From: a virus
Reading direction: 5' to 3' (one strand)
IMG/VR virus record: IMGVR_UViG_3300035703_000008
Span: 62,001-126,000 of that record
DNA length: 64,000 nt
How positions within the stretch are numbered: position 1 is the first letter of the stretch; every line of letters starts with the position of its first letter. This document shows positions 1-64,000 of the stretch, in pieces. A model generated the notes under the pieces. It ran no database searches. It was not told the DNA's origin and saw only the letters and a list, made by a program, of their open reading frames with translations. The position numbers and the translations under genes are program-made.

Positions 1-164
1 CTGGAGAAATCCAGTACACCGACGAGATTGACCCCAGATACCATTGCGTGTGCGTGGAACAGACTCCGGACTTTGCTCCCATCCTTTTCGAAGACGTGAT
101 CAAGAGGATCGAAGCCGAAGGCGGTCAAATAGGGTTCCGCAACGGCAATGGTCCGGTGATGTAG
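1..164 (+). CDS. C-terminal fragment of an unidentified protein (5' end outside window)
   Basis: An open frame enters from the left edge in the third frame and ends at TAG 162-164, giving 53 residues that end in RNGNGPVM. The fragment holds two Cys close together (HCVCVEQ) and an acidic helix-like stretch (FEDVIKRIEAEGG). It stops 3 bases before a tRNA gene. Too little is present to name the family. The frame is open throughout and has protein-like composition, so a real gene end is likely. Confidence 0.6.
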   Translation, partial: GEIQYTDEIDPRYHCVCVEQTPDFAPILFEDVIKRIEAEGGQIGFRNGNGPVM

Positions 165-167
165 ATT

Positions 168-243
168 CCGACCGTAGCTCAGTGGATAGAGCATCTGCCT
201 TCTAAGCAGAGAGTCGCAGGTTCGATTCCTGCCGGTCGGGCCA
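168..243 (+). tRNA. tRNA-Arg (anticodon TCT)
   Basis: A complete cloverleaf is visible. The acceptor strands CCGACCG and CGGTCGG pair fully, the discriminator is G, and CCA is encoded. The D arm contains AGCTCAGTGGATAGAGC. The anticodon loop CTTCTAA sits on a TCTGC/GCAGA stem, and the T arm has GGTTCGATTCC. The anticodon TCT reads AGA. Encoding CCA in the DNA is common in both bacterial and phage tRNAs. Confidence 0.97.
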
Positions 244-302
244 GTAAAAAGCATATTGCTACAAGTGCAAACAGATTTCGAGACGATGTCATATAATAAT
301 AC

Positions 303-425
303 ATGCGTTCAAAATCTGTCGTTCCTGTTGTTTTGCTCATACTCTTTGCCTTGGCTCTGATCGCTGTCGGCGAAGTCCTGGAGTGTGTGATGTTGATCAA
401 TCCCTATGAGACCTGGTGCGATTGA
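303..425 (+). CDS. Small single-pass membrane peptide, hypothetical (40 aa)
   Basis: A 40-residue frame begins MRSKS and continues into an uninterrupted hydrophobic run of about 18 residues rich in V, L, I and A (residues 6-22). The tail ends NPYETWCD. A basic N-terminus followed by one hydrophobic helix suggests an inner-membrane peptide with the tail outside. It lies between tRNA-Arg and the reductase gene. A TATAAT hexamer at 292-297 just upstream could be a -10 element, but I see no good -35. There is no clear Shine-Dalgarno, so the call is tentative. Confidence 0.4.
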   Translation: MRSKSVVPVVLLILFALALIAVGEVLECVMLINPYETWCD

Positions 426-461
426 TTTTGATCCACTGCCACACAAAGTTTAAATATCCAT

Positions 462-1202
462 ATGGCCACTTATACTCGTCAAACCGTTACCCATGTGCAT
501 CACTGGAGTGATCGCACCTTTACCTTTCGTTGCACACGTGATCGGTCATTCCGATTCGCTGCCGGTGAATTCGTCATGATCGGACTCGAAGTCGAGGGTC
601 GGGCCGTGCTGCGTGCCTATTCAGTGACCTCGGCGCCCTGGGAAGAAGAACTGGAGTTCCTGTCGATCAAGATCGCCGACGGCGAACTCACCAGCCGACT
701 ACAACACATACAAGTGGGCGATACCGTGTTGATCGGCGAACGTGCCACCGGTACGTTAAGGAACGAAGCTCTTGCGCCCGGGCGCGATCTCTGGATGCTG
801 GCCACTGGCACAGGACTGGCACCATTCATGAGCCTGATGCGTGACCTTGACACCATCGAGCGTTGGCAGCATCTACATGTGGTACACAGCGTGAGACATG
901 GCCAGGACTTGGCCTATCACAACCAGCTGGCGGAGGCCTTTGCCGGCGAAGACCTGCATGACTTGGTGGCCGCCAAACTGGTCTATCATCCAGTGGTCAC
1001 TGGCGAGGGTGCAGCTCGCATCGGCGATCAGCTCAAGTCAGGTCAGTTGGAGTTGGATCCTGATCAGGATCGTGTGATGCTGTGCGGCAATCTCGAGTTC
1101 AATCATGAACTGGCCGAATGGTGCCGCGGTGCAGGCATGACCGAGGGTTTGATGCGTAGGCCTGGTGGCTTCGTGCTGGAACGAGCCTTTGTGGAAAAAT
1201 AA
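462..1202 (+). CDS. fpr: Ferredoxin/flavodoxin--NADP+ reductase (Fpr-like)
   Basis: This 246-residue protein has the length and architecture of bacterial Fpr. It has an N-terminal FAD-binding barrel with the flavin motif RAYS (residues 51-54) and an NADP-binding half with GTGLAPF (116-122). The C-terminal tail FVLERAFVEK is typical of bacterial subclass-I enzymes. The family moves electrons between NADPH and ferredoxin or flavodoxin through FAD. It acts in the cytoplasm and in bacteria supplies reductant to radical SAM enzymes and ribonucleotide reductase. It stands alone between a small membrane peptide and tRNA-Gly. A full-length reductase in a phage context is unusual. Its possible partners here are the six radical SAM proteins in this window (inference). 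Confidence 0.9.
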   Translation: MATYTRQTVTHVHHWSDRTFTFRCTRDRSFRFAAGEFVMIGLEVEGRAVLRAYSVTSAPWEEELEFLSIKIADGELTSRLQHIQVGDTVLIGERATGTLRNEALAPGRDLWMLATGTGLAPFMSLMRDLDTIERWQHLHVVHSVRHGQDLAYHNQLAEAFAGEDLHDLVAAKLVYHPVVTGEGAARIGDQLKSGQLELDPDQDRVMLCGNLEFNHELAEWCRGAGMTEGLMRRPGGFVLERAFVEK

Positions 1203-1213
1203 TAGATCTAGAT

Positions 1214-1287
1214 GCGGGTATGGTTTAATGGTAAAACGAAACCTTGCCAAGGTTTAGTTGCGAGTTCGATTCTCGCTACCCGCTCCA
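1214..1287 (+). tRNA. tRNA-Gly (anticodon GCC)
   Basis: The acceptor strands GCGGGTA and TACCCGC pair, followed by T and an encoded CCA. The anticodon arm AAACC-TTGCCAA-GGTTT gives anticodon GCC, reading GGC and GGT. The T arm contains GCGAGTTCGATTCTCGC. It begins 11 bases after the reductase stop codon and may be co-transcribed with it. Confidence 0.97.
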
Positions 1288-1293
1288 CGCTGG

Positions 1294-1322
1294 TTGACAT
1301 CTAAAACCCGATATTGTATACT
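1294..1322 (+). promoter_or_regulatory. Sigma70-type promoter for tRNA-Ser
   Basis: A perfect -35 TTGACA (1294-1299) is separated by exactly 17 bases from the -10 TATACT (1317-1322). The predicted start lies just upstream of tRNA-Ser at 1333. This is one of the strongest consensus promoters in the window. It suggests early transcription by host RNA polymerase. Confidence 0.85.
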
Positions 1323-1332
1323 AACAACAACT

Positions 1333-1423
1333 GGAGACGTGACCGAGAGGCCGAAGGTGCTCCCCTGCTAAGGGAGTATGCGCCAAAAGCGCATCGTGGG
1401 TTCGAATCCCACCGTCTCCGCCA
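1333..1423 (+). tRNA. tRNA-Ser (anticodon GCT)
   Basis: This is a class II tRNA with a long variable arm (stem around TGCGCCAAAAGCGCA). The acceptor strands GGAGACG and CGTCTCC pair, followed by G and an encoded CCA. The anticodon arm CTCCC-CTGCTAA-GGGAG gives GCT, reading AGC and AGT. A near-perfect promoter sits directly upstream. Confidence 0.97.
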
Positions 1424-1450
1424 AGACGTGCTGTCTAATCAACAGCTAGT

Positions 1451-1729
1451 GTGGTCCGCATGTCGAGAAGTGGTGTGATAGCCACAGGACCTTACCATTT
1501 GGAGCAAATGGCGCTGGCAATGCGACAATCCTCCCTGGTCGGGAAGCGGGTGGAAGGCATGCGTGATGGGATTGAGACCGCTCGGTTCTTGATGTGCTAC
1601 AATTACCGCCGCAGGGGGGAAGCACCTGTTGTCATCAGTGAAGGCGTGAGCGAAAGTATGGCCATGCCCCAACTACCAGGGGAGAGCACCACCCCGAGCT
1701 TCTGCGACTCTGTTATAGAGCGGACCTGA
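1451..1729 (+). CDS. Hypothetical protein (92 aa), doubtful
   Basis: A GTG-initiated frame (alternative ATG at 1460) runs to TGA at 1727-1729. The sequence is mixed, with a helix-like middle (GMRDGIETARFLMCYNYR), and matches no family I recognise. No convincing Shine-Dalgarno precedes either start. A competing open frame without an ATG near its start lies antisense at 1603-1884 (for example ITESQKLGVVLSPGSW) and reads equally protein-like. Either frame, or neither, may be real. Confidence 0.3.
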   Translation: MVRMSRSGVIATGPYHLEQMALAMRQSSLVGKRVEGMRDGIETARFLMCYNYRRRGEAPVVISEGVSESMAMPQLPGESTTPSFCDSVIERT

Positions 1730-1884
1730 TCCTGGCCGGTCAGGATGAGCATGCGGCGGGGGACATTGGCGTTGGATTCATAGTCCAGATAACGTTCGGG
1801 TCTTAAACACAGGGTAGTGCCTTCACCGATGACGATATCGCCACAGATATCTCGGCATAAAACGATGTCTTTGCTGTGTCTGGG
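1730..1884 (-). other. Gene-poor stretch with an antisense open frame, possible gene remnant
   Basis: No plus-strand gene is visible here. On the minus strand a frame is open from 1884 down to TAA 1603-1605. It includes residues such as DICGDIVIGEGTTLCLRPER and YLDYESNANVPRRMLILTG, which look more like real protein than chance. It has no ATG until the middle and a stop (TAA) immediately upstream at 1885-1887. It may be a decayed gene. I see no RNA structure that I can name. Confidence 0.2.
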
Positions 1885-1913
1885 TTAAATATTTTCCTAT
1901 ACGGAGTCAAATC

Positions 1914-2108
1914 ATGGATATATCCATATTACTATTATTGGCAGCAGTGGCAGTGCTTGTATTTTTGTTGAGCAAAAAACAGAACCGTCCGCAAAATCTC
2001 GATGTCAACAACGATGGCGTGCTCAATGAAAAAGATGCAGAAATATTAGATCAGAATTTGCCCAAAGATCCCGACCCCCGCGTCGAAGAATCCCGGGATC
2101 GTAGATGA
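1914..2108 (+). CDS. Small membrane-anchored protein with one EF-hand-like calcium loop (64 aa)
   Basis: Residues 4-20 form one hydrophobic helix, followed by a basic stop-transfer patch (KKQNR). Then comes the loop DVNNDGVLNEKDAE. This matches the EF-hand/dockerin pattern, with oxygen-bearing residues at positions 1, 3, 5 and 12 and Gly at 6. The likely topology is an N-terminal anchor with a soluble calcium-binding tail. The start is set by an upstream CGGAG. The gene overlaps the next one at ATGATGA. The partner and role are unknown; the EF-hand reading rests on the motif only. Confidence 0.6.
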   Translation: MDISILLLLAAVAVLVFLLSKKQNRPQNLDVNNDGVLNEKDAEILDQNLPKDPDPRVEESRDRR

Positions 2109-2494
2109 TGTTGGGCACGATGAAAAAAATCGCGTCATTGGCCTGTGTGGCATTGATATCGTGGTCATGCACCGAGGAGTCTTCTCGCACCGGTGCCGAC
2201 GGATACACATTTGGCACCAAGCAGTTTGAGAAAAAAACCGTGACTGTGGAAATAGTAGTACATCCCACACTAGAAGAACTGCAGACCGAAGCCGAAAGAA
2301 TAGGCGCTGTGCGAAGAATCAATAACCAATCTGCGAGTGTCCAGGCATTTACTCATCTTTATCCACCCAATTTTGATACTTGCACCATACACATGGTAGA
2401 TCCTTCGGTCCATTACAGTCCGGAATTCGTGGGCCACGAATTCTTACATTGCGTGTACGGTCAGTGGCACACTGACAATCACAGTCGTCAATAA
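2105..2494 (+). CDS. Predicted lipoprotein with HExxH metalloprotease-like motif
   Basis: The N-terminus has a lipoprotein-type signal. From the internal Met at 2120 it reads MKKIASLACVALISWSC, with a lipobox-like ISWSC where the Cys would be lipidated. Near the C-terminus GHEFLHCVYG contains HEFLH, the zinc-ligand/catalytic HExxH of many metallopeptidases. At 129 residues it is short for a full peptidase, and a third zinc ligand is not obvious (candidates are the later H in GQWH or TDNH). It is translationally coupled to the EF-hand protein upstream. It could be a small envelope peptidase or an inactive relative. The start at 2120 gives the cleaner signal peptide. Confidence 0.5.
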   Translation: MMLGTMKKIASLACVALISWSCTEESSRTGADGYTFGTKQFEKKTVTVEIVVHPTLEELQTEAERIGAVRRINNQSASVQAFTHLYPPNFDTCTIHMVDPSVHYSPEFVGHEFLHCVYGQWHTDNHSRQ

Positions 2495-2504
2495 ACAAGA
2501 TCCA

Positions 2505-2579
2505 GCATCGTTAGCTCAGTGGTAGAGCAGGGCCCTTACAAGGCCAAGGTCGGGAGTTCGACCCTCTCACGATGCACCA
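2505..2579 (+). tRNA. tRNA-Val (anticodon TAC)
   Basis: The acceptor strands GCATCGT and ACGATGC pair, then A and an encoded CCA. The D arm is GCTCAGTGGTAGAGC and the anticodon loop CTTACAA gives TAC, reading GTA. The first anticodon-stem pair is a G-A mismatch, and one T-stem pair is G-T. It ends 15 bases before the radical SAM start codon. Confidence 0.95.
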
Positions 2580-2594
2580 GTCATACATAAACAT

Positions 2595-3911
2595 ATGAAT
2601 CGCAAAGACACCTTCTGTATACTGCCTTTTGTGGGCATGAACGTGCATATCAATGGAGGTCTCACTCCATGCTGTTATCAAGATCGCGGACCCGATGTCA
2701 AATATCGATTCCAAGACTACCAACAATGGCGCCAAGAAGGTCTCGCAGATCTTAAACGAGATCTCCTCACCGGAGTGAGAAACAGCCAATGTCGGCGATG
2801 CTGGGACGAAGAAGATGCCGGTGCTGACAGTTACCGACAGCAACACAACAAACAATACCCCAACCATCCAGCCTGGAAGATCGACGTCACTGAGCCGGGA
2901 TGGGAAAATCTCATCTATGATTTTCGCATGCTACATCTTGAATTTGACAGTCTTTGCAATCTAAGATGCATCATGTGTCACCCCACGGTGAGCACCAGTC
3001 TCGAGACTGAATACAAGCTCAATGCCGATCGATATCAGCCCTTTACCGGAATACTAAATTTTGAAAAAATCAAGTGGACCGAGACCGAACAATTTGAAAA
3101 ACTACTGTCGGCCTTGCAAAACGTAGACACTCTCATGGTCACCGGAGGCGAGCCTCTCACCAATCCCACATTCATACGACTGCTAAAGTCATTTCCCAAT
3201 CTCGAAGAACTCAATATATCAGTGACCACTAATGCCACTGTGATCAAGGACGATGTATACGAATTACTGAGTCGGGCCAAGACCAGTTCCATCACTGTGA
3301 GCTTGGAAGGCATTGGTGCCCACAACGATTATCTGCGGCACGGCAGCGACTGGGACACCGTGGATGCCAACATACAAAAACTGGCACAATTACCTAACTG
3401 GCGATGGATACCCATCAATATAGCCACTGTTTTACAATATACCAGTCTCTGGAGCTTGTCACCATTGATCGACTACTGTATAGAACGCGGCTACAATCTC
3501 CGGATCAACCATCTGCATCACCCTGACTATCTCACATTGTCGTGCATGGAAGACAAGGAACGCAAGAAATTCGTTGCCCAGCTACGCAAGAAATTCAAGG
3601 GACTTTATATAAGTCGTAGGGAGCCACGTGGCAAACAAATCACCTATGCCATAGACACCTTACTGAACACCGAATTTAATTCCAAATCTCGAGAAAAGTT
3701 TTTTTCTTATGTTGGCATGCTAGACAGCGTGAGAGGTACCAAGTTCCATGAAATATTTGACATCAACGAAAAGAGATCCAAATGTCAAAAATCAGTATCC
3801 CCGACGTCATTGAATTCGTCAATCAGCAAGGACCCAACACCCGCGTTTATCTCGGGGCCGATTCAGAACGATTCCGCGAACGCGGAGTCTGGTGGGCCGA
3901 ATACACCGTAG
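2595..3911 (+). CDS. Radical SAM protein with N-terminal twitch-like Cys region
   Basis: The radical SAM cluster motif CNLRCIMC (Cys 121, 125, 128) binds the 4Fe-4S cluster that cleaves S-adenosylmethionine. The SAM-contact motif GGEP follows at 184-187. Before the core is a region with FCILPF, a CC pair (26-27) and CRRCWDEE (66-73). This resembles the N-terminal twitch region of the N_Twi_rSAM family, in which an auxiliary cluster is expected. Substrate unknown. The C-terminal 40 or so residues are odd: low-complexity, Ser/Pro/Asn-rich, and encoded in a different frame over the next gene. The functional protein may end near residue 395. Five relatives lie at 37483-46122. Confidence 0.85.
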   Translation: MNRKDTFCILPFVGMNVHINGGLTPCCYQDRGPDVKYRFQDYQQWRQEGLADLKRDLLTGVRNSQCRRCWDEEDAGADSYRQQHNKQYPNHPAWKIDVTEPGWENLIYDFRMLHLEFDSLCNLRCIMCHPTVSTSLETEYKLNADRYQPFTGILNFEKIKWTETEQFEKLLSALQNVDTLMVTGGEPLTNPTFIRLLKSFPNLEELNISVTTNATVIKDDVYELLSRAKTSSITVSLEGIGAHNDYLRHGSDWDTVDANIQKLAQLPNWRWIPINIATVLQYTSLWSLSPLIDYCIERGYNLRINHLHHPDYLTLSCMEDKERKKFVAQLRKKFKGLYISRREPRGKQITYAIDTLLNTEFNSKSREKFFSYVGMLDSVRGTKFHEIFDINEKRSKCQKSVSPTSLNSSISKDPTPAFISGPIQNDSANAESGGPNTP

Positions 3912-4252
3912 TGGTAGTGATACATATCAACGGCAACAACGGCTGCCGTATTTTCGGCGAAGTCACTAGAGAACGCGACTATGATCAACGGCAGGATCGT
4001 CCCAGCATGCGTCTCATGAACGAAGTATATCGTGTCAGTGAGCTGTTCCAGAATCTCGCACCAGCCCTGACAAATCGCGAAGTGGAAGTGCATCTTGACA
4101 TCAATCCCAACGAGCTGCATGGAAGTTCTTGCGTGATACAGCAAGCCATCGGCTATATAAGAGGTACCTGCAATGTGATCCCCATGGTCAAACCGCAGGC
4201 ATTCGCGGCCAGCTATGCAGCTGACCGATTCCGCAATCTCAAAGTAGCATAA
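3782..4252 (+). CDS. YkuK-like RNase H-fold protein (DUF458-type)
   Basis: The 156-residue protein shows the pattern of the YkuK/DUF458 family. An early YLGADSE resembles the family's GTDSQ. A central EVHLDINPNELHGSS and the late KPQAFAASYAADRF match its conserved C-terminal block. The fold is RNase H-like; the biochemical role is not settled. It overlaps the preceding radical SAM frame by 130 bp in another reading frame. It is followed after 10 bases by the rpoZ-like gene. The assignment rests on remembered motifs, not on a search. Confidence 0.7.
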   Translation: MSKISIPDVIEFVNQQGPNTRVYLGADSERFRERGVWWAEYTVVVVIHINGNNGCRIFGEVTRERDYDQRQDRPSMRLMNEVYRVSELFQNLAPALTNREVEVHLDINPNELHGSSCVIQQAIGYIRGTCNVIPMVKPQAFAASYAADRFRNLKVA

Positions 4253-4262
4253 AGGAAACATC

Positions 4263-4499
4263 GTGGCCAGAATTACCAGCGAAACCGCTGCACAGAAAGT
4301 CGGTAGCAAATATGATCTCATCCTGATCGCGTCGCGACGTGCTCGCGAACTCAGACACGGACATGCACCCATGGTCGCTGCCGAAGACGACAACGAAGTG
4401 GTCATCGCTCTCAGAGAGATCGAACAAGGTCTTGTGGGTCGCGATTATCTTCTCAAGCAACCCGATCTCAAACACGAACCAAGGAAATCACGCACATGA
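4263..4499 (+). CDS. rpoZ: RNA polymerase omega subunit homologue
   Basis: The 78-residue sequence follows bacterial omega closely. MARITSETAAQKVGSKYDL is followed by ILIASRRARELRHG, then NEVVIALREIEQGLV, which are the conserved blocks that clamp the beta-prime C-terminus. Omega helps assemble and stabilise RNA polymerase. The start is GTG at 4263 with AAAGGA upstream. The stop overlaps the next ATG (ATGA). Length is slightly short of the roughly 90 residues of E. coli omega, lacking its C-terminal tail. A phage-borne copy could compete with or replace host omega (inference). Confidence 0.9.
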   Translation: MARITSETAAQKVGSKYDLILIASRRARELRHGHAPMVAAEDDNEVVIALREIEQGLVGRDYLLKQPDLKHEPRKSRT

Positions 4500-4651
4500 A
4501 AGCCAACAGCCAATATCGCATGAGCAAGCAATCAAAGATCTTCTTAGGCAATGCCTGGAATCGCAGGGATCGCGAACAGTATCGCCGGGCTTTGATCCAG
4601 GCCGAATTGGACAGCAAGATTGTAGTGCGAGCCAAAATCAAAGATAATTAA
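4496..4651 (+). CDS. Small basic hypothetical protein (51 aa)
   Basis: It begins at ATG 4496, overlapping the omega stop codon (ATGA), and ends at TAA 4649-4651. The product starts MKANSQYRMSKQSKIF, is rich in Arg and Lys, and has a helical middle (REQYRRALIQAELDSKI). Coupled translation with the omega homologue suggests a shared function in transcription or nucleic-acid binding, but nothing recognisable supports this. It ends 8 bases before tRNA-Thr. Confidence 0.55.
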   Translation: MKANSQYRMSKQSKIFLGNAWNRRDREQYRRALIQAELDSKIVVRAKIKDN

Positions 4652-4658
4652 AAGTATT

Positions 4659-4733
4659 GCTGGATTAGCTCAGGGGTAGAGCAACCGCCTTGTAAGCGGT
4701 AGGTCGTCAGTTCGAATCCGACATCCAGCACCA
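4659..4733 (+). tRNA. tRNA-Thr (anticodon TGT)
   Basis: The acceptor strands GCTGGAT and ATCCAGC pair, then A and encoded CCA. The D arm GCTCAGGGGTAGAGC and the anticodon arm ACCGC-CTTGTAA-GCGGT give TGT, reading ACA. One T-stem pair (A-C) is mismatched. Confidence 0.96.
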
Positions 4734-4750
4734 TCCATCGAGGTACTCTC

Positions 4751-4906
4751 ATGCCCATCAAAGGACTCAAAGAAATCCTGGAAAAGAAACGCGGTAACAC
4801 CGTGCCCGGGGAGAAAACCCCCGATGCCACGGACCGTGGTCCGGCACCCAAGTCACCAGTGCAAAGCAACAAACCCGCTCGTCGCGCTGCGGGTCGAGGT
4901 CGTTAG
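4751..4906 (+). CDS. Small basic hypothetical protein (51 aa)
   Basis: ATG 4751 to TAG 4904-4906. The N-terminus MPIKGLKEILEKKRG is helical and charged. The rest is Pro/Ala/Arg-rich and ends KPARRAAGRGR, an unstructured basic tail suggestive of RNA or DNA binding. Its last base is the first base of the next gene's GTG start. No family recognised. Confidence 0.5.
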   Translation: MPIKGLKEILEKKRGNTVPGEKTPDATDRGPAPKSPVQSNKPARRAAGRGR

Positions 4907-5934
4907 TGAGCTATCAAGAAACCTATCAAGGCGAGATCTTCGTCAAGAGCGGTTGCTTGGATCACGAATATCATCTCCTGGAAAGCATCAGAGCCATGCT
5001 GATCAAGGCTGGTTGGATCAGCCAAGATCCACGCCGCTTGATCTGGCAACGCGATCACCGACGTGCATGGTTGGCCATAGTAGACGACATCGAGTCCATA
5101 CCCGAACATTCGCACGAAGATTTCCTGGCCACTCTGGGGCACGATGATCTAGTGATCACCGACAACTTTATCGCACGTCCTGTCCGGGCCCGTGTGATCG
5201 AGCTGCCACGATCCTGGTTTGGCATCTATGCCTATCGGCCCGAGATCACTGTCGACGAGCCTGATCGCGACTATGGATTTGCTGTGAACCGCCTGGATGC
5301 CGTGCGTGCCCAGATACTCTTGGAGATGCAGCAGTGGCGCCACCTCAGTGGTGTACAAGGCTATGTGAATTTCAACTGTGCTAGCCATGCCCTGGACCAG
5401 ACCTATCAGCAAAAACGCGAGCTATGGGCACGGGTGTGCGAAGATCTGCGCGCCTGGCATGAAGATCGCTATGATCGAGCTATTCGCGACATTGATACCT
5501 TGATACCATTCCGCAACCACGACCTCGAGCTGGAGCAGGTCATGCAACGATCTTTGCTCAATGTCATCGTTGAGACCTACAGCAGCGACTACTCAGTGAG
5601 CGTGAGTGAAAAGATATTCCGCGCTTTGGTCACACCGCGACCATGGACCGTGTTTGGCGGCATGTGGACCGTGGCCCGACTGGAACAACTGGGCTTTGAT
5701 TGCGTGAGAGACATAGTGGATCACAAAACCGATGCCATGAAAAGCACCGAAGACCGCATCAAAGAATTCGTTCGCAACTCGGCCAATCATTGGCGCAGCC
5801 TGGTGTGGTCAGAAATCAAAGATCGCTGTGAACAGGCTGCACAACACAATCAAGCAGTGCTGGCCAGCATGCGTGAGCAGTGGCCCACAGATCAGGCCCG
5901 GTTCTTGCAAGAATTACAGCCGTTGCTGGCTTAA
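4906..5934 (+). CDS. Glycosyltransferase-like protein, divergent TEK-motif family
   Basis: The 342-residue product starts at GTG 4906, touching the previous stop. The C-terminal third has VSEKIFRALVTPRPWTVFGG followed by LEQLGFDCVRDIVDH. This aligns with the (T/S)EK-x-x-(K/R)-(P/A)...PF...LxxLGFxTFxxxxDxSYD block of the genes at 30061, 31157, 38780 and 43590. That block resembles the nucleotide-sugar site of exostosin/GT10-like GT-B enzymes. I therefore read this as the most divergent member. It lacks the DxSYD ending seen in the others, so activity is uncertain. Confidence 0.45.
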   Translation: MSYQETYQGEIFVKSGCLDHEYHLLESIRAMLIKAGWISQDPRRLIWQRDHRRAWLAIVDDIESIPEHSHEDFLATLGHDDLVITDNFIARPVRARVIELPRSWFGIYAYRPEITVDEPDRDYGFAVNRLDAVRAQILLEMQQWRHLSGVQGYVNFNCASHALDQTYQQKRELWARVCEDLRAWHEDRYDRAIRDIDTLIPFRNHDLELEQVMQRSLLNVIVETYSSDYSVSVSEKIFRALVTPRPWTVFGGMWTVARLEQLGFDCVRDIVDHKTDAMKSTEDRIKEFVRNSANHWRSLVWSEIKDRCEQAAQHNQAVLASMREQWPTDQARFLQELQPLLA

Positions 5935-6488
5935 AAATCCCACTGCGACCAAGTCACAGGCCGGGCGCACCAATCTCGAGTAAACTGGAATTCCGGTGGT
6001 TGTCCAGCTAGATAGTTTTTTATCATGCGAGCTCGTTGGTCTTCGTCGTGCATGTGGTGGCTGGAATCTGGGTCTACGATCTCAATCCATTCCACAGGAT
6101 CACGGAAAATGTTGGTATTGGCGGGATTGGTAACGATCTCTACAGCACGGAATCCACAATAGTATCTGAGATCTTCCATGTCTTGTATCACGATGCCCTC
6201 GGGCTCGGCCAGTTGTGCCAGCACAGGCGCATGTGTACGACCCAATACATCCAGGGCCATCATGCGTGTATCGCCCACGATCACTTGCCAGTTGGCATCA
6301 ACAAAGATGGGTTTCCTGAGTCGATCTTGCCGGAGATTTTCTACCATCCAATTCAATCGCACGAGATTGATGCGGCTGTCACCGTGATTGGTGGGTTGAT
6401 TGGCCTGGGCTAACATCTGGTCCAGGACGCGCACAGGGCGTATGCGCTGCACGTCGCAGTGTTCGATCCAACACAGTGAAATAGTCAT
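5931..6488 (-). CDS. ParB-like N-terminal-domain protein
   Basis: Within 185 residues, LRQDRLRKPIFVDANWQVI followed by GDTRMMALDVLG fits the ParB/Srx-like domain. In that fold a GxxR-type loop binds CTP or catalyses nuclease or phosphoryl chemistry. No helix-turn-helix partition domain follows, so this is not a full partition protein. Phages often carry such short ParB-like proteins as nucleases or regulators. It is encoded opposite its neighbours. Its 3' end overlaps the preceding gene tail-to-tail by 4 bases. Its start codon coincides with the outward -35 of the tmRNA promoter. Confidence 0.45.
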   Translation of the reverse strand: MTISLCWIEHCDVQRIRPVRVLDQMLAQANQPTNHGDSRINLVRLNWMVENLRQDRLRKPIFVDANWQVIVGDTRMMALDVLGRTHAPVLAQLAEPEGIVIQDMEDLRYYCGFRAVEIVTNPANTNIFRDPVEWIEIVDPDSSHHMHDEDQRARMIKNYLAGQPPEFQFTRDWCARPVTWSQWDF

Positions 6489-6516
6489 TGACAGTGTCTC
6501 TTTGATTTGTTAGAAT
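6488..6516 (+). promoter_or_regulatory. Sigma70-type promoter for the tmRNA
   Basis: A perfect -35 TTGACA (6488-6493), a 17-base spacer and -10 TAGAAT (6511-6516) predict a start near 6523. The -35 overlaps the start codon of the divergent ParB-like gene, so the two transcription units may interfere. Confidence 0.8.
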
Positions 6517-6522
6517 AGTTAT

Positions 6523-6960
6523 ACACGATGCTGTGGTGTAAATAAAGAAGACTTCGCAGGGGGATGCGCCCGGCAGCTCTGGATCTATCTGCCGGAATCG
6601 TTTGCACGGTGAGACTCCGTGAGAACAGTGGCAGTTCCTACACGCCCTGGGAGATGCCATAAATAAGGTTTATCGCTGTATGAAGCGCGGCGAAATCGGT
6701 TCTGGACGCGGGTTCGATTCCCGCCCGGTCCACCATAAGCATGTTCTTTGAGGTCTTGGTCGTTACCAGCGTGGCAAAAACGGCGACAGAGCATGCTTAT
6801 GATGGGCCGGACCTGGTTTCGACAGGGCAAGGAGTAGCCAAGTGGACAGCGGGGTAGGCGATGACCCTAAATCAAGCAAAACCTATAAACGCCAATGATG
6901 AGGTGTTTGCACTGGCCGCTTGAGCCATGCCGGGGTAGCTATACCTTGTTACCAAAAATA
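6523..6960 (+). ncRNA. ssrA: Circularly permuted two-piece tmRNA (ssrA)
   Basis: The 3' tRNA half comes first: T arm GCGGGTTCGATTCCCGC, acceptor strand CCGGTCC (6727-6733) and encoded ACCA. After a spacer comes the 5' acceptor strand GGGCCGG (6804-6810), which pairs with it with one G-U. The characteristic CTGGTTTCGAC follows. The tag frame 6891-6923 encodes ANDEVFALAA and a stop. The spacer ends carry a complementary 12-base pair (6737-6748 with 6789-6800, 11 Watson-Crick plus one G-U) that would hold the precursor together for processing. tmRNA rescues stalled ribosomes and tags the peptide for proteolysis. The 5' boundary is inferred from the promoter; mature ends cannot be read from sequence. 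Confidence 0.93.
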
Positions 6961-6962
6961 GC

Positions 6963-6988
6963 AAAACCCGCTCCGGCGGGTTTTTTTT
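6963..6988 (+). terminator. Rho-independent terminator after the tmRNA
   Basis: The stem AAACCCGC (6964-6971), loop TCCG and GCGGGTTT (6976-6983) continue into a run of eight T (6981-6988). This is a textbook intrinsic terminator. Confidence 0.92.
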
Positions 6989-7061
6989 GATTTCTTCTCC
7001 TGGCAGTTAAATACATGCCAGCAGCGCCACCATCCCGGTGACGTCGGTTCAACCTCGACGC

Positions 7062-7090
7062 TTGACACATCGATGTCTTTACTGTATTGT
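7062..7090 (+). promoter_or_regulatory. Sigma70-type promoter for the outer-membrane protein/MFS/ligase operon
   Basis: TTGACA at 7062-7067, a 17-base spacer and TATTGT at 7085-7090. It lies about 70 bases upstream of the outer-membrane protein start. Genes run without a visible terminator from here to 12590. Confidence 0.7.
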
Positions 7091-7157
7091 TGATACAGAA
7101 CGCCGACCGTAGCAGTGTTCACTGCGAGCTCAAAATTCAAACTATAGGAAAACTTCA

Positions 7158-7709
7158 ATGAAGAAGATCATCGCATCTATTGTTGTATCTTTGTCTACCA
7201 TTGCGGCTCAAGCCTCGACCACCAGCGTGCTCAGCCTGGGCCAAGAAGAACTCAACTCTACTTCCAAGGCCAATCTCGCTACTGTTAGCATTTCAAAACG
7301 CCTGGAGTCGGGTGTGGAATTTTTCGCAAATGCCCATAGGATCACTCCTGTGGCAGAAAAGTCTTCGTCGGAATATCGCCCCGAACTGGGGTTGGGTTAT
7401 GCTGCACCTACACCGGCGGGGCTGGCCTATGCTCAAGCCTTTGTAGGCCAGCGTGTGCTACCCAATCGAGCCAATGCCGACTATCATGGCGTTCGTGTGG
7501 GTCTGCGCACACCCATCGCTGCAGGTTGGTTCACTGATGTATCGTATCGGTATCGCGACGCACACAGCATCGCCTGGGAAAACCATACCTATGTGGCTGG
7601 GGTGGGCCATAGTATCACCAAATCCACTGCAGTGGTAGTTGGTGTTGGGAAAACCACCGGCGATTATCAATCTAAAGGTGTACAACTGCTGTTGGTCACT
7701 CGCCACTGA
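7158..7709 (+). CDS. Outer-membrane beta-barrel-like protein with signal peptide
   Basis: The N-terminus MKKIIASIVVSLSTIAAQAS is a classical Sec signal peptide with an AQA-S cleavage site. The remaining 163 residues show alternating polar/hydrophobic strands ending in aromatic residues (for example AGWFTDVSYRYRD and HTYVAGVGHSI). They end in a C-terminal beta-strand, QLLLVTRH. Size and pattern fit an eight-stranded outer-membrane barrel. A family cannot be named. Phage-encoded outer-membrane proteins sometimes block superinfection or alter host permeability; that is a possibility here, not shown. It is first in the promoter-7062 operon, 12 bases before the transporter. Confidence 0.65.
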   Translation: MKKIIASIVVSLSTIAAQASTTSVLSLGQEELNSTSKANLATVSISKRLESGVEFFANAHRITPVAEKSSSEYRPELGLGYAAPTPAGLAYAQAFVGQRVLPNRANADYHGVRVGLRTPIAAGWFTDVSYRYRDAHSIAWENHTYVAGVGHSITKSTAVVVGVGKTTGDYQSKGVQLLLVTRH

Positions 7710-7721
7710 TAGGAAACGATC

Positions 7722-8960
7722 ATGGACATCAAAACTCGCGTAAATCTTTCGTCGACCATGGGAGCAACATTTGCCTGGTACGATTTTGCTATCTTTAACA
7801 TCGCTGTGGCACTGATATTCCCCCAGCTGTTTTTCACGGGCATGGGTTTTCTCATCCCTGTATTGGTGTTTGCCGTAGGTACAGTGGCTCGCCCTTTGGG
7901 CAGCTTGGTTTTTGGCTACATCGGAGATCGGCTCGGTCGAAAAACAGCTTTGATATCTACCCTGTATCTCACTGGCATCACCACTGTGGCCATTGGCCTC
8001 ATGCCCACATATCAGGACATAGGCGTGATCGCCACTGTGCTGCTGATCACGGCTCGCTTGATACAGACCGTGGCCGTGGGAGGAGAATGGGCCGCGGCCT
8101 CGACCATGATGCTGGAATACAATGTGGAAAGTACCAGGAAAGGATTTATCTCCAGTTTTATCACTTCGGGATTCGCACTGGCACACATCCTCGCTTCCTT
8201 GGTTTTCATGATAGTCACGCAGTTCGGCGATGAATTCTTTGCCACTGTTGGCTGGAGGATTCCTTTCTTACTCAGCGCCTTCATGTTGTTGATCGGTGTA
8301 TATGTGCGTCGTAAAATCCTGGAAACTCCCGAGTTTGAGCAAATGAAATCCCAGGGAACCATACAAAAAAATCCAGTGGCTGCGCTGTTCAGGGATCATC
8401 TCAGGCCCATGGTAGTGGGTGCCTTGTCTGTGAGCCTAGGGCCTGCCTGGTTTTATACCCTGATCACTGCAGGATCAGCTTATGTGCTCAGCGCTGGACT
8501 ATTGACTCGGTCCGACCTCACTCAACAGCAGTTTGCGGCATGGTGGGTGATACTGGGCATCATGTTGTTGTGTGGATGGCTGATCGACAAAGTCAAGCCC
8601 TACTACATGTTTGTGGCCACTTCGGTGTTTTCAGTCATATTGGCCTTGCCAGTGATCGGTTGGCTGCAGCAAGGGCAAATTTTGTGGGCCATGGTAGGCA
8701 CTGGGGTGATCATGACCCCGGCACTGATGACAGCTCCTTATCTTTTTTGCAAAATGTACCCGGCGCCGGTTCGACAAACCGGTAGCGGATGGACCTATGG
8801 CATAGGACTGGCATTGTCGGGACTGTTTACGGTGCTGGCACAAAAAGTGGTGGGCACCACCGGTGATATCTACTCGCTGATCTATGTGTTTGGAGTGTTG
8901 ACTGTGATCACTTTGGTTACCGGCGGACTTTACCTGAGAAAGTACAGCCAAGAATCATGA
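7722..8960 (+). CDS. MFS transporter, metabolite:H+ symporter-like
   Basis: The 412 residues contain about twelve hydrophobic helices. The MFS loop 2-3 motif appears as GYIGDRLGRKTA (65-76). AWYDFAIFNIAVA near the N-terminus and QTVAVGGEWAAAS in helix 4 are typical of the MHS (ProP/shikimate/KgtP-like) branch. This branch imports small acids, betaines or similar solutes with protons across the inner membrane. The substrate cannot be read. The stop overlaps the ATG of the first ligase by 4 bases, which suggests the imported acid is the ligase substrate (inference). A complete major-facilitator transporter is very rare in phage genomes. Confidence 0.85.
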   Translation: MDIKTRVNLSSTMGATFAWYDFAIFNIAVALIFPQLFFTGMGFLIPVLVFAVGTVARPLGSLVFGYIGDRLGRKTALISTLYLTGITTVAIGLMPTYQDIGVIATVLLITARLIQTVAVGGEWAAASTMMLEYNVESTRKGFISSFITSGFALAHILASLVFMIVTQFGDEFFATVGWRIPFLLSAFMLLIGVYVRRKILETPEFEQMKSQGTIQKNPVAALFRDHLRPMVVGALSVSLGPAWFYTLITAGSAYVLSAGLLTRSDLTQQQFAAWWVILGIMLLCGWLIDKVKPYYMFVATSVFSVILALPVIGWLQQGQILWAMVGTGVIMTPALMTAPYLFCKMYPAPVRQTGSGWTYGIGLALSGLFTVLAQKVVGTTGDIYSLIYVFGVLTVITLVTGGLYLRKYSQES

Positions 8961-10414
8961 TGCTGATAGATCTCTTACTGAATCACCCCAATGGTGATCA
9001 TATCGTATATCGTGGCACTGGTGTGGTGACCGTGAGAGATCTACAAACCATGTGCCAAAGCACTGCAAGATCTCTCAGAGACATGAATGTCGGTCCCGGG
9101 GATCGAGTGGTACTGATCGGCAATGACAGCGCTGAATGGGCTGCTACATTTTGGGCTCTTGTGCTGTTGGGAGCCCACGCTGTGATCCTACATGCAAATA
9201 TGCCGCAAGAACACGTGAACAACGTGATAAAAAAGCACCGAGTCAAACTGGTTTGCACAGATCAATCGAGATTCGACGATGTCGCTGTTTTTGACATAAA
9301 GTCAAAGGTTAAATCGAACATCGGACAGCCGATCGCACCATTTGATCATAAATCAAACACGCTGCTGAGCTGGCCTTCGTCGGGCACCAATGGCACATTC
9401 AAGCTCATCGAACATACCAATGCCAGTTTATGTGCGGCTACAATGTCTCTGGATAATTATGCATCCAGTCGCGAGGTACATCGCGGGGACGTGATTTTTT
9501 GCGGTGCCAAGATGTCGTTTGGCCTAGGATGGCTGTTCAATGTGCTGGGATGTTTGCACTTGCATATCACATCAGTGATTGGTACCGGCCTTGCAGAGTT
9601 GCGTAGTTTTTCGGCGATCGCCGAAAAACATCAGGTACAACATGTGGTAGTCACCCCTTACATATTAGACATCATACACAGAACATCCATGTGCCTTCCT
9701 GACAGTGTCAGGACTATATGTACCAGTGCGGAACCATTGCCTGATCGATTGATTGCGGACATAAAACAAAAATTTTCAATTGATGTAACAAACATCTACG
9801 GTCTTTGTGAATTGTTTATCGTGACCATGGCCGACCAAGATCGATCTTCCAACAGTGCTGGAAAGGTTGTCAACGGAGTAAATTATCGTTTGATCAGCGA
9901 TGATGGAAATGTTATCGGCCTGACTGGATGCGGAATCTTGCAGATCAAAAGTGGATCACAATTTGTTGGCTATCTCGATGACCCGGAATCTACTCGACAG
10001 GTGCTAAGAGATGGTTGGGTACATACCAACGACATGGTCGATGTGCTCGAGGACGGAGAAGTGATTTTCCTAGGGCGAGCCAATTCATGTATAAAAGTCA
10101 AAGGTCATTGGGTATCTTTGCTAGAAATCGAGCAGGCGATATCTCAGATCAGTGGTATCAATGATTGTGTGGTAGTAAAATCCACAGACTCTCAGGGATT
10201 CGATTCGATTTCAGCTTTTGTAGTCGTCGACAACAATTCTGATCTGAGATGTGTGGACACGATCAGAGATCGCCTGAGACGTGATCTAGGTAAAAAATAT
10301 CTCATGCCTTCAGACATATATCTCATCGATGAGATTCCTCGCACAGTGAATCTCAAAAAACTTCGTAATATTTCAGCCATGAATCAATGGCTAGAACAAA
10401 GGAACATGATATGA
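8957..10414 (+). CDS. Adenylate-forming acid ligase (acyl-CoA synthetase/AMP-binding superfamily), copy 1
   Basis: The protein has the ANL-superfamily order of motifs. They are the P-loop-like SWPSSGTNGTFKLIEHTN, the adenine-site NIYGLCEL, DGWVHTNDMVDVLEDG (ribose Asp), and IKVKGHWVSLLEIE before the small C-terminal domain. PRTVNLKKLR holds the adenylation Lys, where most members have GK. The family activates a carboxylate as acyl-AMP and passes it to CoA or a carrier. At 485 residues it resembles benzoate-CoA-ligase-like enzymes. It overlaps MFS and copy 2 by ATGA. The non-standard SSGTNGTFK loop (usual SSGTTGxPK) may mean reduced activity. Confidence 0.82.
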   Translation: MMLIDLLLNHPNGDHIVYRGTGVVTVRDLQTMCQSTARSLRDMNVGPGDRVVLIGNDSAEWAATFWALVLLGAHAVILHANMPQEHVNNVIKKHRVKLVCTDQSRFDDVAVFDIKSKVKSNIGQPIAPFDHKSNTLLSWPSSGTNGTFKLIEHTNASLCAATMSLDNYASSREVHRGDVIFCGAKMSFGLGWLFNVLGCLHLHITSVIGTGLAELRSFSAIAEKHQVQHVVVTPYILDIIHRTSMCLPDSVRTICTSAEPLPDRLIADIKQKFSIDVTNIYGLCELFIVTMADQDRSSNSAGKVVNGVNYRLISDDGNVIGLTGCGILQIKSGSQFVGYLDDPESTRQVLRDGWVHTNDMVDVLEDGEVIFLGRANSCIKVKGHWVSLLEIEQAISQISGINDCVVVKSTDSQGFDSISAFVVVDNNSDLRCVDTIRDRLRRDLGKKYLMPSDIYLIDEIPRTVNLKKLRNISAMNQWLEQRNMI

Positions 10415-11862
10415 ACTTTGCTGAATTTATTTTTGATCGGGTACGAAATCATGCTGGTGTGGCCTATTATTGCGGCGACCAGCAACTGTTGTTTCGAGAC
10501 CTCGAACCCCGAGTGAGAGAAACTGCTGGCTTCCTTGGCAGCCAGGGTGTGGATCATCACAGCACTGTGATGATCAATCTTCCCAACAGCCCCGAGTGGC
10601 CGGTGATATTTTATGCTCTTACCTTACTGGGTGCCCGGATCATGGTCACCCATGCCAATCTCGATCCGATCAGCCTCAAAACCATCGCTGCCAGGATCAA
10701 GTCCACACACATCATCGCTGTGACTGAGCGGGATCTAGGTCCGATCAATGTGTTGCTAGAACACATAACACATGACAGATCGGGATTTTTTTACAACGGC
10801 AGTCATGACTACAACGATGATGATCTGCACTTCATGATCACCACATCGGGCACCAGCGGTCGGCAGAAGATCGTCAAGCATCGCCATATTTCTTGTGTGA
10901 ATCTTTGTCGCGAGTTTGACCGTCGTGAAACCATCTATCAGGACCTCGATGAGTCGTCGGTGATCCTGTGTACAGCTAATCTAAACTTTCTCTACGGTCT
11001 TGGCACCTGTGTTTGTCTAGGTCCCAGCCAGGGTGTGCCCACCGTGATCTTCGACCAAACTCTCACTCCCAAAAATATCATCGGGTTGGCCAATCGATTC
11101 CGAGTCACACATCTGTTCAGTGGCCCAGCTGGGTACATGCTGATGACCAAGTATCCCGGAGACGACCTCCTACCCGACTCTGTCAAGTGTTGCGTGTCCG
11201 GCGGAGAGAAACTGCTGGCCAGCGTGTCCAGAGAATTTGAAAACAAGTTTGGACATCGAGTCTACGACTGCATCGGATGCAGCGAGTTGTTTTGGTTTTT
11301 TCTCGGGGAATGGTCTGGCAACATCAGATCCGGCAGCATGGGTCGGCCTTTCCCCGGGCACGATATCAAGGTGGTCAATGCCGACGGTACTCCGTGTCCG
11401 GTTGGCGAAATTGGCTACCTTGTGGTCAAGACCAACGTGATCAGTGCTGGTTATTTTGACGATGCTGAAGGCAACAGATTCAGCTTCCGCGACGGATGGT
11501 TTTGGACCAATGATCTCGTCAAGGTTGACGAGGATGGATACTTCTTTTATCTGGGCCGGCACGGACAACTGCACAAGGTGCACGGGATCTGGGTCAATCT
11601 CCTGGAAGTGGAAGACTATGTGAGTGCCTTGCCGGAAATCACCGACTGCCTGGCCAAGTTCGTGATCGACGATCGTGGACTGGTCGAAGTGGAAGCACAG
11701 GTAGTGACATCTCTGCAGGAGCCAGCAGCTGACATACGCCGTCGGCTACTGGAGATAGTTCCGCCCTGCCAGATGCCAAAATTTGTTACCTTGGTCAATG
11801 AAATACCTCGCACCATGAACGGCAAAAAAATACGTGATCTCGCTATCATCAATCAATCATGA
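10411..11862 (+). CDS. Adenylate-forming acid ligase (AMP-binding superfamily), copy 2
   Basis: This is a paralogue of the upstream gene with more canonical motifs. They are TTSGTSGRQKIVKHRH, the adenine-site DCIGCSELFW, DGWFWTNDLVKVDEDG, KVHGIWVNLLEVE and a complete PRTMNGKKIR with the adenylation Lys. I place the start at ATG 10411 rather than at 10387. The later ATG overlaps the previous TGA and has AAGGAA just before it. The two ligases could activate different acids, or one could be a non-catalytic partner. It overlaps the acyltransferase downstream by ATGA, indicating coupled expression. Confidence 0.85.
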   Translation: MNFAEFIFDRVRNHAGVAYYCGDQQLLFRDLEPRVRETAGFLGSQGVDHHSTVMINLPNSPEWPVIFYALTLLGARIMVTHANLDPISLKTIAARIKSTHIIAVTERDLGPINVLLEHITHDRSGFFYNGSHDYNDDDLHFMITTSGTSGRQKIVKHRHISCVNLCREFDRRETIYQDLDESSVILCTANLNFLYGLGTCVCLGPSQGVPTVIFDQTLTPKNIIGLANRFRVTHLFSGPAGYMLMTKYPGDDLLPDSVKCCVSGGEKLLASVSREFENKFGHRVYDCIGCSELFWFFLGEWSGNIRSGSMGRPFPGHDIKVVNADGTPCPVGEIGYLVVKTNVISAGYFDDAEGNRFSFRDGWFWTNDLVKVDEDGYFFYLGRHGQLHKVHGIWVNLLEVEDYVSALPEITDCLAKFVIDDRGLVEVEAQVVTSLQEPAADIRRRLLEIVPPCQMPKFVTLVNEIPRTMNGKKIRDLAIINQS

Positions 11863-12590
11863 TCAAATCGCGCCCTTTGATTTTCATCGGTTCTCGATAC
11901 TACATGAACGATCTAGCCATCACAGCCGAGCTCATGGGTCTGGAAGTGCTGGGAATACTGGATCATCAGTATCACGGCAACACCGACGAAATTTCGAGCA
12001 TACCAGTGATCGGCAGCGATCACTGGTTGCTGGATCCCGAGAATCGAGAAGCACGAGTCTGGAAAAACACCTGTGATTTTTTTGTAGCCACACTGGACAC
12101 CGGTGAGCAAGAACGTGATCCAGCGAAAAATCGCACTCGACTCCGACAACAACGAATCAACATGCTCGAAGAGCTGGCACTTGGCACTGTCAATCTCATT
12201 GATCCTGAATCGCGCATCGTGCGCGATCAACGGTCGAGATTCTCACGTATCTCTCTGGGTCGCGGCATTTATGTGGCTCCGTTCGTGGACATCAATCACG
12301 AAGTAGTGATAGGCGACTTTTCCACCTTTGAGCATCAGAGCTATATCGGACATCATATCACCATCGGCAAGAACGTCACAGTATTGCCCACTGCTCGTAT
12401 ATGCCACTGCGACATCGGTGATCACGCTGTGATTGGCTACGGGTCCTGGACTAGACACGACGAACGCAAGAGTCGCTATCGTATAGGTTCTAGAAGCACA
12501 GTGTGGAGCCACACCTGTATCGATCGAAGCTGCCCCGACGATCATGTCTATACCAATGTTGGTAAGATTTTACGGAAAAGATCGGTATAG
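11859..12590 (+). CDS. NeuD/PglD-like sugar O/N-acyltransferase (left-handed beta-helix)
   Basis: The first half resembles the PglD N-terminal nucleotide-sugar domain (PLIFIGSRYYMNDLAITAEL, then GLEVLGILD). The second half, about residues 115-235, carries hexapeptide repeats such as ISLGRGIYVAPFVDI, VVIGDFSTF, ITIGKNVTVLP and CDIGDHAVIGYGS. These build a left-handed beta-helix that uses acyl-CoA. Enzymes of this type acetylate or acylate amino-sugars. It is the last gene of the transporter-ligase operon. A ligase product may therefore be transferred by this enzyme to a sugar (inference). Confidence 0.8.
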   Translation: MIKSRPLIFIGSRYYMNDLAITAELMGLEVLGILDHQYHGNTDEISSIPVIGSDHWLLDPENREARVWKNTCDFFVATLDTGEQERDPAKNRTRLRQQRINMLEELALGTVNLIDPESRIVRDQRSRFSRISLGRGIYVAPFVDINHEVVIGDFSTFEHQSYIGHHITIGKNVTVLPTARICHCDIGDHAVIGYGSWTRHDERKSRYRIGSRSTVWSHTCIDRSCPDDHVYTNVGKILRKRSV

Positions 12591-12605
12591 TCTAAAATCT
12601 TTTCC
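12574..12605. terminator. Inverted repeat between convergent genes, possible bidirectional terminator
   Basis: A perfect 9-base inverted repeat, GGAAAAGAT (12574-12582) and ATCTTTTCC (12597-12605), spans the convergent stop codons at 12590 and 12592. No long T-run follows on either strand, so termination is only suggested. Confidence 0.35.
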
Positions 12606-13437
12606 ATCTCGATATCGAGTCTTGATGAGATCGATACCATGGTCCTAGTTCTTTGGCGAGAAAATCATTGTCGGAAAGGCTGTCTCGACTGAGTATCTTT
12701 CCTAAAAATTTTTTTCTGAAGTCAACGCTGTAGCATGTGCGACCCGAATACAAGGCATCGAATAACACATTGGTCAATCTTCGATGATTACTGAGACAAA
12801 GATGTCCGGTGCGTATATCACCAGCAGTGAGACCACATATGGCTTTGTCTGACCACTCCTGTCCCAGCTCCCATTGGCTGACTTGAAAAAGATAAAAATC
12901 AGTCCAGGTAAAACCTTTGATGTTGTGGTCGAATCCGCGAGAAAATTCTCTCAATGCAGAAAGACTTTCTTGAAAACATGGTATGGCCAAGACTCGGTAA
13001 TCGTGCTGTTGTGCGTGTAGTACTACATGCCCCAGCCAGTCAGCCATTGACACCGATCGCAGCTCGGGATCAAAAATATTGTATATTTTTCCAAAGTTTG
13101 CTTTGCCGTAGTGGTCTATCCACACCGAGACATCAGTCTCGCACACATCATCACGATCCAACCAAGCACGGTTGGGATTGGTCAGCACAAGTACCACTAA
13201 ATCTCCACTGGAAAAATTCGATCTCTGTTGATGCCATTGCCAACGAGAATATTCCATGGCCGACCCTGATGCCGAATAGTTTGAGTAGCTGAGCCCCAGA
13301 TATCTAGCCAGACTTGCTGGCCAAATAGGAAAATCTAATAGGTCACTGAGAGGAACCGGTGGCTTACGCTGATGCAGATGATGTCCGGGCATGTCACACC
13401 CATAACTATCACCAAAAATCCAAAGCCTGGATGTCAT
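12592..13437 (-). CDS. SGNH-hydrolase-like protein, paralogue A
   Basis: The N-terminus RLWIFGDSYGCDMPGH contains the GDS nucleophile block of SGNH/GDSL hydrolases. YSNYSASGSAMEYSRW gives a block II-like Gly/Asn region. Further on there are VVLVLTNPNRAWLDRDD and a late SNHRRL that could supply the catalytic His. The family hydrolyses or transfers acyl groups, often O-acetyl esters on glycans. It is about 40% alike by eye to the adjacent gene at 13441-14274, evidence of tandem duplication. It may be the counterpart of the acyltransferase encoded convergently next door. Confidence 0.6.
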   Translation of the reverse strand: MTSRLWIFGDSYGCDMPGHHLHQRKPPVPLSDLLDFPIWPASLARYLGLSYSNYSASGSAMEYSRWQWHQQRSNFSSGDLVVLVLTNPNRAWLDRDDVCETDVSVWIDHYGKANFGKIYNIFDPELRSVSMADWLGHVVLHAQQHDYRVLAIPCFQESLSALREFSRGFDHNIKGFTWTDFYLFQVSQWELGQEWSDKAICGLTAGDIRTGHLCLSNHRRLTNVLFDALYSGRTCYSVDFRKKFLGKILSRDSLSDNDFLAKELGPWYRSHQDSISRWKRF

Positions 13438-13440
13438 GAT

Positions 13441-14274
13441 TTAGGAAATAGTCAATGCCGATTGTATACGGCGGTTGTGTCGAGTATACCAACTTCCAAG
13501 TTCGCGACAAAGAAAATCATGATCGCGTAATGTATCAGGGTTGAGTATTTCTGCCACGAAATTCTGTTTTAGATTCCAGGTCATGTTGTGTTGTTGAGCA
13601 TTTATAGCTCGGTAGATCAGGTCAGCAAGCACGCCGTGATTGGTGGCGGTAAAATGCCCGTTGCGTATGTCTCCGCCGAACATCAATGGACTTTTGTATC
13701 TCCAAGCTGGGTATAACTCCAGCACAGATAATTCGTATAAGTTGATATCAAGCCATACGCAACAACCAGGGACTTGGGTCAAGCCCTCGAACAATGTTTT
13801 TACGATGCGTTGACTCTCAATGAACGCAGGGACTATCACTAGTCGATATCCATTGTGTTGGGCATGTAATATCGCATGTCCCACCCAACCAGCGAGATTC
13901 TCGCCTTTGATGTCGGGATCAACAAGATTGAGTATGGATTTTGCGCACTGCTTGTCTAGCTGTTCTAACCAGGAGAAAGAATGCGCATTTTCCGGCTGAG
14001 CTCGATCAAACCACACACGGGATGGTTCCGTAAGGATCAATGTTACTACATCCCCGGGATTGAAGTTGGCTTTTTGTTGGTTCCACTGCCATTGGGAATA
14101 TTCAATGGCGGATCCACTAACCGAAAAATTCCTGTACTCCATGCCCAATTTACGGCATAGTAGATCTGGCCAAACAGGCAATTCCAAATCTATCAGTTGA
14201 TCACGACGACGTCCAGGGTGGTCCGAGAGATCGCACCCAAAGCTATCACCAAACACCCAAAATTTCGCTGTCAT
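13441..14274 (-). CDS. SGNH-hydrolase-like protein, paralogue B
   Basis: This has the same layout as paralogue A: KFWVFGDSFGCDLSDHPGRR, YRNFSVSGSAIEYSQWQW, VVTLILTEPSRVWFDR, GDIRNGHFTATNHGVL and a shared C-terminal tail around SWYTRHNRR. I place the start at the Met directly before TAKFW (14274), because it aligns with paralogue A. An upstream Met at 14301 would overlap the plus-strand promoter. Ester hydrolysis or transfer is expected from the family; the substrate is unknown. The pair is transcribed away from the 14294 promoter. Confidence 0.6.
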   Translation of the reverse strand: MTAKFWVFGDSFGCDLSDHPGRRRDQLIDLELPVWPDLLCRKLGMEYRNFSVSGSAIEYSQWQWNQQKANFNPGDVVTLILTEPSRVWFDRAQPENAHSFSWLEQLDKQCAKSILNLVDPDIKGENLAGWVGHAILHAQHNGYRLVIVPAFIESQRIVKTLFEGLTQVPGCCVWLDINLYELSVLELYPAWRYKSPLMFGGDIRNGHFTATNHGVLADLIYRAINAQQHNMTWNLKQNFVAEILNPDTLRDHDFLCRELGSWYTRHNRRIQSALTIS

Positions 14275-14293
14275 GACAGTATTTAACCACAGG

Positions 14294-14322
14294 TTGACCA
14301 AAAATTGTTCTTTTCGTATAAT
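14294..14322 (+). promoter_or_regulatory. Phage promoter 1 of the TTGACCAAWAATT family
   Basis: TTGACC (14294-14299), immediately followed by AAAAATT, a total spacer of 17 bases, then TATAAT (14317-14322). It drives the 58-residue gene at 14355. Three further copies share the unusual TTGACC hexamer, the AAWAATT extension, the 17-base spacer and a perfect TATAAT. Confidence 0.85.
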
Positions 14323-14354
14323 ATAGACATACTGTAACTCAAAGGAGCCACAGC

Positions 14355-14531
14355 ATGTCTAAGAAACACTTCGAACTGCTCGCCAAATACATCGACTCCA
14401 TCCTGGACCCACATGCCCGTCTCCAAGCGGCCATCGCTGTGGCGTCGGCTTGTAAGGAAGCCAACAGTCGTTTCAACTGTGATCGCTTCTTTTACGCCTG
14501 TGGCGTTGGCCCCGAGCCACAAAGTAAGTAA
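14355..14531 (+). CDS. Small hypothetical protein (58 aa)
   Basis: AAAGGAG lies upstream of ATG 14355, and TAA is at 14529-14531. The product begins MSKKHFELLAKYIDSILDP. It has an Ala-rich helix (RLQAAIAVASACKEAN) and a Cys/Phe-rich end (FNCDRFFYACGVG). Similar short proteins are common in cyanophage-type genomes near promoters of this kind; I do not recognise a function. It is monocistronic, between promoter 1 and a hairpin. Confidence 0.75.
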   Translation: MSKKHFELLAKYIDSILDPHARLQAAIAVASACKEANSRFNCDRFFYACGVGPEPQSK

Positions 14532-14548
14532 CTGCTAACCTAGCAGTT
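14530..14548 (+). terminator. Hairpin after the 58-aa gene
   Basis: AACTGCTA, loop ACC and TAGCAGTT form a perfect 8-base stem that overlaps the TAA stop. No T-run follows, so it may protect the 3' end of the RNA rather than terminate strongly. It separates promoter 1's transcript from promoter 2. Confidence 0.45.
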
Positions 14549-14557
14549 CCGGGGCGG

Positions 14558-14586
14558 TTGACCAAAAATTCCCAATTTCGTATAAT
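14558..14586 (+). promoter_or_regulatory. Phage promoter 2 of the TTGACCAAWAATT family
   Basis: TTGACC (14558-14563), AAAAATT, a 17-base spacer and TATAAT (14581-14586). It is almost identical to promoter 1 through the ATTTCG/TTTTCG stretch before the -10. It drives the small-gene cluster starting at 14617. Confidence 0.85.
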
Positions 14587-14616
14587 ATGTGTATAGTGAA
14601 CGACAAGGAGCGAACA

Positions 14617-14802
14617 GTGAGCTGGATCAAAGACGGAGAGCATATCAACGCTACCTACATGGGCCACCCGGTATCCGGTGTTGTAGAAAGTAGCCGTGTC
14701 AAGTACGGCGGCCAAGTTCAGTATACTGTGGTTCTGGACCAGCCCATTAATCTTCCATGGCGGCAGGAGTTGGTGAGCCGCGTATTAATTGACAGGGAAT
14801 AA
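14617..14802 (+). CDS. Small hypothetical protein (61 aa)
   Basis: I choose GTG 14617, because AAGGAG (14605-14610) lies at the right distance. An upstream in-frame start at 14587 would fall inside the promoter. The product begins MSWIKDGEHINATYMG and is strand-rich (GVVESSRVKYGGQVQYTVVLD), suggesting a small beta-barrel or SH3-like fold. Function not recognised. It is followed by the next gene after 2 bases. Confidence 0.7.
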   Translation: MSWIKDGEHINATYMGHPVSGVVESSRVKYGGQVQYTVVLDQPINLPWRQELVSRVLIDRE

Positions 14803-14804
14803 CT

Positions 14805-15179
14805 ATGAAGATCCTGATCACCACACAATATCGTGAAAACTACGGAACCCCCACAGAGCCCTACTGGAAGTTCAAGGGCAGTGAGGATTACTTCATCCTG
14901 AACGTGGATCCGCTCAAGGTGGCACCCGGGCTCTTGGTTGACCAGGTGCGTGACCAGATCGAGTACACCGACCCCATGAGCGCGGAGTACATCGTGGATT
15001 GGAGCCTAGTCGAGGACGACTACATCACCGATTACGAGCGTGACCAGCTGGAATACGAAGGCGAGATCCGCTACCCAGCCCGAGTGCTCTACCCCGCTGC
15101 GGGCATCCAAGACCCCCGGGCCTGGATGAACATGGCCGCAGATCTCGATGCCCAACACTATGGTTACCAAGGAGCCTAG
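14805..15179 (+). CDS. Conserved phage-type hypothetical protein (124 aa)
   Basis: The product begins MKILITTQYRENYGTPTEPYWKFKGSEDYF, a style I associate with small conserved proteins of T4-like cyanophages. It is acidic, with many Tyr and Asp and no Cys, and a central VEDDYITDYERDQLEYEGEI. No catalytic motif is visible. It is second in the promoter-2 operon and lies one base before the next ATG. Confidence 0.7.
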   Translation: MKILITTQYRENYGTPTEPYWKFKGSEDYFILNVDPLKVAPGLLVDQVRDQIEYTDPMSAEYIVDWSLVEDDYITDYERDQLEYEGEIRYPARVLYPAAGIQDPRAWMNMAADLDAQHYGYQGA

Positions 15180-15180
15180 C

Positions 15181-15303
15181 ATGGATGAAATGCAACAAAG
15201 ACTGGTTGTGGCCGAGTGGATACAAGAAGCCCTGGCTGTACTGACCCGCGGTGTGATTTTTTACGCTGTGCCTTTGACTCTATACTGGACCATTGTGGAG
15301 TAA
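15181..15303 (+). CDS. Small membrane peptide (40 aa)
   Basis: ATG 15181 directly follows the previous TAG, and TAA is at 15301-15303. The N-terminal half (MDEMQQRLVVAEWIQEALAV) is an amphipathic helix. The second half (GVIFYAVPLTLYWTIV) is a hydrophobic transmembrane-like segment. It sits mid-operon, so translation by coupling is likely. Function unknown. Confidence 0.55.
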   Translation: MDEMQQRLVVAEWIQEALAVLTRGVIFYAVPLTLYWTIVE

Positions 15304-15306
15304 ACC

Positions 15307-15561
15307 ATGAGCAAACTCGAATTCGTCAAACGCCCATTGGTGAGATTTGATCCAGCCAATCAAGATCATCGTCGTTATTATGCCGAATATCTCAAAACTC
15401 GCGGCTGGGGATCGTGTCCGGTGAGATTCGTATGCCCCGACGAAGTGGGCCAGAGCCTACCAGCCATGATCCACAGCCAGTTGATGACCCACTACCTCAC
15501 CCAGGAATTCCAGGATCCGGAATTGCACCAGGCCCTTGCCCGTCCCGGGGCACTGATCTAG
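15307..15561 (+). CDS. Hypothetical protein (84 aa)
   Basis: It begins MSKLEFVKRPLVRFDPANQD and ends ARPGALI. A region HRRYYAEYLKTRGWGSCPVRFV is basic and aromatic. No family recognised. It is the last gene of the promoter-2 operon; its TAG stop touches promoter 3, so the operon ends with no dedicated terminator visible. Confidence 0.65.
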   Translation: MSKLEFVKRPLVRFDPANQDHRRYYAEYLKTRGWGSCPVRFVCPDEVGQSLPAMIHSQLMTHYLTQEFQDPELHQALARPGALI

Positions 15562-15590
15562 TTGACCAATAATTGCACCATCGCTATAAT
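15562..15590 (+). promoter_or_regulatory. Phage promoter 3 of the TTGACCAAWAATT family
   Basis: TTGACC (15562-15567), AATAATT, a 17-base spacer and TATAAT (15585-15590). It lies 35 bases before the MoxR-type ATPase start. Confidence 0.85.
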
Positions 15591-15625
15591 TGTAGGACAG
15601 TAAACACACGAGAGGACAAAGCCCT

Positions 15626-16717
15626 ATGTCAGTAGAACATCGCACCGTAACCGCGTTTGGTGCCCGCAAAGCCATCGTCAAAGCATTCAAAGTACAACGC
15701 CCAGTATTCCTTTGGGGACCTCCTGGTATTGGTAAAAGCGAAGTGGTAGCAGACATCGCTGAGAGCATGGGCGGTCTCATGATTGACCTACGCCTAGGCC
15801 AGATGGATCCCACCGACATACGAGGTATCCCTTTCTACAATCGCGACACTGGGCGCATGGAATGGGCTCCACCTGTGGATCTGCCTGATGCCGAAATGGC
15901 CAGTCAGTATCCCATCATCGTACTGTTCATGGACGAGATGAACTCGGCGCCACCTGCAGTACAGGCCGCTGCCTATCAGCTGGTGCTCAATCGCAGGATT
16001 GGCAAGTATGTGCTGCCTGACAATGTGGTGATGATTGCCGCAGGTAATCGCGAGAGCGACAAAGGTGTCACATATCGCATGCCAACTCCCTTGGCCAATC
16101 GCTTCATCCATGTGGAGATGCGAGCAGACTTTGCCGCTTGGCAGGAATGGGCAGTGAGAAATGGTGAGCACAAGGACGTGGTTGGTTACCTCAGCTTTGC
16201 CAAGCAAGATCTCTATGATTTTGATGCCCGTAGCATCAGCCGCAGTTTCGCCACGCCACGTTCTTGGCATTTTGTCAGTGAACTGCTCAAAGACGAGGAT
16301 CTCGATGATGTCACTGCCACCGATCTCATCGCCGGTACTGTAGGCGAGGGCTTGGCTGTCAAGTTCATGGCACATCGCAAAATCTCAGGCAAGTTACCAC
16401 AGCCCGAGGACATCCTGTCCGGCAAAGAGACCGGGCTTGAAGTCAAAGAAGTTTCAGCCATGTACAGTCTGGTGATCAGCCTCTGCTACGAGCTCCAGGA
16501 CGCCTTGCAAGTGAAAAAGGTCACTGACAAAGAGTTCCATGTCATGGCTGATAATTTCTTTGCCTACATGATGAAGAACTTTGAGACTGAGATCGTTGTC
16601 ATGGGTGCCAGGATCGCACTGACCACATACAATCTGCCGTTCCAGCCCACCAAGCTCAAGAACTTTGACGAGTTCCATCAGCGTTACGGCAAGTACATCC
16701 TCCAGGCCAATAACTAA
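15626..16717 (+). CDS. MoxR-type AAA+ ATPase
   Basis: Walker A GPPGIGKS is at residues 31-38 and Walker B LFMDE at 100-104. A sensor-like MIAAGNRESDKG follows and then MPTPLANRF with the arginine-finger region. These are features of MoxR/RavA AAA+ chaperones. The family works with von Willebrand A-domain proteins to remodel or mature targets. The likely partner is the VWA metallopeptidase at 18338. The pair is frequent in large T4-like phages. The leader GAGGACAAAGCCCT before the ATG resembles the leader of the gene at 16760. Length (363) is usual for the family. Confidence 0.88.
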   Translation: MSVEHRTVTAFGARKAIVKAFKVQRPVFLWGPPGIGKSEVVADIAESMGGLMIDLRLGQMDPTDIRGIPFYNRDTGRMEWAPPVDLPDAEMASQYPIIVLFMDEMNSAPPAVQAAAYQLVLNRRIGKYVLPDNVVMIAAGNRESDKGVTYRMPTPLANRFIHVEMRADFAAWQEWAVRNGEHKDVVGYLSFAKQDLYDFDARSISRSFATPRSWHFVSELLKDEDLDDVTATDLIAGTVGEGLAVKFMAHRKISGKLPQPEDILSGKETGLEVKEVSAMYSLVISLCYELQDALQVKKVTDKEFHVMADNFFAYMMKNFETEIVVMGARIALTTYNLPFQPTKLKNFDEFHQRYGKYILQANN

Positions 16718-16724
16718 GGCTCCC

Positions 16725-16776
16725 GGGGCGGGGTCTACTCTCACAGAGGACATAGGGCTATGTCAGATCCCGCCCC
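16725..16776 (+). promoter_or_regulatory. Nested hairpins enclosing the start of the 79-aa gene
   Basis: GGGGCGGGGTC (16725-16735) pairs over 11 bases with GATCCCGCCCC (16766-16776), with one G-U. This places the Shine-Dalgarno and ATG (16760) in the loop. Inside the loop GACATAG (16749-16755) pairs with CTATGTC (16758-16764), so the ATG itself is base-paired. The structure could hold back translation until melted or bound. Confidence 0.5.
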
Positions 16777-16999
16777 ATCCACCCACTCGGTAAGGTACGA
16801 GTTCGTACCTTACAGTCACGAACAAGTCCGCAATCTCCTACACGAAGTAGCCCTGGATTTTGGCCCGCCAGGCGAGCGTCGGAGATGGCAGTTCGTTACC
16901 GCCGATACCCCCGATACCCAAAGCAATCTTTGGGTTGTGGACTTCCATTTTCGTGATATTCACGATGCTATGATGTTTGCCCTTAAATATCAGCGATGA
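16760..16999 (+). CDS. Hypothetical protein (79 aa)
   Basis: It starts at ATG 16760 after AGAGGA and begins MSDPAPSTHSVRYEFVPYSH. Its end WVVDFHFRDIHDAMMFALKYQR has a strand-helix look typical of a small ferredoxin-like fold. No family recognised. Its stop overlaps the next ATG (ATGA). Its translation start lies in a strong predicted hairpin, suggesting post-transcriptional control. Confidence 0.65.
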   Translation: MSDPAPSTHSVRYEFVPYSHEQVRNLLHEVALDFGPPGERRRWQFVTADTPDTQSNLWVVDFHFRDIHDAMMFALKYQR

Positions 17000-17922
17000 A
17001 ACGATTATTTACTTTTGGATGTAGCTTCACCAGCTATCATTGGCCGACTTGGGCCGACATATTAGGCATTTCCTACGACGTTCACGAAAATTGGGGTCGC
17101 CCTGGCGGTGGAAATCATTTTATACTTTATAGTCTCGTTGAATGTATACAACGTCGTTCCATACAAAAAACCGACGATGTAATGATCATGTGGAGCACAT
17201 TGGCTAGAGAAGATCGATATCTTAATGGTCGATGGAAATTAGAGGGTAGTATTTACAACAGTTCAATGAGCCAAGAGTATATCAAAAAATACACAGACTC
17301 TGATGGGTATTTCCTCATTAATATGTCGGTGATACACGCAGCTCGTCTCATTTTGGACTCAATTGGATGTAAATATCGTTTTATGAGTATAGTGCCGTTC
17401 GATCGGGTGCTCGACGACAGTTACCAGAACAACCATTCTGACGTTTCTGCCGATTTACACCAACGTGTACAACTCCTATATGGTCATACCATGCAACTGA
17501 TTGAGCCCAGTGTCTACGAAGTGATATTTAACAGCAACTGGCATAATCGAGACCATAATGTGGTCAAATCTGTGAGAGATCGCAAAGAAAAGAGCATAGA
17601 CCAATTCCGAAAAAAATACCAGGAATGTTCCGGTCCAGATTGGCCTAGATTTGAAAACTATTTTGACGACAAATTTGCAGGTGTTGATACAAAAATATTG
17701 TCTGAAATCGATGAACATTTTGGATTCTTGGTCTGGAAACAAGGAATCAAGCTCAGAAAAAGAGATCGGCATCCTACGCCGCTCGAACATCTAGAATACA
17801 TTGAATATCTCGGTGGATTCAACATCAGTGACCAACAGCGACAGTTTGCCAAACACTGGGAAAATTGTGTTCTCAATGAGAGTGATTTAAAATTTGAAAG
17901 ATCCGTTGTAGAAAGATTTTAA
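16996..17922 (+). CDS. SGNH-like protein with GCS block I
   Basis: The N-terminus MKRLFTFGCSFTSYHWPTWA has the block-I layout of phage SGNH-like proteins, but with Cys in place of Asp in GDS (GCS). NWGRPGGGNHF follows (block II-like Gly/Asn), then VMIMWSTLAREDRY (block III-like). The late part holds the longer C-terminal extension and HPTPLEHLEYIEYLGG. Similar layouts occur at 20925 (SGCSYT) and, with GDS, at 12592, 13441 and 33336. Acyl-ester hydrolysis or transfer is the family role; activity with the substitution is unclear. The gene is more AT-rich than its neighbours, hinting at a separate origin. Confidence 0.55.
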   Translation: MKRLFTFGCSFTSYHWPTWADILGISYDVHENWGRPGGGNHFILYSLVECIQRRSIQKTDDVMIMWSTLAREDRYLNGRWKLEGSIYNSSMSQEYIKKYTDSDGYFLINMSVIHAARLILDSIGCKYRFMSIVPFDRVLDDSYQNNHSDVSADLHQRVQLLYGHTMQLIEPSVYEVIFNSNWHNRDHNVVKSVRDRKEKSIDQFRKKYQECSGPDWPRFENYFDDKFAGVDTKILSEIDEHFGFLVWKQGIKLRKRDRHPTPLEHLEYIEYLGGFNISDQQRQFAKHWENCVLNESDLKFERSVVERF

Positions 17923-17923
17923 G

Positions 17924-18298
17924 ATGAGGTATCAAATAGTCAAATTGGATAAACGATTTGCGCATCACAACCAATTTGGTTACTGTATCAAGTTTTCTAA
18001 CCGCATGGCTGTGGATCACGGTCCACTGCAATTCAATGATGCGCTGAAATGGTTCATGATGACTTATGGCTGGAGTGCCGAGATTCGCGAGTATGCCAAG
18101 ATGCGTGCCTGGACCAAATCCAGCACAACTTGGATGGGCAACTACAGCCGCAACACAGCCTTGGGCATACTGGAAGAAATGCCAGATCATTGCAATCCAC
18201 ACTGGTCATGGACCAACGGCTACGATGACCTCCGCATCTATGTGGCATCAGACCGAGAACTGGCTTTTTTCCAGCTAGCTCGCCCCGTTGACCAATAA
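17924..18298 (+). CDS. Conserved phage-type hypothetical protein (124 aa)
   Basis: It begins MRYQIVKLDKRFAHHNQFGYCIKF and is rich in aromatic residues and His. GPLQFNDALKWFMMTYGWSA resembles small conserved proteins of T4-like marine phages. No catalytic motif is seen. The C-terminal coding region overlaps the -35 of promoter 4 (18288), so the next transcription unit starts within this gene. Confidence 0.6.
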   Translation: MRYQIVKLDKRFAHHNQFGYCIKFSNRMAVDHGPLQFNDALKWFMMTYGWSAEIREYAKMRAWTKSSTTWMGNYSRNTALGILEEMPDHCNPHWSWTNGYDDLRIYVASDRELAFFQLARPVDQ

Positions 18299-18316
18299 TT
18301 CACGATCACATATAAT
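18288..18316 (+). promoter_or_regulatory. Phage promoter 4 of the TTGACCAAWAATT family
   Basis: TTGACC (18288-18293), AATAATT, a 17-base spacer and TATAAT (18311-18316). It precedes the VWA metallopeptidase gene by about 20 bases, with AAAGGAG in between. Confidence 0.85.
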
Positions 18317-18337
18317 AATAGAATAAAGGAGCGATCT

Positions 18338-19627
18338 ATGACCACTGCCGCTAGTACACAGAACAAAGACGAAGCCAAAAAATTTGCCAATCTCATAGGT
18401 CCCATGGACCCGAAACTGGACCGTGAGGTGCGTGAGCTTTTGGTCACTGCACGTGTGGGCATGTTATTAAGGGCCAGCTTCTTTGGCAATCTGGCCACTC
18501 GCCTGCGCCTAGTCAATGCCGATGAGTGGTGTGCCACTGCAGCCACCGATGGCAGGAATTTCTACTATAACAGTCGCTTCATCAAGATGTTGCGTCCCAA
18601 AGAGATCGAGTTCTTGTTTGGACACGAGGTCTTGCATTGCGTTTATGACCACTTTGGTCGCAGGGGTGAACGGGATCCACAGCTCTGGAACATCGCCAAT
18701 GACTATTGTGTGAACTCTGATCTTAAAAAACATCGCGTAGGTGAGTTCATCACATCAGTACCTTGTCTCTATGATGCCAAATACGATGGTATGAGCAGTG
18801 AACAGGTCTACGACCATCTCTACGAGAATGCCGAAAAGATTGACATCAATGATCTTATTGATCGCATGATTGATGACCATCTGGATCAGGAAGATGAGGA
18901 CAATGATAGTGGTACCAGTTCCAGCGACGGCAAAAAAGAAGGAGCCAGTCGTCCCAAACCCATGAGCGCCGAAGAGCGTGCTCAACTCAGGGACGAGATC
19001 AAAGAAGCCGTGCTCAGTGCCGCACAGACCTGCGATGCTGGAAATCTGCCAGCGGGTGTGAAACGCATGATCCAGGATCTCACTGATCCCAAAATGGACT
19101 GGCGCGAGCTCCTGCGCATGCAACTGGAGAGCACCATCAAGAGCGATTTCACTTGGCAACGGCCCAGCCGCAAGAGCTGGCACATGGAAGCCGTGATGCC
19201 GGGCATGCGAAACAATGACATGATTGATATCGCTGTGGCCATTGACATGTCGGGATCAATTTCAGATGTACAAGGGCGTGACTTCCTCAGCGAAGTACAA
19301 GGCATCATGTCCCAGTTTGAAAGCTATCGCATCCATGTGTTTTGCTTTGACACCGAAGTCTACAACCCACAAAAGTTTGACTCCGACAATCTCGATGACA
19401 TCGCTGACTATGAACTCAAGGGCGGCGGCGGTACTGACTTTGACGCTATCTTCAACTACCTCAAGCAAGAAGAGATTGAGCCTCGACGCTTGGTGGTATT
19501 CACAGACGGCTATCCATTTGGTTCATGGGGAGATGCCAACTACTGCGACACTGTATGGGTCATACACGGCAACCCCAATCCTGATCCTCCCTTTGGTGTA
19601 TGGGTTGAATATCAGGAAAAAGCCTGA
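18338..19627 (+). CDS. VWA-domain protein with HExxH metallopeptidase-like domain (DUF2201-type)
   Basis: The first half contains GHEVLHCVYDHFGRRG, with HEVLH at residues 96-100 as a zinc-peptidase motif. A flexible acidic linker at about 180-205 follows. The C-terminal half is a von Willebrand A domain with the metal-ion site DMSGS (303-307), then a Gly-rich GGGGTDF and FTDGYP. This matches the DUF2201 putative metallopeptidase/VWA family. It is the expected partner of the MoxR ATPase at 15626, and both are driven by the same promoter type. Its cellular target is unknown. Confidence 0.82.
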   Translation: MTTAASTQNKDEAKKFANLIGPMDPKLDREVRELLVTARVGMLLRASFFGNLATRLRLVNADEWCATAATDGRNFYYNSRFIKMLRPKEIEFLFGHEVLHCVYDHFGRRGERDPQLWNIANDYCVNSDLKKHRVGEFITSVPCLYDAKYDGMSSEQVYDHLYENAEKIDINDLIDRMIDDHLDQEDEDNDSGTSSSDGKKEGASRPKPMSAEERAQLRDEIKEAVLSAAQTCDAGNLPAGVKRMIQDLTDPKMDWRELLRMQLESTIKSDFTWQRPSRKSWHMEAVMPGMRNNDMIDIAVAIDMSGSISDVQGRDFLSEVQGIMSQFESYRIHVFCFDTEVYNPQKFDSDNLDDIADYELKGGGGTDFDAIFNYLKQEEIEPRRLVVFTDGYPFGSWGDANYCDTVWVIHGNPNPDPPFGVWVEYQEKA

Positions 19628-19652
19628 TCAATTTTGCCAGAATCATCAAAAA

Positions 19653-19679
19653 CCCCCGATGATTTCCTGACATCGGGGG
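19653..19679. terminator. Strong GC hairpin after the VWA gene
   Basis: CCCCCGATG (19653-19661) and CATCGGGGG (19671-19679) form a perfect 9-base stem with a 9-base loop. The A-run lies on the left side, so a T-run follows only when it is read on the minus strand. On the plus strand it may act as a weak terminator or RNA end-protector. Confidence 0.5.
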
Positions 19680-19704
19680 CGACCATGCATTAAATATCAA
19701 CACT

Positions 19705-19896
19705 ATGAATCTTACCATAACAGACCTGGCTGTGCTCAAAGACATCATTGATGTGGCCAGCTCCAGGGGCGCTTTCCGTGCCTCGGAAATGAAGGCTGTG
19801 GGCGAAGCCTATGAAAAACTCACCCAGTTCCTGGACTCGGTAATCCGACAAGCCGAGCAGGATGCGCAGGAAAACAAAGGAGAATCAAATGATTAA
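19705..19896 (+). CDS. Small conserved phage-type hypothetical protein (63 aa)
   Basis: It begins MNLTITDLAVLKDIIDVASS and contains RGAFRASEMKAVGEAYEKL, then a helical tail ending ENKGESND. The pattern of two helices resembles short conserved proteins of T4-like cyanophages. Its stop region carries AAAGGAG, the ribosome site of the next gene, and the two overlap by 8 bases. Function unknown. Confidence 0.7.
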   Translation: MNLTITDLAVLKDIIDVASSRGAFRASEMKAVGEAYEKLTQFLDSVIRQAEQDAQENKGESND

Positions 19897-20587
19897 ACAC
19901 ATCGGCAAACACGGCGATCGCAAGGTGGCCATCGTATTCCGGGAAGTGCCCGGCGAAGAACACATGGCCTTGGTGGTCTACCCCGACATCCTCCCCGTGG
20001 CCATGCATGATTCCATCATGAAAGTGATCGAATCTCCAGTGGGTCAGACCGCTGAAAATCTCGGCGATGCCTTGTTCCGCAGCCTCTTGCCTGATGGTCG
20101 TCCCATGCTGCAGACCTTGCACGTGGAAGGCATGATCAAGAAGGTTCAGGCCAAGCAGGTAGTGGTCACTCCCAACGCCACTAGCCATGTGAACCTCGAC
20201 GAAATGAATGCCATCATCCGCAAGATGAAGATGGGCGAAGACGCCATCCGTGAAATGGCCGAGCTGGACAACAATCGTGGCATGACCGGTAAAGTGCGTC
20301 CCAGAGACGAGTACGGTCGTGAGATCGGTGCTCCCATCGATCAAGTCCGTGCTGGCAGTGCCGCAGTGGCTGGCAGTGATGCTGCCTTGGCTCTCGATGA
20401 TGCTGCCTTGGCACAAAACTTCCAGGCACAGGCTCAACGCATGGCTGCTGAAGCTAGATCATTGCTGGCCGAAAGCGAGCGCCTCATGAAAGAAGCTGCG
20501 GCCATGATGGGCACTACCACAGAAGCTGCCGCTCCAGCTCGCAAAACAGGTCGAACCAAACGTGTCAAGACCGCCGATGCAGCTTGA
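19889..20587 (+). CDS. Conserved phage-type hypothetical protein with coiled Ala-rich C-terminus
   Basis: I choose ATG 19889, preceded by AAAGGAGAATCAA, over an upstream start at 19862. The 232 residues begin MIKHIGKHGDRKVAIVFREV. They contain a beta-rich N-terminal domain (MALVVYPDILPVAMHDSIMK) and a long Ala/Glu helix near 170-215 (AQAQRMAAEARSLLAESERL). The C-terminus is Lys/Arg-rich (GRTKRVKTADAA). This is a recurrent layout in T4-like cyanophage and pelagiphage genomes, with no known role that I can name. It overlaps the next gene. Confidence 0.65.
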   Translation: MIKHIGKHGDRKVAIVFREVPGEEHMALVVYPDILPVAMHDSIMKVIESPVGQTAENLGDALFRSLLPDGRPMLQTLHVEGMIKKVQAKQVVVTPNATSHVNLDEMNAIIRKMKMGEDAIREMAELDNNRGMTGKVRPRDEYGREIGAPIDQVRAGSAAVAGSDAALALDDAALAQNFQAQAQRMAAEARSLLAESERLMKEAAAMMGTTTEAAAPARKTGRTKRVKTADAA

Positions 20588-20879
20588 TCACGATTTTTTG
20601 AAAAAGTGGGAAGATATCGTCAACGATGTGGAAAAAGATCATGTCCCCATCGAGTGCGTGAAAAAGGTGGTTTTCCGTCATCGTGACCGACGTCGGAAGA
20701 CCATCAACTTCCAGGCCTTGAAAAAACAGAACCTCAATCTCGACGAGATCACTTCGGCCGTGGAGAGATACATACAGGACAATGATGACTCTATCTCTAG
20801 CATGGAGTTTGTACTAGACATCGAGGCAGTGGCCGAGATACTGCAACCCGAAACCGATAAGATACTCAAAGACATTTGA
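20577..20879 (+). CDS. Conserved phage-type hypothetical protein (100 aa)
   Basis: It starts at ATG 20577 (an upstream in-frame Met at 20562 is less likely). It begins MQLDHDFLKKWEDIVNDVEK and contains VPIECVKKVVFRHRDRRRKT. It ends VLDIEAVAEILQPETDKILK. Mixed helices with a basic patch suggest nucleic-acid or protein binding. It overlaps the preceding gene by 11 bases. I do not recognise a named family. Confidence 0.6.
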   Translation: MQLDHDFLKKWEDIVNDVEKDHVPIECVKKVVFRHRDRRRKTINFQALKKQNLNLDEITSAVERYIQDNDDSISSMEFVLDIEAVAEILQPETDKILKDI

Positions 20880-20924
20880 TAAAATATTAAATCATCTCAA
20901 AGACATTGCTGTGTCATAGACGCT

Positions 20925-21785
20925 ATGATTAGAAAAAATATAGTAGTATCAGGATGTAGTTACACTGAAAATTCCATTTGGCCAAGACTAATTTGGCCGG
21001 ATTCTAGGATCATAAATCTAGCCCGCAGTGGTGCTGGAAACAACTACATTGCCGATTCGATCATGTATAGACGGGATCCGGCACATTCTCATATTTTTGC
21101 AGTGGATCCACAAAATCCTCCCGATTTTGTATATGTGGTCTTCAGCGGCATTAACCGCAGCGATCTTGCTGTGCCCAATTGCGAGGATACACAAGATTTT
21201 GCAATACAACATCAATTTTTCTTTTCCATCGATGATACTATCTACTTGTTTTCTGGTGGGCATCGAGGAAAATATAATCCATCATTAATAAAAAATTACA
21301 ACAATATCAAAGACCCATCTTGGCCGGAGATCTCGGGATTTCCTGACTGGGTAAAATTGCCATTGAATATTAGGACAGAATGTCTAGAAAAAAATATTTT
21401 TTCATGTGATGTCTGGACTTTGACTCAACAAATCCAAGGCGCATGGAACATACGATATTGGCCCAACGATACATTTTTACAGACCGAAACTTATAAAGCC
21501 GTGATCAGATGCCTGGACTTTCTGACATTGCACAAGATAAAGTATGCTTTCAGTTTTTTCTATGACGTTTTCAATCCCGAATACGAAACCATGAATTCCT
21601 ACGGCTGCCTGAGTCGAGATCATCCGTTATACCACAGGATTGATTGGTCAAAAATGATCAAACCTTTTCCGTTTGATCTAGCTTTGCGCCACGATCATAT
21701 ACTCCAGGATGGCTGTCATCAGAGCCAAGATGGAGAACGACTCTACGCCCAACATATCCAGGATCAATTAAGATCCATGCTCTAG
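20925..21785 (+). CDS. SGNH-like protein with GCS block I
   Basis: MIRKNIVVSGCSYTENSIWP is a block-I region with GCS. INLARSGAGNNYIADSI is block II, and VYVVFSGINRSDLA block III. A late DGCHQSQDGERLYAQH could supply the Asp/His pair. The ordering fits phage SGNH-like proteins, as at 16996. Activity on acyl esters is a family expectation only. The gene is AT-richer than its surroundings. It is followed by AGGAGG and thyX, suggesting shared transcription. Confidence 0.55.
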   Translation: MIRKNIVVSGCSYTENSIWPRLIWPDSRIINLARSGAGNNYIADSIMYRRDPAHSHIFAVDPQNPPDFVYVVFSGINRSDLAVPNCEDTQDFAIQHQFFFSIDDTIYLFSGGHRGKYNPSLIKNYNNIKDPSWPEISGFPDWVKLPLNIRTECLEKNIFSCDVWTLTQQIQGAWNIRYWPNDTFLQTETYKAVIRCLDFLTLHKIKYAFSFFYDVFNPEYETMNSYGCLSRDHPLYHRIDWSKMIKPFPFDLALRHDHILQDGCHQSQDGERLYAQHIQDQLRSML

Positions 21786-21793
21786 GAGGTCAA

Positions 21794-22465
21794 ATGAAAG
21801 TACAACTGGTTTCGTATTCACAACCCACTGCGGAGTTCCAGAACCAAGGCATCACAGATGCACAAGAATTAGTGGCTTTTTGTGCCAGGGTCAGCAACCC
21901 CAGCAATCAATACAACGTGGAAACGTCAGAAAAACTCATCAGATATCTTGTCAAGCATCAACACTGGAGTCCACTTGAAATGGTTTCTGTGTGCCTGGAA
22001 ATCGAGACCACCCGAGACATCGCCCGGCAGATGCTGAGACATCGCAGCTTCTCGTTCCAGGAGTTCAGCCAACGCTATGCTGACCCCACACAAGATCTCG
22101 CATTTGAGATACGCGATGCTCGACTGCAAGATCCCCAAAATCGCCAGAATTCTGTGAGCTTGGATTTTTCCAATCCCGACGATCGCGAACTGGCACATCT
22201 CTGGGCAGAAAAACAACGCGAAGTGATCGGCGCAGCCCGTTCTGTATATACCTGGGCCATAACGAATGGCATCGCTCGAGAACAAGCTCGCGCAGTGTTG
22301 CCCGAAGGCAATACCGTGAGCCGTCTTTACATGAATGGCACACTGAGATCCTGGATTCACTACATCGAGCTGAGATCGGCCAATGGTACACAGCTTGAAC
22401 ACCAAGATGTGGCCCGTGCCTGTGCCCAAGTCATCACCCAGGTGTTTCCCATGACAGGTGAATAG
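21794..22465 (+). CDS. thyX: Flavin-dependent thymidylate synthase
   Basis: The ThyX signature RHRSFSFQEFSQRY at residues 82-95 matches the RHRxxSxxxxSxR(Y) motif that binds dUMP and FAD. The 223 residues are a normal length, and VLPEGNTVSRLYMNGTLRSW near the end fits the family C-terminal block. The enzyme makes dTMP from dUMP using methylenetetrahydrofolate, FAD and NADPH. It starts after TAGGAGGTCAA, a strong ribosome site. ThyX is common in large marine phages for nucleotide supply. NADPH-dependent flavin chemistry is also done by the Fpr-like protein at 462. Confidence 0.95.
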   Translation: MKVQLVSYSQPTAEFQNQGITDAQELVAFCARVSNPSNQYNVETSEKLIRYLVKHQHWSPLEMVSVCLEIETTRDIARQMLRHRSFSFQEFSQRYADPTQDLAFEIRDARLQDPQNRQNSVSLDFSNPDDRELAHLWAEKQREVIGAARSVYTWAITNGIAREQARAVLPEGNTVSRLYMNGTLRSWIHYIELRSANGTQLEHQDVARACAQVITQVFPMTGE

Positions 22466-22717
22466 TTGATCAAGATACAGTTCCATTCGTTTGGCATGGG
22501 CGATGTCGAGGACCCGGAGCTCTATGCTGCCCATCCCATACGGGAATGGCAGAACACCGAACATGGTCAATGGGTCATGGAACACGGTCGTGACCTCACG
22601 TTCCACACGCAGGTAGACCACAACTCCATGGGCTACCGCGTTTTCATCACAGGATATCTACAAGAAGACATCCATGCCACAGAATATTTCCTAAGATGGC
22701 CCAAGGTAAAATACTAG
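22466..22717 (+). CDS. Conserved phage-type hypothetical protein (83 aa)
   Basis: The TTG at 22466 directly follows the thyX stop and gives MIKIQFHSFGMGDVEDPEL. Conserved-looking text continues as WVMEHGRDLTFHTQVDHN and ends LRWPKVKY. Similar small proteins follow thyX or related genes in T4-like marine phages. The TTG start is used because the strand IKIQFHSF would otherwise be lost; the next Met is at residue 11. It overlaps the epimerase by 22 bases. Confidence 0.6.
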   Translation: MIKIQFHSFGMGDVEDPELYAAHPIREWQNTEHGQWVMEHGRDLTFHTQVDHNSMGYRVFITGYLQEDIHATEYFLRWPKVKY

Positions 22718-23670
22718 TCACCGGTGGACTTGGTTTCATCGGACACAATATAGTAGCACAGCTACAGGCTCTGGGTCATGCAATGGTCATCGTCGATGCT
22801 GTGTCAGACTATGGCATCATACCAAGAGATGAGCTAGAAGGTCTGGTAAGAGAACGAGCACGTCTCATCGATCAGACTGATCTCTATCTCACTGACATCA
22901 CAGATCCCGGCCTGGATCACATCTTCCAAGACCACGACATTGCCACAGTGATCCACTTGGCCAGTTTTCCCCGACAAAAAGTGGTTAATCGAGATCCAGT
23001 GTCGGGCAGTCGCGTCATGAGTGAAGGCCTGCTCAATCTCCTGGAACTCAGTGTTGCCCATCATGTTGATCGATTCGTGTATGTAAGTTCCAGCATGGTC
23101 TATGGTGAATTCACTGATGACACCACCGAAGACCATCCATGTGCTCCACAAGGACAATACGGGATCATGAAGCTGGCTGGAGAATGGCTCACACGCGACT
23201 ACACCCAACGCCGTGGCATGTCGCATGTGATCGTGCGTCCCAGTGCTGTGTACGGAGCCAGAGACGTGGAAGATCGCGTGGTCAGCCAGTTCATGATGGC
23301 TGCACATCGCGGCGAAACTCTACGAGTGCGTGGTGCCGGCGAGTGCCTAGATTTCACTGATGTGAGAGACACTGCACGCGGTATCGTTCTCGCTGCTGTC
23401 ACCCCTGCTGCTGCCAACAACACTTACAATATCACTCGTGGACGCGGTCGTAGCTTGCAGGAAGCCGCAGAGATCGCTGTAAAAATCTCAGGATCGGGCA
23501 CTATCGATGTTCTGGATCGCGATCCTTTGTTCCCCAGTCGGGGTGCATTAAATATAGATCGAGCCCGGAGAGATCTTAGCTTTGAACCCACTATAGACAT
23601 CGAGCAAGGCTTTGAAGACTACTACCGCTGGATTACGGATCCCATTCGCAGGTCTACCTCGTCAGTATAA
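22696..23670 (+). CDS. NAD-dependent sugar epimerase/dehydratase
   Basis: The N-terminus KILVTGGLGFIGHNIVAQL has the Rossmann GGxGFIG motif. VIHLASFPRQKV follows, then the catalytic YGIMK (Tyr-Lys) and SSMVYGE with the Ser. IVRPSAVYGARD and TYNITRGRG are also GalE/extended-SDR features. The enzyme family epimerises or dehydrates nucleotide sugars such as UDP-glucose or GDP-mannose. It overlaps the DegT aminotransferase by 59 bases. The two together suggest synthesis of an amino-sugar or deoxy-amino-sugar (inference). Length 324 is typical. Confidence 0.88.
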   Translation: MAQGKILVTGGLGFIGHNIVAQLQALGHAMVIVDAVSDYGIIPRDELEGLVRERARLIDQTDLYLTDITDPGLDHIFQDHDIATVIHLASFPRQKVVNRDPVSGSRVMSEGLLNLLELSVAHHVDRFVYVSSSMVYGEFTDDTTEDHPCAPQGQYGIMKLAGEWLTRDYTQRRGMSHVIVRPSAVYGARDVEDRVVSQFMMAAHRGETLRVRGAGECLDFTDVRDTARGIVLAAVTPAAANNTYNITRGRGRSLQEAAEIAVKISGSGTIDVLDRDPLFPSRGALNIDRARRDLSFEPTIDIEQGFEDYYRWITDPIRRSTSSV

Positions 23671-24739
23671 TACCCTGAGGTCAGAGATCCTTGACATCAC
23701 TGACCAGGTGTTGAGGTCAGGTCAAGTGATGTCTGGCAACTACACTGCCGAGTTCGAGCATTGGCTGGCACGCAAGAATAGATCAAAATTCGCGATCACG
23801 TGTCATTCTGGAACACAGGCCTTGGAGATCATCGCCGAGTTTTATCGTCAGCACTGGCCCTGCGATCCAGGACACACTCCCACGGTGGTCATGCCCAGCA
23901 TTTCTTATGTGGCCACTGCCAATGCATTTGTTCGAGCTAGATGGGATATAAGATTCGCTGATGTTGATGCCCATGGCATGCTTTCACTCAAGGACGTGCC
24001 CAACGATTCTCTCACACACTGGAATGCCATCTGCTTGGTGGGCTTGTATGGCCAGAGTGTGTATCAGTATTCAGACACACAGTTTTGGAAAAGTGTGCGA
24101 TACAAAAATCAAATCGTGATCGAGGATGGCGCCCAACATTGGCTCAGTGCCGGATCTTCGCGCATAGGGCATGCCACTGCCATAAGTTTTGATCCTACCA
24201 AAAATCTCGGCAACTACGGAAACGGTGGGGCGGTAGTCACCGACGACGAGGATCTAGCTACATTTGCACGAGCTTGGTGCGCGAATGGCAAGCCATATTA
24301 TCGCCAACCGGGCACCAACAGTAGGATGAGCGAAATAGATTGTGCCCAGATGTTGGTAAAAGTCAATCACTTGGACCAATGGCAGGTCCGTCGCCGGCAT
24401 ATCACTGAATACTGGTATAGTCGGCTGGCAGGAAAACGACAGGTGCGTAGTCTTGCAGATCTATCCAACATGGATACCCACTGTTTCCATAAATTTGTGA
24501 TTGATGCTGATCACAGGAATGACCTGCAAAGACATCTAAAAGAACACGGAATAGAAACTCGTGTACACTATGACCAGGCCTTGTTTGAACATGCTGGACT
24601 GAGTCAATTCATCAACCCCGGTGTGCTAAGTTCAGCGGCTTCGTTGTGTCGTCGTGTACTGAGCTTGCCACTCTACCCCGAACTCACGGATCTAGAAGTA
24701 GACTACATCATCGACCAGGTGATAGATTTCTCTTCATAA
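23612..24739 (+). CDS. DegT/DnrJ/EryC1-type PLP aminotransferase
   Basis: The start appears to be TTG 23612, since no ATG lies before the family-typical IPFAGLPRQYN. The PLP Lys is in SFDPTKNLGNYGNGG (Lys 197), and the cofactor Asp is in VIEDGAQHWL. CHSGTQALEI is the phosphate-binding loop. The family transaminates keto-sugars in amino-sugar pathways, usually using Glu or Gln as donor. It overlaps the epimerase upstream and, tail-to-tail, the giant repeat gene by 32 bases. Start certainty is lower than function certainty. Confidence 0.85.
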   Translation: MKTTTAGLRIPFAGLPRQYNTLRSEILDITDQVLRSGQVMSGNYTAEFEHWLARKNRSKFAITCHSGTQALEIIAEFYRQHWPCDPGHTPTVVMPSISYVATANAFVRARWDIRFADVDAHGMLSLKDVPNDSLTHWNAICLVGLYGQSVYQYSDTQFWKSVRYKNQIVIEDGAQHWLSAGSSRIGHATAISFDPTKNLGNYGNGGAVVTDDEDLATFARAWCANGKPYYRQPGTNSRMSEIDCAQMLVKVNHLDQWQVRRRHITEYWYSRLAGKRQVRSLADLSNMDTHCFHKFVIDADHRNDLQRHLKEHGIETRVHYDQALFEHAGLSQFINPGVLSSAASLCRRVLSLPLYPELTDLEVDYIIDQVIDFSS

Positions 24740-27700
24740 ATGCATAGCTGGCCAACCAGGCCCACTCGTAGCTTTTCCTGAGCTGTTCAAAATCCCCACC
24801 GACTTCTTCGTAGTAGGCCACGGCATCTTCGGCTCCCCACACTGACCATTCGCCGTAGGGTCCTTCTCCACCAGTGAGCCAGGCACGGAGACGATATTCG
24901 TTTTCTACGTCAGGCAGACTGGCTCGTAGTTTGATCGCTTCGCGGAAGGCCGTGCGCCACGCAGTCCAGGCATCGGTGTTGTAGCGAGCCACACCCGACA
25001 TGATGGGCACTACTTCGTGTGCATCGTCTAGTGTGAAGTCCAAGCCACGACCGGGATTGGCCAACACCAGGTTCTTGTTGTAGGCGATCATGGCCTGGTG
25101 TCCATAGATCAAGCGATTCACAGGATTCCTAGCATGGAAGATGTAGTGCTTGGGCTGTTGCATGCGATCCGGCTGCCATGACCAGTCAAAGTCTGGATTC
25201 ACATCCAACTTGGCAAACACAGCAAAGAACCAAGGCGTTTCACTGGCTCGAGCAGCGGCATGATAAGCAGCAGCACGGCCCGGCACTCGATCCACTCGCA
25301 CCAAGCGGTTGGGTTGGCCTTGTTTGCGCAACATCAGGCTGCCCCAGTTTCGGTCAGCTTGGGGTTCTCCATTGGAGATGTAGACGATGTCCAAGGGCTG
25401 GCCTTTTAGTGTGTCGCGATGGCTGCGATCGATGTGGGGATAATCGTACATCTGTGTTCGAATGTAAGGTACAGCATTCTTGGGCACCACCACTACGCCA
25501 GCACCGGGATCCATGGGAATGATGGTCTTGGTCTTTTCTCTCCAGAGACTCACTGTGGGCATCTTGGCGTTGCCCACATCTCTGTTGGCGAACACGGCCA
25601 AGGGTCCCGAGAACGTGCTCGAGATCACTGTGTCCACATGCGTGTCCTGATCATTGCGGATCACTGGCATGGGCCAACGCGGTACTCTCTGATCTTCGCA
25701 GTAGTTCACGGTCTCAAACCAATCTAGCAGTTCCAGTTCGTTGATCTTGTCTCTCAACGCCCGCACAGGCACATAGAATGTGTCACCGAATTTCTGTTCC
25801 GCACTGGGGAACACGTGCAGCATGTCACGTTGCCAGGCTTCGGGTTGCCACGAGAAATCAAATCTCGAATAGTCGCATACACTGCCCGTCACCCATATGT
25901 GTTCGGCTTCGACGTCGGCGATCAAGCGTTTTAGAGTGTCAAGATAATTATCAAAGTATCTCGCGGTCTTGACCACGCGATAGCGACCCTGCAGGAACTC
26001 AATGGTCTTTGGTGCTTCGGCATTGCCAAAATCTATCACATAGATGTCCGAGGCATCGGCAGGTGCTACCACTTGTTGATCCTGCACAAAATTAAGATTG
26101 GGAAACTCTTCTATGCCCGCAGCCCACTTGGCGTGCCGCTCGAACTCCCAGCGATTGATCAGGAATGTGTCCGACCATTTGTTCCACTGGCTACCAAACA
26201 CGTGAGTCATGAAGCTCTGCCAGGGCTGTGCGTGCCAAGCGAAATCAAAGTCTGAGTAGTCGTTTTCGCTGCCTATGACCCAGAATCTCATGCTCTTGGT
26301 CTTGGTGAGACAGCGTTGTATGGTGTCCATCACAGAATTTACATAACGCACTTTTTGTATGTGAGGATACTGTTCGCGAAGGCGTTCAAACCTCGACGCG
26401 CTCATGGCATTGCTGCGATCCATGTAAAAAATATCCAATACACGCACCACGGATTGAGGCTGTTCTTGGATGATCTGTGGAGGATCGCCGGCAAACTTGA
26501 GATCTTGGGCTCCGGGCACAGTGTAGGTGAGTCCCACTGATGCTTGATATTCTGTACCGAAGTGGTAGATATAAGGCGGCTCTTGTGGGTCGGGTATCCA
26601 TGAATAGTCGATGACATCGGCATCTACTTCTTCGGGCACTGACCATCGCGCGCGATCAGGCAAGATGCGGGCCAGTGGTTCGGTCATGAACTTGCGCTCA
26701 GTGGCACCTGGCACATGATATTCAATGGTGCTCATCTGTGTGGCAGGCCACCACTGGTTGCCAAACACATAGATGTAAGGCGGTGAGCCAGGATCGGGCC
26801 GCCAGGAACGATCAAACTCGAACACATGATCAGTAGTCACTTGCCAACACTGATCGGTGGCAACAAGACGTGCCTGCGGTTCAGACATGAATTTGCGTTC
26901 TGTTGCCCCAGGAACGCGATATTCTACCGTGGGCATGATCTCTGCAGGCCACCACTGATTGCCGAACACATAGATGTAAGCGGGCGATCCAGGATCGGGT
27001 TCCCACGAGTAGTCAAACTCGCAGTCATAATGCGTGACGAACTCGTTGGGTCTGGCTGCGCGTCGTGCTCGCGGTTCCGACATGTACTTGATCTCTGTGG
27101 CTCCAGTCACACGATACTGCAAGGCCGGACGTTGTTCAGGTGTGAGCCATTGGTTACCAAACACATAGACGTAGGCGGGATCTGTGGGATTTGGGCGCCA
27201 CGAATAATCAAACTCTTCGATGTCATCCAACTGCTCCCAGGCCGAGACATCCTGTGCTAGAGTGGCCACCGGTTCTGCCATGTACTTGATCTCAGTGCCA
27301 CCTGTGTTGTATACCACAGTGGGTTCCAGCACAGCAGGGTTCCACTGGTTGCCAAACACATAGGTCATGGGAGGATCAAAGGGATTGGGTTCCCACGAGT
27401 AATCAAAGTCGCTGACAGCGAGATTGTGGCCAAACAACGCAGGCTGCGGCAGTCTGCGTGTGCGTGTGTCCATGTACTTGACTTCGGTGGCACCCGGTAC
27501 CGTATATCGCACACTGGCTTTGTATTCAGCCGGGTTCCACTGGTTGCCCCACACATAGATGTAGGCCGGATCCCGAGGATTGGGTCGCCAGGTCCAGTCC
27601 CAATCCTCTTCGGCTATGGGTTCGAGGATTTCCCAGTGATCGCGCGATTCTGACAACTGCGCTCGCGGTTCATCCACGAACTTTTCTTGAGTCGCTCCAG

Positions 27701-30062
27701 CCACACGATAACGAACAGTGGGCATGACAGTACCAGGATAATGCTGATTACCAAAAACATAGATGTAGGGTTCCTCTGTGGTGTCAGGATGCCAGCTAAA
27801 ATCAAAATCGGTGATAGATTCTAACACCTCCCAGTGATGATCCTGGGAGGCCTTCCTTTGATGCACAATGTCAACAAACTTGCGTTCTTGGGCTCCAGGA
27901 ACCACATAGCAGGCTCCGCCGTTTCTCTGCCACTGGGTGGCAAACTCATAGATGTAGGCAGGGTCGCCCGGATCGGGACACCAGGTATAGTCCACGGTGC
28001 TGTCGTCAATGACATCGGGCGTGACCCAGTTTTCGAGGTTGGGCAGCAGCCTAGGACCTCCGGTCATGTACTTGCGCTCAGTGGCGCCCGGTACACGATA
28101 TTCCAGGGTGGGCATCTTTTCTGCAGGCCAGTGTTGATTGCCCCACACATAGATATAGGCCGGATCTCGGGGGTGTGGTCTCCATGACCAATCAAACGAT
28201 GCATCGTCGATGCTGTGCAATCTGTGCCAATTGATCTGGCTGGCCGACAATGTGGCACGTGGAGACTCGTGGTATTTGCGTTCTTCCGCGCCGGGCATGT
28301 GGAATACGGGTCCACCTTCGTCGTACCATTGCGTGCCGAACTCGTGGGTGTAGAGCGGATCAAGTGGGTTAGGATGCCAGGTGTAGTCAAACCCCACAAT
28401 GTTGTCGGGCACGGACCACAACGACAAGTCCTTGATTGATCTCACCCGGGGAGATTCCAGCAACTTGACCTCTCCGGCTCCGGGTACTGTGTACGTGACG
28501 CCACTGGCTGGTTGATGCTGGCTGGGGAAGTGATAGATGTAGGCAGGTTCTAGGGGATTGGGATGCCAGGTATAATCCACACTATCGGCATTGATCCAAG
28601 CTGGCACCGACCATGGCTCACGATCTCGAGCATGTGCTACTACCTGGAAGGCGTCTACGAGCTTGATCTCTGTGGCCCCAGGTACAGTGTACGTGACACC
28701 ACTCACTGGTTGATGTTGATCTGGGAAGTGGTAGATGTAGGGCGGATCAAGTGGATTGGGATGCCAGGTGTAGTCAACGCCAGTGACTTCAGCAGGTACG
28801 TTCCATGCGGTATGTTCAACCCGAGTGGTCCTGACTTGGAAAGCATCCACCATCTTGATCTCTGTAGCCCCAGGTACTGTATAGGTAACGCCACTAATGG
28901 GTTGGTGTTGATCCGGGAAGTGATAGATGTAGGGCGGATCTAGTGGGTTTGGGTGCCAAGTATAGTCAACATTGTCTACAAATTCAGGCACCGTCCAGTA
29001 TTCGCGATTTTCTTTGATTGCCTTGGCTTGGAAGGCATCCACCATCTTGATCTCTGTAGCCCCAGGTACTGTGTAGGTAACGCCACTTACCGGTTGATGT
29101 TGATCCGGGAAGTGATAGATGTAGGGTGGGTCAAGTGGGTTTGGGTGCCAGGTGTAATCAATACCTACTACTCCATCGGGCACTGACCAGTTTGTGTTGT
29201 CTGTTTTTTTAGTGGTTACTTGGAAAGCATCTGTGAGCTTGATCTCCGTGGCACCAGCGACCGTATAGGTAACGCCACTTACCGGTTGATGTTGATCCGG
29301 GAAGTGATAGATGTAGGGTGGGTCAAGTGGGTTTGGGTGCCAGGTGTAATCAATACCTACTACTCCATCGGGCACTGACCAGTTTGTGTTGTCTGTTTTT
29401 TTAGTGGTTACTTGGAAAGCATCCGTGAGCTTGATCTCTGTGGCACCAGGCACTGTATAGGTAACGCCACTCACTGGCTGGTGTTGATCTGGAAAGTGAT
29501 AGATGTAGGGCGGATCCAGTGGGTTTGGATGCCAGGTGTAGTCGACGCCGGTGATGTGTTGTGGCACCATCCAATTGGTAGGATCAGGTCTGCGTTGTGC
29601 TCGTTGATCGTGTACCAGTTTCGTGCCAGCAGTGCCGGGATACACGGGCCCGCCTGCACTCTGCCACTGTGTACCAAAATGATATTCATAGTCGGGTTCA
29701 GCGAAATCTGGATGCCAAGAGTAATCGAACCCAGTAGTGCCACGTGTGTTGAGCCACACAGACTCGTCGGCACGTCGTGTTATGCGTCGATCCTGATGAT
29801 AGTTGGTGTCAGTGTAGCCTGATTTGGGCACTAGGTATGTGCCTGAGTCTCGCTGCCATTGGCTGGGCCATGCATGACGTTGATGGCTTTGCCAAGGCAC
29901 CGGCTCCCAAAGCCAATCCCACCCTTGATAGTCCGATAAGTAGTTTACGATCCAGAAATATCGAGTGCGACTCAGTTCGCAGGCTTCTTGGATCGATGCT
30001 GCAGATCGTTCATGCGGGAAAAGTCCCGGCTTCTTACCACTGATATAGAAAACATCAAACAT
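24708..30062 (-). CDS. Giant tandem-repeat protein derived from glycosyltransferase-like modules (1784 aa)
   Basis: Residues 1-110 form a head module with DVFYISGKK, FWIVNYLSDY and WDWLWEPVPW. Seventeen repeats of about 57-68 residues follow. Each has a core like FDYSWRPNPxDPAYIYVFGN, then VPGATExKYM. Two longer modules follow, for example WVTGSVCDYSRFDFSW with LHVFPSAEQKFGDTFYVP. The C-terminus (from about residue 1560) resembles the GT-A-like gene at 46116: VDRVPGRAAAYHAAARASET versus VDGVKGSDAAHKAAAEASDT. The DGD of that gene is replaced here (FAKLD), so the modules are probably non-catalytic. I infer a carbohydrate-binding or scaffold role. No signal peptide or membrane helix is seen. Confidence 0.75.
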   Translation of the reverse strand: MFDVFYISGKKPGLFPHERSAASIQEACELSRTRYFWIVNYLSDYQGWDWLWEPVPWQSHQRHAWPSQWQRDSGTYLVPKSGYTDTNYHQDRRITRRADESVWLNTRGTTGFDYSWHPDFAEPDYEYHFGTQWQSAGGPVYPGTAGTKLVHDQRAQRRPDPTNWMVPQHITGVDYTWHPNPLDPPYIYHFPDQHQPVSGVTYTVPGATEIKLTDAFQVTTKKTDNTNWSVPDGVVGIDYTWHPNPLDPPYIYHFPDQHQPVSGVTYTVAGATEIKLTDAFQVTTKKTDNTNWSVPDGVVGIDYTWHPNPLDPPYIYHFPDQHQPVSGVTYTVPGATEIKMVDAFQAKAIKENREYWTVPEFVDNVDYTWHPNPLDPPYIYHFPDQHQPISGVTYTVPGATEIKMVDAFQVRTTRVEHTAWNVPAEVTGVDYTWHPNPLDPPYIYHFPDQHQPVSGVTYTVPGATEIKLVDAFQVVAHARDREPWSVPAWINADSVDYTWHPNPLEPAYIYHFPSQHQPASGVTYTVPGAGEVKLLESPRVRSIKDLSLWSVPDNIVGFDYTWHPNPLDPLYTHEFGTQWYDEGGPVFHMPGAEERKYHESPRATLSASQINWHRLHSIDDASFDWSWRPHPRDPAYIYVWGNQHWPAEKMPTLEYRVPGATERKYMTGGPRLLPNLENWVTPDVIDDSTVDYTWCPDPGDPAYIYEFATQWQRNGGACYVVPGAQERKFVDIVHQRKASQDHHWEVLESITDFDFSWHPDTTEEPYIYVFGNQHYPGTVMPTVRYRVAGATQEKFVDEPRAQLSESRDHWEILEPIAEEDWDWTWRPNPRDPAYIYVWGNQWNPAEYKASVRYTVPGATEVKYMDTRTRRLPQPALFGHNLAVSDFDYSWEPNPFDPPMTYVFGNQWNPAVLEPTVVYNTGGTEIKYMAEPVATLAQDVSAWEQLDDIEEFDYSWRPNPTDPAYVYVFGNQWLTPEQRPALQYRVTGATEIKYMSEPRARRAARPNEFVTHYDCEFDYSWEPDPGSPAYIYVFGNQWWPAEIMPTVEYRVPGATERKFMSEPQARLVATDQCWQVTTDHVFEFDRSWRPDPGSPPYIYVFGNQWWPATQMSTIEYHVPGATERKFMTEPLARILPDRARWSVPEEVDADVIDYSWIPDPQEPPYIYHFGTEYQASVGLTYTVPGAQDLKFAGDPPQIIQEQPQSVVRVLDIFYMDRSNAMSASRFERLREQYPHIQKVRYVNSVMDTIQRCLTKTKSMRFWVIGSENDYSDFDFAWHAQPWQSFMTHVFGSQWNKWSDTFLINRWEFERHAKWAAGIEEFPNLNFVQDQQVVAPADASDIYVIDFGNAEAPKTIEFLQGRYRVVKTARYFDNYLDTLKRLIADVEAEHIWVTGSVCDYSRFDFSWQPEAWQRDMLHVFPSAEQKFGDTFYVPVRALRDKINELELLDWFETVNYCEDQRVPRWPMPVIRNDQDTHVDTVISSTFSGPLAVFANRDVGNAKMPTVSLWREKTKTIIPMDPGAGVVVVPKNAVPYIRTQMYDYPHIDRSHRDTLKGQPLDIVYISNGEPQADRNWGSLMLRKQGQPNRLVRVDRVPGRAAAYHAAARASETPWFFAVFAKLDVNPDFDWSWQPDRMQQPKHYIFHARNPVNRLIYGHQAMIAYNKNLVLANPGRGLDFTLDDAHEVVPIMSGVARYNTDAWTAWRTAFREAIKLRASLPDVENEYRLRAWLTGGEGPYGEWSVWGAEDAVAYYEEVGGDFEQLRKSYEWAWLASYAFMKRNLSPGR
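26480..29732 (-). repeat. Seventeen-unit coding tandem repeat in the giant protein
   Basis: Units follow the pattern DY(S/T)W-x-P-x-P...Y-I-Y-x-F...Q-x...VPGA(T/Q)E-x-K. The N-terminal units have a 64-residue (192-base) period and are almost identical. For example, the 158 bases at 29074-29231 are repeated without change at 29266-29423. Towards the C-terminus units diverge and the motif shifts from YHFPDQHQP to YVFGNQWxP. This gradient suggests recent expansion at the N-terminal end. Confidence 0.92.
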
Positions 30063-31173
30063 GATTAGGATAGATGAGCTTTATAACAATACCTTTTGGC
30101 CTTACATCACCAAGAACATTCCCTTGACCCGACTGTTTTTCTGCGATCCGCCGGGGAGGAGCGACCCTGATGCGTTGTTTAACTTCGGCAGTGATACCAT
30201 AGAGTCTAATTATATATTCTTACATGACCAAGAGCCAATACATCTGGACATACATCGGCCCTTGTTTGATGATGTTGTTCGCCGGAATCTCGATCTCAAC
30301 AACGGACAAGGTGCCCGACATCGGGCCATAGTCACCAGCGAGTGGAACAGTGAATTCGTTGATCAAGTATGTAGCCAATATGACTGGAGCCACTACTATT
30401 ATTTCTGGCACGGATGGGCTGCATTGGATTGGTATCGTGGATATCACCGAACATTCCTGATGACTCCACCCGAAGATCGCGAGATACGCCGGAGCTTTAT
30501 CAGTCCCAATCGCATCATCGGCGGCAAGCGTGATCACCGTGTGCTGCTGCTGTATCATATCTTCAAGAACGGCGTCCGTAATGCCTGGGTCAGTTGCCCC
30601 GAAACATGTCCCTACGAAAACGTGCCTATCTCCGACATCGGTGCTCGATTCAGCGATCGTTACCAAGACATCGAACAGGTATTCAAAGATGCTCCTGTAC
30701 CTTTGCATTTCCCCGGAGAGACCGATCATCCCATGCACTCTTGCTGGTTGAGCTTGTTTGATCAAGTGGATGAGACCTTGGCCTATGTGGTGACAGAAAC
30801 TGTGTTTTTTGGGCGCAGAAATCACATCACAGAAAAAACATTCAAGCCCATCTGTCAGCAGCTACCATTCGTGCTGGCATCAACCGCAGGCAGCCTCGAG
30901 TATCTACGACGCTATGGTTTCCAGACATTTTCATCGATCTGGGACGAGAGCTACGACGAAGAAACCAACGATCTACTGCGCATAGAAAAGATCGCTGCTC
31001 TTCTCCGAGATCTCGATGCGATGACGCCGCGCGAACTCAATCAAATGTATCAGGCCGTCATGCCCATAGTAAAACACAACTATGAGCATTTCTACGGCGG
31101 TGGGTTTGAACGATTGCTCTGGCCCGAACTCACTGGTATGCTAGACAGGATCACCAATGATTTTCGAGTTTGA
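30061..31173 (+). CDS. Glycosyltransferase-like protein, TEK-motif family
   Basis: The 370-residue protein begins MIRIDELYNNTFWPYITK and contains IFLHDQEP early. VTETVFFGRRNHITEKTFKP and LPFVLASTAGSLEYLRRYGF follow, then a terminal FSSIWDESYDEE block. The ITEKTFKP...PF...GFxTF...DESYD block is shared with the genes at 31157, 38780 and 43590. It resembles the donor-site region of exostosin/GT10-type GT-B enzymes. Sugar transfer is inferred. Its ATG overlaps by two bases the start codon of the divergent giant repeat gene. It overlaps the next gene by 17 bases. Confidence 0.65.
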   Translation: MIRIDELYNNTFWPYITKNIPLTRLFFCDPPGRSDPDALFNFGSDTIESNYIFLHDQEPIHLDIHRPLFDDVVRRNLDLNNGQGARHRAIVTSEWNSEFVDQVCSQYDWSHYYYFWHGWAALDWYRGYHRTFLMTPPEDREIRRSFISPNRIIGGKRDHRVLLLYHIFKNGVRNAWVSCPETCPYENVPISDIGARFSDRYQDIEQVFKDAPVPLHFPGETDHPMHSCWLSLFDQVDETLAYVVTETVFFGRRNHITEKTFKPICQQLPFVLASTAGSLEYLRRYGFQTFSSIWDESYDEETNDLLRIEKIAALLRDLDAMTPRELNQMYQAVMPIVKHNYEHFYGGGFERLLWPELTGMLDRITNDFRV

Positions 31174-32317
31174 TCGTTACTCGCAAGACAAACCCTATCC
31201 CAATCTCGCACGGCATCGCGCCGAAGCCTACACCCCCGAGTGGCGCAGGTTCAGCCATCATTGGCCGTTTTCAGAACCGCCCATGCTGATCGAATACATG
31301 CAAGACGAAGGCTTGGATTGGCGCAGCTCGGGACCCAGGGTGTTGTTGGTGGCCGTGAGTTTCTTTGATTTCAGCATACGATGGTTTGATCTCGTACCCG
31401 ATGAGCATCTCCGTGATCTACGCAAGGGCGATCTACATCTGTGTTTTTTCTACAGCGAAGGCGACAATCCTGCGGTGATACGCCGGCATCTCGAACAACA
31501 ATGTGAGGCTGCTGGCGTGAGCACAGATCAACTGATGTTGATCACTGCCAACTCAGCTGCTGACCTCTTGCCCAACTCGGCCTGGTTTGCCGACGACGAG
31601 CTCTTGTTCCGCAAAAGAAATCGTCGGCAGCCAGCCTTGCCTTATCACGAGCAGCCACGCCGTAGGATGTTTACAGCTCTGGTTCGCACACACAAATGGT
31701 GGAGAGCCACTGTGATGGCTGACCTATGGCGTCGAGACTATCATCAACTCGGTTACTTCAGTTACAATCCCGATGTAGCCGTAGGCGAACCTGAATCGGA
31801 AAATCCCATCGAAGTAGATCGCTGGGCAGGATTGAGATCAGCCACACACGAATTTTTGAAACAGAGATTCCAGGCCGACTCGCTCACAGCCGACGAGCAC
31901 AACGATCATCATCTCTTGGTGGCCGATCATTTCCAAGACAGCTATCTCAACATCGTGATAGAAACACACATGGATGTGGATCAAAGCGGAGGAGTGTTCC
32001 TCACCGAAAAAACATTCAAACCCATCAAGCACGCACAACCATTCGTGATATTTGGTGCCGCACACAGCCTAGCACGACTGAGAGACCTCGGATATCGGAC
32101 CTTTGACTCTGTGATTGATCCCAGCTATGACAGCATCGACAACACCACCGAACGCTATGAATGCTTGATGTATCTCTTGGATGAGATGCTGAGTCGTGGG
32201 CCCGAATACATGCATCGTCAGCTCCGGGCCTGTCGTACAGACCTCGAGCACAACCAGCAGCATTTTTTGTCAGACAAGAAACAGCGTTTAAATAACTTAC
32301 TAGGAAAATTCAAATGA
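31157..32317 (+). CDS. Glycosyltransferase-like protein, TEK-motif family
   Basis: The shared block reads FLTEKTFKPIKHAQPFVIFG, then LARLRDLGYRTFDSVIDPSY. It follows a phage-type N-terminal half with RVLLVAVSFFDFSIRWFDLV. Length is 386. An upstream stretch HMDVDQSGGVF precedes TEK as in the neighbouring gene (ETVFFG...ITEK). The pair at 30061 and 31157 may act one after the other on the same glycan (inference). The stop overlaps the amidinotransferase ATG (ATGA). Confidence 0.65.
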   Translation: MIFEFDRYSQDKPYPNLARHRAEAYTPEWRRFSHHWPFSEPPMLIEYMQDEGLDWRSSGPRVLLVAVSFFDFSIRWFDLVPDEHLRDLRKGDLHLCFFYSEGDNPAVIRRHLEQQCEAAGVSTDQLMLITANSAADLLPNSAWFADDELLFRKRNRRQPALPYHEQPRRRMFTALVRTHKWWRATVMADLWRRDYHQLGYFSYNPDVAVGEPESENPIEVDRWAGLRSATHEFLKQRFQADSLTADEHNDHHLLVADHFQDSYLNIVIETHMDVDQSGGVFLTEKTFKPIKHAQPFVIFGAAHSLARLRDLGYRTFDSVIDPSYDSIDNTTERYECLMYLLDEMLSRGPEYMHRQLRACRTDLEHNQQHFLSDKKQRLNNLLGKFK

Positions 32318-33339
32318 AAAGAGTAAACTCATACACCAGCTGGCAACCCTTGGAAGAAGTCATCGTGGGCCGTGCCTATAGCCCCGACTATTTTGACTTC
32401 ATCGACGATGCCCAGGTCAGGAATCAACTGCAACAGATCCTGGCCGAGACCGAAGAAGATCTCAACAATCTTGCTCGTACCATCCAAGAATACGGAGCTG
32501 TAGTACAACGTCCTGATCTTCCCAGCAAGGACCAGTTCGTATGGTTCCAGACCGAAGGCGGTGGCGCACCACTTCCACCACTCACTCCTCGGGACTGGCA
32601 GATCACGCTAGGCGACAAGCTGTTGCGTGTGCTCAACATGAAAGAGCTGGATTCGATCTGTGCCCAGTACGGAGATCAAGTGATAAACCCGCATCGCAGC
32701 GAGTGGGACGAAGACTGCATACTCAACGGTGCATCAGCATCGTGCATCGTGCGTGTGGGCCGTGACGTGTTCTTTGACAATTCAGACTTCCTGCGCCCTG
32801 ATCAGACCCGTTGGATCGTTGACAATGTTCTAGGTCCCGAGTACCGCATACACGAAGCTGTCACCGACGGGCACGGCGATGCTGTGTTTGCCATCCTCAA
32901 GCCCGGTGTTCTCTTGAGTTCCAAGCATGATGTGAATCTAGACTTGGCACGCGACTTTCCGGGATGGGATGTATGCAAGATCTGGGATAGCTCGATCTGG
33001 GCAGCCATGGAAGTGGGCAAGTTCAAGTACGAAGAGTCACCAGGTGCATGGTATGTGCAAGGTCAGACACCCACAGCCGAGTTTACCAAGTTCGTGGATA
33101 CCTATCTCAACAAGTGGACCGGGTTCGTGGCAGAAACAGTGTTTGATGTCAACTGCTTGGTTCTCGACGAGTCTAACGTGATATTCTCGGCCTACAACAA
33201 AGAAGTGTTTGCCTACTGCGAAAAGCACGGTATCAACCCCATCATCTCAGAACTGCGTCACAGTTATTTCTGGGACGGCGGTATATCTTGTTGCACACAA
33301 GACATACACCGACGTGGTGGTCTTGAAACTTATCTTTAA
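32314..33339 (+). CDS. Glycine-amidinotransferase-like enzyme
   Basis: The fold is that of the amidinotransferase/pentein family. It opens with the typical SYTSWQPLEEVIVGRAY. The catalytic His is in VTDGHGDAVFA and the nucleophilic Cys near the end in GGISCCTQDIHRRG. Members such as GATM and StrB1 transfer an amidino group from arginine to an amine; others hydrolyse guanidines. In streptomycin-type pathways the acceptor is an amino-cyclitol. The neighbouring glycosyltransferase-like genes and DegT aminotransferase make an amino-sugar acceptor plausible (inference). Length 341 is usual. It overlaps the convergent SGNH gene by 4 bases. Confidence 0.85.
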   Translation: MKRVNSYTSWQPLEEVIVGRAYSPDYFDFIDDAQVRNQLQQILAETEEDLNNLARTIQEYGAVVQRPDLPSKDQFVWFQTEGGGAPLPPLTPRDWQITLGDKLLRVLNMKELDSICAQYGDQVINPHRSEWDEDCILNGASASCIVRVGRDVFFDNSDFLRPDQTRWIVDNVLGPEYRIHEAVTDGHGDAVFAILKPGVLLSSKHDVNLDLARDFPGWDVCKIWDSSIWAAMEVGKFKYEESPGAWYVQGQTPTAEFTKFVDTYLNKWTGFVAETVFDVNCLVLDESNVIFSAYNKEVFAYCEKHGINPIISELRHSYFWDGGISCCTQDIHRRGGLETYL

Positions 33340-34112
33340 CGAGTACCAAACCCGGGGTCTGGATACCGAACACAGTTGGGATTTACGATCTGGAATCCTG
33401 ACAGATCTATTTCCTGTACTCCGGGACGATAATCTTCAATGTCGTTTATTATTGTTTTGGCCAACGCCAGGTTGTTCTCAGCTCCAAAATGATTGTAGCG
33501 GTTTTCGTCTACAGAAATAGCCGATCTGATTTCATCATCGGTACCAGTTCTCTCTCCCACAGAAATCTGCACCAACGGTGTGGTATAGATCACACAGTCA
33601 TCGCCGAGATAATGTTGTATTTGTTGTGTTTCCGTAAAACAATGGAAGTGTATCACAGGAATGCCCGGAAACATCGACGACAATTCTCGAAACCATTGTA
33701 TCATTGCCCATTGGTGGAAATTCCCGTCCCAGAGATGGGTATAATAAAATTTTCTTGCCTTGACTACGTCTGGGTCACTGGGTCTCACTGCTAAATCATC
33801 GTGACGAACCATAAGGTCATTGGTATCGTGACTGATCAACATCCTCCCCCAATCAGTGTGCATACATACCACTGCTTTCAATCTCGATCGATCCTGTGGA
33901 TTTCGATCGAGATGGCTGGTCATATGATGTCGGCTATACCACCAACCTTTGCCAGCAAAACCAAATAGTAACTGATCAGCATCAAAGTGGTCGCAGATCA
34001 GGTCCTGATAAGAGGGGTAGTCCTTGGAATAAAGCTGGTCCTTGTGCCAGCAAGCCCGTCCAGTATTAGAGAAACTGTCTCCAAAAAATAATATAGCCGG
34101 TTTTACGAGCAT
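33336..34112 (-). CDS. SGNH-hydrolase-like protein
   Basis: The N-terminus AILFFGDSFSNTGRACWHKD has GDS with the Ser nucleophile. FGFAGKGWWYSRH is block II-like, and VVCMHTDWGR block III-like. The late VDENRYNHFGAENNLALA could supply the Asp/His pair. At 258 residues it is short for the group. It is the last gene of the minus-strand operon, overlapping the carbamoyltransferase by 10 bases. Removal or exchange of acyl groups on the decorated product is a plausible role (inference). Confidence 0.6.
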   Translation of the reverse strand: MLVKPAILFFGDSFSNTGRACWHKDQLYSKDYPSYQDLICDHFDADQLLFGFAGKGWWYSRHHMTSHLDRNPQDRSRLKAVVCMHTDWGRMLISHDTNDLMVRHDDLAVRPSDPDVVKARKFYYTHLWDGNFHQWAMIQWFRELSSMFPGIPVIHFHCFTETQQIQHYLGDDCVIYTTPLVQISVGERTGTDDEIRSAISVDENRYNHFGAENNLALAKTIINDIEDYRPGVQEIDLSGFQIVNPNCVRYPDPGFGTR

Positions 34113-35584
34113 ACTTTTACACCATACCGCTCCTGGAATCGATCAGCATCTGCACGATCATTGACCATGGGCTCTCCCCGGATATTGAGACTGGTGTTGA
34201 GCAGCATGGGACATCCTGTCAGCAAGAACCAGGCTTCCAATAGCTGTCTGATACCCGATCCATCAGCGGGCACGGTCTGCACTCGGGCTGTGTTGTCTAC
34301 ATGGCATATGGCCGGGAAACTGGCAGGATCTCGAACTCGTGCCACGATCTGCATGTAAGGACTGGAGGTCCACTTGTCAGGCATGTCAAAGTAGTCGTTG
34401 ACATGCTCTTCTAGGATCACTGGAGCAAAGGGACGGAACTTTTGTCTGCGCTTGATCTCATTGACACGATCTTTGATGTCAGGACCGCGTGGGTCAGCCA
34501 AGAGACTGCGATTGCCCAAGGCCCTGGGACCAAACTCAGCGCGACCGCTGGCCACTCCCACGATCTTATTGATCACTAGTTCGTCCAACAGAGGTTTCAC
34601 AGGATAGGCACCGGGTATGAGTCGTCCAAGGAAAGCGTCGCGCCAGTTGAGTTGCTTTCCATAACTGAGAGCCGCAGCACCGAGACTGCTACCAGCATCA
34701 CCGGGATTGGGCATGATCCATATGCGATCAAATACTTCGCCCAGTCTGCGATTGGCTACGCAGTTGAGAGCCACTCCGCCCATGTAAACGAGATTGGGAC
34801 TATTGGTGATGCGTCGAGCATGCTGCATCACGCTCATGATCAAGCGTTCAGTGATGTGCTGTGCGCAGGCTGCCACATGCACGTCTTCCATGTCATAGAC
34901 CACGTTGTCGGGCATGCCGATATGGAAATTGTGTTGTAGCTCGATGCGATCTAGATCAGCCACTACCTTGCGTTCTACAGCCTGATAGTCCTGGTAGCTG
35001 CCCCAGGCAGCCATGCCCATGGTGATGTATTCCTCGTCCATGGGACGGAGACCCACATGTTTGGTCACGGCCGAGTAAAACAATCCGATCGAATGCGGAT
35101 AACCTTGGCGCCACAAACGTAGGTACTGTGCGCGGCCTTGGCTGTCATACCAGGCTTGGTAGATCGAAATAGTGTCCATCTCACCGATGGCATCAATCAC
35201 CACCACGGCCGCGAATTCAAACGGAGATGTCTGGAATCCTGCAGCAGCATGGCTGAGATGGTGGCTGTGTCCTTGTATTCGTGCTGGACGTTGGAGCCAA
35301 TCGCCGAGATGTTTTTTTACTGCGCTCTTGACTGTCCAGGCACCAAACTCTCGTTGACCAGACCATAGTTGCTGGAGATTGTGCATCCACGGACGTTCGT
35401 AGAACGCGATGGTGTCAATGTCATAGTCGCAGCATTCACGCAAGAGATCAGGATGTATCTCTGCATCGTTCTTGCGTTTGCTGTATCTTTCGCTGTGTCC
35501 GGCGAATTCGATGTCACCATCGCTGTTGATCACGCTCACAGCAGCGTCATGGAAACCGGCACTGATTCCTAGATAGTGTTTCAT
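34103..35584 (-). CDS. NodU/CmcH-type carbamoyltransferase
   Basis: Features of the family are the N-terminal YLGISAGFHDAAVSVI, the metal-binding HSHHLSHAA (residues 106-114), and the ATPase-like VVVIDAIGEMDTISIY. GRAEFGPRALGNRSLLADPR and LLNTSLNIRGEPMVN follow. The enzyme makes carbamoyl-AMP from carbamoyl phosphate and ATP and carbamoylates a hydroxyl, for example on Nod factors, antibiotics or sugars. Length 493 is slightly short of NodU. The start is coupled to the 33-residue gene upstream by ATGA. It supports glycan decoration in this operon. Confidence 0.9.
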   Translation of the reverse strand: MKHYLGISAGFHDAAVSVINSDGDIEFAGHSERYSKRKNDAEIHPDLLRECCDYDIDTIAFYERPWMHNLQQLWSGQREFGAWTVKSAVKKHLGDWLQRPARIQGHSHHLSHAAAGFQTSPFEFAAVVVIDAIGEMDTISIYQAWYDSQGRAQYLRLWRQGYPHSIGLFYSAVTKHVGLRPMDEEYITMGMAAWGSYQDYQAVERKVVADLDRIELQHNFHIGMPDNVVYDMEDVHVAACAQHITERLIMSVMQHARRITNSPNLVYMGGVALNCVANRRLGEVFDRIWIMPNPGDAGSSLGAAALSYGKQLNWRDAFLGRLIPGAYPVKPLLDELVINKIVGVASGRAEFGPRALGNRSLLADPRGPDIKDRVNEIKRRQKFRPFAPVILEEHVNDYFDMPDKWTSSPYMQIVARVRDPASFPAICHVDNTARVQTVPADGSGIRQLLEAWFLLTGCPMLLNTSLNIRGEPMVNDRADADRFQERYGVKVCS

Positions 35585-35682
35585 TTGTAGATAAATGGAT
35601 CTCTTTTGCGCAGCTCTTTGAGCTTTTTACGATAACGTATTTCTAGCTTGATCTTGTTGATGAGATTGATTAACCATTTCAT
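35581..35682 (-). CDS. Conserved T4-like phage micro-protein (33 aa)
   Basis: I read the start as ATG 35682, preceded on the minus strand by AAGGA, rather than the longer frame from 35772. The sequence begins MKWLINLINKIKLEIRYRKK and ends KELRKRDPFIYK. It is an amphipathic basic helix with the conserved-looking ending DPFIYK that I associate with short proteins of T4-like cyanophages. The function is unknown. It is coupled to the carbamoyltransferase by ATGA. Confidence 0.65.
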   Translation of the reverse strand: MKWLINLINKIKLEIRYRKKLKELRKRDPFIYK

Positions 35683-35704
35683 GGCAGTTTCCTTGTAAAA
35701 TCTG

Positions 35705-36423
35705 TCAACTGGTGCGGCGCACCAGAGGAGTATACGATCCCGATCGTTGTTTCTGTTCCATGTCGGGATCATAGTAGGGCACAGCCGTAAAAGTCACTGT
35801 GCCTTTTTCGAGATGTCGATCACGACGCACAGCTAACACAGTCTCGAGATTATAGTAATTATACGCAGTATCGATGGGCTGTGTCCATTTCAGGGCTGAT
35901 CCTATGCAGGAACCATGCTGTATGTCATAGTTGGGCTCGACCATGCCGGCAAATTCCTGCCAATCGGTGTTCCAGTCCATGAGATAGGGCAAGATCAGCA
36001 GGCGCCAACCTGGTGCCATGCGAGCGCGCCATGGCCAATGCAGCAATCTAATCGATATCGCCAGGGACTGGTATCTACATTACCGTCGGGCTCGGTCCAT
36101 TGAGCATCTTCGATACGTTCGGCCCAAGGAGTACCGTGCAACATGTCAGGATGCAGTCGACCTCGGCTGAAATAGGTGTCGTAGCCGGTTATGGTTTCAG
36201 GCAAAGGTATGGTATAGCCCAGATGTGCTAGACCACGGAATCCCAAGCAGTGTCGTATGGTCCGATCATCGGACATGTCAATGGGTCGGTAGGCTCGCAG
36301 ATCCTTGAACCACCTCGGCAAATGATTGATCATAGGCGAGGGCGGAGGGCAATCCAGGTACTGTATGTCAGGATCTGTACAGTACTCCCAGGTCAGATAA
36401 TCATTTACTTGTAAATCCATCAT
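35705..36423 (-). pseudogene. Frameshifted phage hypothetical gene (two frames)
   Basis: The N-terminal part reads MMDLQVNDYLTWEYCTDPDI to NVDTSPW from 36423. The frame then turns to noise. The continuation AISIRLLHWPWRARMAPGWR, ending near TPLVRRTS, lies one frame over, down to 35705. The pieces join as TSPW-AISI if one G is restored in the CCCTGG-CGATA run near 36060. Together they give about 240 residues, of the PxGWRxL.PY type seen in phage proteins. It may be a sequencing slip, a real mutation or programmed frameshifting. The start overlaps the upstream stop by ATGA, so the gene was part of the operon. Confidence 0.6.
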
Positions 36424-37511
36424 CGTGCGATAATTTTTACTTGTTGTTCTCGATAGTCGGGATCGCTCCAGTGGTAATCGTACTCGCAACGAGCATCGCT
36501 GGTGGTCACTGACCACACATCGAGGTGATTGTCTAACATGGTCCAAATACGGCCGGCATCCGACGTACCAAAGCTACGATCGAGATCTACCTGTCCCACT
36601 TGTGGATGTCCGATAGTGAGACTCTTGTCTTCGGGGTCAAATCCATTGTCGCGAAGCCATCCACGGAAATCATCGAGACGATCTCGCTGCCACGGGAACT
36701 CGCCGGGATCCTTGCCCCACTCAATGTCAAAGTCAGCCGCAGCTTCGGTCTGGCTACGAAGGGTGGTGCTTACCAGTTCGCCGAGTCGGCTGTCGCGTCC
36801 TTCGTCGTTGAACACTTCCCAGTGGTGCTTGCCCACGGCCTTGTTCACGCCCACGAACACTCCGCCCAGGCTGCGATTGATAGTATCAACTCCGAACAGT
36901 TCGTAGTCTTCCTCATCGAGCACAAACCTCGGTGCATGCAACCAGCACATCAGTGTGCTGGGACGTTGCCATTCAGGAGCTTCGATCTCCTTGCGCCAGC
37001 TCAGGGCCCAGGATTCGAACTCGTGACACAAGAGATTCAGTTGTCTGATGTGCCAGCGCGTGGCTGGATCTGCTTTCAAGAAAAACTCGCTCATGGATCC
37101 ACTCACACCTTGAAGGTCTTCAAAGTATCTGTGCAGCCAATTGAATCGATCGTGGATGATATTGCGTCCCACATTGCGACCTGGCTCTGTGGGTTTATCG
37201 GTGATCACTGTCGACATGGTGAAATGATCGTCGATGTGATATCCAATGTTGGCAGCGTTGATGGCAGCGATACTGGCATTGACTTGATCCAGGATGTACC
37301 ATCCGTTGCGCTCGTGGTTAGTGAAACCAAAAAAGCAGTAGTTCTTTTCGAGATGCCGCTGATCGTCGAGAACATTGTTTAGAGCTGCCAGCCATTTGCG
37401 ACTGAGGCTGTTATCATAGACATCCACGTAGGTTTTAAGTAGATCGCCGGTGCGATGATCTCGCAATTCAAGCTCGACTACATCAAGCAGGTATTTTTTT
37501 CCACCAATCAT
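36420..37511 (-). CDS. Conserved phage-type hypothetical protein (363 aa)
   Basis: I choose ATG 37511 (MIGGKKYLLDVVELELRD), preceded on the minus strand by AAGGA, rather than 37562, which would overlap the radical SAM gene more. No catalytic motif is recognised. It contains VDVYDNSLSRKWLAALN early and LDEEDYELFGVDTINRSLGG in the middle. A tail EYDYHWSDPDYREQQ recalls the DYxW core of the giant repeat protein. It is translationally coupled to its neighbours on both sides. Confidence 0.6.
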   Translation of the reverse strand: MIGGKKYLLDVVELELRDHRTGDLLKTYVDVYDNSLSRKWLAALNNVLDDQRHLEKNYCFFGFTNHERNGWYILDQVNASIAAINAANIGYHIDDHFTMSTVITDKPTEPGRNVGRNIIHDRFNWLHRYFEDLQGVSGSMSEFFLKADPATRWHIRQLNLLCHEFESWALSWRKEIEAPEWQRPSTLMCWLHAPRFVLDEEDYELFGVDTINRSLGGVFVGVNKAVGKHHWEVFNDEGRDSRLGELVSTTLRSQTEAAADFDIEWGKDPGEFPWQRDRLDDFRGWLRDNGFDPEDKSLTIGHPQVGQVDLDRSFGTSDAGRIWTMLDNHLDVWSVTTSDARCEYDYHWSDPDYREQQVKIIAR

Positions 37512-38793
37512 ATATTTCCTTGTCATTTTCTTCAAGTATGCGTTCAAGTGTGAAAGTGTCATTGCGTATATGCTCGAGCTTCAATACACGTTGTTTGCCT
37601 CGAGTCAAGGCTGCTTGCCATTCCCCGGGCCATTGTTGTTCGAATGTGGGACGATTCTTGAGCTGCAGCAAAACATCTTTGAGAGCACCATTGGGCATGC
37701 CCGCGGTAAGTGTGTCTACCCTGGCATCCAATAGCTCACGAGGTAAAGCCAAAGGACTCATGACGATGTCGGGCGTAAAAGAAAATATCACTTTGGCCAG
37801 GATTTCCACGCCCATCTCCTGTGCCAAGGACTGTATGCGATCCACTTCAAACAAGCCCGGCAATGTGAGGGTAAAGTCGATCCTCATTTGCCGCGGATGC
37901 TGCGCGATGTCTCGACCTTGTTGGAAATGCTGTCGCCATTGCTGGTAGTCCAATCCTGTGCGGATGTATTCTCCAATCGCTCCAGTTCCATCCAGACTCG
38001 CGCAGATTTGCCAGTCTCGGATATGCCGGAGTATATCACTATAAAGGTTGACACCACGGTAATCAACCCTACTAAGATTAGTATTATATCTTGCATAGAC
38101 ACGCGGTCCATCTCCCAGTTCTACTATCCGCTGCATGTAGCGCCAGTGTTGTTCGTACATGAGGGGCTCACCACCCACCCAGTAGATCTCCTCCACACGG
38201 TGTTGCTCCACAGCTTCGGCGAATTCTCGCTCGATCTGCTCGTCCTGGAATCTGGTGATCTCTCGTTTGACTTCGGGGCGCATCCAGGTATTCTTGGGAT
38301 TGGCCCAGTCGATCATGTCGTGCTGTCTCTGTTCAGTTTCCCAGGCCGAGCTCAGCATGTCGCCGCAGGTCCTGCACTTGAAGTTGCAGAGATTTGAGAA
38401 TCTATAATCCCAGCTCACGGGCTGCATGCTGGTGCGCCCGTCAGCGTCGGTGGTTGCCCAGATGTCGTCGTACTTGTGCCGGAAAAGATGCCAGAAATAA
38501 GTGCGGTAGACATCAGTATTTAACAAACGATTGTTACAAACGTCGCACTCAGGCAAGGTTTCTCCGGCCATCATCCTACGACGCACTGATCGCATGTGCT
38601 CTGAATTCCAGTGCTGATCCAGGGTCAAAGGAATGTAGCGACCAGTGCCTGCGGCTGTGTCGATGTACTGCTGGAAGTTTTGGGCAGGCTCGCGACTGGC
38701 GCAGCACATCCTGCGTTCGGTCTGTGGACTCAGATAAGTGTGAGTCCACGGTGCCATGCACAGGGTATCGGGTCGTTGATCAGGAGGTAGCAT
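37483..38793 (-). CDS. Radical SAM protein with N-terminal twitch-like region
   Basis: CNFKCRTCG holds the cluster cysteines (136, 140, 143), and YWVGGEPLMYE the SAM-contact GGEP. The N-terminal region has LCMAPWTH, a CC pair (30-31), and CDVC (83-86) as in N_Twi_rSAM proteins. A late SLDGTGAIGEYIRTGLDYQQW matches the same block in its relatives. The substrate is unknown. It overlaps the downstream gene by 29 bases and the glycosyltransferase-like gene upstream by 14. It needs reductant, for which the Fpr-like protein at 462 is a candidate. Confidence 0.85.
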   Translation of the reverse strand: MLPPDQRPDTLCMAPWTHTYLSPQTERRMCCASREPAQNFQQYIDTAAGTGRYIPLTLDQHWNSEHMRSVRRRMMAGETLPECDVCNNRLLNTDVYRTYFWHLFRHKYDDIWATTDADGRTSMQPVSWDYRFSNLCNFKCRTCGDMLSSAWETEQRQHDMIDWANPKNTWMRPEVKREITRFQDEQIEREFAEAVEQHRVEEIYWVGGEPLMYEQHWRYMQRIVELGDGPRVYARYNTNLSRVDYRGVNLYSDILRHIRDWQICASLDGTGAIGEYIRTGLDYQQWRQHFQQGRDIAQHPRQMRIDFTLTLPGLFEVDRIQSLAQEMGVEILAKVIFSFTPDIVMSPLALPRELLDARVDTLTAGMPNGALKDVLLQLKNRPTFEQQWPGEWQAALTRGKQRVLKLEHIRNDTFTLERILEENDKEIYDWWKKIPA

Positions 38794-39760
38794 ATTCTAG
38801 TACCGGGCGTATTACACGATCAAAGTATCTTCCCATTACAAAATCATGGTTCCAAAAATGTTGTCGATTATGTTCGATCCTGTCCAGGGTCTCCCGATCG
38901 TATCCGCGATCAAGGTCGATTACATCCAAGTTACTCAACATGAGTTTTACACGATCGTACATGTCATTTATTTTATCGTAGCTCTCATCAAATATATTGT
39001 CGAATGTGACAAATCCCAGCGACTTGATATACTCCAAGGTGCCAGGGCAGGCTTGGATCAAAAACGGATGACAATAAGCGATGGGCTTAAAAGTTTTTTC
39101 AGTGATCCATGGACCAGCGCCGATGTAGGTCTCTGATACCACTGAACAAAAGGTCTTGTTATACCAGTCCCACTTTACGTACCTATCATTGAAATAGTGA
39201 AAAAGAGTTTCATGGTCCACGTCCCCAGGTAGAAAGATATTTTCGTCGTTGAAACTCCAGATCATGCGATCCAACCAAGGACCGGCTAGTTCTTTTAACA
39301 TACGCCGATGAAAACGAGTCTTTCGAATCGGCATCAATGCTAATTTTTCAAGTTGAAGGTCCCAGACTCTCAGATTTTCATAATGCTGATTATTCACATA
39401 CTCATTGTACCAAAAATACTCTTGGCATTCTAAAATATACCACCCGTCTTGGACGGCCTCACCGATGTTGTAGTTGAGAGCGATAGAATCGTCGTCGTCG
39501 CGGGGAGCTAGCCACGACGGTATCTCCCAGAGATTATCGAGAATCACCCGGTGACCATTGCTTCTTAGTTCTTTGAGTATGGGAGTCGGGCCATGTATGA
39601 TGCTAGAAATAAAAACTGTGTTTTTTTTATCGTAATGCCGGTTGGCATCATAAATCTCGATATTGAAATACTGCTGCCAGATTTTCCTGTGATGATCAAC
39701 GATCATCGACGGAGCCGGGTACTCCATTTCTCGAAACCAGATCAACTTGGGCTTGGTCAT
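38780..39760 (-). CDS. Glycosyltransferase-like protein, TEK-motif family
   Basis: The shared block reads WITEKTFKPIAYCHPFLIQA, then GTLEYIKSLGFVTFDNIFDE, followed by SYDKIN. Before it, FCSVVSETYIGAGP matches the ET-containing lead-in of the paralogues. At 326 residues it is the shortest intact member. It overlaps the radical SAM genes on both sides, so it is probably made together with them. Donor and acceptor are not predictable from sequence. The gene is more AT-rich than its operon neighbours, suggesting separate acquisition. Confidence 0.65.
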   Translation of the reverse strand: MTKPKLIWFREMEYPAPSMIVDHHRKIWQQYFNIEIYDANRHYDKKNTVFISSIIHGPTPILKELRSNGHRVILDNLWEIPSWLAPRDDDDSIALNYNIGEAVQDGWYILECQEYFWYNEYVNNQHYENLRVWDLQLEKLALMPIRKTRFHRRMLKELAGPWLDRMIWSFNDENIFLPGDVDHETLFHYFNDRYVKWDWYNKTFCSVVSETYIGAGPWITEKTFKPIAYCHPFLIQACPGTLEYIKSLGFVTFDNIFDESYDKINDMYDRVKLMLSNLDVIDLDRGYDRETLDRIEHNRQHFWNHDFVMGRYFDRVIRPVLEYATS

Positions 39761-40983
39761 CTACTGGGACCCGAGTACTCAATCGCTGCAGCCAATTCAG
39801 GATGATGATCGCAGAGATTTTGTTGGCGCTTCCAGTCAAGGTCTTCTACCTTCATCCTCAAGATGCTGCCATCGAGGCTGACACCACGCTCAATGAATTC
39901 AATCACTCGATCAAATTCAGCACGATGTCTGGCAGTGACCTGTGCCGATTTCAAGCGATCGATCACTGCTGATTTAGCAGCATCAGGCAGGGTGCCCACT
40001 GAAAAGTAGTAGGCTTCGTGCATCATATTCCAATACACAAAGTCGAAACCTTGCTGGTCAATCCAGTTGGCCAATCCTTCGAGATACATAACGTTAAAAA
40101 CATTTATAGTACTACAGACCTGTAGCTGTATGCGGCCAGGATGTCGAGATCTGAGATCCCGGAATCGCTGCAGATTTTCTTGCACCTCAGACCAAACAGC
40201 GTTGGTTCTTTGATATTCAAATCTCTCATCAAGGTCATCGATGCTGAATGCGATCTCTACTGTCTTGAAATGCCGCCAGATCTCTTCGGCTTCCTCAGGC
40301 CACTGAGTGCCGTTGGTGTTGTAGTGTATTTCTACGTTGCCGGCAATGCCACGCTCAACGATGCCACGCAAGAGTTGGAAGTGCTCGCGGATCATGAAAG
40401 GTTCACCACCGGTGAATTCGATGTAGCGGATCTGATCGATGATGGTGTCGATCTGGCTCCAGAACGTTTCGTTTTCCTTGGGCCAGGCACCCTTCTTCAG
40501 CATGGTGTAGTGGAAACTCTTTTTCTTGGTTTCTTCGTCGCGACTCACATATGTGAGCTCTTCCACGGCGAATGTACTGGAACTCCAGGACCCACAAATC
40601 CTGCATTTGAGATTGCAGATGTTGCCCAGCTTGAGATCAAGGAACATGAGAGGTTTGGCATCCACAGTCCACTCTTCGTCGGGGATCATGTGCTTGAGTC
40701 GATCCAAGGTATGCATGCGTTTGCTGGTACGGCCAGCACGTTCTTCGTTCCAGCACTTGCGGCAGGTGCGTGGCTTTTTGGCATCAAGGAACTCTTGGCG
40801 CAGCTGGATCATGTATCGACTCTGCTGTACTTGTCCGAGATCGGCTGTGCTGAGTTCAAACTTTTCTCCGGCATCGTCCACGATCTCTTCTTCGGCCAAG
40901 CAGCAAGGACGTACGGTACCGATCGGTGATGTTTCTAGGCTCACCCATGGTAGTACACAAAATTTGTCGTGTGGTATTTTCAT
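39757..40983 (-). CDS. Radical SAM protein with N-terminal twitch-like region
   Basis: CNLKCRICGSW supplies cluster cysteines 123, 127 and 130, and IEFTGGEPFMI the GGEP motif. The N-terminal FCVLPWVSLETSP with a CC pair (27-28) and CRKCWNEERAG (74-84) marks the N-terminal twitch region. LMFLDLKLGNICN leads directly into the core strand. The length, 408, is close to its relatives. Overlaps by ATGA with both neighbours. It is the closest match in the array to the free-standing gene at 2595, judged by the LEFDSLCN/LDLKLGNICN lead-in. Confidence 0.87.
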   Translation of the reverse strand: MKIPHDKFCVLPWVSLETSPIGTVRPCCLAEEEIVDDAGEKFELSTADLGQVQQSRYMIQLRQEFLDAKKPRTCRKCWNEERAGRTSKRMHTLDRLKHMIPDEEWTVDAKPLMFLDLKLGNICNLKCRICGSWSSSTFAVEELTYVSRDEETKKKSFHYTMLKKGAWPKENETFWSQIDTIIDQIRYIEFTGGEPFMIREHFQLLRGIVERGIAGNVEIHYNTNGTQWPEEAEEIWRHFKTVEIAFSIDDLDERFEYQRTNAVWSEVQENLQRFRDLRSRHPGRIQLQVCSTINVFNVMYLEGLANWIDQQGFDFVYWNMMHEAYYFSVGTLPDAAKSAVIDRLKSAQVTARHRAEFDRVIEFIERGVSLDGSILRMKVEDLDWKRQQNLCDHHPELAAAIEYSGPSR

Positions 40984-42269
40984 CTCAGTGCCTCAAGTTC
41001 GGGGATGACATCTAGTAGGTTTTCGTTACGGATAGCATCCAGTTGCGCTGTTTTCTGCCAGAACTTTGGAATAAGAGCGGAGTTATCGGTGGCGTTCATA
41101 AATGCGATAGCTGATTCAAACCCCACTGTGGCTCTCTGCAAAGGATCTTGTGGGCGCAACCAATCAAGATGCTGATTAAATCTTTCAGTGAGTTTGATCT
41201 TGTAGTCAGGTGTGGCTATGTCGATTCGATAGTATTCAGGATCCTGCAGGATGTTTACATTGAGATCCTGCGGACGCAGCAGGCCTTTTTCGACCCAGTC
41301 TCTGTGGAACTCTGGCAGATGCCAGGCATTCATGATCGACAGCGTGGGAGAAATATAGAAGTCAACATCAGGACAGGTGTCCATCATCCTGCGACGATTT
41401 TCTTCGACCACGTTCCAACGGGTGCCTTTACGGATGTATTCTCCGCGAGCGCCCGAGTCATCGAGGCTGGCACCCACGGCCACTGATTTGAATTTTTTCC
41501 AATAATCAAACACGTAGCGATCTTTGAGTTTGACTTGTGTAAAGTTAGTATTGTAGATCAACCGTACATCAAATCTCCCACGCCGTTCCAGTTCGTCGAG
41601 GATGCGATAATGCTCGTCCATCATGAGAGGCTCGCCGCCGGCAAAATAGATCTGTTCCACATAGTCTAGATGCCCAGTCAGTTGTTCCCAGATATCAGTT
41701 TCGTGTCTCCCAGCATAGTTCAGGACTTTGTTGTTTTTGGCCCAATCACCGCCGGCCAGCTGTGCTTGATCCTGGAACCAAGAACTGGAAAAGATGTGCC
41801 CACAGCTACGGCAACTGAGATTGCAGAGATTGGAAAATCTCACGTCCCAGTAGGTCATCTTGAAATCTTCGTAGTGTCCGTCTCTGGCAGTGCGATCGGT
41901 GCGATCGATGTGATGTCCATGATGCTTGTTGGCGCTCTGGCGTCCACTGAAGAACCCTGATTTTTCTTGTTCGTAGCAGCGAGTACAATATGGATTCTTT
42001 CGTCCGTCCAACATGTCTCGGCGCAACTGTTTCATCTTATCGGAGTTCCAGATCTCTTGCATGCTGTTGTCTCGACAACTGCCCATGGGTCCAGCACGCA
42101 TCTCGGCATGGCAGCAAGGCCATGCTTCGCCGGTGGGATAGGCATGCATGTGGATCCAAGGATACATGCAGAAAGTTTTTGACTCACTGAGCAAAAATCG
42201 CTTGTGATCGCTGATGTCGTCGAGCTTGATCTTGATAGGATCAGCTGAATTGTAGTTGTATTGAGTCAT
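40980..42269 (-). CDS. Radical SAM protein with N-terminal twitch-like region
   Basis: The cluster motif is CNLSCRSCG (149, 153, 156), and YFAGGEPLMMDEHY carries GGEP. N-terminally FCMYPWIHMHAYPTG, a CC pair (52-53) and CTRCYEQE (95-102) precede the core. WDVRFSNLCN matches WDYRFSNLCN of the 37483 gene, so the two are close paralogues, with the same BxSLDDSGARGEYIRKG block later. Substrate unknown. The start overlaps the upstream gene by 29 bases, so it is read through coupling. Confidence 0.86.
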   Translation of the reverse strand: MTQYNYNSADPIKIKLDDISDHKRFLLSESKTFCMYPWIHMHAYPTGEAWPCCHAEMRAGPMGSCRDNSMQEIWNSDKMKQLRRDMLDGRKNPYCTRCYEQEKSGFFSGRQSANKHHGHHIDRTDRTARDGHYEDFKMTYWDVRFSNLCNLSCRSCGHIFSSSWFQDQAQLAGGDWAKNNKVLNYAGRHETDIWEQLTGHLDYVEQIYFAGGEPLMMDEHYRILDELERRGRFDVRLIYNTNFTQVKLKDRYVFDYWKKFKSVAVGASLDDSGARGEYIRKGTRWNVVEENRRRMMDTCPDVDFYISPTLSIMNAWHLPEFHRDWVEKGLLRPQDLNVNILQDPEYYRIDIATPDYKIKLTERFNQHLDWLRPQDPLQRATVGFESAIAFMNATDNSALIPKFWQKTAQLDAIRNENLLDVIPELEALR

Positions 42270-43593
42270 ACCAATCTTTCAGTCGTGGAAAAGTCGCGGC
42301 AAAGTCTTTGCCGCGACGTTGATCATACTGTTGATAAAACAAGCGAAAATCGTTGTGCAGTTTAGACATCTCGAATGCATCAGAATGCGGAGTCTTGACC
42401 ACATCAAGGTAGTCAACTAGTCTCTGTAAATGATTGATCTCGTGCTCGTGCATGTAATCACAACCTTTGTGGCGCACCATAAATTCAGCGAGACGATCCT
42501 TGTAATAGCTGCGCAATTCATCGGGCAGCACCAATGGCGATTGGAAGCTAGGGAACCGCAGGATGTTTAAGGTAAAGTTCACACGTTCGCGGCCGTACTG
42601 CTTTTTGAATTCGATCACTTGTTCGAGATACTCAGGCAAGCTGTCTAGACACAGGGCATTGATGGTACACATACTGTGTACGGCACGTATGTGATCGTGC
42701 TCTAGTAATTCTCGCATGTTGCCTAGCCAAACATTATAATCGATACCGTCTCGTATGTATTCGCTTTGTGCACCAACCGCTTCGTTGCTGGTATAGATTT
42801 CCACATGAGACAACCCAGCTACGCTGTCCAGGAACTCTAGGAGCCTTTCCTTTTCCAAGGCGAGGTTAGAGTTGATGGCCAATTTCGTCGAGCAGCGACC
42901 TTGATTCTCCTTGAACCAGTCAAGTAACTGCCACATATAGCCGGACATGAGCGGTTCGCCGCCGGTGATGCGTAGTTCTTCGAGCGTACGGTGTAGGTCT
43001 GATTCCCACCACTCAAAGAACGCGCGGATATATGGATTATCCTCACCAAAGCGATATAACTGGGCACTATCATGAGTGTGAGTAAAATGGTTTCGACCAT
43101 CAGATACCAGTCCCCGATAAGGACCGGAATTCTTAATATCCTTAACCCATGTACTAGAAAAAGCAGGATTACAGTAAGAGCAAGCCAGTTGGCAAGTGCG
43201 ATCAAAGGCAATTTCCAGCGTGCGGAGATTGACATCCACGCTTGGATCAAGTTGGCTTGCATGATGTAGAGTCTGGATCGGGTAGATTCGGCTTTTATAT
43301 ACGCGATCTGATATTGCGTCCCGCCCCATGTCTTCAATCTTCCAGCAATACTCGCAACCAGGTGGTCTTCGACCCGCTTGCATGTCAGCTCGATCTTGTT
43401 TTTTAGCTGGTGTATTGTGGAGAGCACGTGGATTGATCTGGACATCTTCTATACTTATTTTGTGTGCGGGAGGATGGTGGCAGCTGGTGGTCATACCGGA
43501 GCCGAGCCAAATGGTGGCATTGTACCATTTGGCGCCACAAAAACTGTCGGATATGGTGTCTAGCACCTGTTGTCGGAATTCTAGATCGTTCAT
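42241..43593 (-). CDS. Radical SAM protein, CHHPP subfamily
   Basis: I take ATG 43593 (overlapping the upstream TGA) as start. The core motif is CQLACSYCN (134, 138, 141), and LRITGGEPLMSG carries GGEP. The N-terminal Cys region differs from the preceding three genes. It has SCHHPPAHKISIED and CEYCWKIEDMGRD, the same subfamily as the gene at 44713. LGSGMTTS and LHNTPAKKQ also recur there. These may handle a related substrate. Length 450. Confidence 0.85.
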   Translation of the reverse strand: MNDLEFRQQVLDTISDSFCGAKWYNATIWLGSGMTTSCHHPPAHKISIEDVQINPRALHNTPAKKQDRADMQAGRRPPGCEYCWKIEDMGRDAISDRVYKSRIYPIQTLHHASQLDPSVDVNLRTLEIAFDRTCQLACSYCNPAFSSTWVKDIKNSGPYRGLVSDGRNHFTHTHDSAQLYRFGEDNPYIRAFFEWWESDLHRTLEELRITGGEPLMSGYMWQLLDWFKENQGRCSTKLAINSNLALEKERLLEFLDSVAGLSHVEIYTSNEAVGAQSEYIRDGIDYNVWLGNMRELLEHDHIRAVHSMCTINALCLDSLPEYLEQVIEFKKQYGRERVNFTLNILRFPSFQSPLVLPDELRSYYKDRLAEFMVRHKGCDYMHEHEINHLQRLVDYLDVVKTPHSDAFEMSKLHNDFRLFYQQYDQRRGKDFAATFPRLKDWYDSIQLQFS

Positions 43594-44729
43594 TGGCAAT
43601 GGGGTTGGGTAAACTTCTGTAGTCGATCGGGAAACTCGGCCTGAATCTGTGGCACGAGTGCATTCAAGTGTTGCTGATTGTATTTACACACCTCTCGACA
43701 AGCATCAAGGAAAGCCGAGAGGTCTTGGCGACAAAGATCCTCGACAATGTCGGTGATGCGTTCAACTCGTGCCTGATTGTCGTCGATGAGATCAAAACTT
43801 TCATCAATGACATGGTTGAATGTACGGAATCCTAGATCCTGCATGTCGCGATAAAAGCCTCGGTTGGCCACTGCTATCCAAGGGTGTGCCATGGCCAAGG
43901 GCTTGGCTATTTTCTCGGTGCGGAAACTATAGGGATAATCAAACACTGTTTCTGTGATCAAACTGAAATAGGTATCGATATAGGGTTCAGGACGGAGATA
44001 GATTTCGCCCCAGTCATCACCAAATAGATGGAACTTGACAAACTGAACTCCTTGAGGCACGGGTTCAGCTAGTTTAGCACGATATGTGTCAACTTCATAG
44101 TTTTCTGGCAAATACTGTACGGGACGATCCTCTAGCATGAGATTGCGCCCGTCTTGTTCCAGTCGAAGAATGCGACTGTTAAATCCTTTTCCTTCGAGAC
44201 AACTCCATAGACTCTGATCCAGCAGTCCCGAACTACGGAATCGTTCCATGAGATACTTGCGATGTGGTCGTGCCCGACCATTCAGGAACAGGAACTTGTA
44301 GGGCTTGATCTTTTTCTTGAAGATTTCACCTGACAACAAAAATGCCGAATGATTTTCGTGATATTTTAGGACTTGGGCCAGGAATGCATCATAACGTAGA
44401 CATGTGTAACCGGGTTCCATGTCTCCGCCGCCGATTACCAGTATGTGTCCTGCTAGTATGAGATCTTCCAGGCCCATCATGCGCATCTGCCAACGAAAGG
44501 TTTCTGATCCCTCGGCTGGATTGCTGATGATTACCAATGATCCTGGTCGTTGGGCTAGATCTCGCACCTTGGATGTGTTTTCTTTGCACTGCTGTCGTCC
44601 AATGAGATAGATGCTGTTGTCTACTGGTTCATGGGAAGAGAAATCCCAGAATTCGATGTCGGCTAGATGCGCTATCAGCTCGTAGACTTCGCAGTGAGTA
44701 TCGATGATGAGTTTACGACCGTTGAGCAT
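43590..44729 (-). CDS. Glycosyltransferase-like protein, TEK-motif family (TEKIAKP variant)
   Basis: I place the start at ATG 44729, which has GGAGGAG about 10 bases upstream on the minus strand. It begins MLNGRKLIIDTHCEVYELIA. The shared block reads FRTEKIAKPLAMAHPWIAVA, then MQDLGFRTFNHVIDESFDLI. FKFLFLNGRARPHRKYLMER precedes it, a typical acceptor-side region in this group. It lies between two radical SAM genes, overlapping the CHHPP-type gene at its stop. Sugar transfer is inferred, not shown. About 379 residues. Confidence 0.62.
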   Translation of the reverse strand: MLNGRKLIIDTHCEVYELIAHLADIEFWDFSSHEPVDNSIYLIGRQQCKENTSKVRDLAQRPGSLVIISNPAEGSETFRWQMRMMGLEDLILAGHILVIGGGDMEPGYTCLRYDAFLAQVLKYHENHSAFLLSGEIFKKKIKPYKFLFLNGRARPHRKYLMERFRSSGLLDQSLWSCLEGKGFNSRILRLEQDGRNLMLEDRPVQYLPENYEVDTYRAKLAEPVPQGVQFVKFHLFGDDWGEIYLRPEPYIDTYFSLITETVFDYPYSFRTEKIAKPLAMAHPWIAVANRGFYRDMQDLGFRTFNHVIDESFDLIDDNQARVERITDIVEDLCRQDLSAFLDACREVCKYNQQHLNALVPQIQAEFPDRLQKFTQPHCQ

Positions 44730-46122
44730 GTGCTCTGCACTCCTCCCACCAGGCACGCATCTCAGGGAACGTGGCTAGAAAATTGGTGCCACGACGGCGA
44801 TCATGTTCGTTGAAAAATCTATAGAAGTCGGCCCGGGCCACAATGTTGTCTTGTTCTTGGCCTCGACGCATCCAAGCAAGATCCCGATCCAGACGCTGGC
44901 ATTCGTAGTCTTTGAAGCCCTGAAAACGTGTGGCTTCGGTTTCTTGGTTGGTCAGCATCCAGTCACGTATACGCTCCACCCGGGCGGCATAGCTCTCGGG
45001 CAGGATCTGCAGGCTCTGCCAGGCAGGTTGTCGCAGTACAGGTGTGTCAAACCAAACTCGCTGATAGGTCTTGCTGTGACGTCGGCGTAGATTCAGGATC
45101 TCGGCCAGGAATCGATCCAGGCTGGTCACTGATAGATTGTTCATGGTGATGATGAATGTGAGGCTGCTGCGATATGGAACTTGTTCAAGGAACTGTTCCA
45201 CTCGGCTCCACATGAGATCAAAGTCCAGACCATGCCGCATGTATTCAGCCTGTGATCCCCAGCCATCCACGCTGACATATTGCATGTAGTGTTCTACACG
45301 ATCCTGTTCGGTGATGCGTTTGACATAGTCGAGATATCGATCAAACAGTTTCTGCTCCACTGAGAAATTGGATGTGACATTGAGATGCAGTCGGGGATTG
45401 AGATGTTCCAACACATAATCAAACACACGATAGGTGTTGCGGTCCATCAATGGCTCGCCGCCGGTCATGCGGAAGTGTTCCAGTTCAGGATACAGGTCCG
45501 GCCACCAGCGCCAGAATGCTTCCACATATGGATTGTGTTCTCGATGTGGGATAGGTCTGCGTTCGCCTTCGAAATGAGTGAGTTGGTTGTGCGGCACACT
45601 GGTAGGGTAAGCACCTTCGCGCTGTATCTCGTCCATCCAACTGCTGGAGAATTGCGGGCTACAATAGCTGCACCGGAGATTACATGCCGAGTTGAAATTG
45701 ACTTCTACATAACTGGGTGTGGCATCTTGGTCCCAGGGCGCCGACATGATGGCATGGAAATCTCGTGCTGCCCAGGGCTCGCCAGATCTGTAATGACGAT
45801 CACTGAGCTTGCCATTGTCCTCCATGTTCCAGCAGTATTGACATTCTGGGGGACGTTGACCTTGTTTCATCATCAGACGCTGTTGCTTTTTATGGGCAGT
45901 GTTATGGATACCACTGGCGCTGCGACCGATATCCTCGAGAGTGATGCGATGCAAGGGAGGGTGATAGCAACTGTTGGTATGCCCTGTGGTGAGATGCAGG
46001 CTGACCTGTTTCCATTTGGCCAAGCACATGGCGTCGCCGAGGTCCTCCTTCATCTGCTCAGCGGAACTCAGAAACTTGCTCTTTCCTTCTTGTGTGACTT
46101 CGTCACCTTTGTTGTTTACCAA
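44713..46122 (-). CDS. Radical SAM protein, CHHPP subfamily
   Basis: The core motif is CNLRCSYCS (147, 151, 154), and FRMTGGEPLMDRNTY carries GGEP. The N-terminal SCYHPPLHRITLEDIG, HNTAHKKQQ and CQYCWNMEDNGK mirror the gene at 42241. VEVNFNSACNLR leads into the core. At 469 residues it is the longest of the six. Its start overlaps the upstream GT-A-like gene by 7 bases. This gene and 42241 likely arose by duplication and flank one glycosyltransferase-like gene. Confidence 0.86.
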   Translation of the reverse strand: MVNNKGDEVTQEGKSKFLSSAEQMKEDLGDAMCLAKWKQVSLHLTTGHTNSCYHPPLHRITLEDIGRSASGIHNTAHKKQQRLMMKQGQRPPECQYCWNMEDNGKLSDRHYRSGEPWAARDFHAIMSAPWDQDATPSYVEVNFNSACNLRCSYCSPQFSSSWMDEIQREGAYPTSVPHNQLTHFEGERRPIPHREHNPYVEAFWRWWPDLYPELEHFRMTGGEPLMDRNTYRVFDYVLEHLNPRLHLNVTSNFSVEQKLFDRYLDYVKRITEQDRVEHYMQYVSVDGWGSQAEYMRHGLDFDLMWSRVEQFLEQVPYRSSLTFIITMNNLSVTSLDRFLAEILNLRRRHSKTYQRVWFDTPVLRQPAWQSLQILPESYAARVERIRDWMLTNQETEATRFQGFKDYECQRLDRDLAWMRRGQEQDNIVARADFYRFFNEHDRRRGTNFLATFPEMRAWWEECRAHAQRS

Positions 46123-47039
46123 CCTTCTTGTCTCCGGATCACATCAATCTCACGCACCATGATGCCTTGGTTATGCCAGTTACCACGATAGTGATGTTTG
46201 AAGAAACGGCTCTGGTCGGGATTCAGGGTGCATACTGGAAGATCCAACTGTGTTCGTAGAGCATTGGCATAGGTCTCGGCGGCTTCGTATGGGTCCACAT
46301 ACTGTTCTACCTCCCAGAGTTTTTCCAGGGCATCAAACCATTGCACTTCTCGATAGTCCCAGTCCGTGAGCATGGTCATGTATGTGCCCATCCTGGCGCC
46401 CATTATGGCCCAGATACCATGTTCGACGTCGTCTCCTACATTGTGCCACACTGTGAGATTGTCGAGATTCCTGTGATGTACACGATCGCGGAATTCGCTG
46501 AGACTGGGTCTTGCACCTTTGTTGAGGCACATCTTGACACCTTCACGGAAACCCGCACGCCAGGCATGCTTGGCGGATCCGTTGGGATGGGTAGTAGAAT
46601 AACAATCATGCATGGGCCAATACAAGGGATCGAAACAAAATTCGACCACTGTCTCGTCCCTGCCATCAGTGTTTTCATGTGTTTTCATACCAAGCACAAA
46701 CTCGCGTGTCCACGAACTCATACCACCGTTACCGTACATGAGTCCATTGATCTCATTCCTGGCTCGCCAACGGAACACAGCCTGTTCCCATTCTCGGGTA
46801 GGCATGTCCAAGATCAGGTTAAAGAACTCAGGGTCAGGCATGTTGTCGCCATCGATGAGTATGAATCGTTCGGTGTCCGAAGCTTCGGCTGCGGCCTTGT
46901 GTGCAGCATCTGAGCCCTTGACTCCATCTACACGTTTGGCCCAAGGTACCATGTTGCGTATTCGAACCCAGAATTCTTCTTTCTGCGGTTCGTCGTAGCT
47001 GAGATAGATACAATCAAGATCGGCTACATCAATTTTCAT
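46116..47039 (-). CDS. GT-A-fold glycosyltransferase-like protein
   Basis: It starts MKIDVADLDCIYLSYDEPQK. A Rossmann-like N-terminal half leads to VDGVKGSDAAHKAAAEASDT and then FILIDGDNMPDPEFF. DGD is a DxD-type metal/donor motif, followed by FRWRARNEINGLMYGNGG. This order resembles the GT-A glycosyltransferase fold. The C-terminal module of the giant repeat protein (24708) aligns with it by eye, but lacks the DGD. It is therefore the best candidate for the ancestral active form of that module (inference). 307 residues; coupled to both neighbours. Confidence 0.65.
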   Translation of the reverse strand: MKIDVADLDCIYLSYDEPQKEEFWVRIRNMVPWAKRVDGVKGSDAAHKAAAEASDTERFILIDGDNMPDPEFFNLILDMPTREWEQAVFRWRARNEINGLMYGNGGMSSWTREFVLGMKTHENTDGRDETVVEFCFDPLYWPMHDCYSTTHPNGSAKHAWRAGFREGVKMCLNKGARPSLSEFRDRVHHRNLDNLTVWHNVGDDVEHGIWAIMGARMGTYMTMLTDWDYREVQWFDALEKLWEVEQYVDPYEAAETYANALRTQLDLPVCTLNPDQSRFFKHHYRGNWHNQGIMVREIDVIRRQEGW

Positions 47040-47373
47040 AGGTTTTCTTCCATTTCGTATGAGCAGTGACAGGATCTACTACAACGCTGACATCCCTCGG
47101 GTGGCACGGTGTGCCCGAATCTCTGGGTCTCAATTTTCCCACCCCAGTGCCAGTGTCTAACAATACCAGTCGACCATCTACCACACGCACATTCCTGGAG
47201 CTTTGTGCATAAGTGGCCTGGTCGATGTCTATGTAATTACCGGGCAGATCTTCTTGGCTGTAGAATAAAGGATTGCCTTGATCATCATAGTATAAGCGAT
47301 AAAGAATCGGCTGTGCTTCTTGGCCTTGGGTAAGACGCGCTACCTCGGCCCAGAAATCTTCGGCTTCGCTCAT
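47029..47373 (-). CDS. Hypothetical protein (114 aa)
   Basis: I choose ATG 47373, which overlaps the upstream TGA (ATGA), rather than an earlier in-frame start at 47454. It begins MSEAEDFWAEVARLTQGQEA and has ILYRLYYDDQGNPLFYSQED. It ends in a Lys-rich tail (HTKWKKTYEN). The length and strand pattern suggest a small beta domain. No family recognised. It overlaps the GT-A-like gene downstream by 11 bases. Confidence 0.6.
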   Translation of the reverse strand: MSEAEDFWAEVARLTQGQEAQPILYRLYYDDQGNPLFYSQEDLPGNYIDIDQATYAQSSRNVRVVDGRLVLLDTGTGVGKLRPRDSGTPCHPRDVSVVVDPVTAHTKWKKTYEN

Positions 47374-48104
47374 GTCCAATCCTTGTGATAGTAGTGTACC
47401 AGCCCCCACTGTGCCACAGTATTGATCCTTAGACCTGGCTGTGTTTTTTCCCACACCAGTTCTTGACGCCAGTCATCAGTGGCTGTGCCGATGATGTTCT
47501 TTTTCATGTGTACTATGCGTGGAGTCACTGATGCAGGTAAGGTCACTGTTTCAGGACCAAGTATCTGTGCAGCCATGGCATAAACCACGTCTGTGGTGGG
47601 TTCATTTTCGGGCATGATCAGCATGCTGCGAAACTTGGACCAGTTGTCAAAGATCGATCTCACCGTGGCAAAAAATTGCTGTGCAGTGCGACTCAGCCTC
47701 CAGTAGGTCACAGCATTGTAGACATCGGGCAACCCATTGGCGTCAAACACCCGTCGATACCTGCGGTCTTTGCCGACTTGATCATAGTAGTCGCGGCAGC
47801 CTTGGCTGATGACCACATCCCGGTGTTCAAACAAGGCCCAGAGATGATCTATGGCACTGGCACACCACATGTCGGCTTCCAGCTTGATGGTCTGTCGATA
47901 GGGAGAAATCTCGAACATCTGCCAGTCATTGGCGAATCCGCCTTGATCACCGTGGGGAAGTTGATCCCGGGTGACTATGGTTATGTCGGCCGCGGGATGC
48001 CATTCGCGTATGGTGCGTGCCAGTTGTTCAGCGCAGGCCACATAGTCGCAGTCATCGGTGTTGATGGCCGGTATCAGATAGCCACGTTCAGCTCGTACTG
48101 GCAA
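47370..48104 (-). CDS. Glycosyltransferase-like protein, GT8-type fold
   Basis: It begins MPVRAERGYLIPAINTDDCD. The early DITIVTRDQLPHGDQG and TIKLEADMWCASAIDHLW sit where GT8-type enzymes carry the DxD metal site; here it is EAD. GLPDVYNAVTYWRLSRTAQQ and the final LVHYYHKDWT resemble the acceptor-binding and C-terminal His region of that fold. With EAD in place of DxD, activity is uncertain. 244 residues, coupled to both neighbours. Confidence 0.55.
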   Translation of the reverse strand: MPVRAERGYLIPAINTDDCDYVACAEQLARTIREWHPAADITIVTRDQLPHGDQGGFANDWQMFEISPYRQTIKLEADMWCASAIDHLWALFEHRDVVISQGCRDYYDQVGKDRRYRRVFDANGLPDVYNAVTYWRLSRTAQQFFATVRSIFDNWSKFRSMLIMPENEPTTDVVYAMAAQILGPETVTLPASVTPRIVHMKKNIIGTATDDWRQELVWEKTQPGLRINTVAQWGLVHYYHKDWT

Positions 48105-48894
48105 TGATGTCTCCTAGATGTTTTTTGCCCATGGCATGGAAATCATGATCGGCGATGTCAACCCATCGGGCGCGTCCGTCTTGAGCTCGATAGTCTACTC
48201 GGAAATGATCGTCACTGATCTGGCTCAGTCGGGAATCCGGCATTACCGATGCTAGATCCCAGGCTATGGCATTCTGGTTTCCTGTGTGGCCCGACAGTAT
48301 ATTGAGCGCGATGCTGAGAGCATGATCGTTGCGATAGGTACGACTGTTGATACCGTAGAGATCTTTGTAATGTACCCAATTTTCTTTGACCATGTTCATG
48401 ACACCAAAAACGTGATCAGCCACTGCTCCTTTGCGGAACATCATCACTGTGGCCCAAGACATGGGCATGCGAACACGTCCAAAATAATTGAGATCTTCGT
48501 GACCGGGCCTGGCAGCCACATCATAGGCCCAGCGATGGCAGAGAAAGTCTTCGCTGCTGTCTAACAACAGTCTCAATCGATCGCTGGCCACTACATAGTC
48601 AGCGTCTAAGACCAGGGTCTGTCGCCAGGGAGTGAACAAGTTGGCATCACAACGATTGTGATTGTACCAGGTCACAGAAGCGTCGAGATCTTCGAAGTAT
48701 CTACGAGTATCGTGTTCATAACGCTCGATGTCCAAGACTCGATCAAACATCTTCATGCCGCGAGTACTAGCATCAGTGACCACACATACTGGGATATCTA
48801 GATGTCGATGTATGCGTTCAGCGCTCCATGCAGCCATCCGTAGATAATCAATGCCTTCGTTGTTGATGGCGAAGATTAGAGCACCAACACTCAT
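48088..48894 (-). CDS. Glycosyltransferase-like protein, GT8-type fold
   Basis: I choose ATG 48894, which overlaps the upstream TGA, over the longer frame from 48951. It begins MSVGALIFAINNEGIDYLRM. PVCVVTDASTRGM is followed by the DxD-type motif TLVLDADYVVASD. SWATVMMFRKGAVADHVF and a late ADHDFHAMGKKHLG are like GT8 acceptor and metal-binding regions. It is similar in order to the neighbour at 47370, and the pair likely came from duplication. The presence of DAD makes this the more probable active member. Sugar unknown. Confidence 0.62.
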   Translation of the reverse strand: MSVGALIFAINNEGIDYLRMAAWSAERIHRHLDIPVCVVTDASTRGMKMFDRVLDIERYEHDTRRYFEDLDASVTWYNHNRCDANLFTPWRQTLVLDADYVVASDRLRLLLDSSEDFLCHRWAYDVAARPGHEDLNYFGRVRMPMSWATVMMFRKGAVADHVFGVMNMVKENWVHYKDLYGINSRTYRNDHALSIALNILSGHTGNQNAIAWDLASVMPDSRLSQISDDHFRVDYRAQDGRARWVDIADHDFHAMGKKHLGDIIASTS

Positions 48895-49196
48895 CGCTTT
48901 TTCTGCGCTTCCTGGTGCTCCAACAGCCAAGCTGTCATCTGCTCTTGCCATCTCTGTTGGCTCATGGCCATGAGCTGTTCTACTTCTACCCGCACAGGAT
49001 TGTCATAGAGATCCAGGATCACTGCCTGCGGCTCGACACAGGTCTTGAGCAGGATCTGCAATTCCGGTCCGGCTCGCCACATGCCTCCAGCATAGGCAAA
49101 CAGCATTTTGGCGAGATATTTTTCTTTGAGCACACGTTTTTGAGCCTCGTGGTCAAAACGGGCGCGAGCATTTTCTACTAGTTGATCAGTATTCAT
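48891..49196 (-). CDS. Hypothetical helical protein (101 aa), first gene of the minus-strand operon
   Basis: It begins MNTDQLVENARARFDHEAQK and ends LEHQEAQKKR. The sequence is almost entirely helical, with many Glu, Gln and Lys (VEQLMAMSQQRWQEQMTAW). It contains one Cys-Val-Glu-Pro stretch. It could be a scaffolding or coiled-coil partner of later gene products, but nothing identifies it. It is followed by ATGA overlap. The 74 bases between it and the tail gene upstream hold a terminator-like hairpin and no obvious sigma70 promoter. Confidence 0.6.
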   Translation of the reverse strand: MNTDQLVENARARFDHEAQKRVLKEKYLAKMLFAYAGGMWRAGPELQILLKTCVEPQAVILDLYDNPVRVEVEQLMAMSQQRWQEQMTAWLLEHQEAQKKR

Positions 49197-49228
49197 GAGT
49201 TGATTTTACAGCAAAAAAAGATAAAAGT

Positions 49229-49249
49229 AAAGGGCCACTAGGGCCCTTT
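49229..49249 (-). terminator. Terminator-like hairpin between structural genes and the modification operon
   Basis: AAAGGGCC (49229-49236), loop ACTAG and GGCCCTTT (49242-49249) form a perfect 8-base stem. Read on the minus strand it is followed by a T-rich stretch with a run of seven T (complement of 49213-49219), fitting an intrinsic terminator for the tail gene at 49271. Confidence 0.75.
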
Positions 49250-49270
49250 TGGTAAAACGTCAGTGTGCGA

Positions 49271-50263
49271 TTAGGCCACTGTGGCAGCGATAGTGGGTGT
49301 GCCCCAGGAAGCGCTGGTGAGATATGTGCTTGAAGGTGGGAAATAAGTGACCACTGTGGCCGGGGCTGTACCAAAACTCGAGAACGGAGATGTGGTAGCT
49401 GTACCGCCCGAAATAGCGTCAGTGGAACCTGCTCCCGAACCGCCCGGATCTACCCATGTGGTAGTAAGGATCAGCTGTGTGCCATCTGCGCTCTTGCGAG
49501 CAGCGATAGCGATGTACTGTGTGGTATAGGGAGGAGTATCTGCGTACTGCTGGTAAATCGTTACATTGCTGGTGGTGAGATCGTACCAACCTGTGGTTGT
49601 GGCCAGGGTGCTGGGAGTACCAGTACCACCAGTCTTGGTAGTACCTGTGTAAGTGGTCCCGCCAATGGTTTGTGTGAGGCTTCCACCGGTGATGAAAATA
49701 TCTCCACACAGTGTGTTGGCCAGATCGTTCCACTCGTCGTCGGCTTCAGTACCAGTGGATGTCTTGCTGAACTCGACCTTGATGCGTCCGCCAGCATTGA
49801 AAAAATAGCGTGCGGCATCTGTGCTGGCAAATGTCACTGTGTGTGTGAATGTGATGGTCCATGCACTGGATCCCGACCCTGTGCCTGTGGTCTTGCTGGT
49901 AGTGCCCGAAAATGTAGTGACCTGTGTGCCATTGGCCGCAGCATTACCGCGGTTGTTGGTGACATTGGTAAGGTCTGTGTTGAGTGCGTTAAGGATCGAG
50001 ATCGTATCGCCAGCCACTGGAGCGACACGAGCTGTGATCGAAGTTCCTTGATGGTTGGCCATGGCACTGATGGTGTTGACCAGGCTGGCCCATTGTGTAG
50101 CTGTCACTGTTCCAGCTGCAGATACAGTAGCCAAAGCACTTTGACCGTATCCTTTGTCTGCACTTCCTGTTGACCAAACGTCGTTTACGTTGGCACCAGA
50201 TGTAGTGCTCACAAATCCATTATAGTCTGTTGCTTGTATCAGTCCGCCCGATGTATACGTCAT
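49271..50263 (-). CDS. Virion structural (tail/appendage-type) protein (330 aa)
   Basis: It opens MTYTSGGLIQATDYNGFVST and is dominated by Thr, Ser, Gly and Ala with strand-like periodicity, no Cys cluster and few charged residues. Phage structural and fibre proteins have this make-up. The block IQATDYNGF...VWSTGSADKGYGQSALATV is of a kind seen in T4-like marine phages. It lies after the tail-fibre-like gene with AAGGA before its ATG. The specific part of the virion cannot be named. Confidence 0.65.
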   Translation of the reverse strand: MTYTSGGLIQATDYNGFVSTTSGANVNDVWSTGSADKGYGQSALATVSAAGTVTATQWASLVNTISAMANHQGTSITARVAPVAGDTISILNALNTDLTNVTNNRGNAAANGTQVTTFSGTTSKTTGTGSGSSAWTITFTHTVTFASTDAARYFFNAGGRIKVEFSKTSTGTEADDEWNDLANTLCGDIFITGGSLTQTIGGTTYTGTTKTGGTGTPSTLATTTGWYDLTTSNVTIYQQYADTPPYTTQYIAIAARKSADGTQLILTTTWVDPGGSGAGSTDAISGGTATTSPFSSFGTAPATVVTYFPPSSTYLTSASWGTPTIAATVA

Positions 50264-50272
50264 TTTCTGTCC

Positions 50273-51808
50273 TTATTTTGTTGCCACGATGGCTTCGACC
50301 ATGCCTTCAGAGGTCGAATTTTTGTCTTCAAGTGCTCGGCCTATAACATTAAATGCTGTGGCCTCACCTGGTCTAGCAGATCGGGCAAAACCGTCACCGG
50401 CACTGACCAATCTGTCTCCTTTTTTCACTGATCCTACTACTCGAACTGGTACCCGTCCTGTCATTGCGATAGGGGGATGTGTTTCATCTGTACCAGCCGC
50501 CGAGTTCATAAGATAGGCTGCTCTTGTACTTATTACACCAAACACATTTTCGCTGAGTTCGCTCTGTGCTTTGGTGATTTCTGCTACGCCGCCGAGCTCA
50601 ACTACAGTGCCCGGTGCATACTCTTGATCGGCTGCAAAACGCTCGGCTACGTCAGCGTACTGTGCCGAAGTGGCTTTGGCGAATACTGTATTGAAATAAC
50701 CGGTACTGGATCCCACGTTGCCCACGCCGTTGGCATTGTTATTAATGATACCAGCCAGGGCCACGTTACCTCCTACTGTGAGCTGATTCACTGACTTATT
50801 AAAGGCCAAACCGCTGGTGGCATTGAGAACACCGTTGTCGTTGAACTGTACCTGTGTGTTGGATCCAGCTGGTGTGACGTTGCCAGAAATGCTGCCACCG
50901 CTGAGTGTGAGGTTACCAGCGATGGAGACATTGGTTGGGAAAGTGACCACACTGGTGTCGCCACGCACTGACATGATGGTAGTGGATACACCACCGTCAT
51001 TGACTTGTACGAATAGGTTGCCGTCCTGGGTGGCATTGCGGATATACACATCGCTGCCTGTGACAGAAATACGAGCATCGCTGTCAACACCAACACTGAG
51101 ACCCGAATCATTGACGATTCCCAGGGTGCCGCTTGTGGTATCATTGGATGTGGAGCTTAAAAATCCTGTACTGTCTACACCATCCAATGTTTGTGCATCA
51201 GTGGAAGTGCCGCGGAATAGAGCATTTGTGATCGTGGTGCTCAGCTGGATACCTGGACCGATAGTGGTAAAACCCGAGATACCAGTTTGTGGAGTGAATG
51301 TGGCATCTTTGGATACGATGGCAACGACATCATCTTCAACAAACAGTTTTACTACCACATGATCTACCGAAAGATTGTCTGTTACAGTGTCTACAACAGC
51401 ACCTGATGTGCCTTGGCCCGAAGTTGATGCAGGGCCCACCAGGATCCATGCTGCACCTGTGTAAACTTTGAGCTGTGCGTTTACGGAGTCATACCAGAGA
51501 TCACCAGCCACGTTTGATGTTGGTGCGGTTGAACTAGCTGTGGCTGCGGATATCACCTTGAAGGTGCTTCCGTTGAATACCTTCATCACGCCACCGGCCT
51601 TGTCCCACCATAGCTGACCTACCAGCGGCGCGCCGGGTGGAGTGGTATTGGAACCATTTTCCAAAAGGTGGATAAAGTTTTCATCCAGGAACTCACCGTA
51701 GCCGGCGTAGTTTTTGCCCACCAATACCATGCTAGAGCTGGTATTAATGGTGCCATCAGCGATGGTAGCAAATATACTACCATCGGTTAAGTTAATCGTG
51801 TATGCCAT
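50273..51808 (-). CDS. Tail-fibre-like protein with Peptidase_G2/IMC-type C-terminal chaperone domain
   Basis: The 511-residue product begins MAYTINLTDGSIFATIADGT. Repeated short motifs GQLWWDKAGGVMKVF and GDLWYDSVNAQLKVY are followed by a long Ser/Thr/Gly-rich fibre region. The C-terminal block YADVAERFAADQEYAPGT continues as ENVFGVISTRAAYLMNS and GRVPVRVVGSVKKGDRLVSA. This is the autocleaving Peptidase_G2-like/intramolecular chaperone region of phage fibres, which helps trimerise and then cleaves off. Host-receptor contact is the usual role. The gene has its own TATAAATA late promoter just upstream. Confidence 0.8.
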   Translation of the reverse strand: MAYTINLTDGSIFATIADGTINTSSSMVLVGKNYAGYGEFLDENFIHLLENGSNTTPPGAPLVGQLWWDKAGGVMKVFNGSTFKVISAATASSTAPTSNVAGDLWYDSVNAQLKVYTGAAWILVGPASTSGQGTSGAVVDTVTDNLSVDHVVVKLFVEDDVVAIVSKDATFTPQTGISGFTTIGPGIQLSTTITNALFRGTSTDAQTLDGVDSTGFLSSTSNDTTSGTLGIVNDSGLSVGVDSDARISVTGSDVYIRNATQDGNLFVQVNDGGVSTTIMSVRGDTSVVTFPTNVSIAGNLTLSGGSISGNVTPAGSNTQVQFNDNGVLNATSGLAFNKSVNQLTVGGNVALAGIINNNANGVGNVGSSTGYFNTVFAKATSAQYADVAERFAADQEYAPGTVVELGGVAEITKAQSELSENVFGVISTRAAYLMNSAAGTDETHPPIAMTGRVPVRVVGSVKKGDRLVSAGDGFARSARPGEATAFNVIGRALEDKNSTSEGMVEAIVATK

Positions 51809-51831
51809 CTGTGGTTACTCCGTCCTGTCAG

Positions 51832-51839
51832 TATTTATA
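51832..51839 (-). promoter_or_regulatory. T4-type late promoter (TATAAATA)
   Basis: The minus strand reads TATAAATA, the full T4 late -10 element, 24 bases before the ATG of the fibre gene. No -35 is needed in that system. It implies a gp55-like late sigma encoded elsewhere in the genome. No other perfect match was noticed in the window. Confidence 0.7.
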
Positions 51840-51859
51840 GCGGAATTCTGTACGCATAT

Positions 51860-52465
51860 TTATGCGGCACTCAAGTTAGTCAGTGTTTGAATACGCACTG
51901 TATAGTCAATCTGTATCTGTCGATTCAAGCTCTTTTGAACTGGGTGGAAGATCACGTGTGTGATCAACATGAGATCTGAACTGGATCCCTCCCAGCTCTT
52001 GAGTCCTAGTTCATCAAACACGTAATCGCCATTGAAATTGGTGCTGTTGTCAAAGGCCTGTTGCCCGGGTGGTTCACCGTAATCAAGCAAACAGCTGACC
52101 AGTACATCAGTATACACCCGACCCGAGGTATGCAATACCGTGAGTTTGTTTCGCGTAGGATCTGTGTTGGCCGGGCTGTTATCGTCCACAACTTTGCTGT
52201 AGGTTTGATTGTAGAGATCTGCGTTCTGTCCCGTGGTGTTAGGGGGCAGATATGTGATCACTCCTGTGGGATCTACACTGCTGCCGCCATTTCCAAAGGC
52301 CATGGCATAGACGAATCCCAGGTTCTTATTGGCCAAGGTCTGTGCCAATGCTATACTCATGTTTTCATAATGGATAGCATTTTTCTTTTCAACAAAAACT
52401 TCGCCCGAGTTGGGATCATAGATCTTGAGTCGGCCTTCGATCTGGGCAGGTCCTAGATCCATCAT
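51860..52465 (-). CDS. Virion structural protein (201 aa)
   Basis: It begins MMDLGPAQIEGRLKIYDPNS and contains GEVFVEKKNAIHYENMSIAL. Then come GFVYAMAFGNGGSSVDPTGV, a DPTRNKL loop and a strand-rich C-terminus (IQIDYTVRIQTLTNL). I associate this layout with structural proteins of T4-like marine phages near the tail genes. The precise position is unknown. Its first 22 or so residues align with the small protein encoded immediately upstream, which looks like a truncated duplicate. Confidence 0.65.
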   Translation of the reverse strand: MMDLGPAQIEGRLKIYDPNSGEVFVEKKNAIHYENMSIALAQTLANKNLGFVYAMAFGNGGSSVDPTGVITYLPPNTTGQNADLYNQTYSKVVDDNSPANTDPTRNKLTVLHTSGRVYTDVLVSCLLDYGEPPGQQAFDNSTNFNGDYVFDELGLKSWEGSSSDLMLITHVIFHPVQKSLNRQIQIDYTVRIQTLTNLSAA

Positions 52466-52614
52466 GCTCGTTTCTCCACGTAGACTTCTTTGGTGTTAGG
52501 GTCAAAAATCTTCACGAATCCGTCGATCTGCAAGGTGCCGGTTTCATTGGGACGTGCGGGCACAGGTTGCGATGCTTTTTCGTTGAGAGGTTGTGTTTCT
52601 TTCTTTTCTTCCAT
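52462..52614 (-). CDS. Small phage protein (50 aa), paralogous to the N-terminus of the neighbouring structural protein
   Basis: ATG is at 52614 and TGA at 52462-52464, overlapping the next start. Residues QIDGFVKIFDPNTKEVYVEK match QIEGRLKIYDPNSGEVFVEK of the next gene at most positions. It begins MEEKKETQPLNEKASQPVPA, a charged, Pro-rich lead-in. The shared segment may be a short docking element. It was too short for simple gene-length cut-offs. Confidence 0.65.
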   Translation of the reverse strand: MEEKKETQPLNEKASQPVPARPNETGTLQIDGFVKIFDPNTKEVYVEKRA

Positions 52615-52631
52615 ACCTTATTTACCAGTGT

Positions 52632-55600
52632 TTAATCGCCTCTTATAAACCTAGCAGCCACAGTGTCGGTTTCCTGGAGAGGAACACCATCAGAAGCTGT
52701 GCCCGGACCGGGTTGGTACCAACTGAGTCCACGACGAACTTGTATGCTGACCTGGTATCCATTGGTGGGCGGCTGCGAGAACTGTATGGTCACGGGATCT
52801 CCGTCCGTGATCACATAGCCGCCTACTTGTAAAATACCGCCTACATAGACTTGTACGCTGTCATCAAGCTCGGTACTGTCTACACCCAACACAGAAATTT
52901 CTGTGGCTTCAAATATGGTGGTTCGTCCGTCGGCCAAGAAGTTCTGGGCCACGATGCGATCCTGATATTCAGCTGGTAACATGTTTCCGACGCCAATGTC
53001 ATACACGGCAGCGCCCGCTGCGTGTGCTGCTACCCCTGTGCCTGCAGTACCGCGACGTAATCCTGTCAAGGTATTGGTGGCCAGATCACGCGATCTATAA
53101 GTGATACGTTCGCCGTCTATGGTGACCATTCCAAAGAATCCCTCGGCCAGATTTGGCTGTGGAAACTTGCTGGCGTCCTGCACTGAGATCACTGTGCTGT
53201 CAGTGGTCATGGCCTGGGTCAATATGCTGCTGGTGCTTTCTGTGATACGGTAAGTGGTCTGCTGGCCACGCATGTCCTGGAATATACGGAATTCAATGCT
53301 GCCAGGTACTGTGCTATTGGTCATAGTGGTAATAGCCACCACATCCGCGGCGTTGATTATCTCGCCTAGGATAGTGACCGTAGTACCAGTGACTGTGAAT
53401 CCCACTTCTGGGAACAAGAACTCGCCGTTGAGAGTCACGGTCATCCTGCTGGTGTCAGTGATGACGCGGCCGATGTTGAAGTTGTTGGTCTGAACCGACA
53501 GGCCCACGCCAAAATCATAGGGATCGTAGTCATAGCTGCCTGTGGTTCCTGGAGAAGAAGCCGAATCAAATCCCACATCTACTGTGATGCCTTCTGTGGT
53601 GGGTCCCACGAATACCTGTGTGAGCAAGCCTTGTTGTGCTGTGTCATTGAATGTGGTTATGCTCAATGTATCGCCGGGGATGGGAACCAGACCGCCCGAT
53701 GATCTCCACTGCATGAAATTGCCCGAAATAACATACTGTGCCGCGGTCCATACACTGATTACGATGCGGCTACCTGCAGGTGGCATCTGTAAAAACATGA
53801 TAGATCTTGGTGAGCTGCCATCCCAGGGAACCAACTCCCAGTCCACAAAGAGTTGTTGCTGTTGATCATCAACATATACATATACATCATTTTCAGTCAC
53901 AGCTGATTGATCATAATCTCCGCTGTAGGGCAAATAATACTCAAGGCTGCTGCCATCTGCGATCTCTTCGCTGCTTTCGGGCGGTCTTGCACGCACGCCG
54001 TTTTTCTCTACGATGGCATTCACAGCATTGGTGCCTTGCATGCTGTTAAACAAGGTAAAGGTGTAAGGACCGCCACCGTAACCCATGACCTGCTGCTGCG
54101 GAGTGCTCCAGTCGTTGAGTGTGTTGGTACCAAATGCTATCACAGTGACCCAGTCACTGCTGGTCCACTCGTCGTCAAATACCACTCGTGAGCTTACAGT
54201 GTCGTTGACTTGGGCTGTGAAATCTGTGTACCTAGCACCGTTGACAAACACCAAGAACTGGGTGGTCACAGAATCAATCACCAATGGTACCGGGACTATC
54301 ACGGTATCGCCTATGTCTTCGCCCGAGAAAGATCTACGATAGAGCTGGCTGCCACCACCCACACTGTAGGCCATGATCACCAGCACATCCCCGGTAACAG
54401 CACCTGAATTCACAGTCACTGACAAGTTGCCCCAATCCACTGTGAATTGGCGGCCTATGGCCAGCTCTGTACCTTGTGTGCGGTTGAACACACGTACCAC
54501 CACTGTGTAGTCAAGGATGCCATCAAAGCTGTAACTAGATCCCGATACGGTAAACACATAGTTGATGGCCTGCGATGTAAACCCATGCCCATCCAACTCC
54601 CAGTCTGATCCCGGAGTAGTCAACACGCGGATATCGAGCGTGTCAAATATAGCACCGGGTACCAGTTCTTCAGGAGCATGACTGCTATAGGTGTCAACAA
54701 ATGCACCGCCGTCAACGTCGATGGCTGCTGGGCCTACACCAAGATAGGGATCTACAAACTCGCTTTCGTAGATAGCGTCCAAGAGATTTTCATCATATGT
54801 GGGCAAGCCTTCAGGACCGTAGTCGATGTTGTCAAACGGCAAGGTATCAAAACCAGCGCCGCCGATGTAGCGATCAGCACACCATTGCGAAGGAGTGAAT
54901 GTTTCGGGCTCCCTTGGTACTACCACATAGGTACCGGTGTCTTCGTCGTAGGCGTAAAGTGTGGCCAGTTGTACATCGCGATAGCCTTCTACGTACAACG
55001 GATCCTGGCTGGCTGCTGGATCAAACAAGGGATTCACATAGCTGCCACTGTCAAAGCCGGGATTGAAATTAAAGCCCAATCCAAATACTTGTACGCCCGG
55101 GTAATCTACTCCGGATATCAAGAGAGCGAGATCCAGTCCAGGTTCATTGGCAGTGGGAGTATAAAATCCCATGGTACGGTCTACGCCACTGAGCGCAGAT
55201 GCTGGAACCAAAGTCCACTCATCGGGGTCAAATGTGATGGACTCCACGGCTGTGCTGTCGTCGGCCGAGGCTGCCCACACACGGTCGTCGTAGCGAACCA
55301 TCTCGCCATTGGCATAATCTCGCCCGGGCTGCCATTCCTGGATGGTGCTGGAATACTGATAACGGTCATACTTGATGGTGGTCGTGATTGATCGTACCAG
55401 ACCGTTGCCCATGTTGGCCACGGCCTGTGCTCGTGTGCCAAGATAGTTTAGTATAGTGGTACCATACACAATGTTGCCGGAGGCGGTGCTGGTGGGCGGC
55501 ACACTTTCAAACATGCCAGATTCGGCCACGCTGTAGACCAAGCCGCCGGGAGCTTCATAGATCTGGCCGGCAAATGCTTCGATGCTGGGCTGCCAAACAC

Positions 55601-58600
55601 GCGCTGCTGGGAGACCGCCATCAAGCACGAGCATGGCAGTGGTGGTTCTAGGCTGTCCAGGATTGACCACTGTGATGCCAGTGACCTGTCCTTGGCTGTT
55701 GATCGTAGCTGTGAGCACAGCCGTATCGTCATCTTCGACGATCACTGTGGGAGCCACGATGTAGCCTGATCCAGCACGAGCTATGGTCACGCTTTCAATG
55801 GTCAAGAGATAGTTTTGATACCACTGGCTGTAAGGCCATTCGGTCCAGATCGCAGCAGTGTCAGGGTAGCTGCTGGTAGTGCTCAAGGTGTTGGTGTTGT
55901 CCAACACCGGGCTCACAAACAGATTTTCACTGGCGTTCCAGAATGCTGGGAGATCGAAATCGTTGACACTGCCTTGGTAAACATCTTGGCCCTGATATAT
56001 GAGATTGAACTCGCGTATCTGCACATGATAGGGTTTGACTTCGCGGATGTAGTCTAGCACAAAGTCTTGATTGTCCTGACGATAGACCTGGAAAGGCACC
56101 AATTCACGTATGGTGTGGTCCACGTCTACTAGACTGGTCTTGACCAGCCATGTGGGAGCGATCTGTTCCGTGAGTATAAAGTTGAACATCAAGATCAAGA
56201 GACGATTGCGTTCAATGGCCAGCTCGTCGATGAATATCTCTTGATTGAGAGCCTGTATGATCTTGCGTGTTTCGATGCTGGGTTCTTTGTCAAAATATTG
56301 TGCATCAAAAACTTCAACGTCAAACCCAAATCTGCCGATGCTATAGTCCCAGATGCTGGCGGAAATTTCTATGGTTCCGCTTTCTAGAGCCACTCGATCC
56401 CAGCCAGTCGCTGTGCGCTGGTAGATTTCCCATTTGTTCTGTGCATTGGCCGTGACTTTGACTGCGCTGCCCACTGGTACTGTGAGAGTTTCCAGCAGCG
56501 AATCGTTGGCCACTTCTGTGACTGGACGTGTGAGAGGATTGAAGCCGGGTTGGTACCAGTTCACATAACTCCAATACAGCTTGGTGTCATAGTTTTGTAC
56601 TCGTATCAAAGCCAGCTCACGCTCGCCAAACAAGGATCCCGACACCACTTGATAGATGGTCCACAGTCCGTTGTTGGTGGCGTCACTGGCCACGAGATAG
56701 CGATAGCCCAAGGATACCTGTGCGAGATCCTGGAATGCCAGTTCTTCATAGTTGGCAAGACGCTTGTCCCAGGCGCCACTGCCAGGCGTGGGTTCGGGTT
56801 CCTCGCTGTTGAGCAAGGGAGACCTACGGGTTTCGGCCAAGGGGAACTGTGCCATCACACGATTGGCACGTTCGAGGTAGTTTTCCAGGGCCAGGAATCT
56901 GTTTATAAACATGCTCTGGCGCGGCCTCACTGCTACGCCATACTTTTCGCTGGGCGTCAAGAAAGGATCAGGCACAGCGCGACCCTGTGCATCTGATCCA
57001 GCGAGGCTGTCTGTGAGCTTCTGATACAAACTATCTACCAAGAAGCTGTCAGGGCGATTCTCGGCCACCAGCTGATATTCTAGGTGTACTGCATTTTCAG
57101 TGCGTTCGAGATCGTATTCCACGTGCAGCACTGTGTCTTCGGCGCTGATATATTGTAAGCCGTTATAGATGGCCACTGTGCTGGCATTGATGGGAACCAC
57201 ATAGCTGATTCCGCTGCTGCGCGGAGATTCGATGTAGCGAGCCAATGTTTCGATACTGAGTGTTTTTCCGGCCGCGGTATCAACTGTGGTGATACCGGAT
57301 ACCCAGAAGAAGTAGTTGGTGATAAAAAATCCCTGTTCGTTGACTTCGCTGGTCACTGTGTAGCTGAAGTCGCTGAGAGGTTCTCCTGGTCCGGTGTACT
57401 CCACAGGTGGGACTGGACTGCGCACCCATTGATAGATGTCTATGCTGCTGCCTGGGAAGGTCTGTCCCCATCTGCGGCTGGCATAAACTATGTCGTCCTG
57501 GTTGGGATCAATGAATCTCACATTGTTGGTATTCCACCAGATCTGACCCACGCGTTCTTGCGCCCACTTGACACCGTAGTTGTTGATATCTCCTACATTG
57601 TAGGCTGCAGGGTCCACGGCTCCGATGAAATCGAGATTCTGACGGACTGCGCCCAACACTGTGCCCTGGAGAGGATCAAAATAGTCAAAATACTGGCGCG
57701 CATTGCCTTGCACTCGATCGTACATGAACACTGTGTTGAGCAGGCTGATATCCACCACCGGCTGCTGGGATCTCACCACTTGCCAGGCCGGACTCAGTGT
57801 GGGATTCACAAACTGCCCAACTCGTCCAAAGTCGGCTGCGGCGCTGTCACCGCGGTCTTGGCTGGGTGCACCAACCAAAAGCACACCGGTGGTGAGATTG
57901 AGACTGGCTCCAAACTGCTCGAGTTCAGAAACACCCTCGTCATAGATCTCTTGACCAAACACAAATCTTCCGGGATTGTTTACTGTAGAGTTGGTACTGG
58001 GCAGGAAGTCGTATTCGTACACAGCACCACTCTGTGTGACCGGGTCAGAGAATACCGTAGACTTGGCATCAAATCGAGTGGTTCCCGCATCAAAGGTAGT
58101 GGGACGAATAGTGCTGCCGTTGGGCGCGCCAATTACCACTCCCAGTGAGGTCGAACTCAGTGCGATACTGGATCCAAAATAAGCATCGTCCTGTGCCACA
58201 GGAGCAGTGATGGTCTGTTGATACACATAGATGTCAAAACCCACGCTGTCAAACAACGTGCCCGAACCCGGCAAAACCTGTATCTTGTCGGCTGCAGGAG
58301 CCGTGGCCGAGTTCTTGATGCTGACCGTGATCCGTCCAGCAGCCACTCGTATCACTGAGCCCGCAGCCGGTGCTGCAGAGAATGTGATCTGCTTGGTGGT
58401 GTTGTTGTAGGTGTATCCCGAAGTTTGTATCACATCATTGATGTAGACCACCGTGGTATACGAACTGGCGCTGCTGTAGATTGACCCGATGTCAAACACT
58501 CGAGTAGCACCGTCGCCCGCGATTTCTAGATCCGGACCATACACGACATCAACGTTGGGTAGATCTCCGGCTGTGATAGCTGCTTGTATGTCTCGAGCGA

Positions 58601-61600
58601 ATGATTCAGCCCAGCCTGTGGGTTTCCAGTAAACAGCATCATCCAAGGTGATACCGATGGGCACATCTATGCGTGCCAGGAAAATATCACCGCTGCTGAT
58701 TACGAATGTGCCTGACAACCAGGTCTGACCGCTGCTCCATGCTGCCGGTGCGGTGAGGGTCACAAACACATCGTTGATACGTACAGCTTCTCCAACTTCG
58801 GCAGCGAGATTGGGATTGGCAATGGTGCTGGTAATGGTGCCATACACACGAGCTTGATTCTGCCAATACTCCACTTGTCCGGCCTGCGGTGCTGTGGTGG
58901 TCTGTCGTGGTGCGCCAACAAAGAAGCTGCAGCTATTGGTACACTGCTCTACGGCTGTGCCAAACACAGCATCTTTGCTGGGGGTCTGGCTGGTGAGATT
59001 CTGCAGCAGCGAGAACTGATTGGTACTGATCTCAATCTCGTCGCCCACTGTGAGTTGGACCTGCGGGAGCAGAGTCACGGTGCTGCCACTCACAGTATAA
59101 TCACCGTTGATGAAATAATCAGCATCGCTCAGTCGATTGCCATTTAGGAACACAAATACTGGGCCTTGCGGCGCGACGGTTGTGGTATAGCTGCGAACGT
59201 CTGTGCTGATCACAGCAAATCGTTGTACGCTGCGATCAAAGATGTAGCTGCGTCCAGCTTGAGTGAATGTGTCGACTGTGGAGTTGGGAGAACCTATCAT
59301 GATGGTGCGACCTTCGCCGCTGACATTGATGCTGCTGCCAAATCGATCGGCAGCACCCACGCCTGACACCGTGATGGTGTCAACATAATCCCAGTAGGTA
59401 CGATTCACTACCTGGATTACTGCACCCAAGGGCGGACTGGCCACAAACGTGATCTCTCCCAGCCCACTATCGTAGGTATAGTCAATGAAAGGTCGATAAA
59501 ATGCTTCGTTGACTTTGACCGAGAATGAAAAGATGTCAGATACGTTGTAGAGGTACGACGAAAGATCAAAAGTCAGAGTAGATGTAGACCCTGTGCCTGA
59601 TACTTTTTCAATGGCAGTAATGGCGTTTGGACTCACAAAAAACACTAGAGTACCAGCAGTCAGCGTAGGAGTGTCAATGATAAATTGCGTCTGGCTAGGA
59701 ACTGACAATATCGTTGTACCAGGCACAAAAGTGCCCGATCCTGACAGATAATGAAGAGTTTGTCCAGGCACCAACCCATCAGTGCTGGAAATGTTAATAG
59801 TGGTAGATCCGGCGCTGACGATAGTGGAATAGTTTGGTCCTGTTTGCAACACACGCAATACCAGATCGTTGGCCGGTGTGGATCCGCCCAATAATGTCCC
59901 AGGTATGGTCACAGTTTCAAGATAAGAGTATCCCGATCCACTGTCCTGGAGTGTTGGAGAATATTCGCCTCGAGCGACATTCACATAGAAAGATGCGCCC
60001 GACCCAGCAATCGAAGATCCAGTCACACCCGAATAGTTCTGCACATCAAGTTGATATGAACTGCGTCGAGCGATGACTAGGACCAGACCCGGAGCTGGTG
60101 TATTCGTAAGGATCACCACATTGTTGATTATAGAATAGTCAACTCCGGGAGCGAGTATCGCATTAGCGAGAGTCACGCTGATCTGTGTGTCAAATGCGGT
60201 ATCGTAGACTATGAGACCAGCAAAAGAATACTGTGTTTCCCCACGTTCAGTGATGTAGGTGACCACTTGTTCTTCGAGGTCCTGGCGTGCATAAGCAAAC
60301 ACTTTGTTGTCACCGGGGCTGCCCACATACATCCAAAGTTCGTCCTGGCTGATGCCCACAGATCGACCAAAGTCGCCGGTGCCCGAAAAATCGTTTTCAG
60401 GATTGACCAGCAGCTGGCGCTGCTCGTAGTTGTTGGCGCTGTTGTCGCGATAGATGGCTACTGCATAACCTTTGCCGCTGTAACTGTCTGCAGCGCCGGC
60501 CACTGCCCAGTTTTCACTGCCGATCTCTACGGCATTACCAAAGCCGGCCACACCGGCCACACGCAGGCTCTGTATGTCCTGGTCCTGCACATAACGATTG
60601 TTGCTCTCTTTGACGAACGTGTAGACACCACCACGACCTTGATCGTAGCCAGGAGCACCGACCAGGGCTGCTAGATTGCGATTGCTTTGTGTGACAGCAG
60701 CACCAAATCGTTGATCAGCGCTCTCATCCGATGGCTCCAGGCTAGTGGTCAGCGAGTAAGGATCGGTTTTTTCCAGCACTGCCCAGCGATCTTCGCCGGT
60801 GTTGTCGACCCATACCCGAGCACCAGCCACGAGACTGCGTGCATAAGGAAGATTCACGATGTCTGATGGTTGTGCTACACGTGCTGATTCCAACACGAAC
60901 GCCACGCCTTCGCCGGTGTAGGCAGCTTGAGTGCCAACAAATACGAAATCGACGATCACGGTTGTGAGTGAGGGCACTGCACGCACTTGATAGACACCGT
61001 TCACAGCATCATTGAAGAATCGTATAATGATCTGATCGTTCACTGACAGGCCGTGTTGTGCATCAAACTGCACCAGGGCACGATTGTTGAGATTGTTAGA
61101 GACCGTGGTCACTACGCCAGGAACACGCTCACAACGATAGATATTCCAATCATAGGAGTTGACTTTGGCTACCCATACAGTGGTGCCCACGCCGATGTCG
61201 TTGAGATCGTCGTTGAGGCTGCCGAGATCTTCAAAGTTGAACACAGTGTAGTCAACATCGTCGAGCTTGACATAACCTGCTGTGGGCAGTCCCACGTCAG
61301 TGACCGGAATGGTGGTCGTGGGCAGGAAATCTGGACTGTTGAGTTTGTAAGTGCTCTTCCAAACATTGCCGAACTGCACGGTCTGGTCGGCCTGGCTGGA
61401 TTGGCCTGGTGTGATCACTTGTATCAAAGCAGGGTCACTGCGCAGGCGTGCTTCGTTGAGCAAGAGCTCAACGTAGTTTCTGTTGGCAGTGGCGCCATAC
61501 TGGCTGCGCAGGATCGACCAGTATTCGTAGACATCGTACTCGGCGGTTTCTTTGCCAAGGTCAGCATAGGTAAACAGTTCAGCACTGCGTTTGGTACCTT

Positions 61601-64000
61601 TGCTGCCTAGGAAACTCTGATAGAGTCCTACCTGGCTCACATCGTCGAGGTTCAATGCCTGCATGTACTCTCTTGGACGGAATCCAATCAAGCCATAGGC
61701 AAAGAGATCTATCTCTTGCTCGAGGTTGGCGCTGTAGACGCTGTAGGAGTTGGACAATTCGTCGCTGACTGCGGCAGCGTTGGGCAAGAGACCTTTTTGT
61801 ATCTCGTCGTAGTCGCTCTTGATCCACAGCGTGTAGTCAAACTGTTGGCTGGGCTGTATGATAGTGGATGCAGACCAGTACTCGTTCTTGAACAGCACGA
61901 TCTCGCCTTTGGCATACTTACGGCTGGGCACCCACTCCTGGATGTTGTCTTGATTGAGCACGAATCCTGGAGCATTCACTGTACCGTTCCAGTCACCGCT
62001 GAGCCAGCCTGATACCAGCACGCGACCTTGGCGACTGCCCGTGGCAGGATCATAGATGAGATCAGCAAAGATGCTGACATCATCCAGCACTATCATGTGT
62101 TCGTAGTTGGTGAATCTCAGTTCGATGTAGTTGATAGTGTCTGATGTCAACGATGTCACGCGGAAAGTGTTGTCGAGACGATCGATCACGAGATTGCTCT
62201 GTGACAGAGTGAGACGATTTTGATTGAGTATGAGATTTTCTGGCGTGGGTGTGGCAATGCTTTCGGCCACAGCAAAGGGTCTCGTCACTGTGAGACGAGT
62301 GGCACTGGGGTTGAGATTGATCAAGGATCCCTCGCTCCAGCCTTGCTGGCTCCAGTACAGGAATTCCTGTGCCATCTGATTCCAGTTCAGCACATAGCCG
62401 TTTTCTTGATTTTCAAACTCCAGACCTTGCAGAGTCAACAGCTGACCGTAGCTGAGCAGGAAATCACAGACCGCGGTTTCATTGGTAAACACATAGCCGT
62501 AAGGCACACGCACCACCGTATCGGTGTAGGTGGTGGGCACACGCACCTGTTGATTGCCCACTGTGATCTGCCGTGTGGGTCCGGCCACTTGGCTGACAAG
62601 GATTTCAAAATAGGGTCGCGTGGTGCTGTATCCCAACACTGCCCAACCTGTGTCGGTCTTTTGCACGATCACCGAACTGTAGGTCACCCGCTCAAATGCT
62701 TGATTTTTGTACAACAGCAGCTGATAACTTTCGTCGGGCAGGAGCAGGCTGGTGTTGAGACTGTTGGGCGTAGATCTTTCAGTGTAGATCTTGAGATATT
62801 TCTTGTCAGTGAACGCTGCGGTTCTCCAACACAATCTCACTCCGGTATTGGCCAGCACAGTTTCGAGATCGCTGGTGCTGTTGCTGCCGGTCTGGCGATT
62901 GTAGTCGATGATCCAGTTCATGAAGCTGGCCTTGCTGACACCGTTGCCATACAAGGGTGCTAGATTCTTGGCGTCAAGGCGGTATCTACGATCCCACAGC
63001 CACTGGCCGAGATCAGGTTCAAACTGATAACGATCTCGGTCGGCAAACAAGGAAAAGAACTTGGCCGGTTTGGTGAGAGCCAGCAGCCGCATGATCGAGA
63101 ATGGGTAGGAGCTGCTGGATCTCCACGAGCTTTCTACTGGGCCACCGTCACCAAATGTCCAGGATCTGCGCATGGTTTCAAGGCTGTAGTTGCCTACCAC
63201 TGAATTCAGCGGGCTCAGTAAGTTTCCTTCCGAGTCCGACGGAATAACATCAGTGAGACCGGGTCTGGCGTATCTGGGCAGATAGTAGATTCCTGCAGGA
63301 TCACGCACCAGTCCTTGCTCGAGGTCATCCCAGAGCACCAAGTTGCCCGAAGTATAAGGAGCGGGTCCATATTGATTCTGCCACCAGTCGGGCTCTTCGC
63401 TGAATCCCAGCATTTCCCAGGGAGTGACATTGGGTCTTTCAGTGTCGTAGAAATAGAGATAGATACCACGCCATGCGCCTGGCATGAGCTCACCGCTGAT
63501 GCGATCTGAGCTCTGGCTGTAGTTCCAGGTAAACTCATTGGTGGCCACATAGTTCTGTGTGGTGTAGTCCAGCTTGTTCCAGCCCACCCAGCTGAGGAAA
63601 TCTGTGCTCAACATCTGATTGATTTCTTCCAGGGTATAATCCGTGTCACGAAAACGCCCGGGTATCACTTCAGATTCCACGAGCGGAACCGGAGTGGCCA
63701 CTTTGAGGTTGTCAAAGATGCGTGTTTCAAACTCCAACAATATCTGATCACGCACATCACCAAATGCGCGAGTTATTGATCCGTCGTGGCCTTGTATTAC
63801 CATCACTGATCCCGTGGATGTCTTGTCCAGGAACATTTGTGGACGGAATGCGGGATATAGGCCCATCTTGGTGGGTGTGTTGGGAACAAAACTACCGTAA
63901 GTGGTGGCATATTCACGTATGACGATGACATCGCCCACAGTCAAAGGCACAGTTACCGTGAGATTGGGTGCATCCACGGCCACTTCATACTCGTAACCTT
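52632..64000 (-). CDS. Giant virion structural protein, 5' end outside the window (at least 3,788 aa)
   Basis: The frame is open to the right edge (it reads GYEYEVAVDAPNLTVTVPLT before the first candidate start), so the true N-terminus lies beyond 64000. It is beta-rich, with few Cys, and carries many recurring motifs: VYVNDVIQTSGY, FVNGARYTDF, VLNGNRLSDADYF and VSGTTVTI. These are typical of repeated small beta domains in tail or fibre proteins. The block PTKMGLYPAFRPQMFLDKTS and VIQGHDGSITRAFGD resembles very long structural proteins of T4-like marine phages. At least eight VxxxNGxxxxDxxY-type units are visible. Assembly site on the virion is unknown. Confidence 0.8.
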   Translation of the reverse strand, partial: GYEYEVAVDAPNLTVTVPLTVGDVIVIREYATTYGSFVPNTPTKMGLYPAFRPQMFLDKTSTGSVMVIQGHDGSITRAFGDVRDQILLEFETRIFDNLKVATPVPLVESEVIPGRFRDTDYTLEEINQMLSTDFLSWVGWNKLDYTTQNYVATNEFTWNYSQSSDRISGELMPGAWRGIYLYFYDTERPNVTPWEMLGFSEEPDWWQNQYGPAPYTSGNLVLWDDLEQGLVRDPAGIYYLPRYARPGLTDVIPSDSEGNLLSPLNSVVGNYSLETMRRSWTFGDGGPVESSWRSSSSYPFSIMRLLALTKPAKFFSLFADRDRYQFEPDLGQWLWDRRYRLDAKNLAPLYGNGVSKASFMNWIIDYNRQTGSNSTSDLETVLANTGVRLCWRTAAFTDKKYLKIYTERSTPNSLNTSLLLPDESYQLLLYKNQAFERVTYSSVIVQKTDTGWAVLGYSTTRPYFEILVSQVAGPTRQITVGNQQVRVPTTYTDTVVRVPYGYVFTNETAVCDFLLSYGQLLTLQGLEFENQENGYVLNWNQMAQEFLYWSQQGWSEGSLINLNPSATRLTVTRPFAVAESIATPTPENLILNQNRLTLSQSNLVIDRLDNTFRVTSLTSDTINYIELRFTNYEHMIVLDDVSIFADLIYDPATGSRQGRVLVSGWLSGDWNGTVNAPGFVLNQDNIQEWVPSRKYAKGEIVLFKNEYWSASTIIQPSQQFDYTLWIKSDYDEIQKGLLPNAAAVSDELSNSYSVYSANLEQEIDLFAYGLIGFRPREYMQALNLDDVSQVGLYQSFLGSKGTKRSAELFTYADLGKETAEYDVYEYWSILRSQYGATANRNYVELLLNEARLRSDPALIQVITPGQSSQADQTVQFGNVWKSTYKLNSPDFLPTTTIPVTDVGLPTAGYVKLDDVDYTVFNFEDLGSLNDDLNDIGVGTTVWVAKVNSYDWNIYRCERVPGVVTTVSNNLNNRALVQFDAQHGLSVNDQIIIRFFNDAVNGVYQVRAVPSLTTVIVDFVFVGTQAAYTGEGVAFVLESARVAQPSDIVNLPYARSLVAGARVWVDNTGEDRWAVLEKTDPYSLTTSLEPSDESADQRFGAAVTQSNRNLAALVGAPGYDQGRGGVYTFVKESNNRYVQDQDIQSLRVAGVAGFGNAVEIGSENWAVAGAADSYSGKGYAVAIYRDNSANNYEQRQLLVNPENDFSGTGDFGRSVGISQDELWMYVGSPGDNKVFAYARQDLEEQVVTYITERGETQYSFAGLIVYDTAFDTQISVTLANAILAPGVDYSIINNVVILTNTPAPGLVLVIARRSSYQLDVQNYSGVTGSSIAGSGASFYVNVARGEYSPTLQDSGSGYSYLETVTIPGTLLGGSTPANDLVLRVLQTGPNYSTIVSAGSTTINISSTDGLVPGQTLHYLSGSGTFVPGTTILSVPSQTQFIIDTPTLTAGTLVFFVSPNAITAIEKVSGTGSTSTLTFDLSSYLYNVSDIFSFSVKVNEAFYRPFIDYTYDSGLGEITFVASPPLGAVIQVVNRTYWDYVDTITVSGVGAADRFGSSINVSGEGRTIMIGSPNSTVDTFTQAGRSYIFDRSVQRFAVISTDVRSYTTTVAPQGPVFVFLNGNRLSDADYFINGDYTVSGSTVTLLPQVQLTVGDEIEISTNQFSLLQNLTSQTPSKDAVFGTAVEQCTNSCSFFVGAPRQTTTAPQAGQVEYWQNQARVYGTITSTIANPNLAAEVGEAVRINDVFVTLTAPAAWSSGQTWLSGTFVISSGDIFLARIDVPIGITLDDAVYWKPTGWAESFARDIQAAITAGDLPNVDVVYGPDLEIAGDGATRVFDIGSIYSSASSYTTVVYINDVIQTSGYTYNNTTKQITFSAAPAAGSVIRVAAGRITVSIKNSATAPAADKIQVLPGSGTLFDSVGFDIYVYQQTITAPVAQDDAYFGSSIALSSTSLGVVIGAPNGSTIRPTTFDAGTTRFDAKSTVFSDPVTQSGAVYEYDFLPSTNSTVNNPGRFVFGQEIYDEGVSELEQFGASLNLTTGVLLVGAPSQDRGDSAAADFGRVGQFVNPTLSPAWQVVRSQQPVVDISLLNTVFMYDRVQGNARQYFDYFDPLQGTVLGAVRQNLDFIGAVDPAAYNVGDINNYGVKWAQERVGQIWWNTNNVRFIDPNQDDIVYASRRWGQTFPGSSIDIYQWVRSPVPPVEYTGPGEPLSDFSYTVTSEVNEQGFFITNYFFWVSGITTVDTAAGKTLSIETLARYIESPRSSGISYVVPINASTVAIYNGLQYISAEDTVLHVEYDLERTENAVHLEYQLVAENRPDSFLVDSLYQKLTDSLAGSDAQGRAVPDPFLTPSEKYGVAVRPRQSMFINRFLALENYLERANRVMAQFPLAETRRSPLLNSEEPEPTPGSGAWDKRLANYEELAFQDLAQVSLGYRYLVASDATNNGLWTIYQVVSGSLFGERELALIRVQNYDTKLYWSYVNWYQPGFNPLTRPVTEVANDSLLETLTVPVGSAVKVTANAQNKWEIYQRTATGWDRVALESGTIEISASIWDYSIGRFGFDVEVFDAQYFDKEPSIETRKIIQALNQEIFIDELAIERNRLLILMFNFILTEQIAPTWLVKTSLVDVDHTIRELVPFQVYRQDNQDFVLDYIREVKPYHVQIREFNLIYQGQDVYQGSVNDFDLPAFWNASENLFVSPVLDNTNTLSTTSSYPDTAAIWTEWPYSQWYQNYLLTIESVTIARAGSGYIVAPTVIVEDDDTAVLTATINSQGQVTGITVVNPGQPRTTTAMLVLDGGLPAARVWQPSIEAFAGQIYEAPGGLVYSVAESGMFESVPPTSTASGNIVYGTTILNYLGTRAQAVANMGNGLVRSITTTIKYDRYQYSSTIQEWQPGRDYANGEMVRYDDRVWAASADDSTAVESITFDPDEWTLVPASALSGVDRTMGFYTPTANEPGLDLALLISGVDYPGVQVFGLGFNFNPGFDSGSYVNPLFDPAASQDPLYVEGYRDVQLATLYAYDEDTGTYVVVPREPETFTPSQWCADRYIGGAGFDTLPFDNIDYGPEGLPTYDENLLDAIYESEFVDPYLGVGPAAIDVDGGAFVDTYSSHAPEELVPGAIFDTLDIRVLTTPGSDWELDGHGFTSQAINYVFTVSGSSYSFDGILDYTVVVRVFNRTQGTELAIGRQFTVDWGNLSVTVNSGAVTGDVLVIMAYSVGGGSQLYRRSFSGEDIGDTVIVPVPLVIDSVTTQFLVFVNGARYTDFTAQVNDTVSSRVVFDDEWTSSDWVTVIAFGTNTLNDWSTPQQQVMGYGGGPYTFTLFNSMQGTNAVNAIVEKNGVRARPPESSEEIADGSSLEYYLPYSGDYDQSAVTENDVYVYVDDQQQQLFVDWELVPWDGSSPRSIMFLQMPPAGSRIVISVWTAAQYVISGNFMQWRSSGGLVPIPGDTLSITTFNDTAQQGLLTQVFVGPTTEGITVDVGFDSASSPGTTGSYDYDPYDFGVGLSVQTNNFNIGRVITDTSRMTVTLNGEFLFPEVGFTVTGTTVTILGEIINAADVVAITTMTNSTVPGSIEFRIFQDMRGQQTTYRITESTSSILTQAMTTDSTVISVQDASKFPQPNLAEGFFGMVTIDGERITYRSRDLATNTLTGLRRGTAGTGVAAHAAGAAVYDIGVGNMLPAEYQDRIVAQNFLADGRTTIFEATEISVLGVDSTELDDSVQVYVGGILQVGGYVITDGDPVTIQFSQPPTNGYQVSIQVRRGLSWYQPGPGTASDGVPLQETDTVAARFIRGD

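Follow-up and report, generated by a model that had tools for sequence, protein, structure and literature searches.

A conserved operon of T4-like water phages as a putative soluble pathway for glycan assembly and tailoring

Introduction

What does a phage build with five radical SAM (rSAM) enzymes set among putative glycosyltransferases, and to what is the product attached? Since 2010, modules with multiple rSAM genes, known from T4-like as well as giant phages, have counted as "highly unusual" and have lacked an established explanation (PMC2853527, PMC12390700). The locus considered here lies in a 64,000-nt stretch of DNA (the window) corresponding to positions 62,001–126,000 of the IMG/VR record IMGVR_UViG_3300035703_000008. 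A first-pass annotation of the window had described a 17-gene operon and proposed a phage-encoded pathway for a decorated glycan or glycopeptide on the virion or infected-cell surface. The analysis reported below favors a soluble pathway that builds and tailors a glycan, with virion fibres as its most likely target (probability roughly 0.45) and host-surface modification as a close rival. Coordinates refer to the window, and features lie on the minus strand unless marked (+).

Organization and recurrence of the operon

The operon spans 33336–49196, where its ORFs lie as first proposed, tightly packed and conserved. Most neighboring genes are −4 to −80 b apart when counted on longest-ORF starts, the choice of start codon accounting for several of the larger overlaps; an exact 4-b ATGA-type overlap occurs at five junctions. 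The count of 17 genes holds once two faults in the earlier ORF list are mended. N (35995–36546) and O (35705–36046) constitute a single gene (35705–36423) divided by a frameshift near 36050, since the relative L018 carries both halves within one ORF, and a 33-aa ORF (35581–35682) had been missed altogether. Two small proteins are fixed members of the operon according to alignments: A (101 aa, 48891–49196), which is conserved and heads the operon without a Shine-Dalgarno sequence, and D (about 114 aa, 47029–47373), likewise conserved, with its start taken at an internal ATG. Another member, M (36420–37562), is a phage-specific protein with no sequence relative in the PDB and, despite a confident model (pLDDT 85.5), no fold match there; its fold matches in BFVD are exclusively uncharacterized phage proteins.

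Roughly 100 viral loci share this gene order and have virion genes directly ahead of it, so the arrangement is not a product of chance; the possibility, raised in the first-pass annotation, that these genes never occur together elsewhere is thereby contradicted. When loci were located through the virion gene Z and counted only where long enough to reveal the gene in question, A was present in 64/64, B in 61/61, C in 58/58, and E in 52/52. The carriers form a large family of uncultured, T4-like phages from water that comprises at least hundreds of contigs, with markers for a gp23-type head, terminase, PolB, sheath, and ssDNA-binding protein (phrog_138, 36964, 262, 10581, and 1192). For most terminase-bearing contigs, the presence or absence of E is uninformative, because its expected site, about 96 kb from the terminase, falls outside the contig. 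Among isolate phages, tblastn searches with E, K, and M gave no match, and I recovered only K566/K567 plus one marine single-cell contig.

Interspersed with the fixed genes are variable slots holding cargo. Some of it is of the sugar-nucleotide type (epimerases, UDP/GDP-sugar dehydrogenase, GHMP kinase, cytidylyltransferase, and cupin/FdtA-like proteins); the remainder includes hexapeptide transferase, Stf0 sulfotransferase, APS-kinase-like, SGNH, and glycosyltransferase-type proteins as well as further rSAMs.

Five orthologous radical SAM enzymes

All five proteins annotated as rSAMs belong to the N-terminal Twitch family NF033640, far above its curated full-model cut-off of 170 bits: F (44713–46122; 314.6 bits, E 1e-93), H (42241–43599; 302.7 bits, E 4e-90), I (40980–42269; 417.8 bits, E 5e-125), J (39757–40983; 325.9 bits, E 4e-97), and L (37483–38793; 281.7 bits, E 1e-83). 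In an alignment of 22 sequences, the CxxxCxxC motif (C149, C153, C156), four Twitch cysteines (C34, C53, C95, C98), and a GGEP motif are invariant, and by family these proteins are putative [4Fe-4S]-dependent, SAM-cleaving enzymes. Each of the five forms its own clade (SH-aLRT 98–100). Members of NF033640 also occur outside the operon: N-Twitch rSAMs number 8–21 in large related genomes and 13 in the 208,932-b record to which the window belongs.

Putative glycosyltransferases

The five glycosyltransferase-like proteins proposed for the operon are supported by motifs in B, C, and E and by the TEK motif in G and K, but profile support is weak. B (48088–48951), putatively GT-A/GT8-like, contains DxD and HxxGK motifs that are invariant in the alignment as D116-A-D118 and H272..G275-K276 (the latter within DFHAMGK, itself invariant). 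It is homologous to C (47370–48104; hhalign 98%), a putative GT-A-like enzyme matching phrog_1903, in which KLEADM, with its E-A-D, is invariant. Invariant acidic motifs such as D-A-D and E-A-D are typical of GT-A enzymes. E (46116–47039), putatively GT-A-type with an invariant DGDN, is the most conserved operon protein, with 496 relatives in viral_contigs and identities of 63–84%. Its model is poor (pLDDT 62.7) and weakly GT-A-like; none of its fold matches is significant, and IspD, HddC, GtrB, and LH3 are among them. Searches with B returned no glycosyltransferase profile or structure and no Pfam family, the best PDB hit (E 0.005) not being a glycosyltransferase; C gave no relative by PDB sequence search, E gave neither a PDB sequence relative nor a Pfam match, and the E and C profiles did not match each other. 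A 1784-aa repeat protein, U (24708–30062), ends in a domain homologous to E (hhalign 97%) yet devoid of DGDN.

Alignments unite G (43590–44756), putatively GT-B-type, and K (38780–39760) with S (31157–32317, +) and T (30061–31173, +) as TEK-motif putative glycosyltransferases. These proteins showed no significant GT-B profile or structure match, no Pfam match, and no PDB sequence relative. S and T share a plus-strand unit with an amidinotransferase, R, just as previously described.

Tailoring enzymes and sugar supply

P (34103–35584) proved to be the NodU-type carbamoyltransferase it had been called. It matches phrog_1601 (E 1.5e-94), and both of its carbamoyltransferase domains exceed the Pfam cut-offs (Carbam_trans_C, PF16861, 171.8 bits; Carbam_trans_N, PF02543, 114.9 bits); its relatives in the PDB are NovN, GdmN, and TobZ. 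R (32314–33339, +) is an amidinotransferase of the AGAT/StrB1/HsvA/SxtG type (AGAT E 2.4e-24) whose pentein-type catalytic residues, His187, Asp189, and Cys326, are invariant in eight sequences. Q (33336–34112) retains the GDS motif behind its SGNH-like label; the window copy has no Pfam match, and a Q-type relative matches GDSL/DUF6071. Further left, the epimerase and aminotransferase noted earlier were both recovered by Pfam, as an NAD-dependent sugar epimerase/dehydratase (W, 22696–23670, +; PF01370, E 2.4e-42) and a DegT/DnrJ/EryC1 sugar aminotransferase (V, 23612–24739, +; PF01041, E 6.6e-58), the latter family being present in 10/10 large records.

Directly preceding P is the 33-aa microprotein MKWLINLINKIKLEIRYRKKLKELRKRDPFIYK, its stop and the ATG of P overlapping by 4 b. 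Its sequence is near-invariant, and in a pattern scan it accompanied the carbamoyltransferase in 95/119 loci and rSAMs in 32/119. Coupled to P as it is, it probably acts as a partner dedicated to that enzyme. No such microprotein was seen beside cyanophage or pelagiphage carbamoyltransferases in the six stretches examined, and tblastn gave no match in isolates, where low-complexity masking may conceal it.

A boundary between fibre genes and the operon

Upstream of the operon lie virion genes: ZZ (52632–63983), a 3783-aa structural protein (phrog_10938, E 1.5e-211); Z (51860–52465), a conserved 201-aa virion-region protein (phrog_11259, E 1.3e-72) with 74–100% identity in relatives; Y (50273–51808), a tail-fibre/virion-type protein with a Peptidase_G2-like C-terminus; and X (49271–50263), which adjoins the operon directly. 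X is a 330-aa Thr/Ser/Gly-rich protein, a putative virion or fibre protein judging by its composition and position, and found no family match in the profile searches run. Ahead of Y stands the T4-late-promoter-type site TATAAATA (51832–51839), the sole match in the window; the site recurs ahead of Y in 38/82 loci, its background density being 0.028 per kb. The promoter pattern CTAAATA gave no match.

Between X and A, an intrinsic terminator, AAAGGGCC-CTAGT-GGCCCTTT (49229–49249), is followed by a sigma-70-type promoter, TTTACT-17-TAAAAT (49203–49231). The 7-bp GC-rich stem is kept in 52/60 relatives (shuffled mean 0.4), and the −35 together with the −10 was found in 45/60 (shuffled mean 0.64). 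Because the −10 ends only 6 nt ahead of the ATG of A, translation of A is predicted to be leaderless. Judged by these signals, the operon is insulated, with a conserved terminator and a sigma-70-type promoter ahead of it and the T4-late-type TATAAATA serving the fibre genes. The operon thus need not be co-transcribed with them, and its enzymes, transcribed from a host-type promoter of their own behind a terminator, would probably appear earlier in infection than X and Y, the late fibre proteins.

Proposed pathway

Enzyme families, recurrence, and sugar cargo together make it likely that the operon is a glycan pathway; the target named in the first-pass annotation, the virion or cell surface, is a conjecture. 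We propose that phage enzymes assemble a glycan in the host cytoplasm and elaborate it chemically. By family assignment, W, V, and cargo enzymes (GHMP kinase, UDP/GDP-sugar dehydrogenase, and cytidylyltransferase) would supply unusual, partly amino, sugars, which, to go by their motifs, the GT-A-like B, C, and E and the TEK proteins G, K, S, and T would pass sequentially to a soluble acceptor. F, H, I, J, and L, a fixed and seemingly non-interchangeable set, would each perform one radical step on the glycan or its protein anchor, conceivably dehydrogenation, epimerization, deoxygenation, or C–C/C–S bond formation. P would then carbamoylate the product and R would convert an amine to a guanidine, whereas in relatives cargo enzymes would sulfate or acetylate; here the families are evident and the acceptors conjectural.

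The neighborhood of fibre genes and the lack of lipid-linked export machinery lead us to lean towards a virion target. A virion protein as acceptor is advanced tentatively, with X and Y the most likely candidates, in which case the adhesive surface of the virion would be masked or retuned by the finished glycan. A more elaborate version, which we consider rather unlikely, is a guanidinylated, carbamoylated, radical-tailored glycoconjugate on virion adhesins, with the microprotein serving as a subunit of P or as the acceptor or carrier for assembly. To our knowledge, such a modification has not been described for any virus.

Alternative explanations

The separate sigma-70-type promoter also leaves room for a host-surface target. 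Early extension or decoration of the LPS core or capsule could block superinfection or re-adsorption of progeny, and the fibre linkage would then reflect receptor-binding proteins co-evolving with receptor changes. Such remodeling, somewhat unlikely in our estimate, fits a host-type promoter, unlike the late-type one that the fibre genes have, at least as well as a virion target does; the variable cargo resembles serotype-like diversity, and the glycosyltransferases of pelagimyophages have been interpreted in this way (PMC7029224). Against it, the operon encodes no membrane protein (no transmembrane segments in A–Q), and ten large relatives (209–347 kb), which may be incomplete as records, contain none of the lipid-linked glycan families PF02397, PF00953, and PF01943, hence neither the initiating transferase nor the flippase of a Wzx/Wzy-type pathway; controls were positive in 9–13 of 14 genomes. 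These absences are not decisive, since LPS-core-type glycosyltransferases are soluble or peripheral.

Peptides are substrates of many SPASM/Twitch rSAMs. By this precedent, the operon could yield a RiPP-like product in which the microprotein, A, or D is modified by rSAMs before glycosylation and carbamoylation; a near-invariant microprotein inside the operon and the fixed, small, conserved A and D would suit such a product. However, the microprotein follows the carbamoyltransferase rather than the rSAMs, and it contains neither Cys nor an obvious leader–core split, which makes this product improbable.

Base hypermodification shielding phage DNA, with the glycosyltransferases, rSAMs, and carbamoyl- and amidinotransferases as tailoring enzymes, is highly improbable. 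Other phages do use glycosyltransferases and further enzymes for hypermodification (PMC12783734), and a host-type promoter would suit early synthesis. Nonetheless, PF00303 (thymidylate synthase/hydroxymethylase) is absent from the ten large records, with controls positive in 9/14, and fixed linkage to fibre genes would go unexplained. Handles other than hydroxymethyl exist for DNA modification; the markers PF18723 and PF12851 gave no match, the controls being equally silent. Least probable of all is an auxiliary metabolic module that benefits the host during infection, such as when oxygen is low, without forming a phage-specific structure: this was suggested for the five-rSAM module of phages CP220/CPt10 (PMC2853527), but an invariant order beside virion genes, the presence of glycosyltransferases and decoration enzymes, and the fixed orthology of all five rSAMs are unexpected for interchangeable helpers.

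The multi-rSAM question arises here in a clade with a fixed five-enzyme core, fixed fibre linkage, and a clear promoter boundary, turning a curiosity into testable predictions on acceptor and timing. If the proposed pathway is correct, radical chemistry would join the ways in which phages dress virions or hosts, and new rSAM enzymes active on sugars could be drawn from this clade. The microprotein–carbamoyltransferase pair offers a second, independent lead.

Comparison with known systems

That no described phage system has this combination, as the first-pass annotation held, was too strong, as partial precedents exist in CP220/CPt10 and the pelagimyophages. The Campylobacter phages CP220 and CPt10 are T4-like and possess 11–12 rSAM genes; in a central, interchangeable module (CPT_0080–0089 in CP220), five rSAMs stand together with a glycine amidinotransferase, and the authors ascribe to it a metabolic, non-essential role (PMC2853527). 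They also have two nucleotide-diphospho-sugar-transferase-like genes, and the CP220 amidinotransferase matches the profile of the window family (E 1.7e-17). However, the CP220 rSAMs are not N-Twitch enzymes (best 30.9 bits versus the NF033640 cut-off of 170), and the B, C, E, M, and TEK profiles find no match there. Pelagimyophages, likewise T4-like and aquatic, carry a tail-fibre island in the structural region with glycosyltransferases and rSAM cassettes; unlike the fixed order and five orthologous rSAMs seen here, their cluster is hypervariable and nonsyntenic, and a carbamoyltransferase is nowhere mentioned (PMC7029224).

Further likenesses concern the rSAMs. The Aeromonas giant phage 332-Vera has multiple rSAM genes, eight of them within a structural cluster, but is a chimallivirus, and the passage of PMC12390700 on these genes proposes no function for them. 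Vibrio phage K566 has six NF033640 members, but the stretch searched contains no match to E, M, B, C, or TEK proteins. Among cellular proteins, those closest to F, H, and I lie in N-Twitch arrays of 4–6 tandem paralogs in Bdellovibrionota, their detection drawing on a genome scan with a profile of I alone; these bacterial arrays differ in having no recognised glycosyltransferase homologues nearby, and the operon rSAMs therefore need not act on glycans. Finally, P and R belong to families familiar from natural products, the NodU/TobZ/NovN carbamoyltransferases and the AGAT/StrB1/SxtG amidinotransferases, from which they differ in being encoded by a phage.

Operon content and conservation of gene order

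Judging by its genes, the source virus is a T4-like phage from a metagenome: the 208,932-base IMG/VR virus record, of which the window comprises bases 62001-126000, encodes a T4-like head protein (phrog_138), a terminase, a DNA polymerase, an ssDNA-binding protein, and a tail sheath. All 17 minus-strand ORFs of the first-pass annotation, from A (48891-49196) through Q (33336-34112), were present, as were its five radical SAM (rSAM) proteins (F, H, I, J, and L; 282-418 bits against NF033640, the N-terminal Twitch [N-Twitch] family, cut-off 170), its NodU-type carbamoyltransferase (P, of NodU/TobZ/NovN type), and its amidinotransferase (plus-strand R, of arginine:glycine-amidinotransferase type, related to HsvA, SxtG, and StrB1, with invariant catalytic Cys and His). 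The gene list required correction in two places: N and O are a single gene (35705-36546, minus strand) with a frameshift near 36050, which may be a sequencing error or a real lesion, the relative L018 having one intact frame; and a 33-aa ORF at 35581-35682 had been overlooked. Five gene junctions show exact 4-base overlaps, and some larger overlaps reflect start-codon choices. The mutually homologous B and C, putative glycosyltransferases (GTs), both have invariant acidic motifs of the GT-A type. Neither E, with its invariant DGDN, nor the proteins sharing the TEK motif (G, K, S, and T) gave a significant match in Pfam, PDB sequences, or fold comparison; thus, we infer only putative glycosyltransferases here.

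The first-pass annotation had proposed searching other phage genomes for the same gene order, and it was found again in related loci. Scans with I (21 loci) and with E (496 matching stretches, best 80 kept) showed the order ZZ-Z-Y-X-A-B-C-D-E-[cargo]-F-[cargo]-G-H-I-J-[cargo]-L-M-[cargo]-P recurring with few exceptions among loci that include near-identical contigs; here ZZ, Z, Y, and X are virion/fibre-type genes. To avoid selection on the enzymes, a second scan was anchored on virion gene Z. Loci with enough downstream sequence retained A (64/64), B (61/61), C (58/58), D (47/56), and E (52/52), indicating that the operon invariably adjoins the fibre genes in the closest relatives of Z, the range covered by this sample (the top 80 from a total of at least 600 matches). 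The operon is real and conserved.

A separate transcription unit

Between X and A (49197-49270, minus strand), a terminator hairpin is followed by a sigma-70-type promoter, an arrangement conserved in relatives. The window promoter reads TTTACT-17-TAAAAT, with six bases from the end of the -10 to the ATG of A. Among 60 unique regions upstream of A, the hairpin occurred in 52 (shuffled mean 0.4), a -10 in 52 (4.3), and a -35 plus -10 in 45 (0.64). Shine-Dalgarno-like sites precede X (57/63), Y (55/57), and Z (47/54), but A in only 5/65 cases, the window copy being without one; a leaderless transcript is therefore predicted for A. Upstream of Y (51809-51859, minus strand) lies a conserved T4-late-type TATAAATA, seen in 38/82 loci (background frequency, 0.028 per kb). 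Given the terminator and promoter before A and the late-type site before Y, the enzyme operon forms a separate transcription unit. It is probably transcribed by host-type polymerase ahead of the late fibre genes, a timing that we infer.

Product and acceptor of the pathway

In relatives, the E/F, F/G, J/L, and M/P intervals hold interchangeable cargo genes. TEK proteins are the most frequent; others are rSAMs, sugar epimerases, UDP/GDP-sugar dehydrogenase, GHMP kinase, cytidylyltransferase, cupin/FdtA-like, hexapeptide transferase, Stf0 sulfotransferase, APS-kinase-like, and SGNH proteins. A DegT aminotransferase was found in 10/10 large records tested. This toolkit of unusual, decorated sugars is the strongest argument for a glycan as the product. 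Elsewhere in the window, a plausible N-acylation cassette comprises consecutive genes for an MFS transporter, two AMP-binding acyl-activating enzymes, and a hexapeptide transferase (7722-12590, plus strand), and a 1784-aa protein with 'DYTWHPNPLDPPYIYHF' repeats and a degenerate E-like domain at its end (24708-30062, minus strand) might serve as a giant sugar-binding protein without catalytic activity. A DUF2201 metallopeptidase/VWA protein (18338-19627, plus strand) lies near an ATPase (15626-16717, phrog_1297), forming a MoxR/VWA-like pair. The marine single-cell virus contig L410 (MH319727), also matched by rSAM I, carries amidinotransferase-like, SGNH-like, and carbamoyltransferase genes together.

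The operon probably encodes a soluble pathway that builds and elaborates a glycan, and the proposed chemistry is plausible. No transmembrane-like segments were detected in A-Q, and ten records, 209-347 kb in size, contained no PF02397, PF00953, or PF01943, with positive controls. These results argue against a lipid-linked polymer pathway and favour either transfer to a soluble acceptor or the decoration, at a late stage, of a molecule already present. As candidate acceptors, virion proteins are favoured by the fixed linkage to fibre genes together with the lack of export machinery; modification of the host surface is a close rival, to which the separate host-type promoter lends support. DNA hypermodification is less likely, as no PF00303 was found in ten large records, although alternative chemical handles exist (PMC12783734).

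The rSAM enzymes

Each of the five operon proteins F, H, I, J, and L forms a single clade in a 106-sequence tree (SH-aLRT 98-100), the deeper joins being unsafe because of long branches. Invariant residues comprise the catalytic CxxxCxxC, four Twitch cysteines, and GGEP. The record encodes 13 NF033640 proteins, including a sixth in the window (2595-3911, plus strand) and seven further copies elsewhere; 19 related records encode 8-21 apiece. For F, H, and I, the closest relatives from cellular organisms come mostly from Bdellovibrionota MAGs, where they lie in arrays of 4-6 rSAMs near which no recognised GTs were found. Such tandem N-Twitch arrays lacking recognised GT neighbours occur on L122, L123, L124, L114, and L115 (Bdellovibrionota and unclassified MAG contigs). 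Two contigs binned as Rhodobacteraceae (L117) and Neisseriaceae (L120) MAGs hold parts of the phage cassette and are likely misbinned or integrated phage. A ferredoxin-reductase-type FAD/NAD-binding oxidoreductase (462-1202, plus strand) is a possible electron donor for the rSAMs. In L004 and L364, an S-adenosylmethionine-synthetase-like gene, so assigned by sequence, directly follows the microprotein described below with a 4-base overlap, and could supply SAM to the many rSAMs.

A microprotein upstream of P

The overlooked ORF (minus strand), which ends in a 4-base overlap with the start of P, encodes a 33-aa microprotein. It is widespread in viral contigs, with a near-invariant C-terminus, RKRDPFIYK, encoded by varying synonymous codons. 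That the last residues never vary is in part built into the scan, whose pattern demanded them; the first 37 matches, drawn with a looser pattern, also all end in RKRDPFIYK. The downstream ORF is a carbamoyltransferase in 94/128 readable cases, and the stop-start overlap is 4 bases in 99/149 occurrences; in some loci, the microprotein is translationally coupled to an SGNH gene instead. Of 119 pattern-drawn loci, 95 have P nearby and 32 have an rSAM; the microprotein thus partners P more than it does the rSAMs. Candidate roles are a subunit, an anchor, an acceptor, or a leader peptide governing P through coupling or arrest.

Comparison with known systems

No publication on this operon or the microprotein was found in a literature search that did not extend to most subscription journals or to any bioRxiv preprints. 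The closest precedents are phages CP220/CPt10 and the pelagimyophage fibre islands. The former combine five rSAMs and an amidinotransferase with two GT-like genes (PMC2853527); however, the CP220 rSAMs belong to another subfamily than the N-Twitch enzymes of the operon, making this a parallel of similar composition rather than the same module. The latter carry GTs plus rSAM cassettes (PMC7029224). One T4-like marine genome contains 12 rSAMs (PMC5332604); this genome and the Aeromonas giant phage 332-Vera show that the multi-rSAM puzzle extends beyond this operon.
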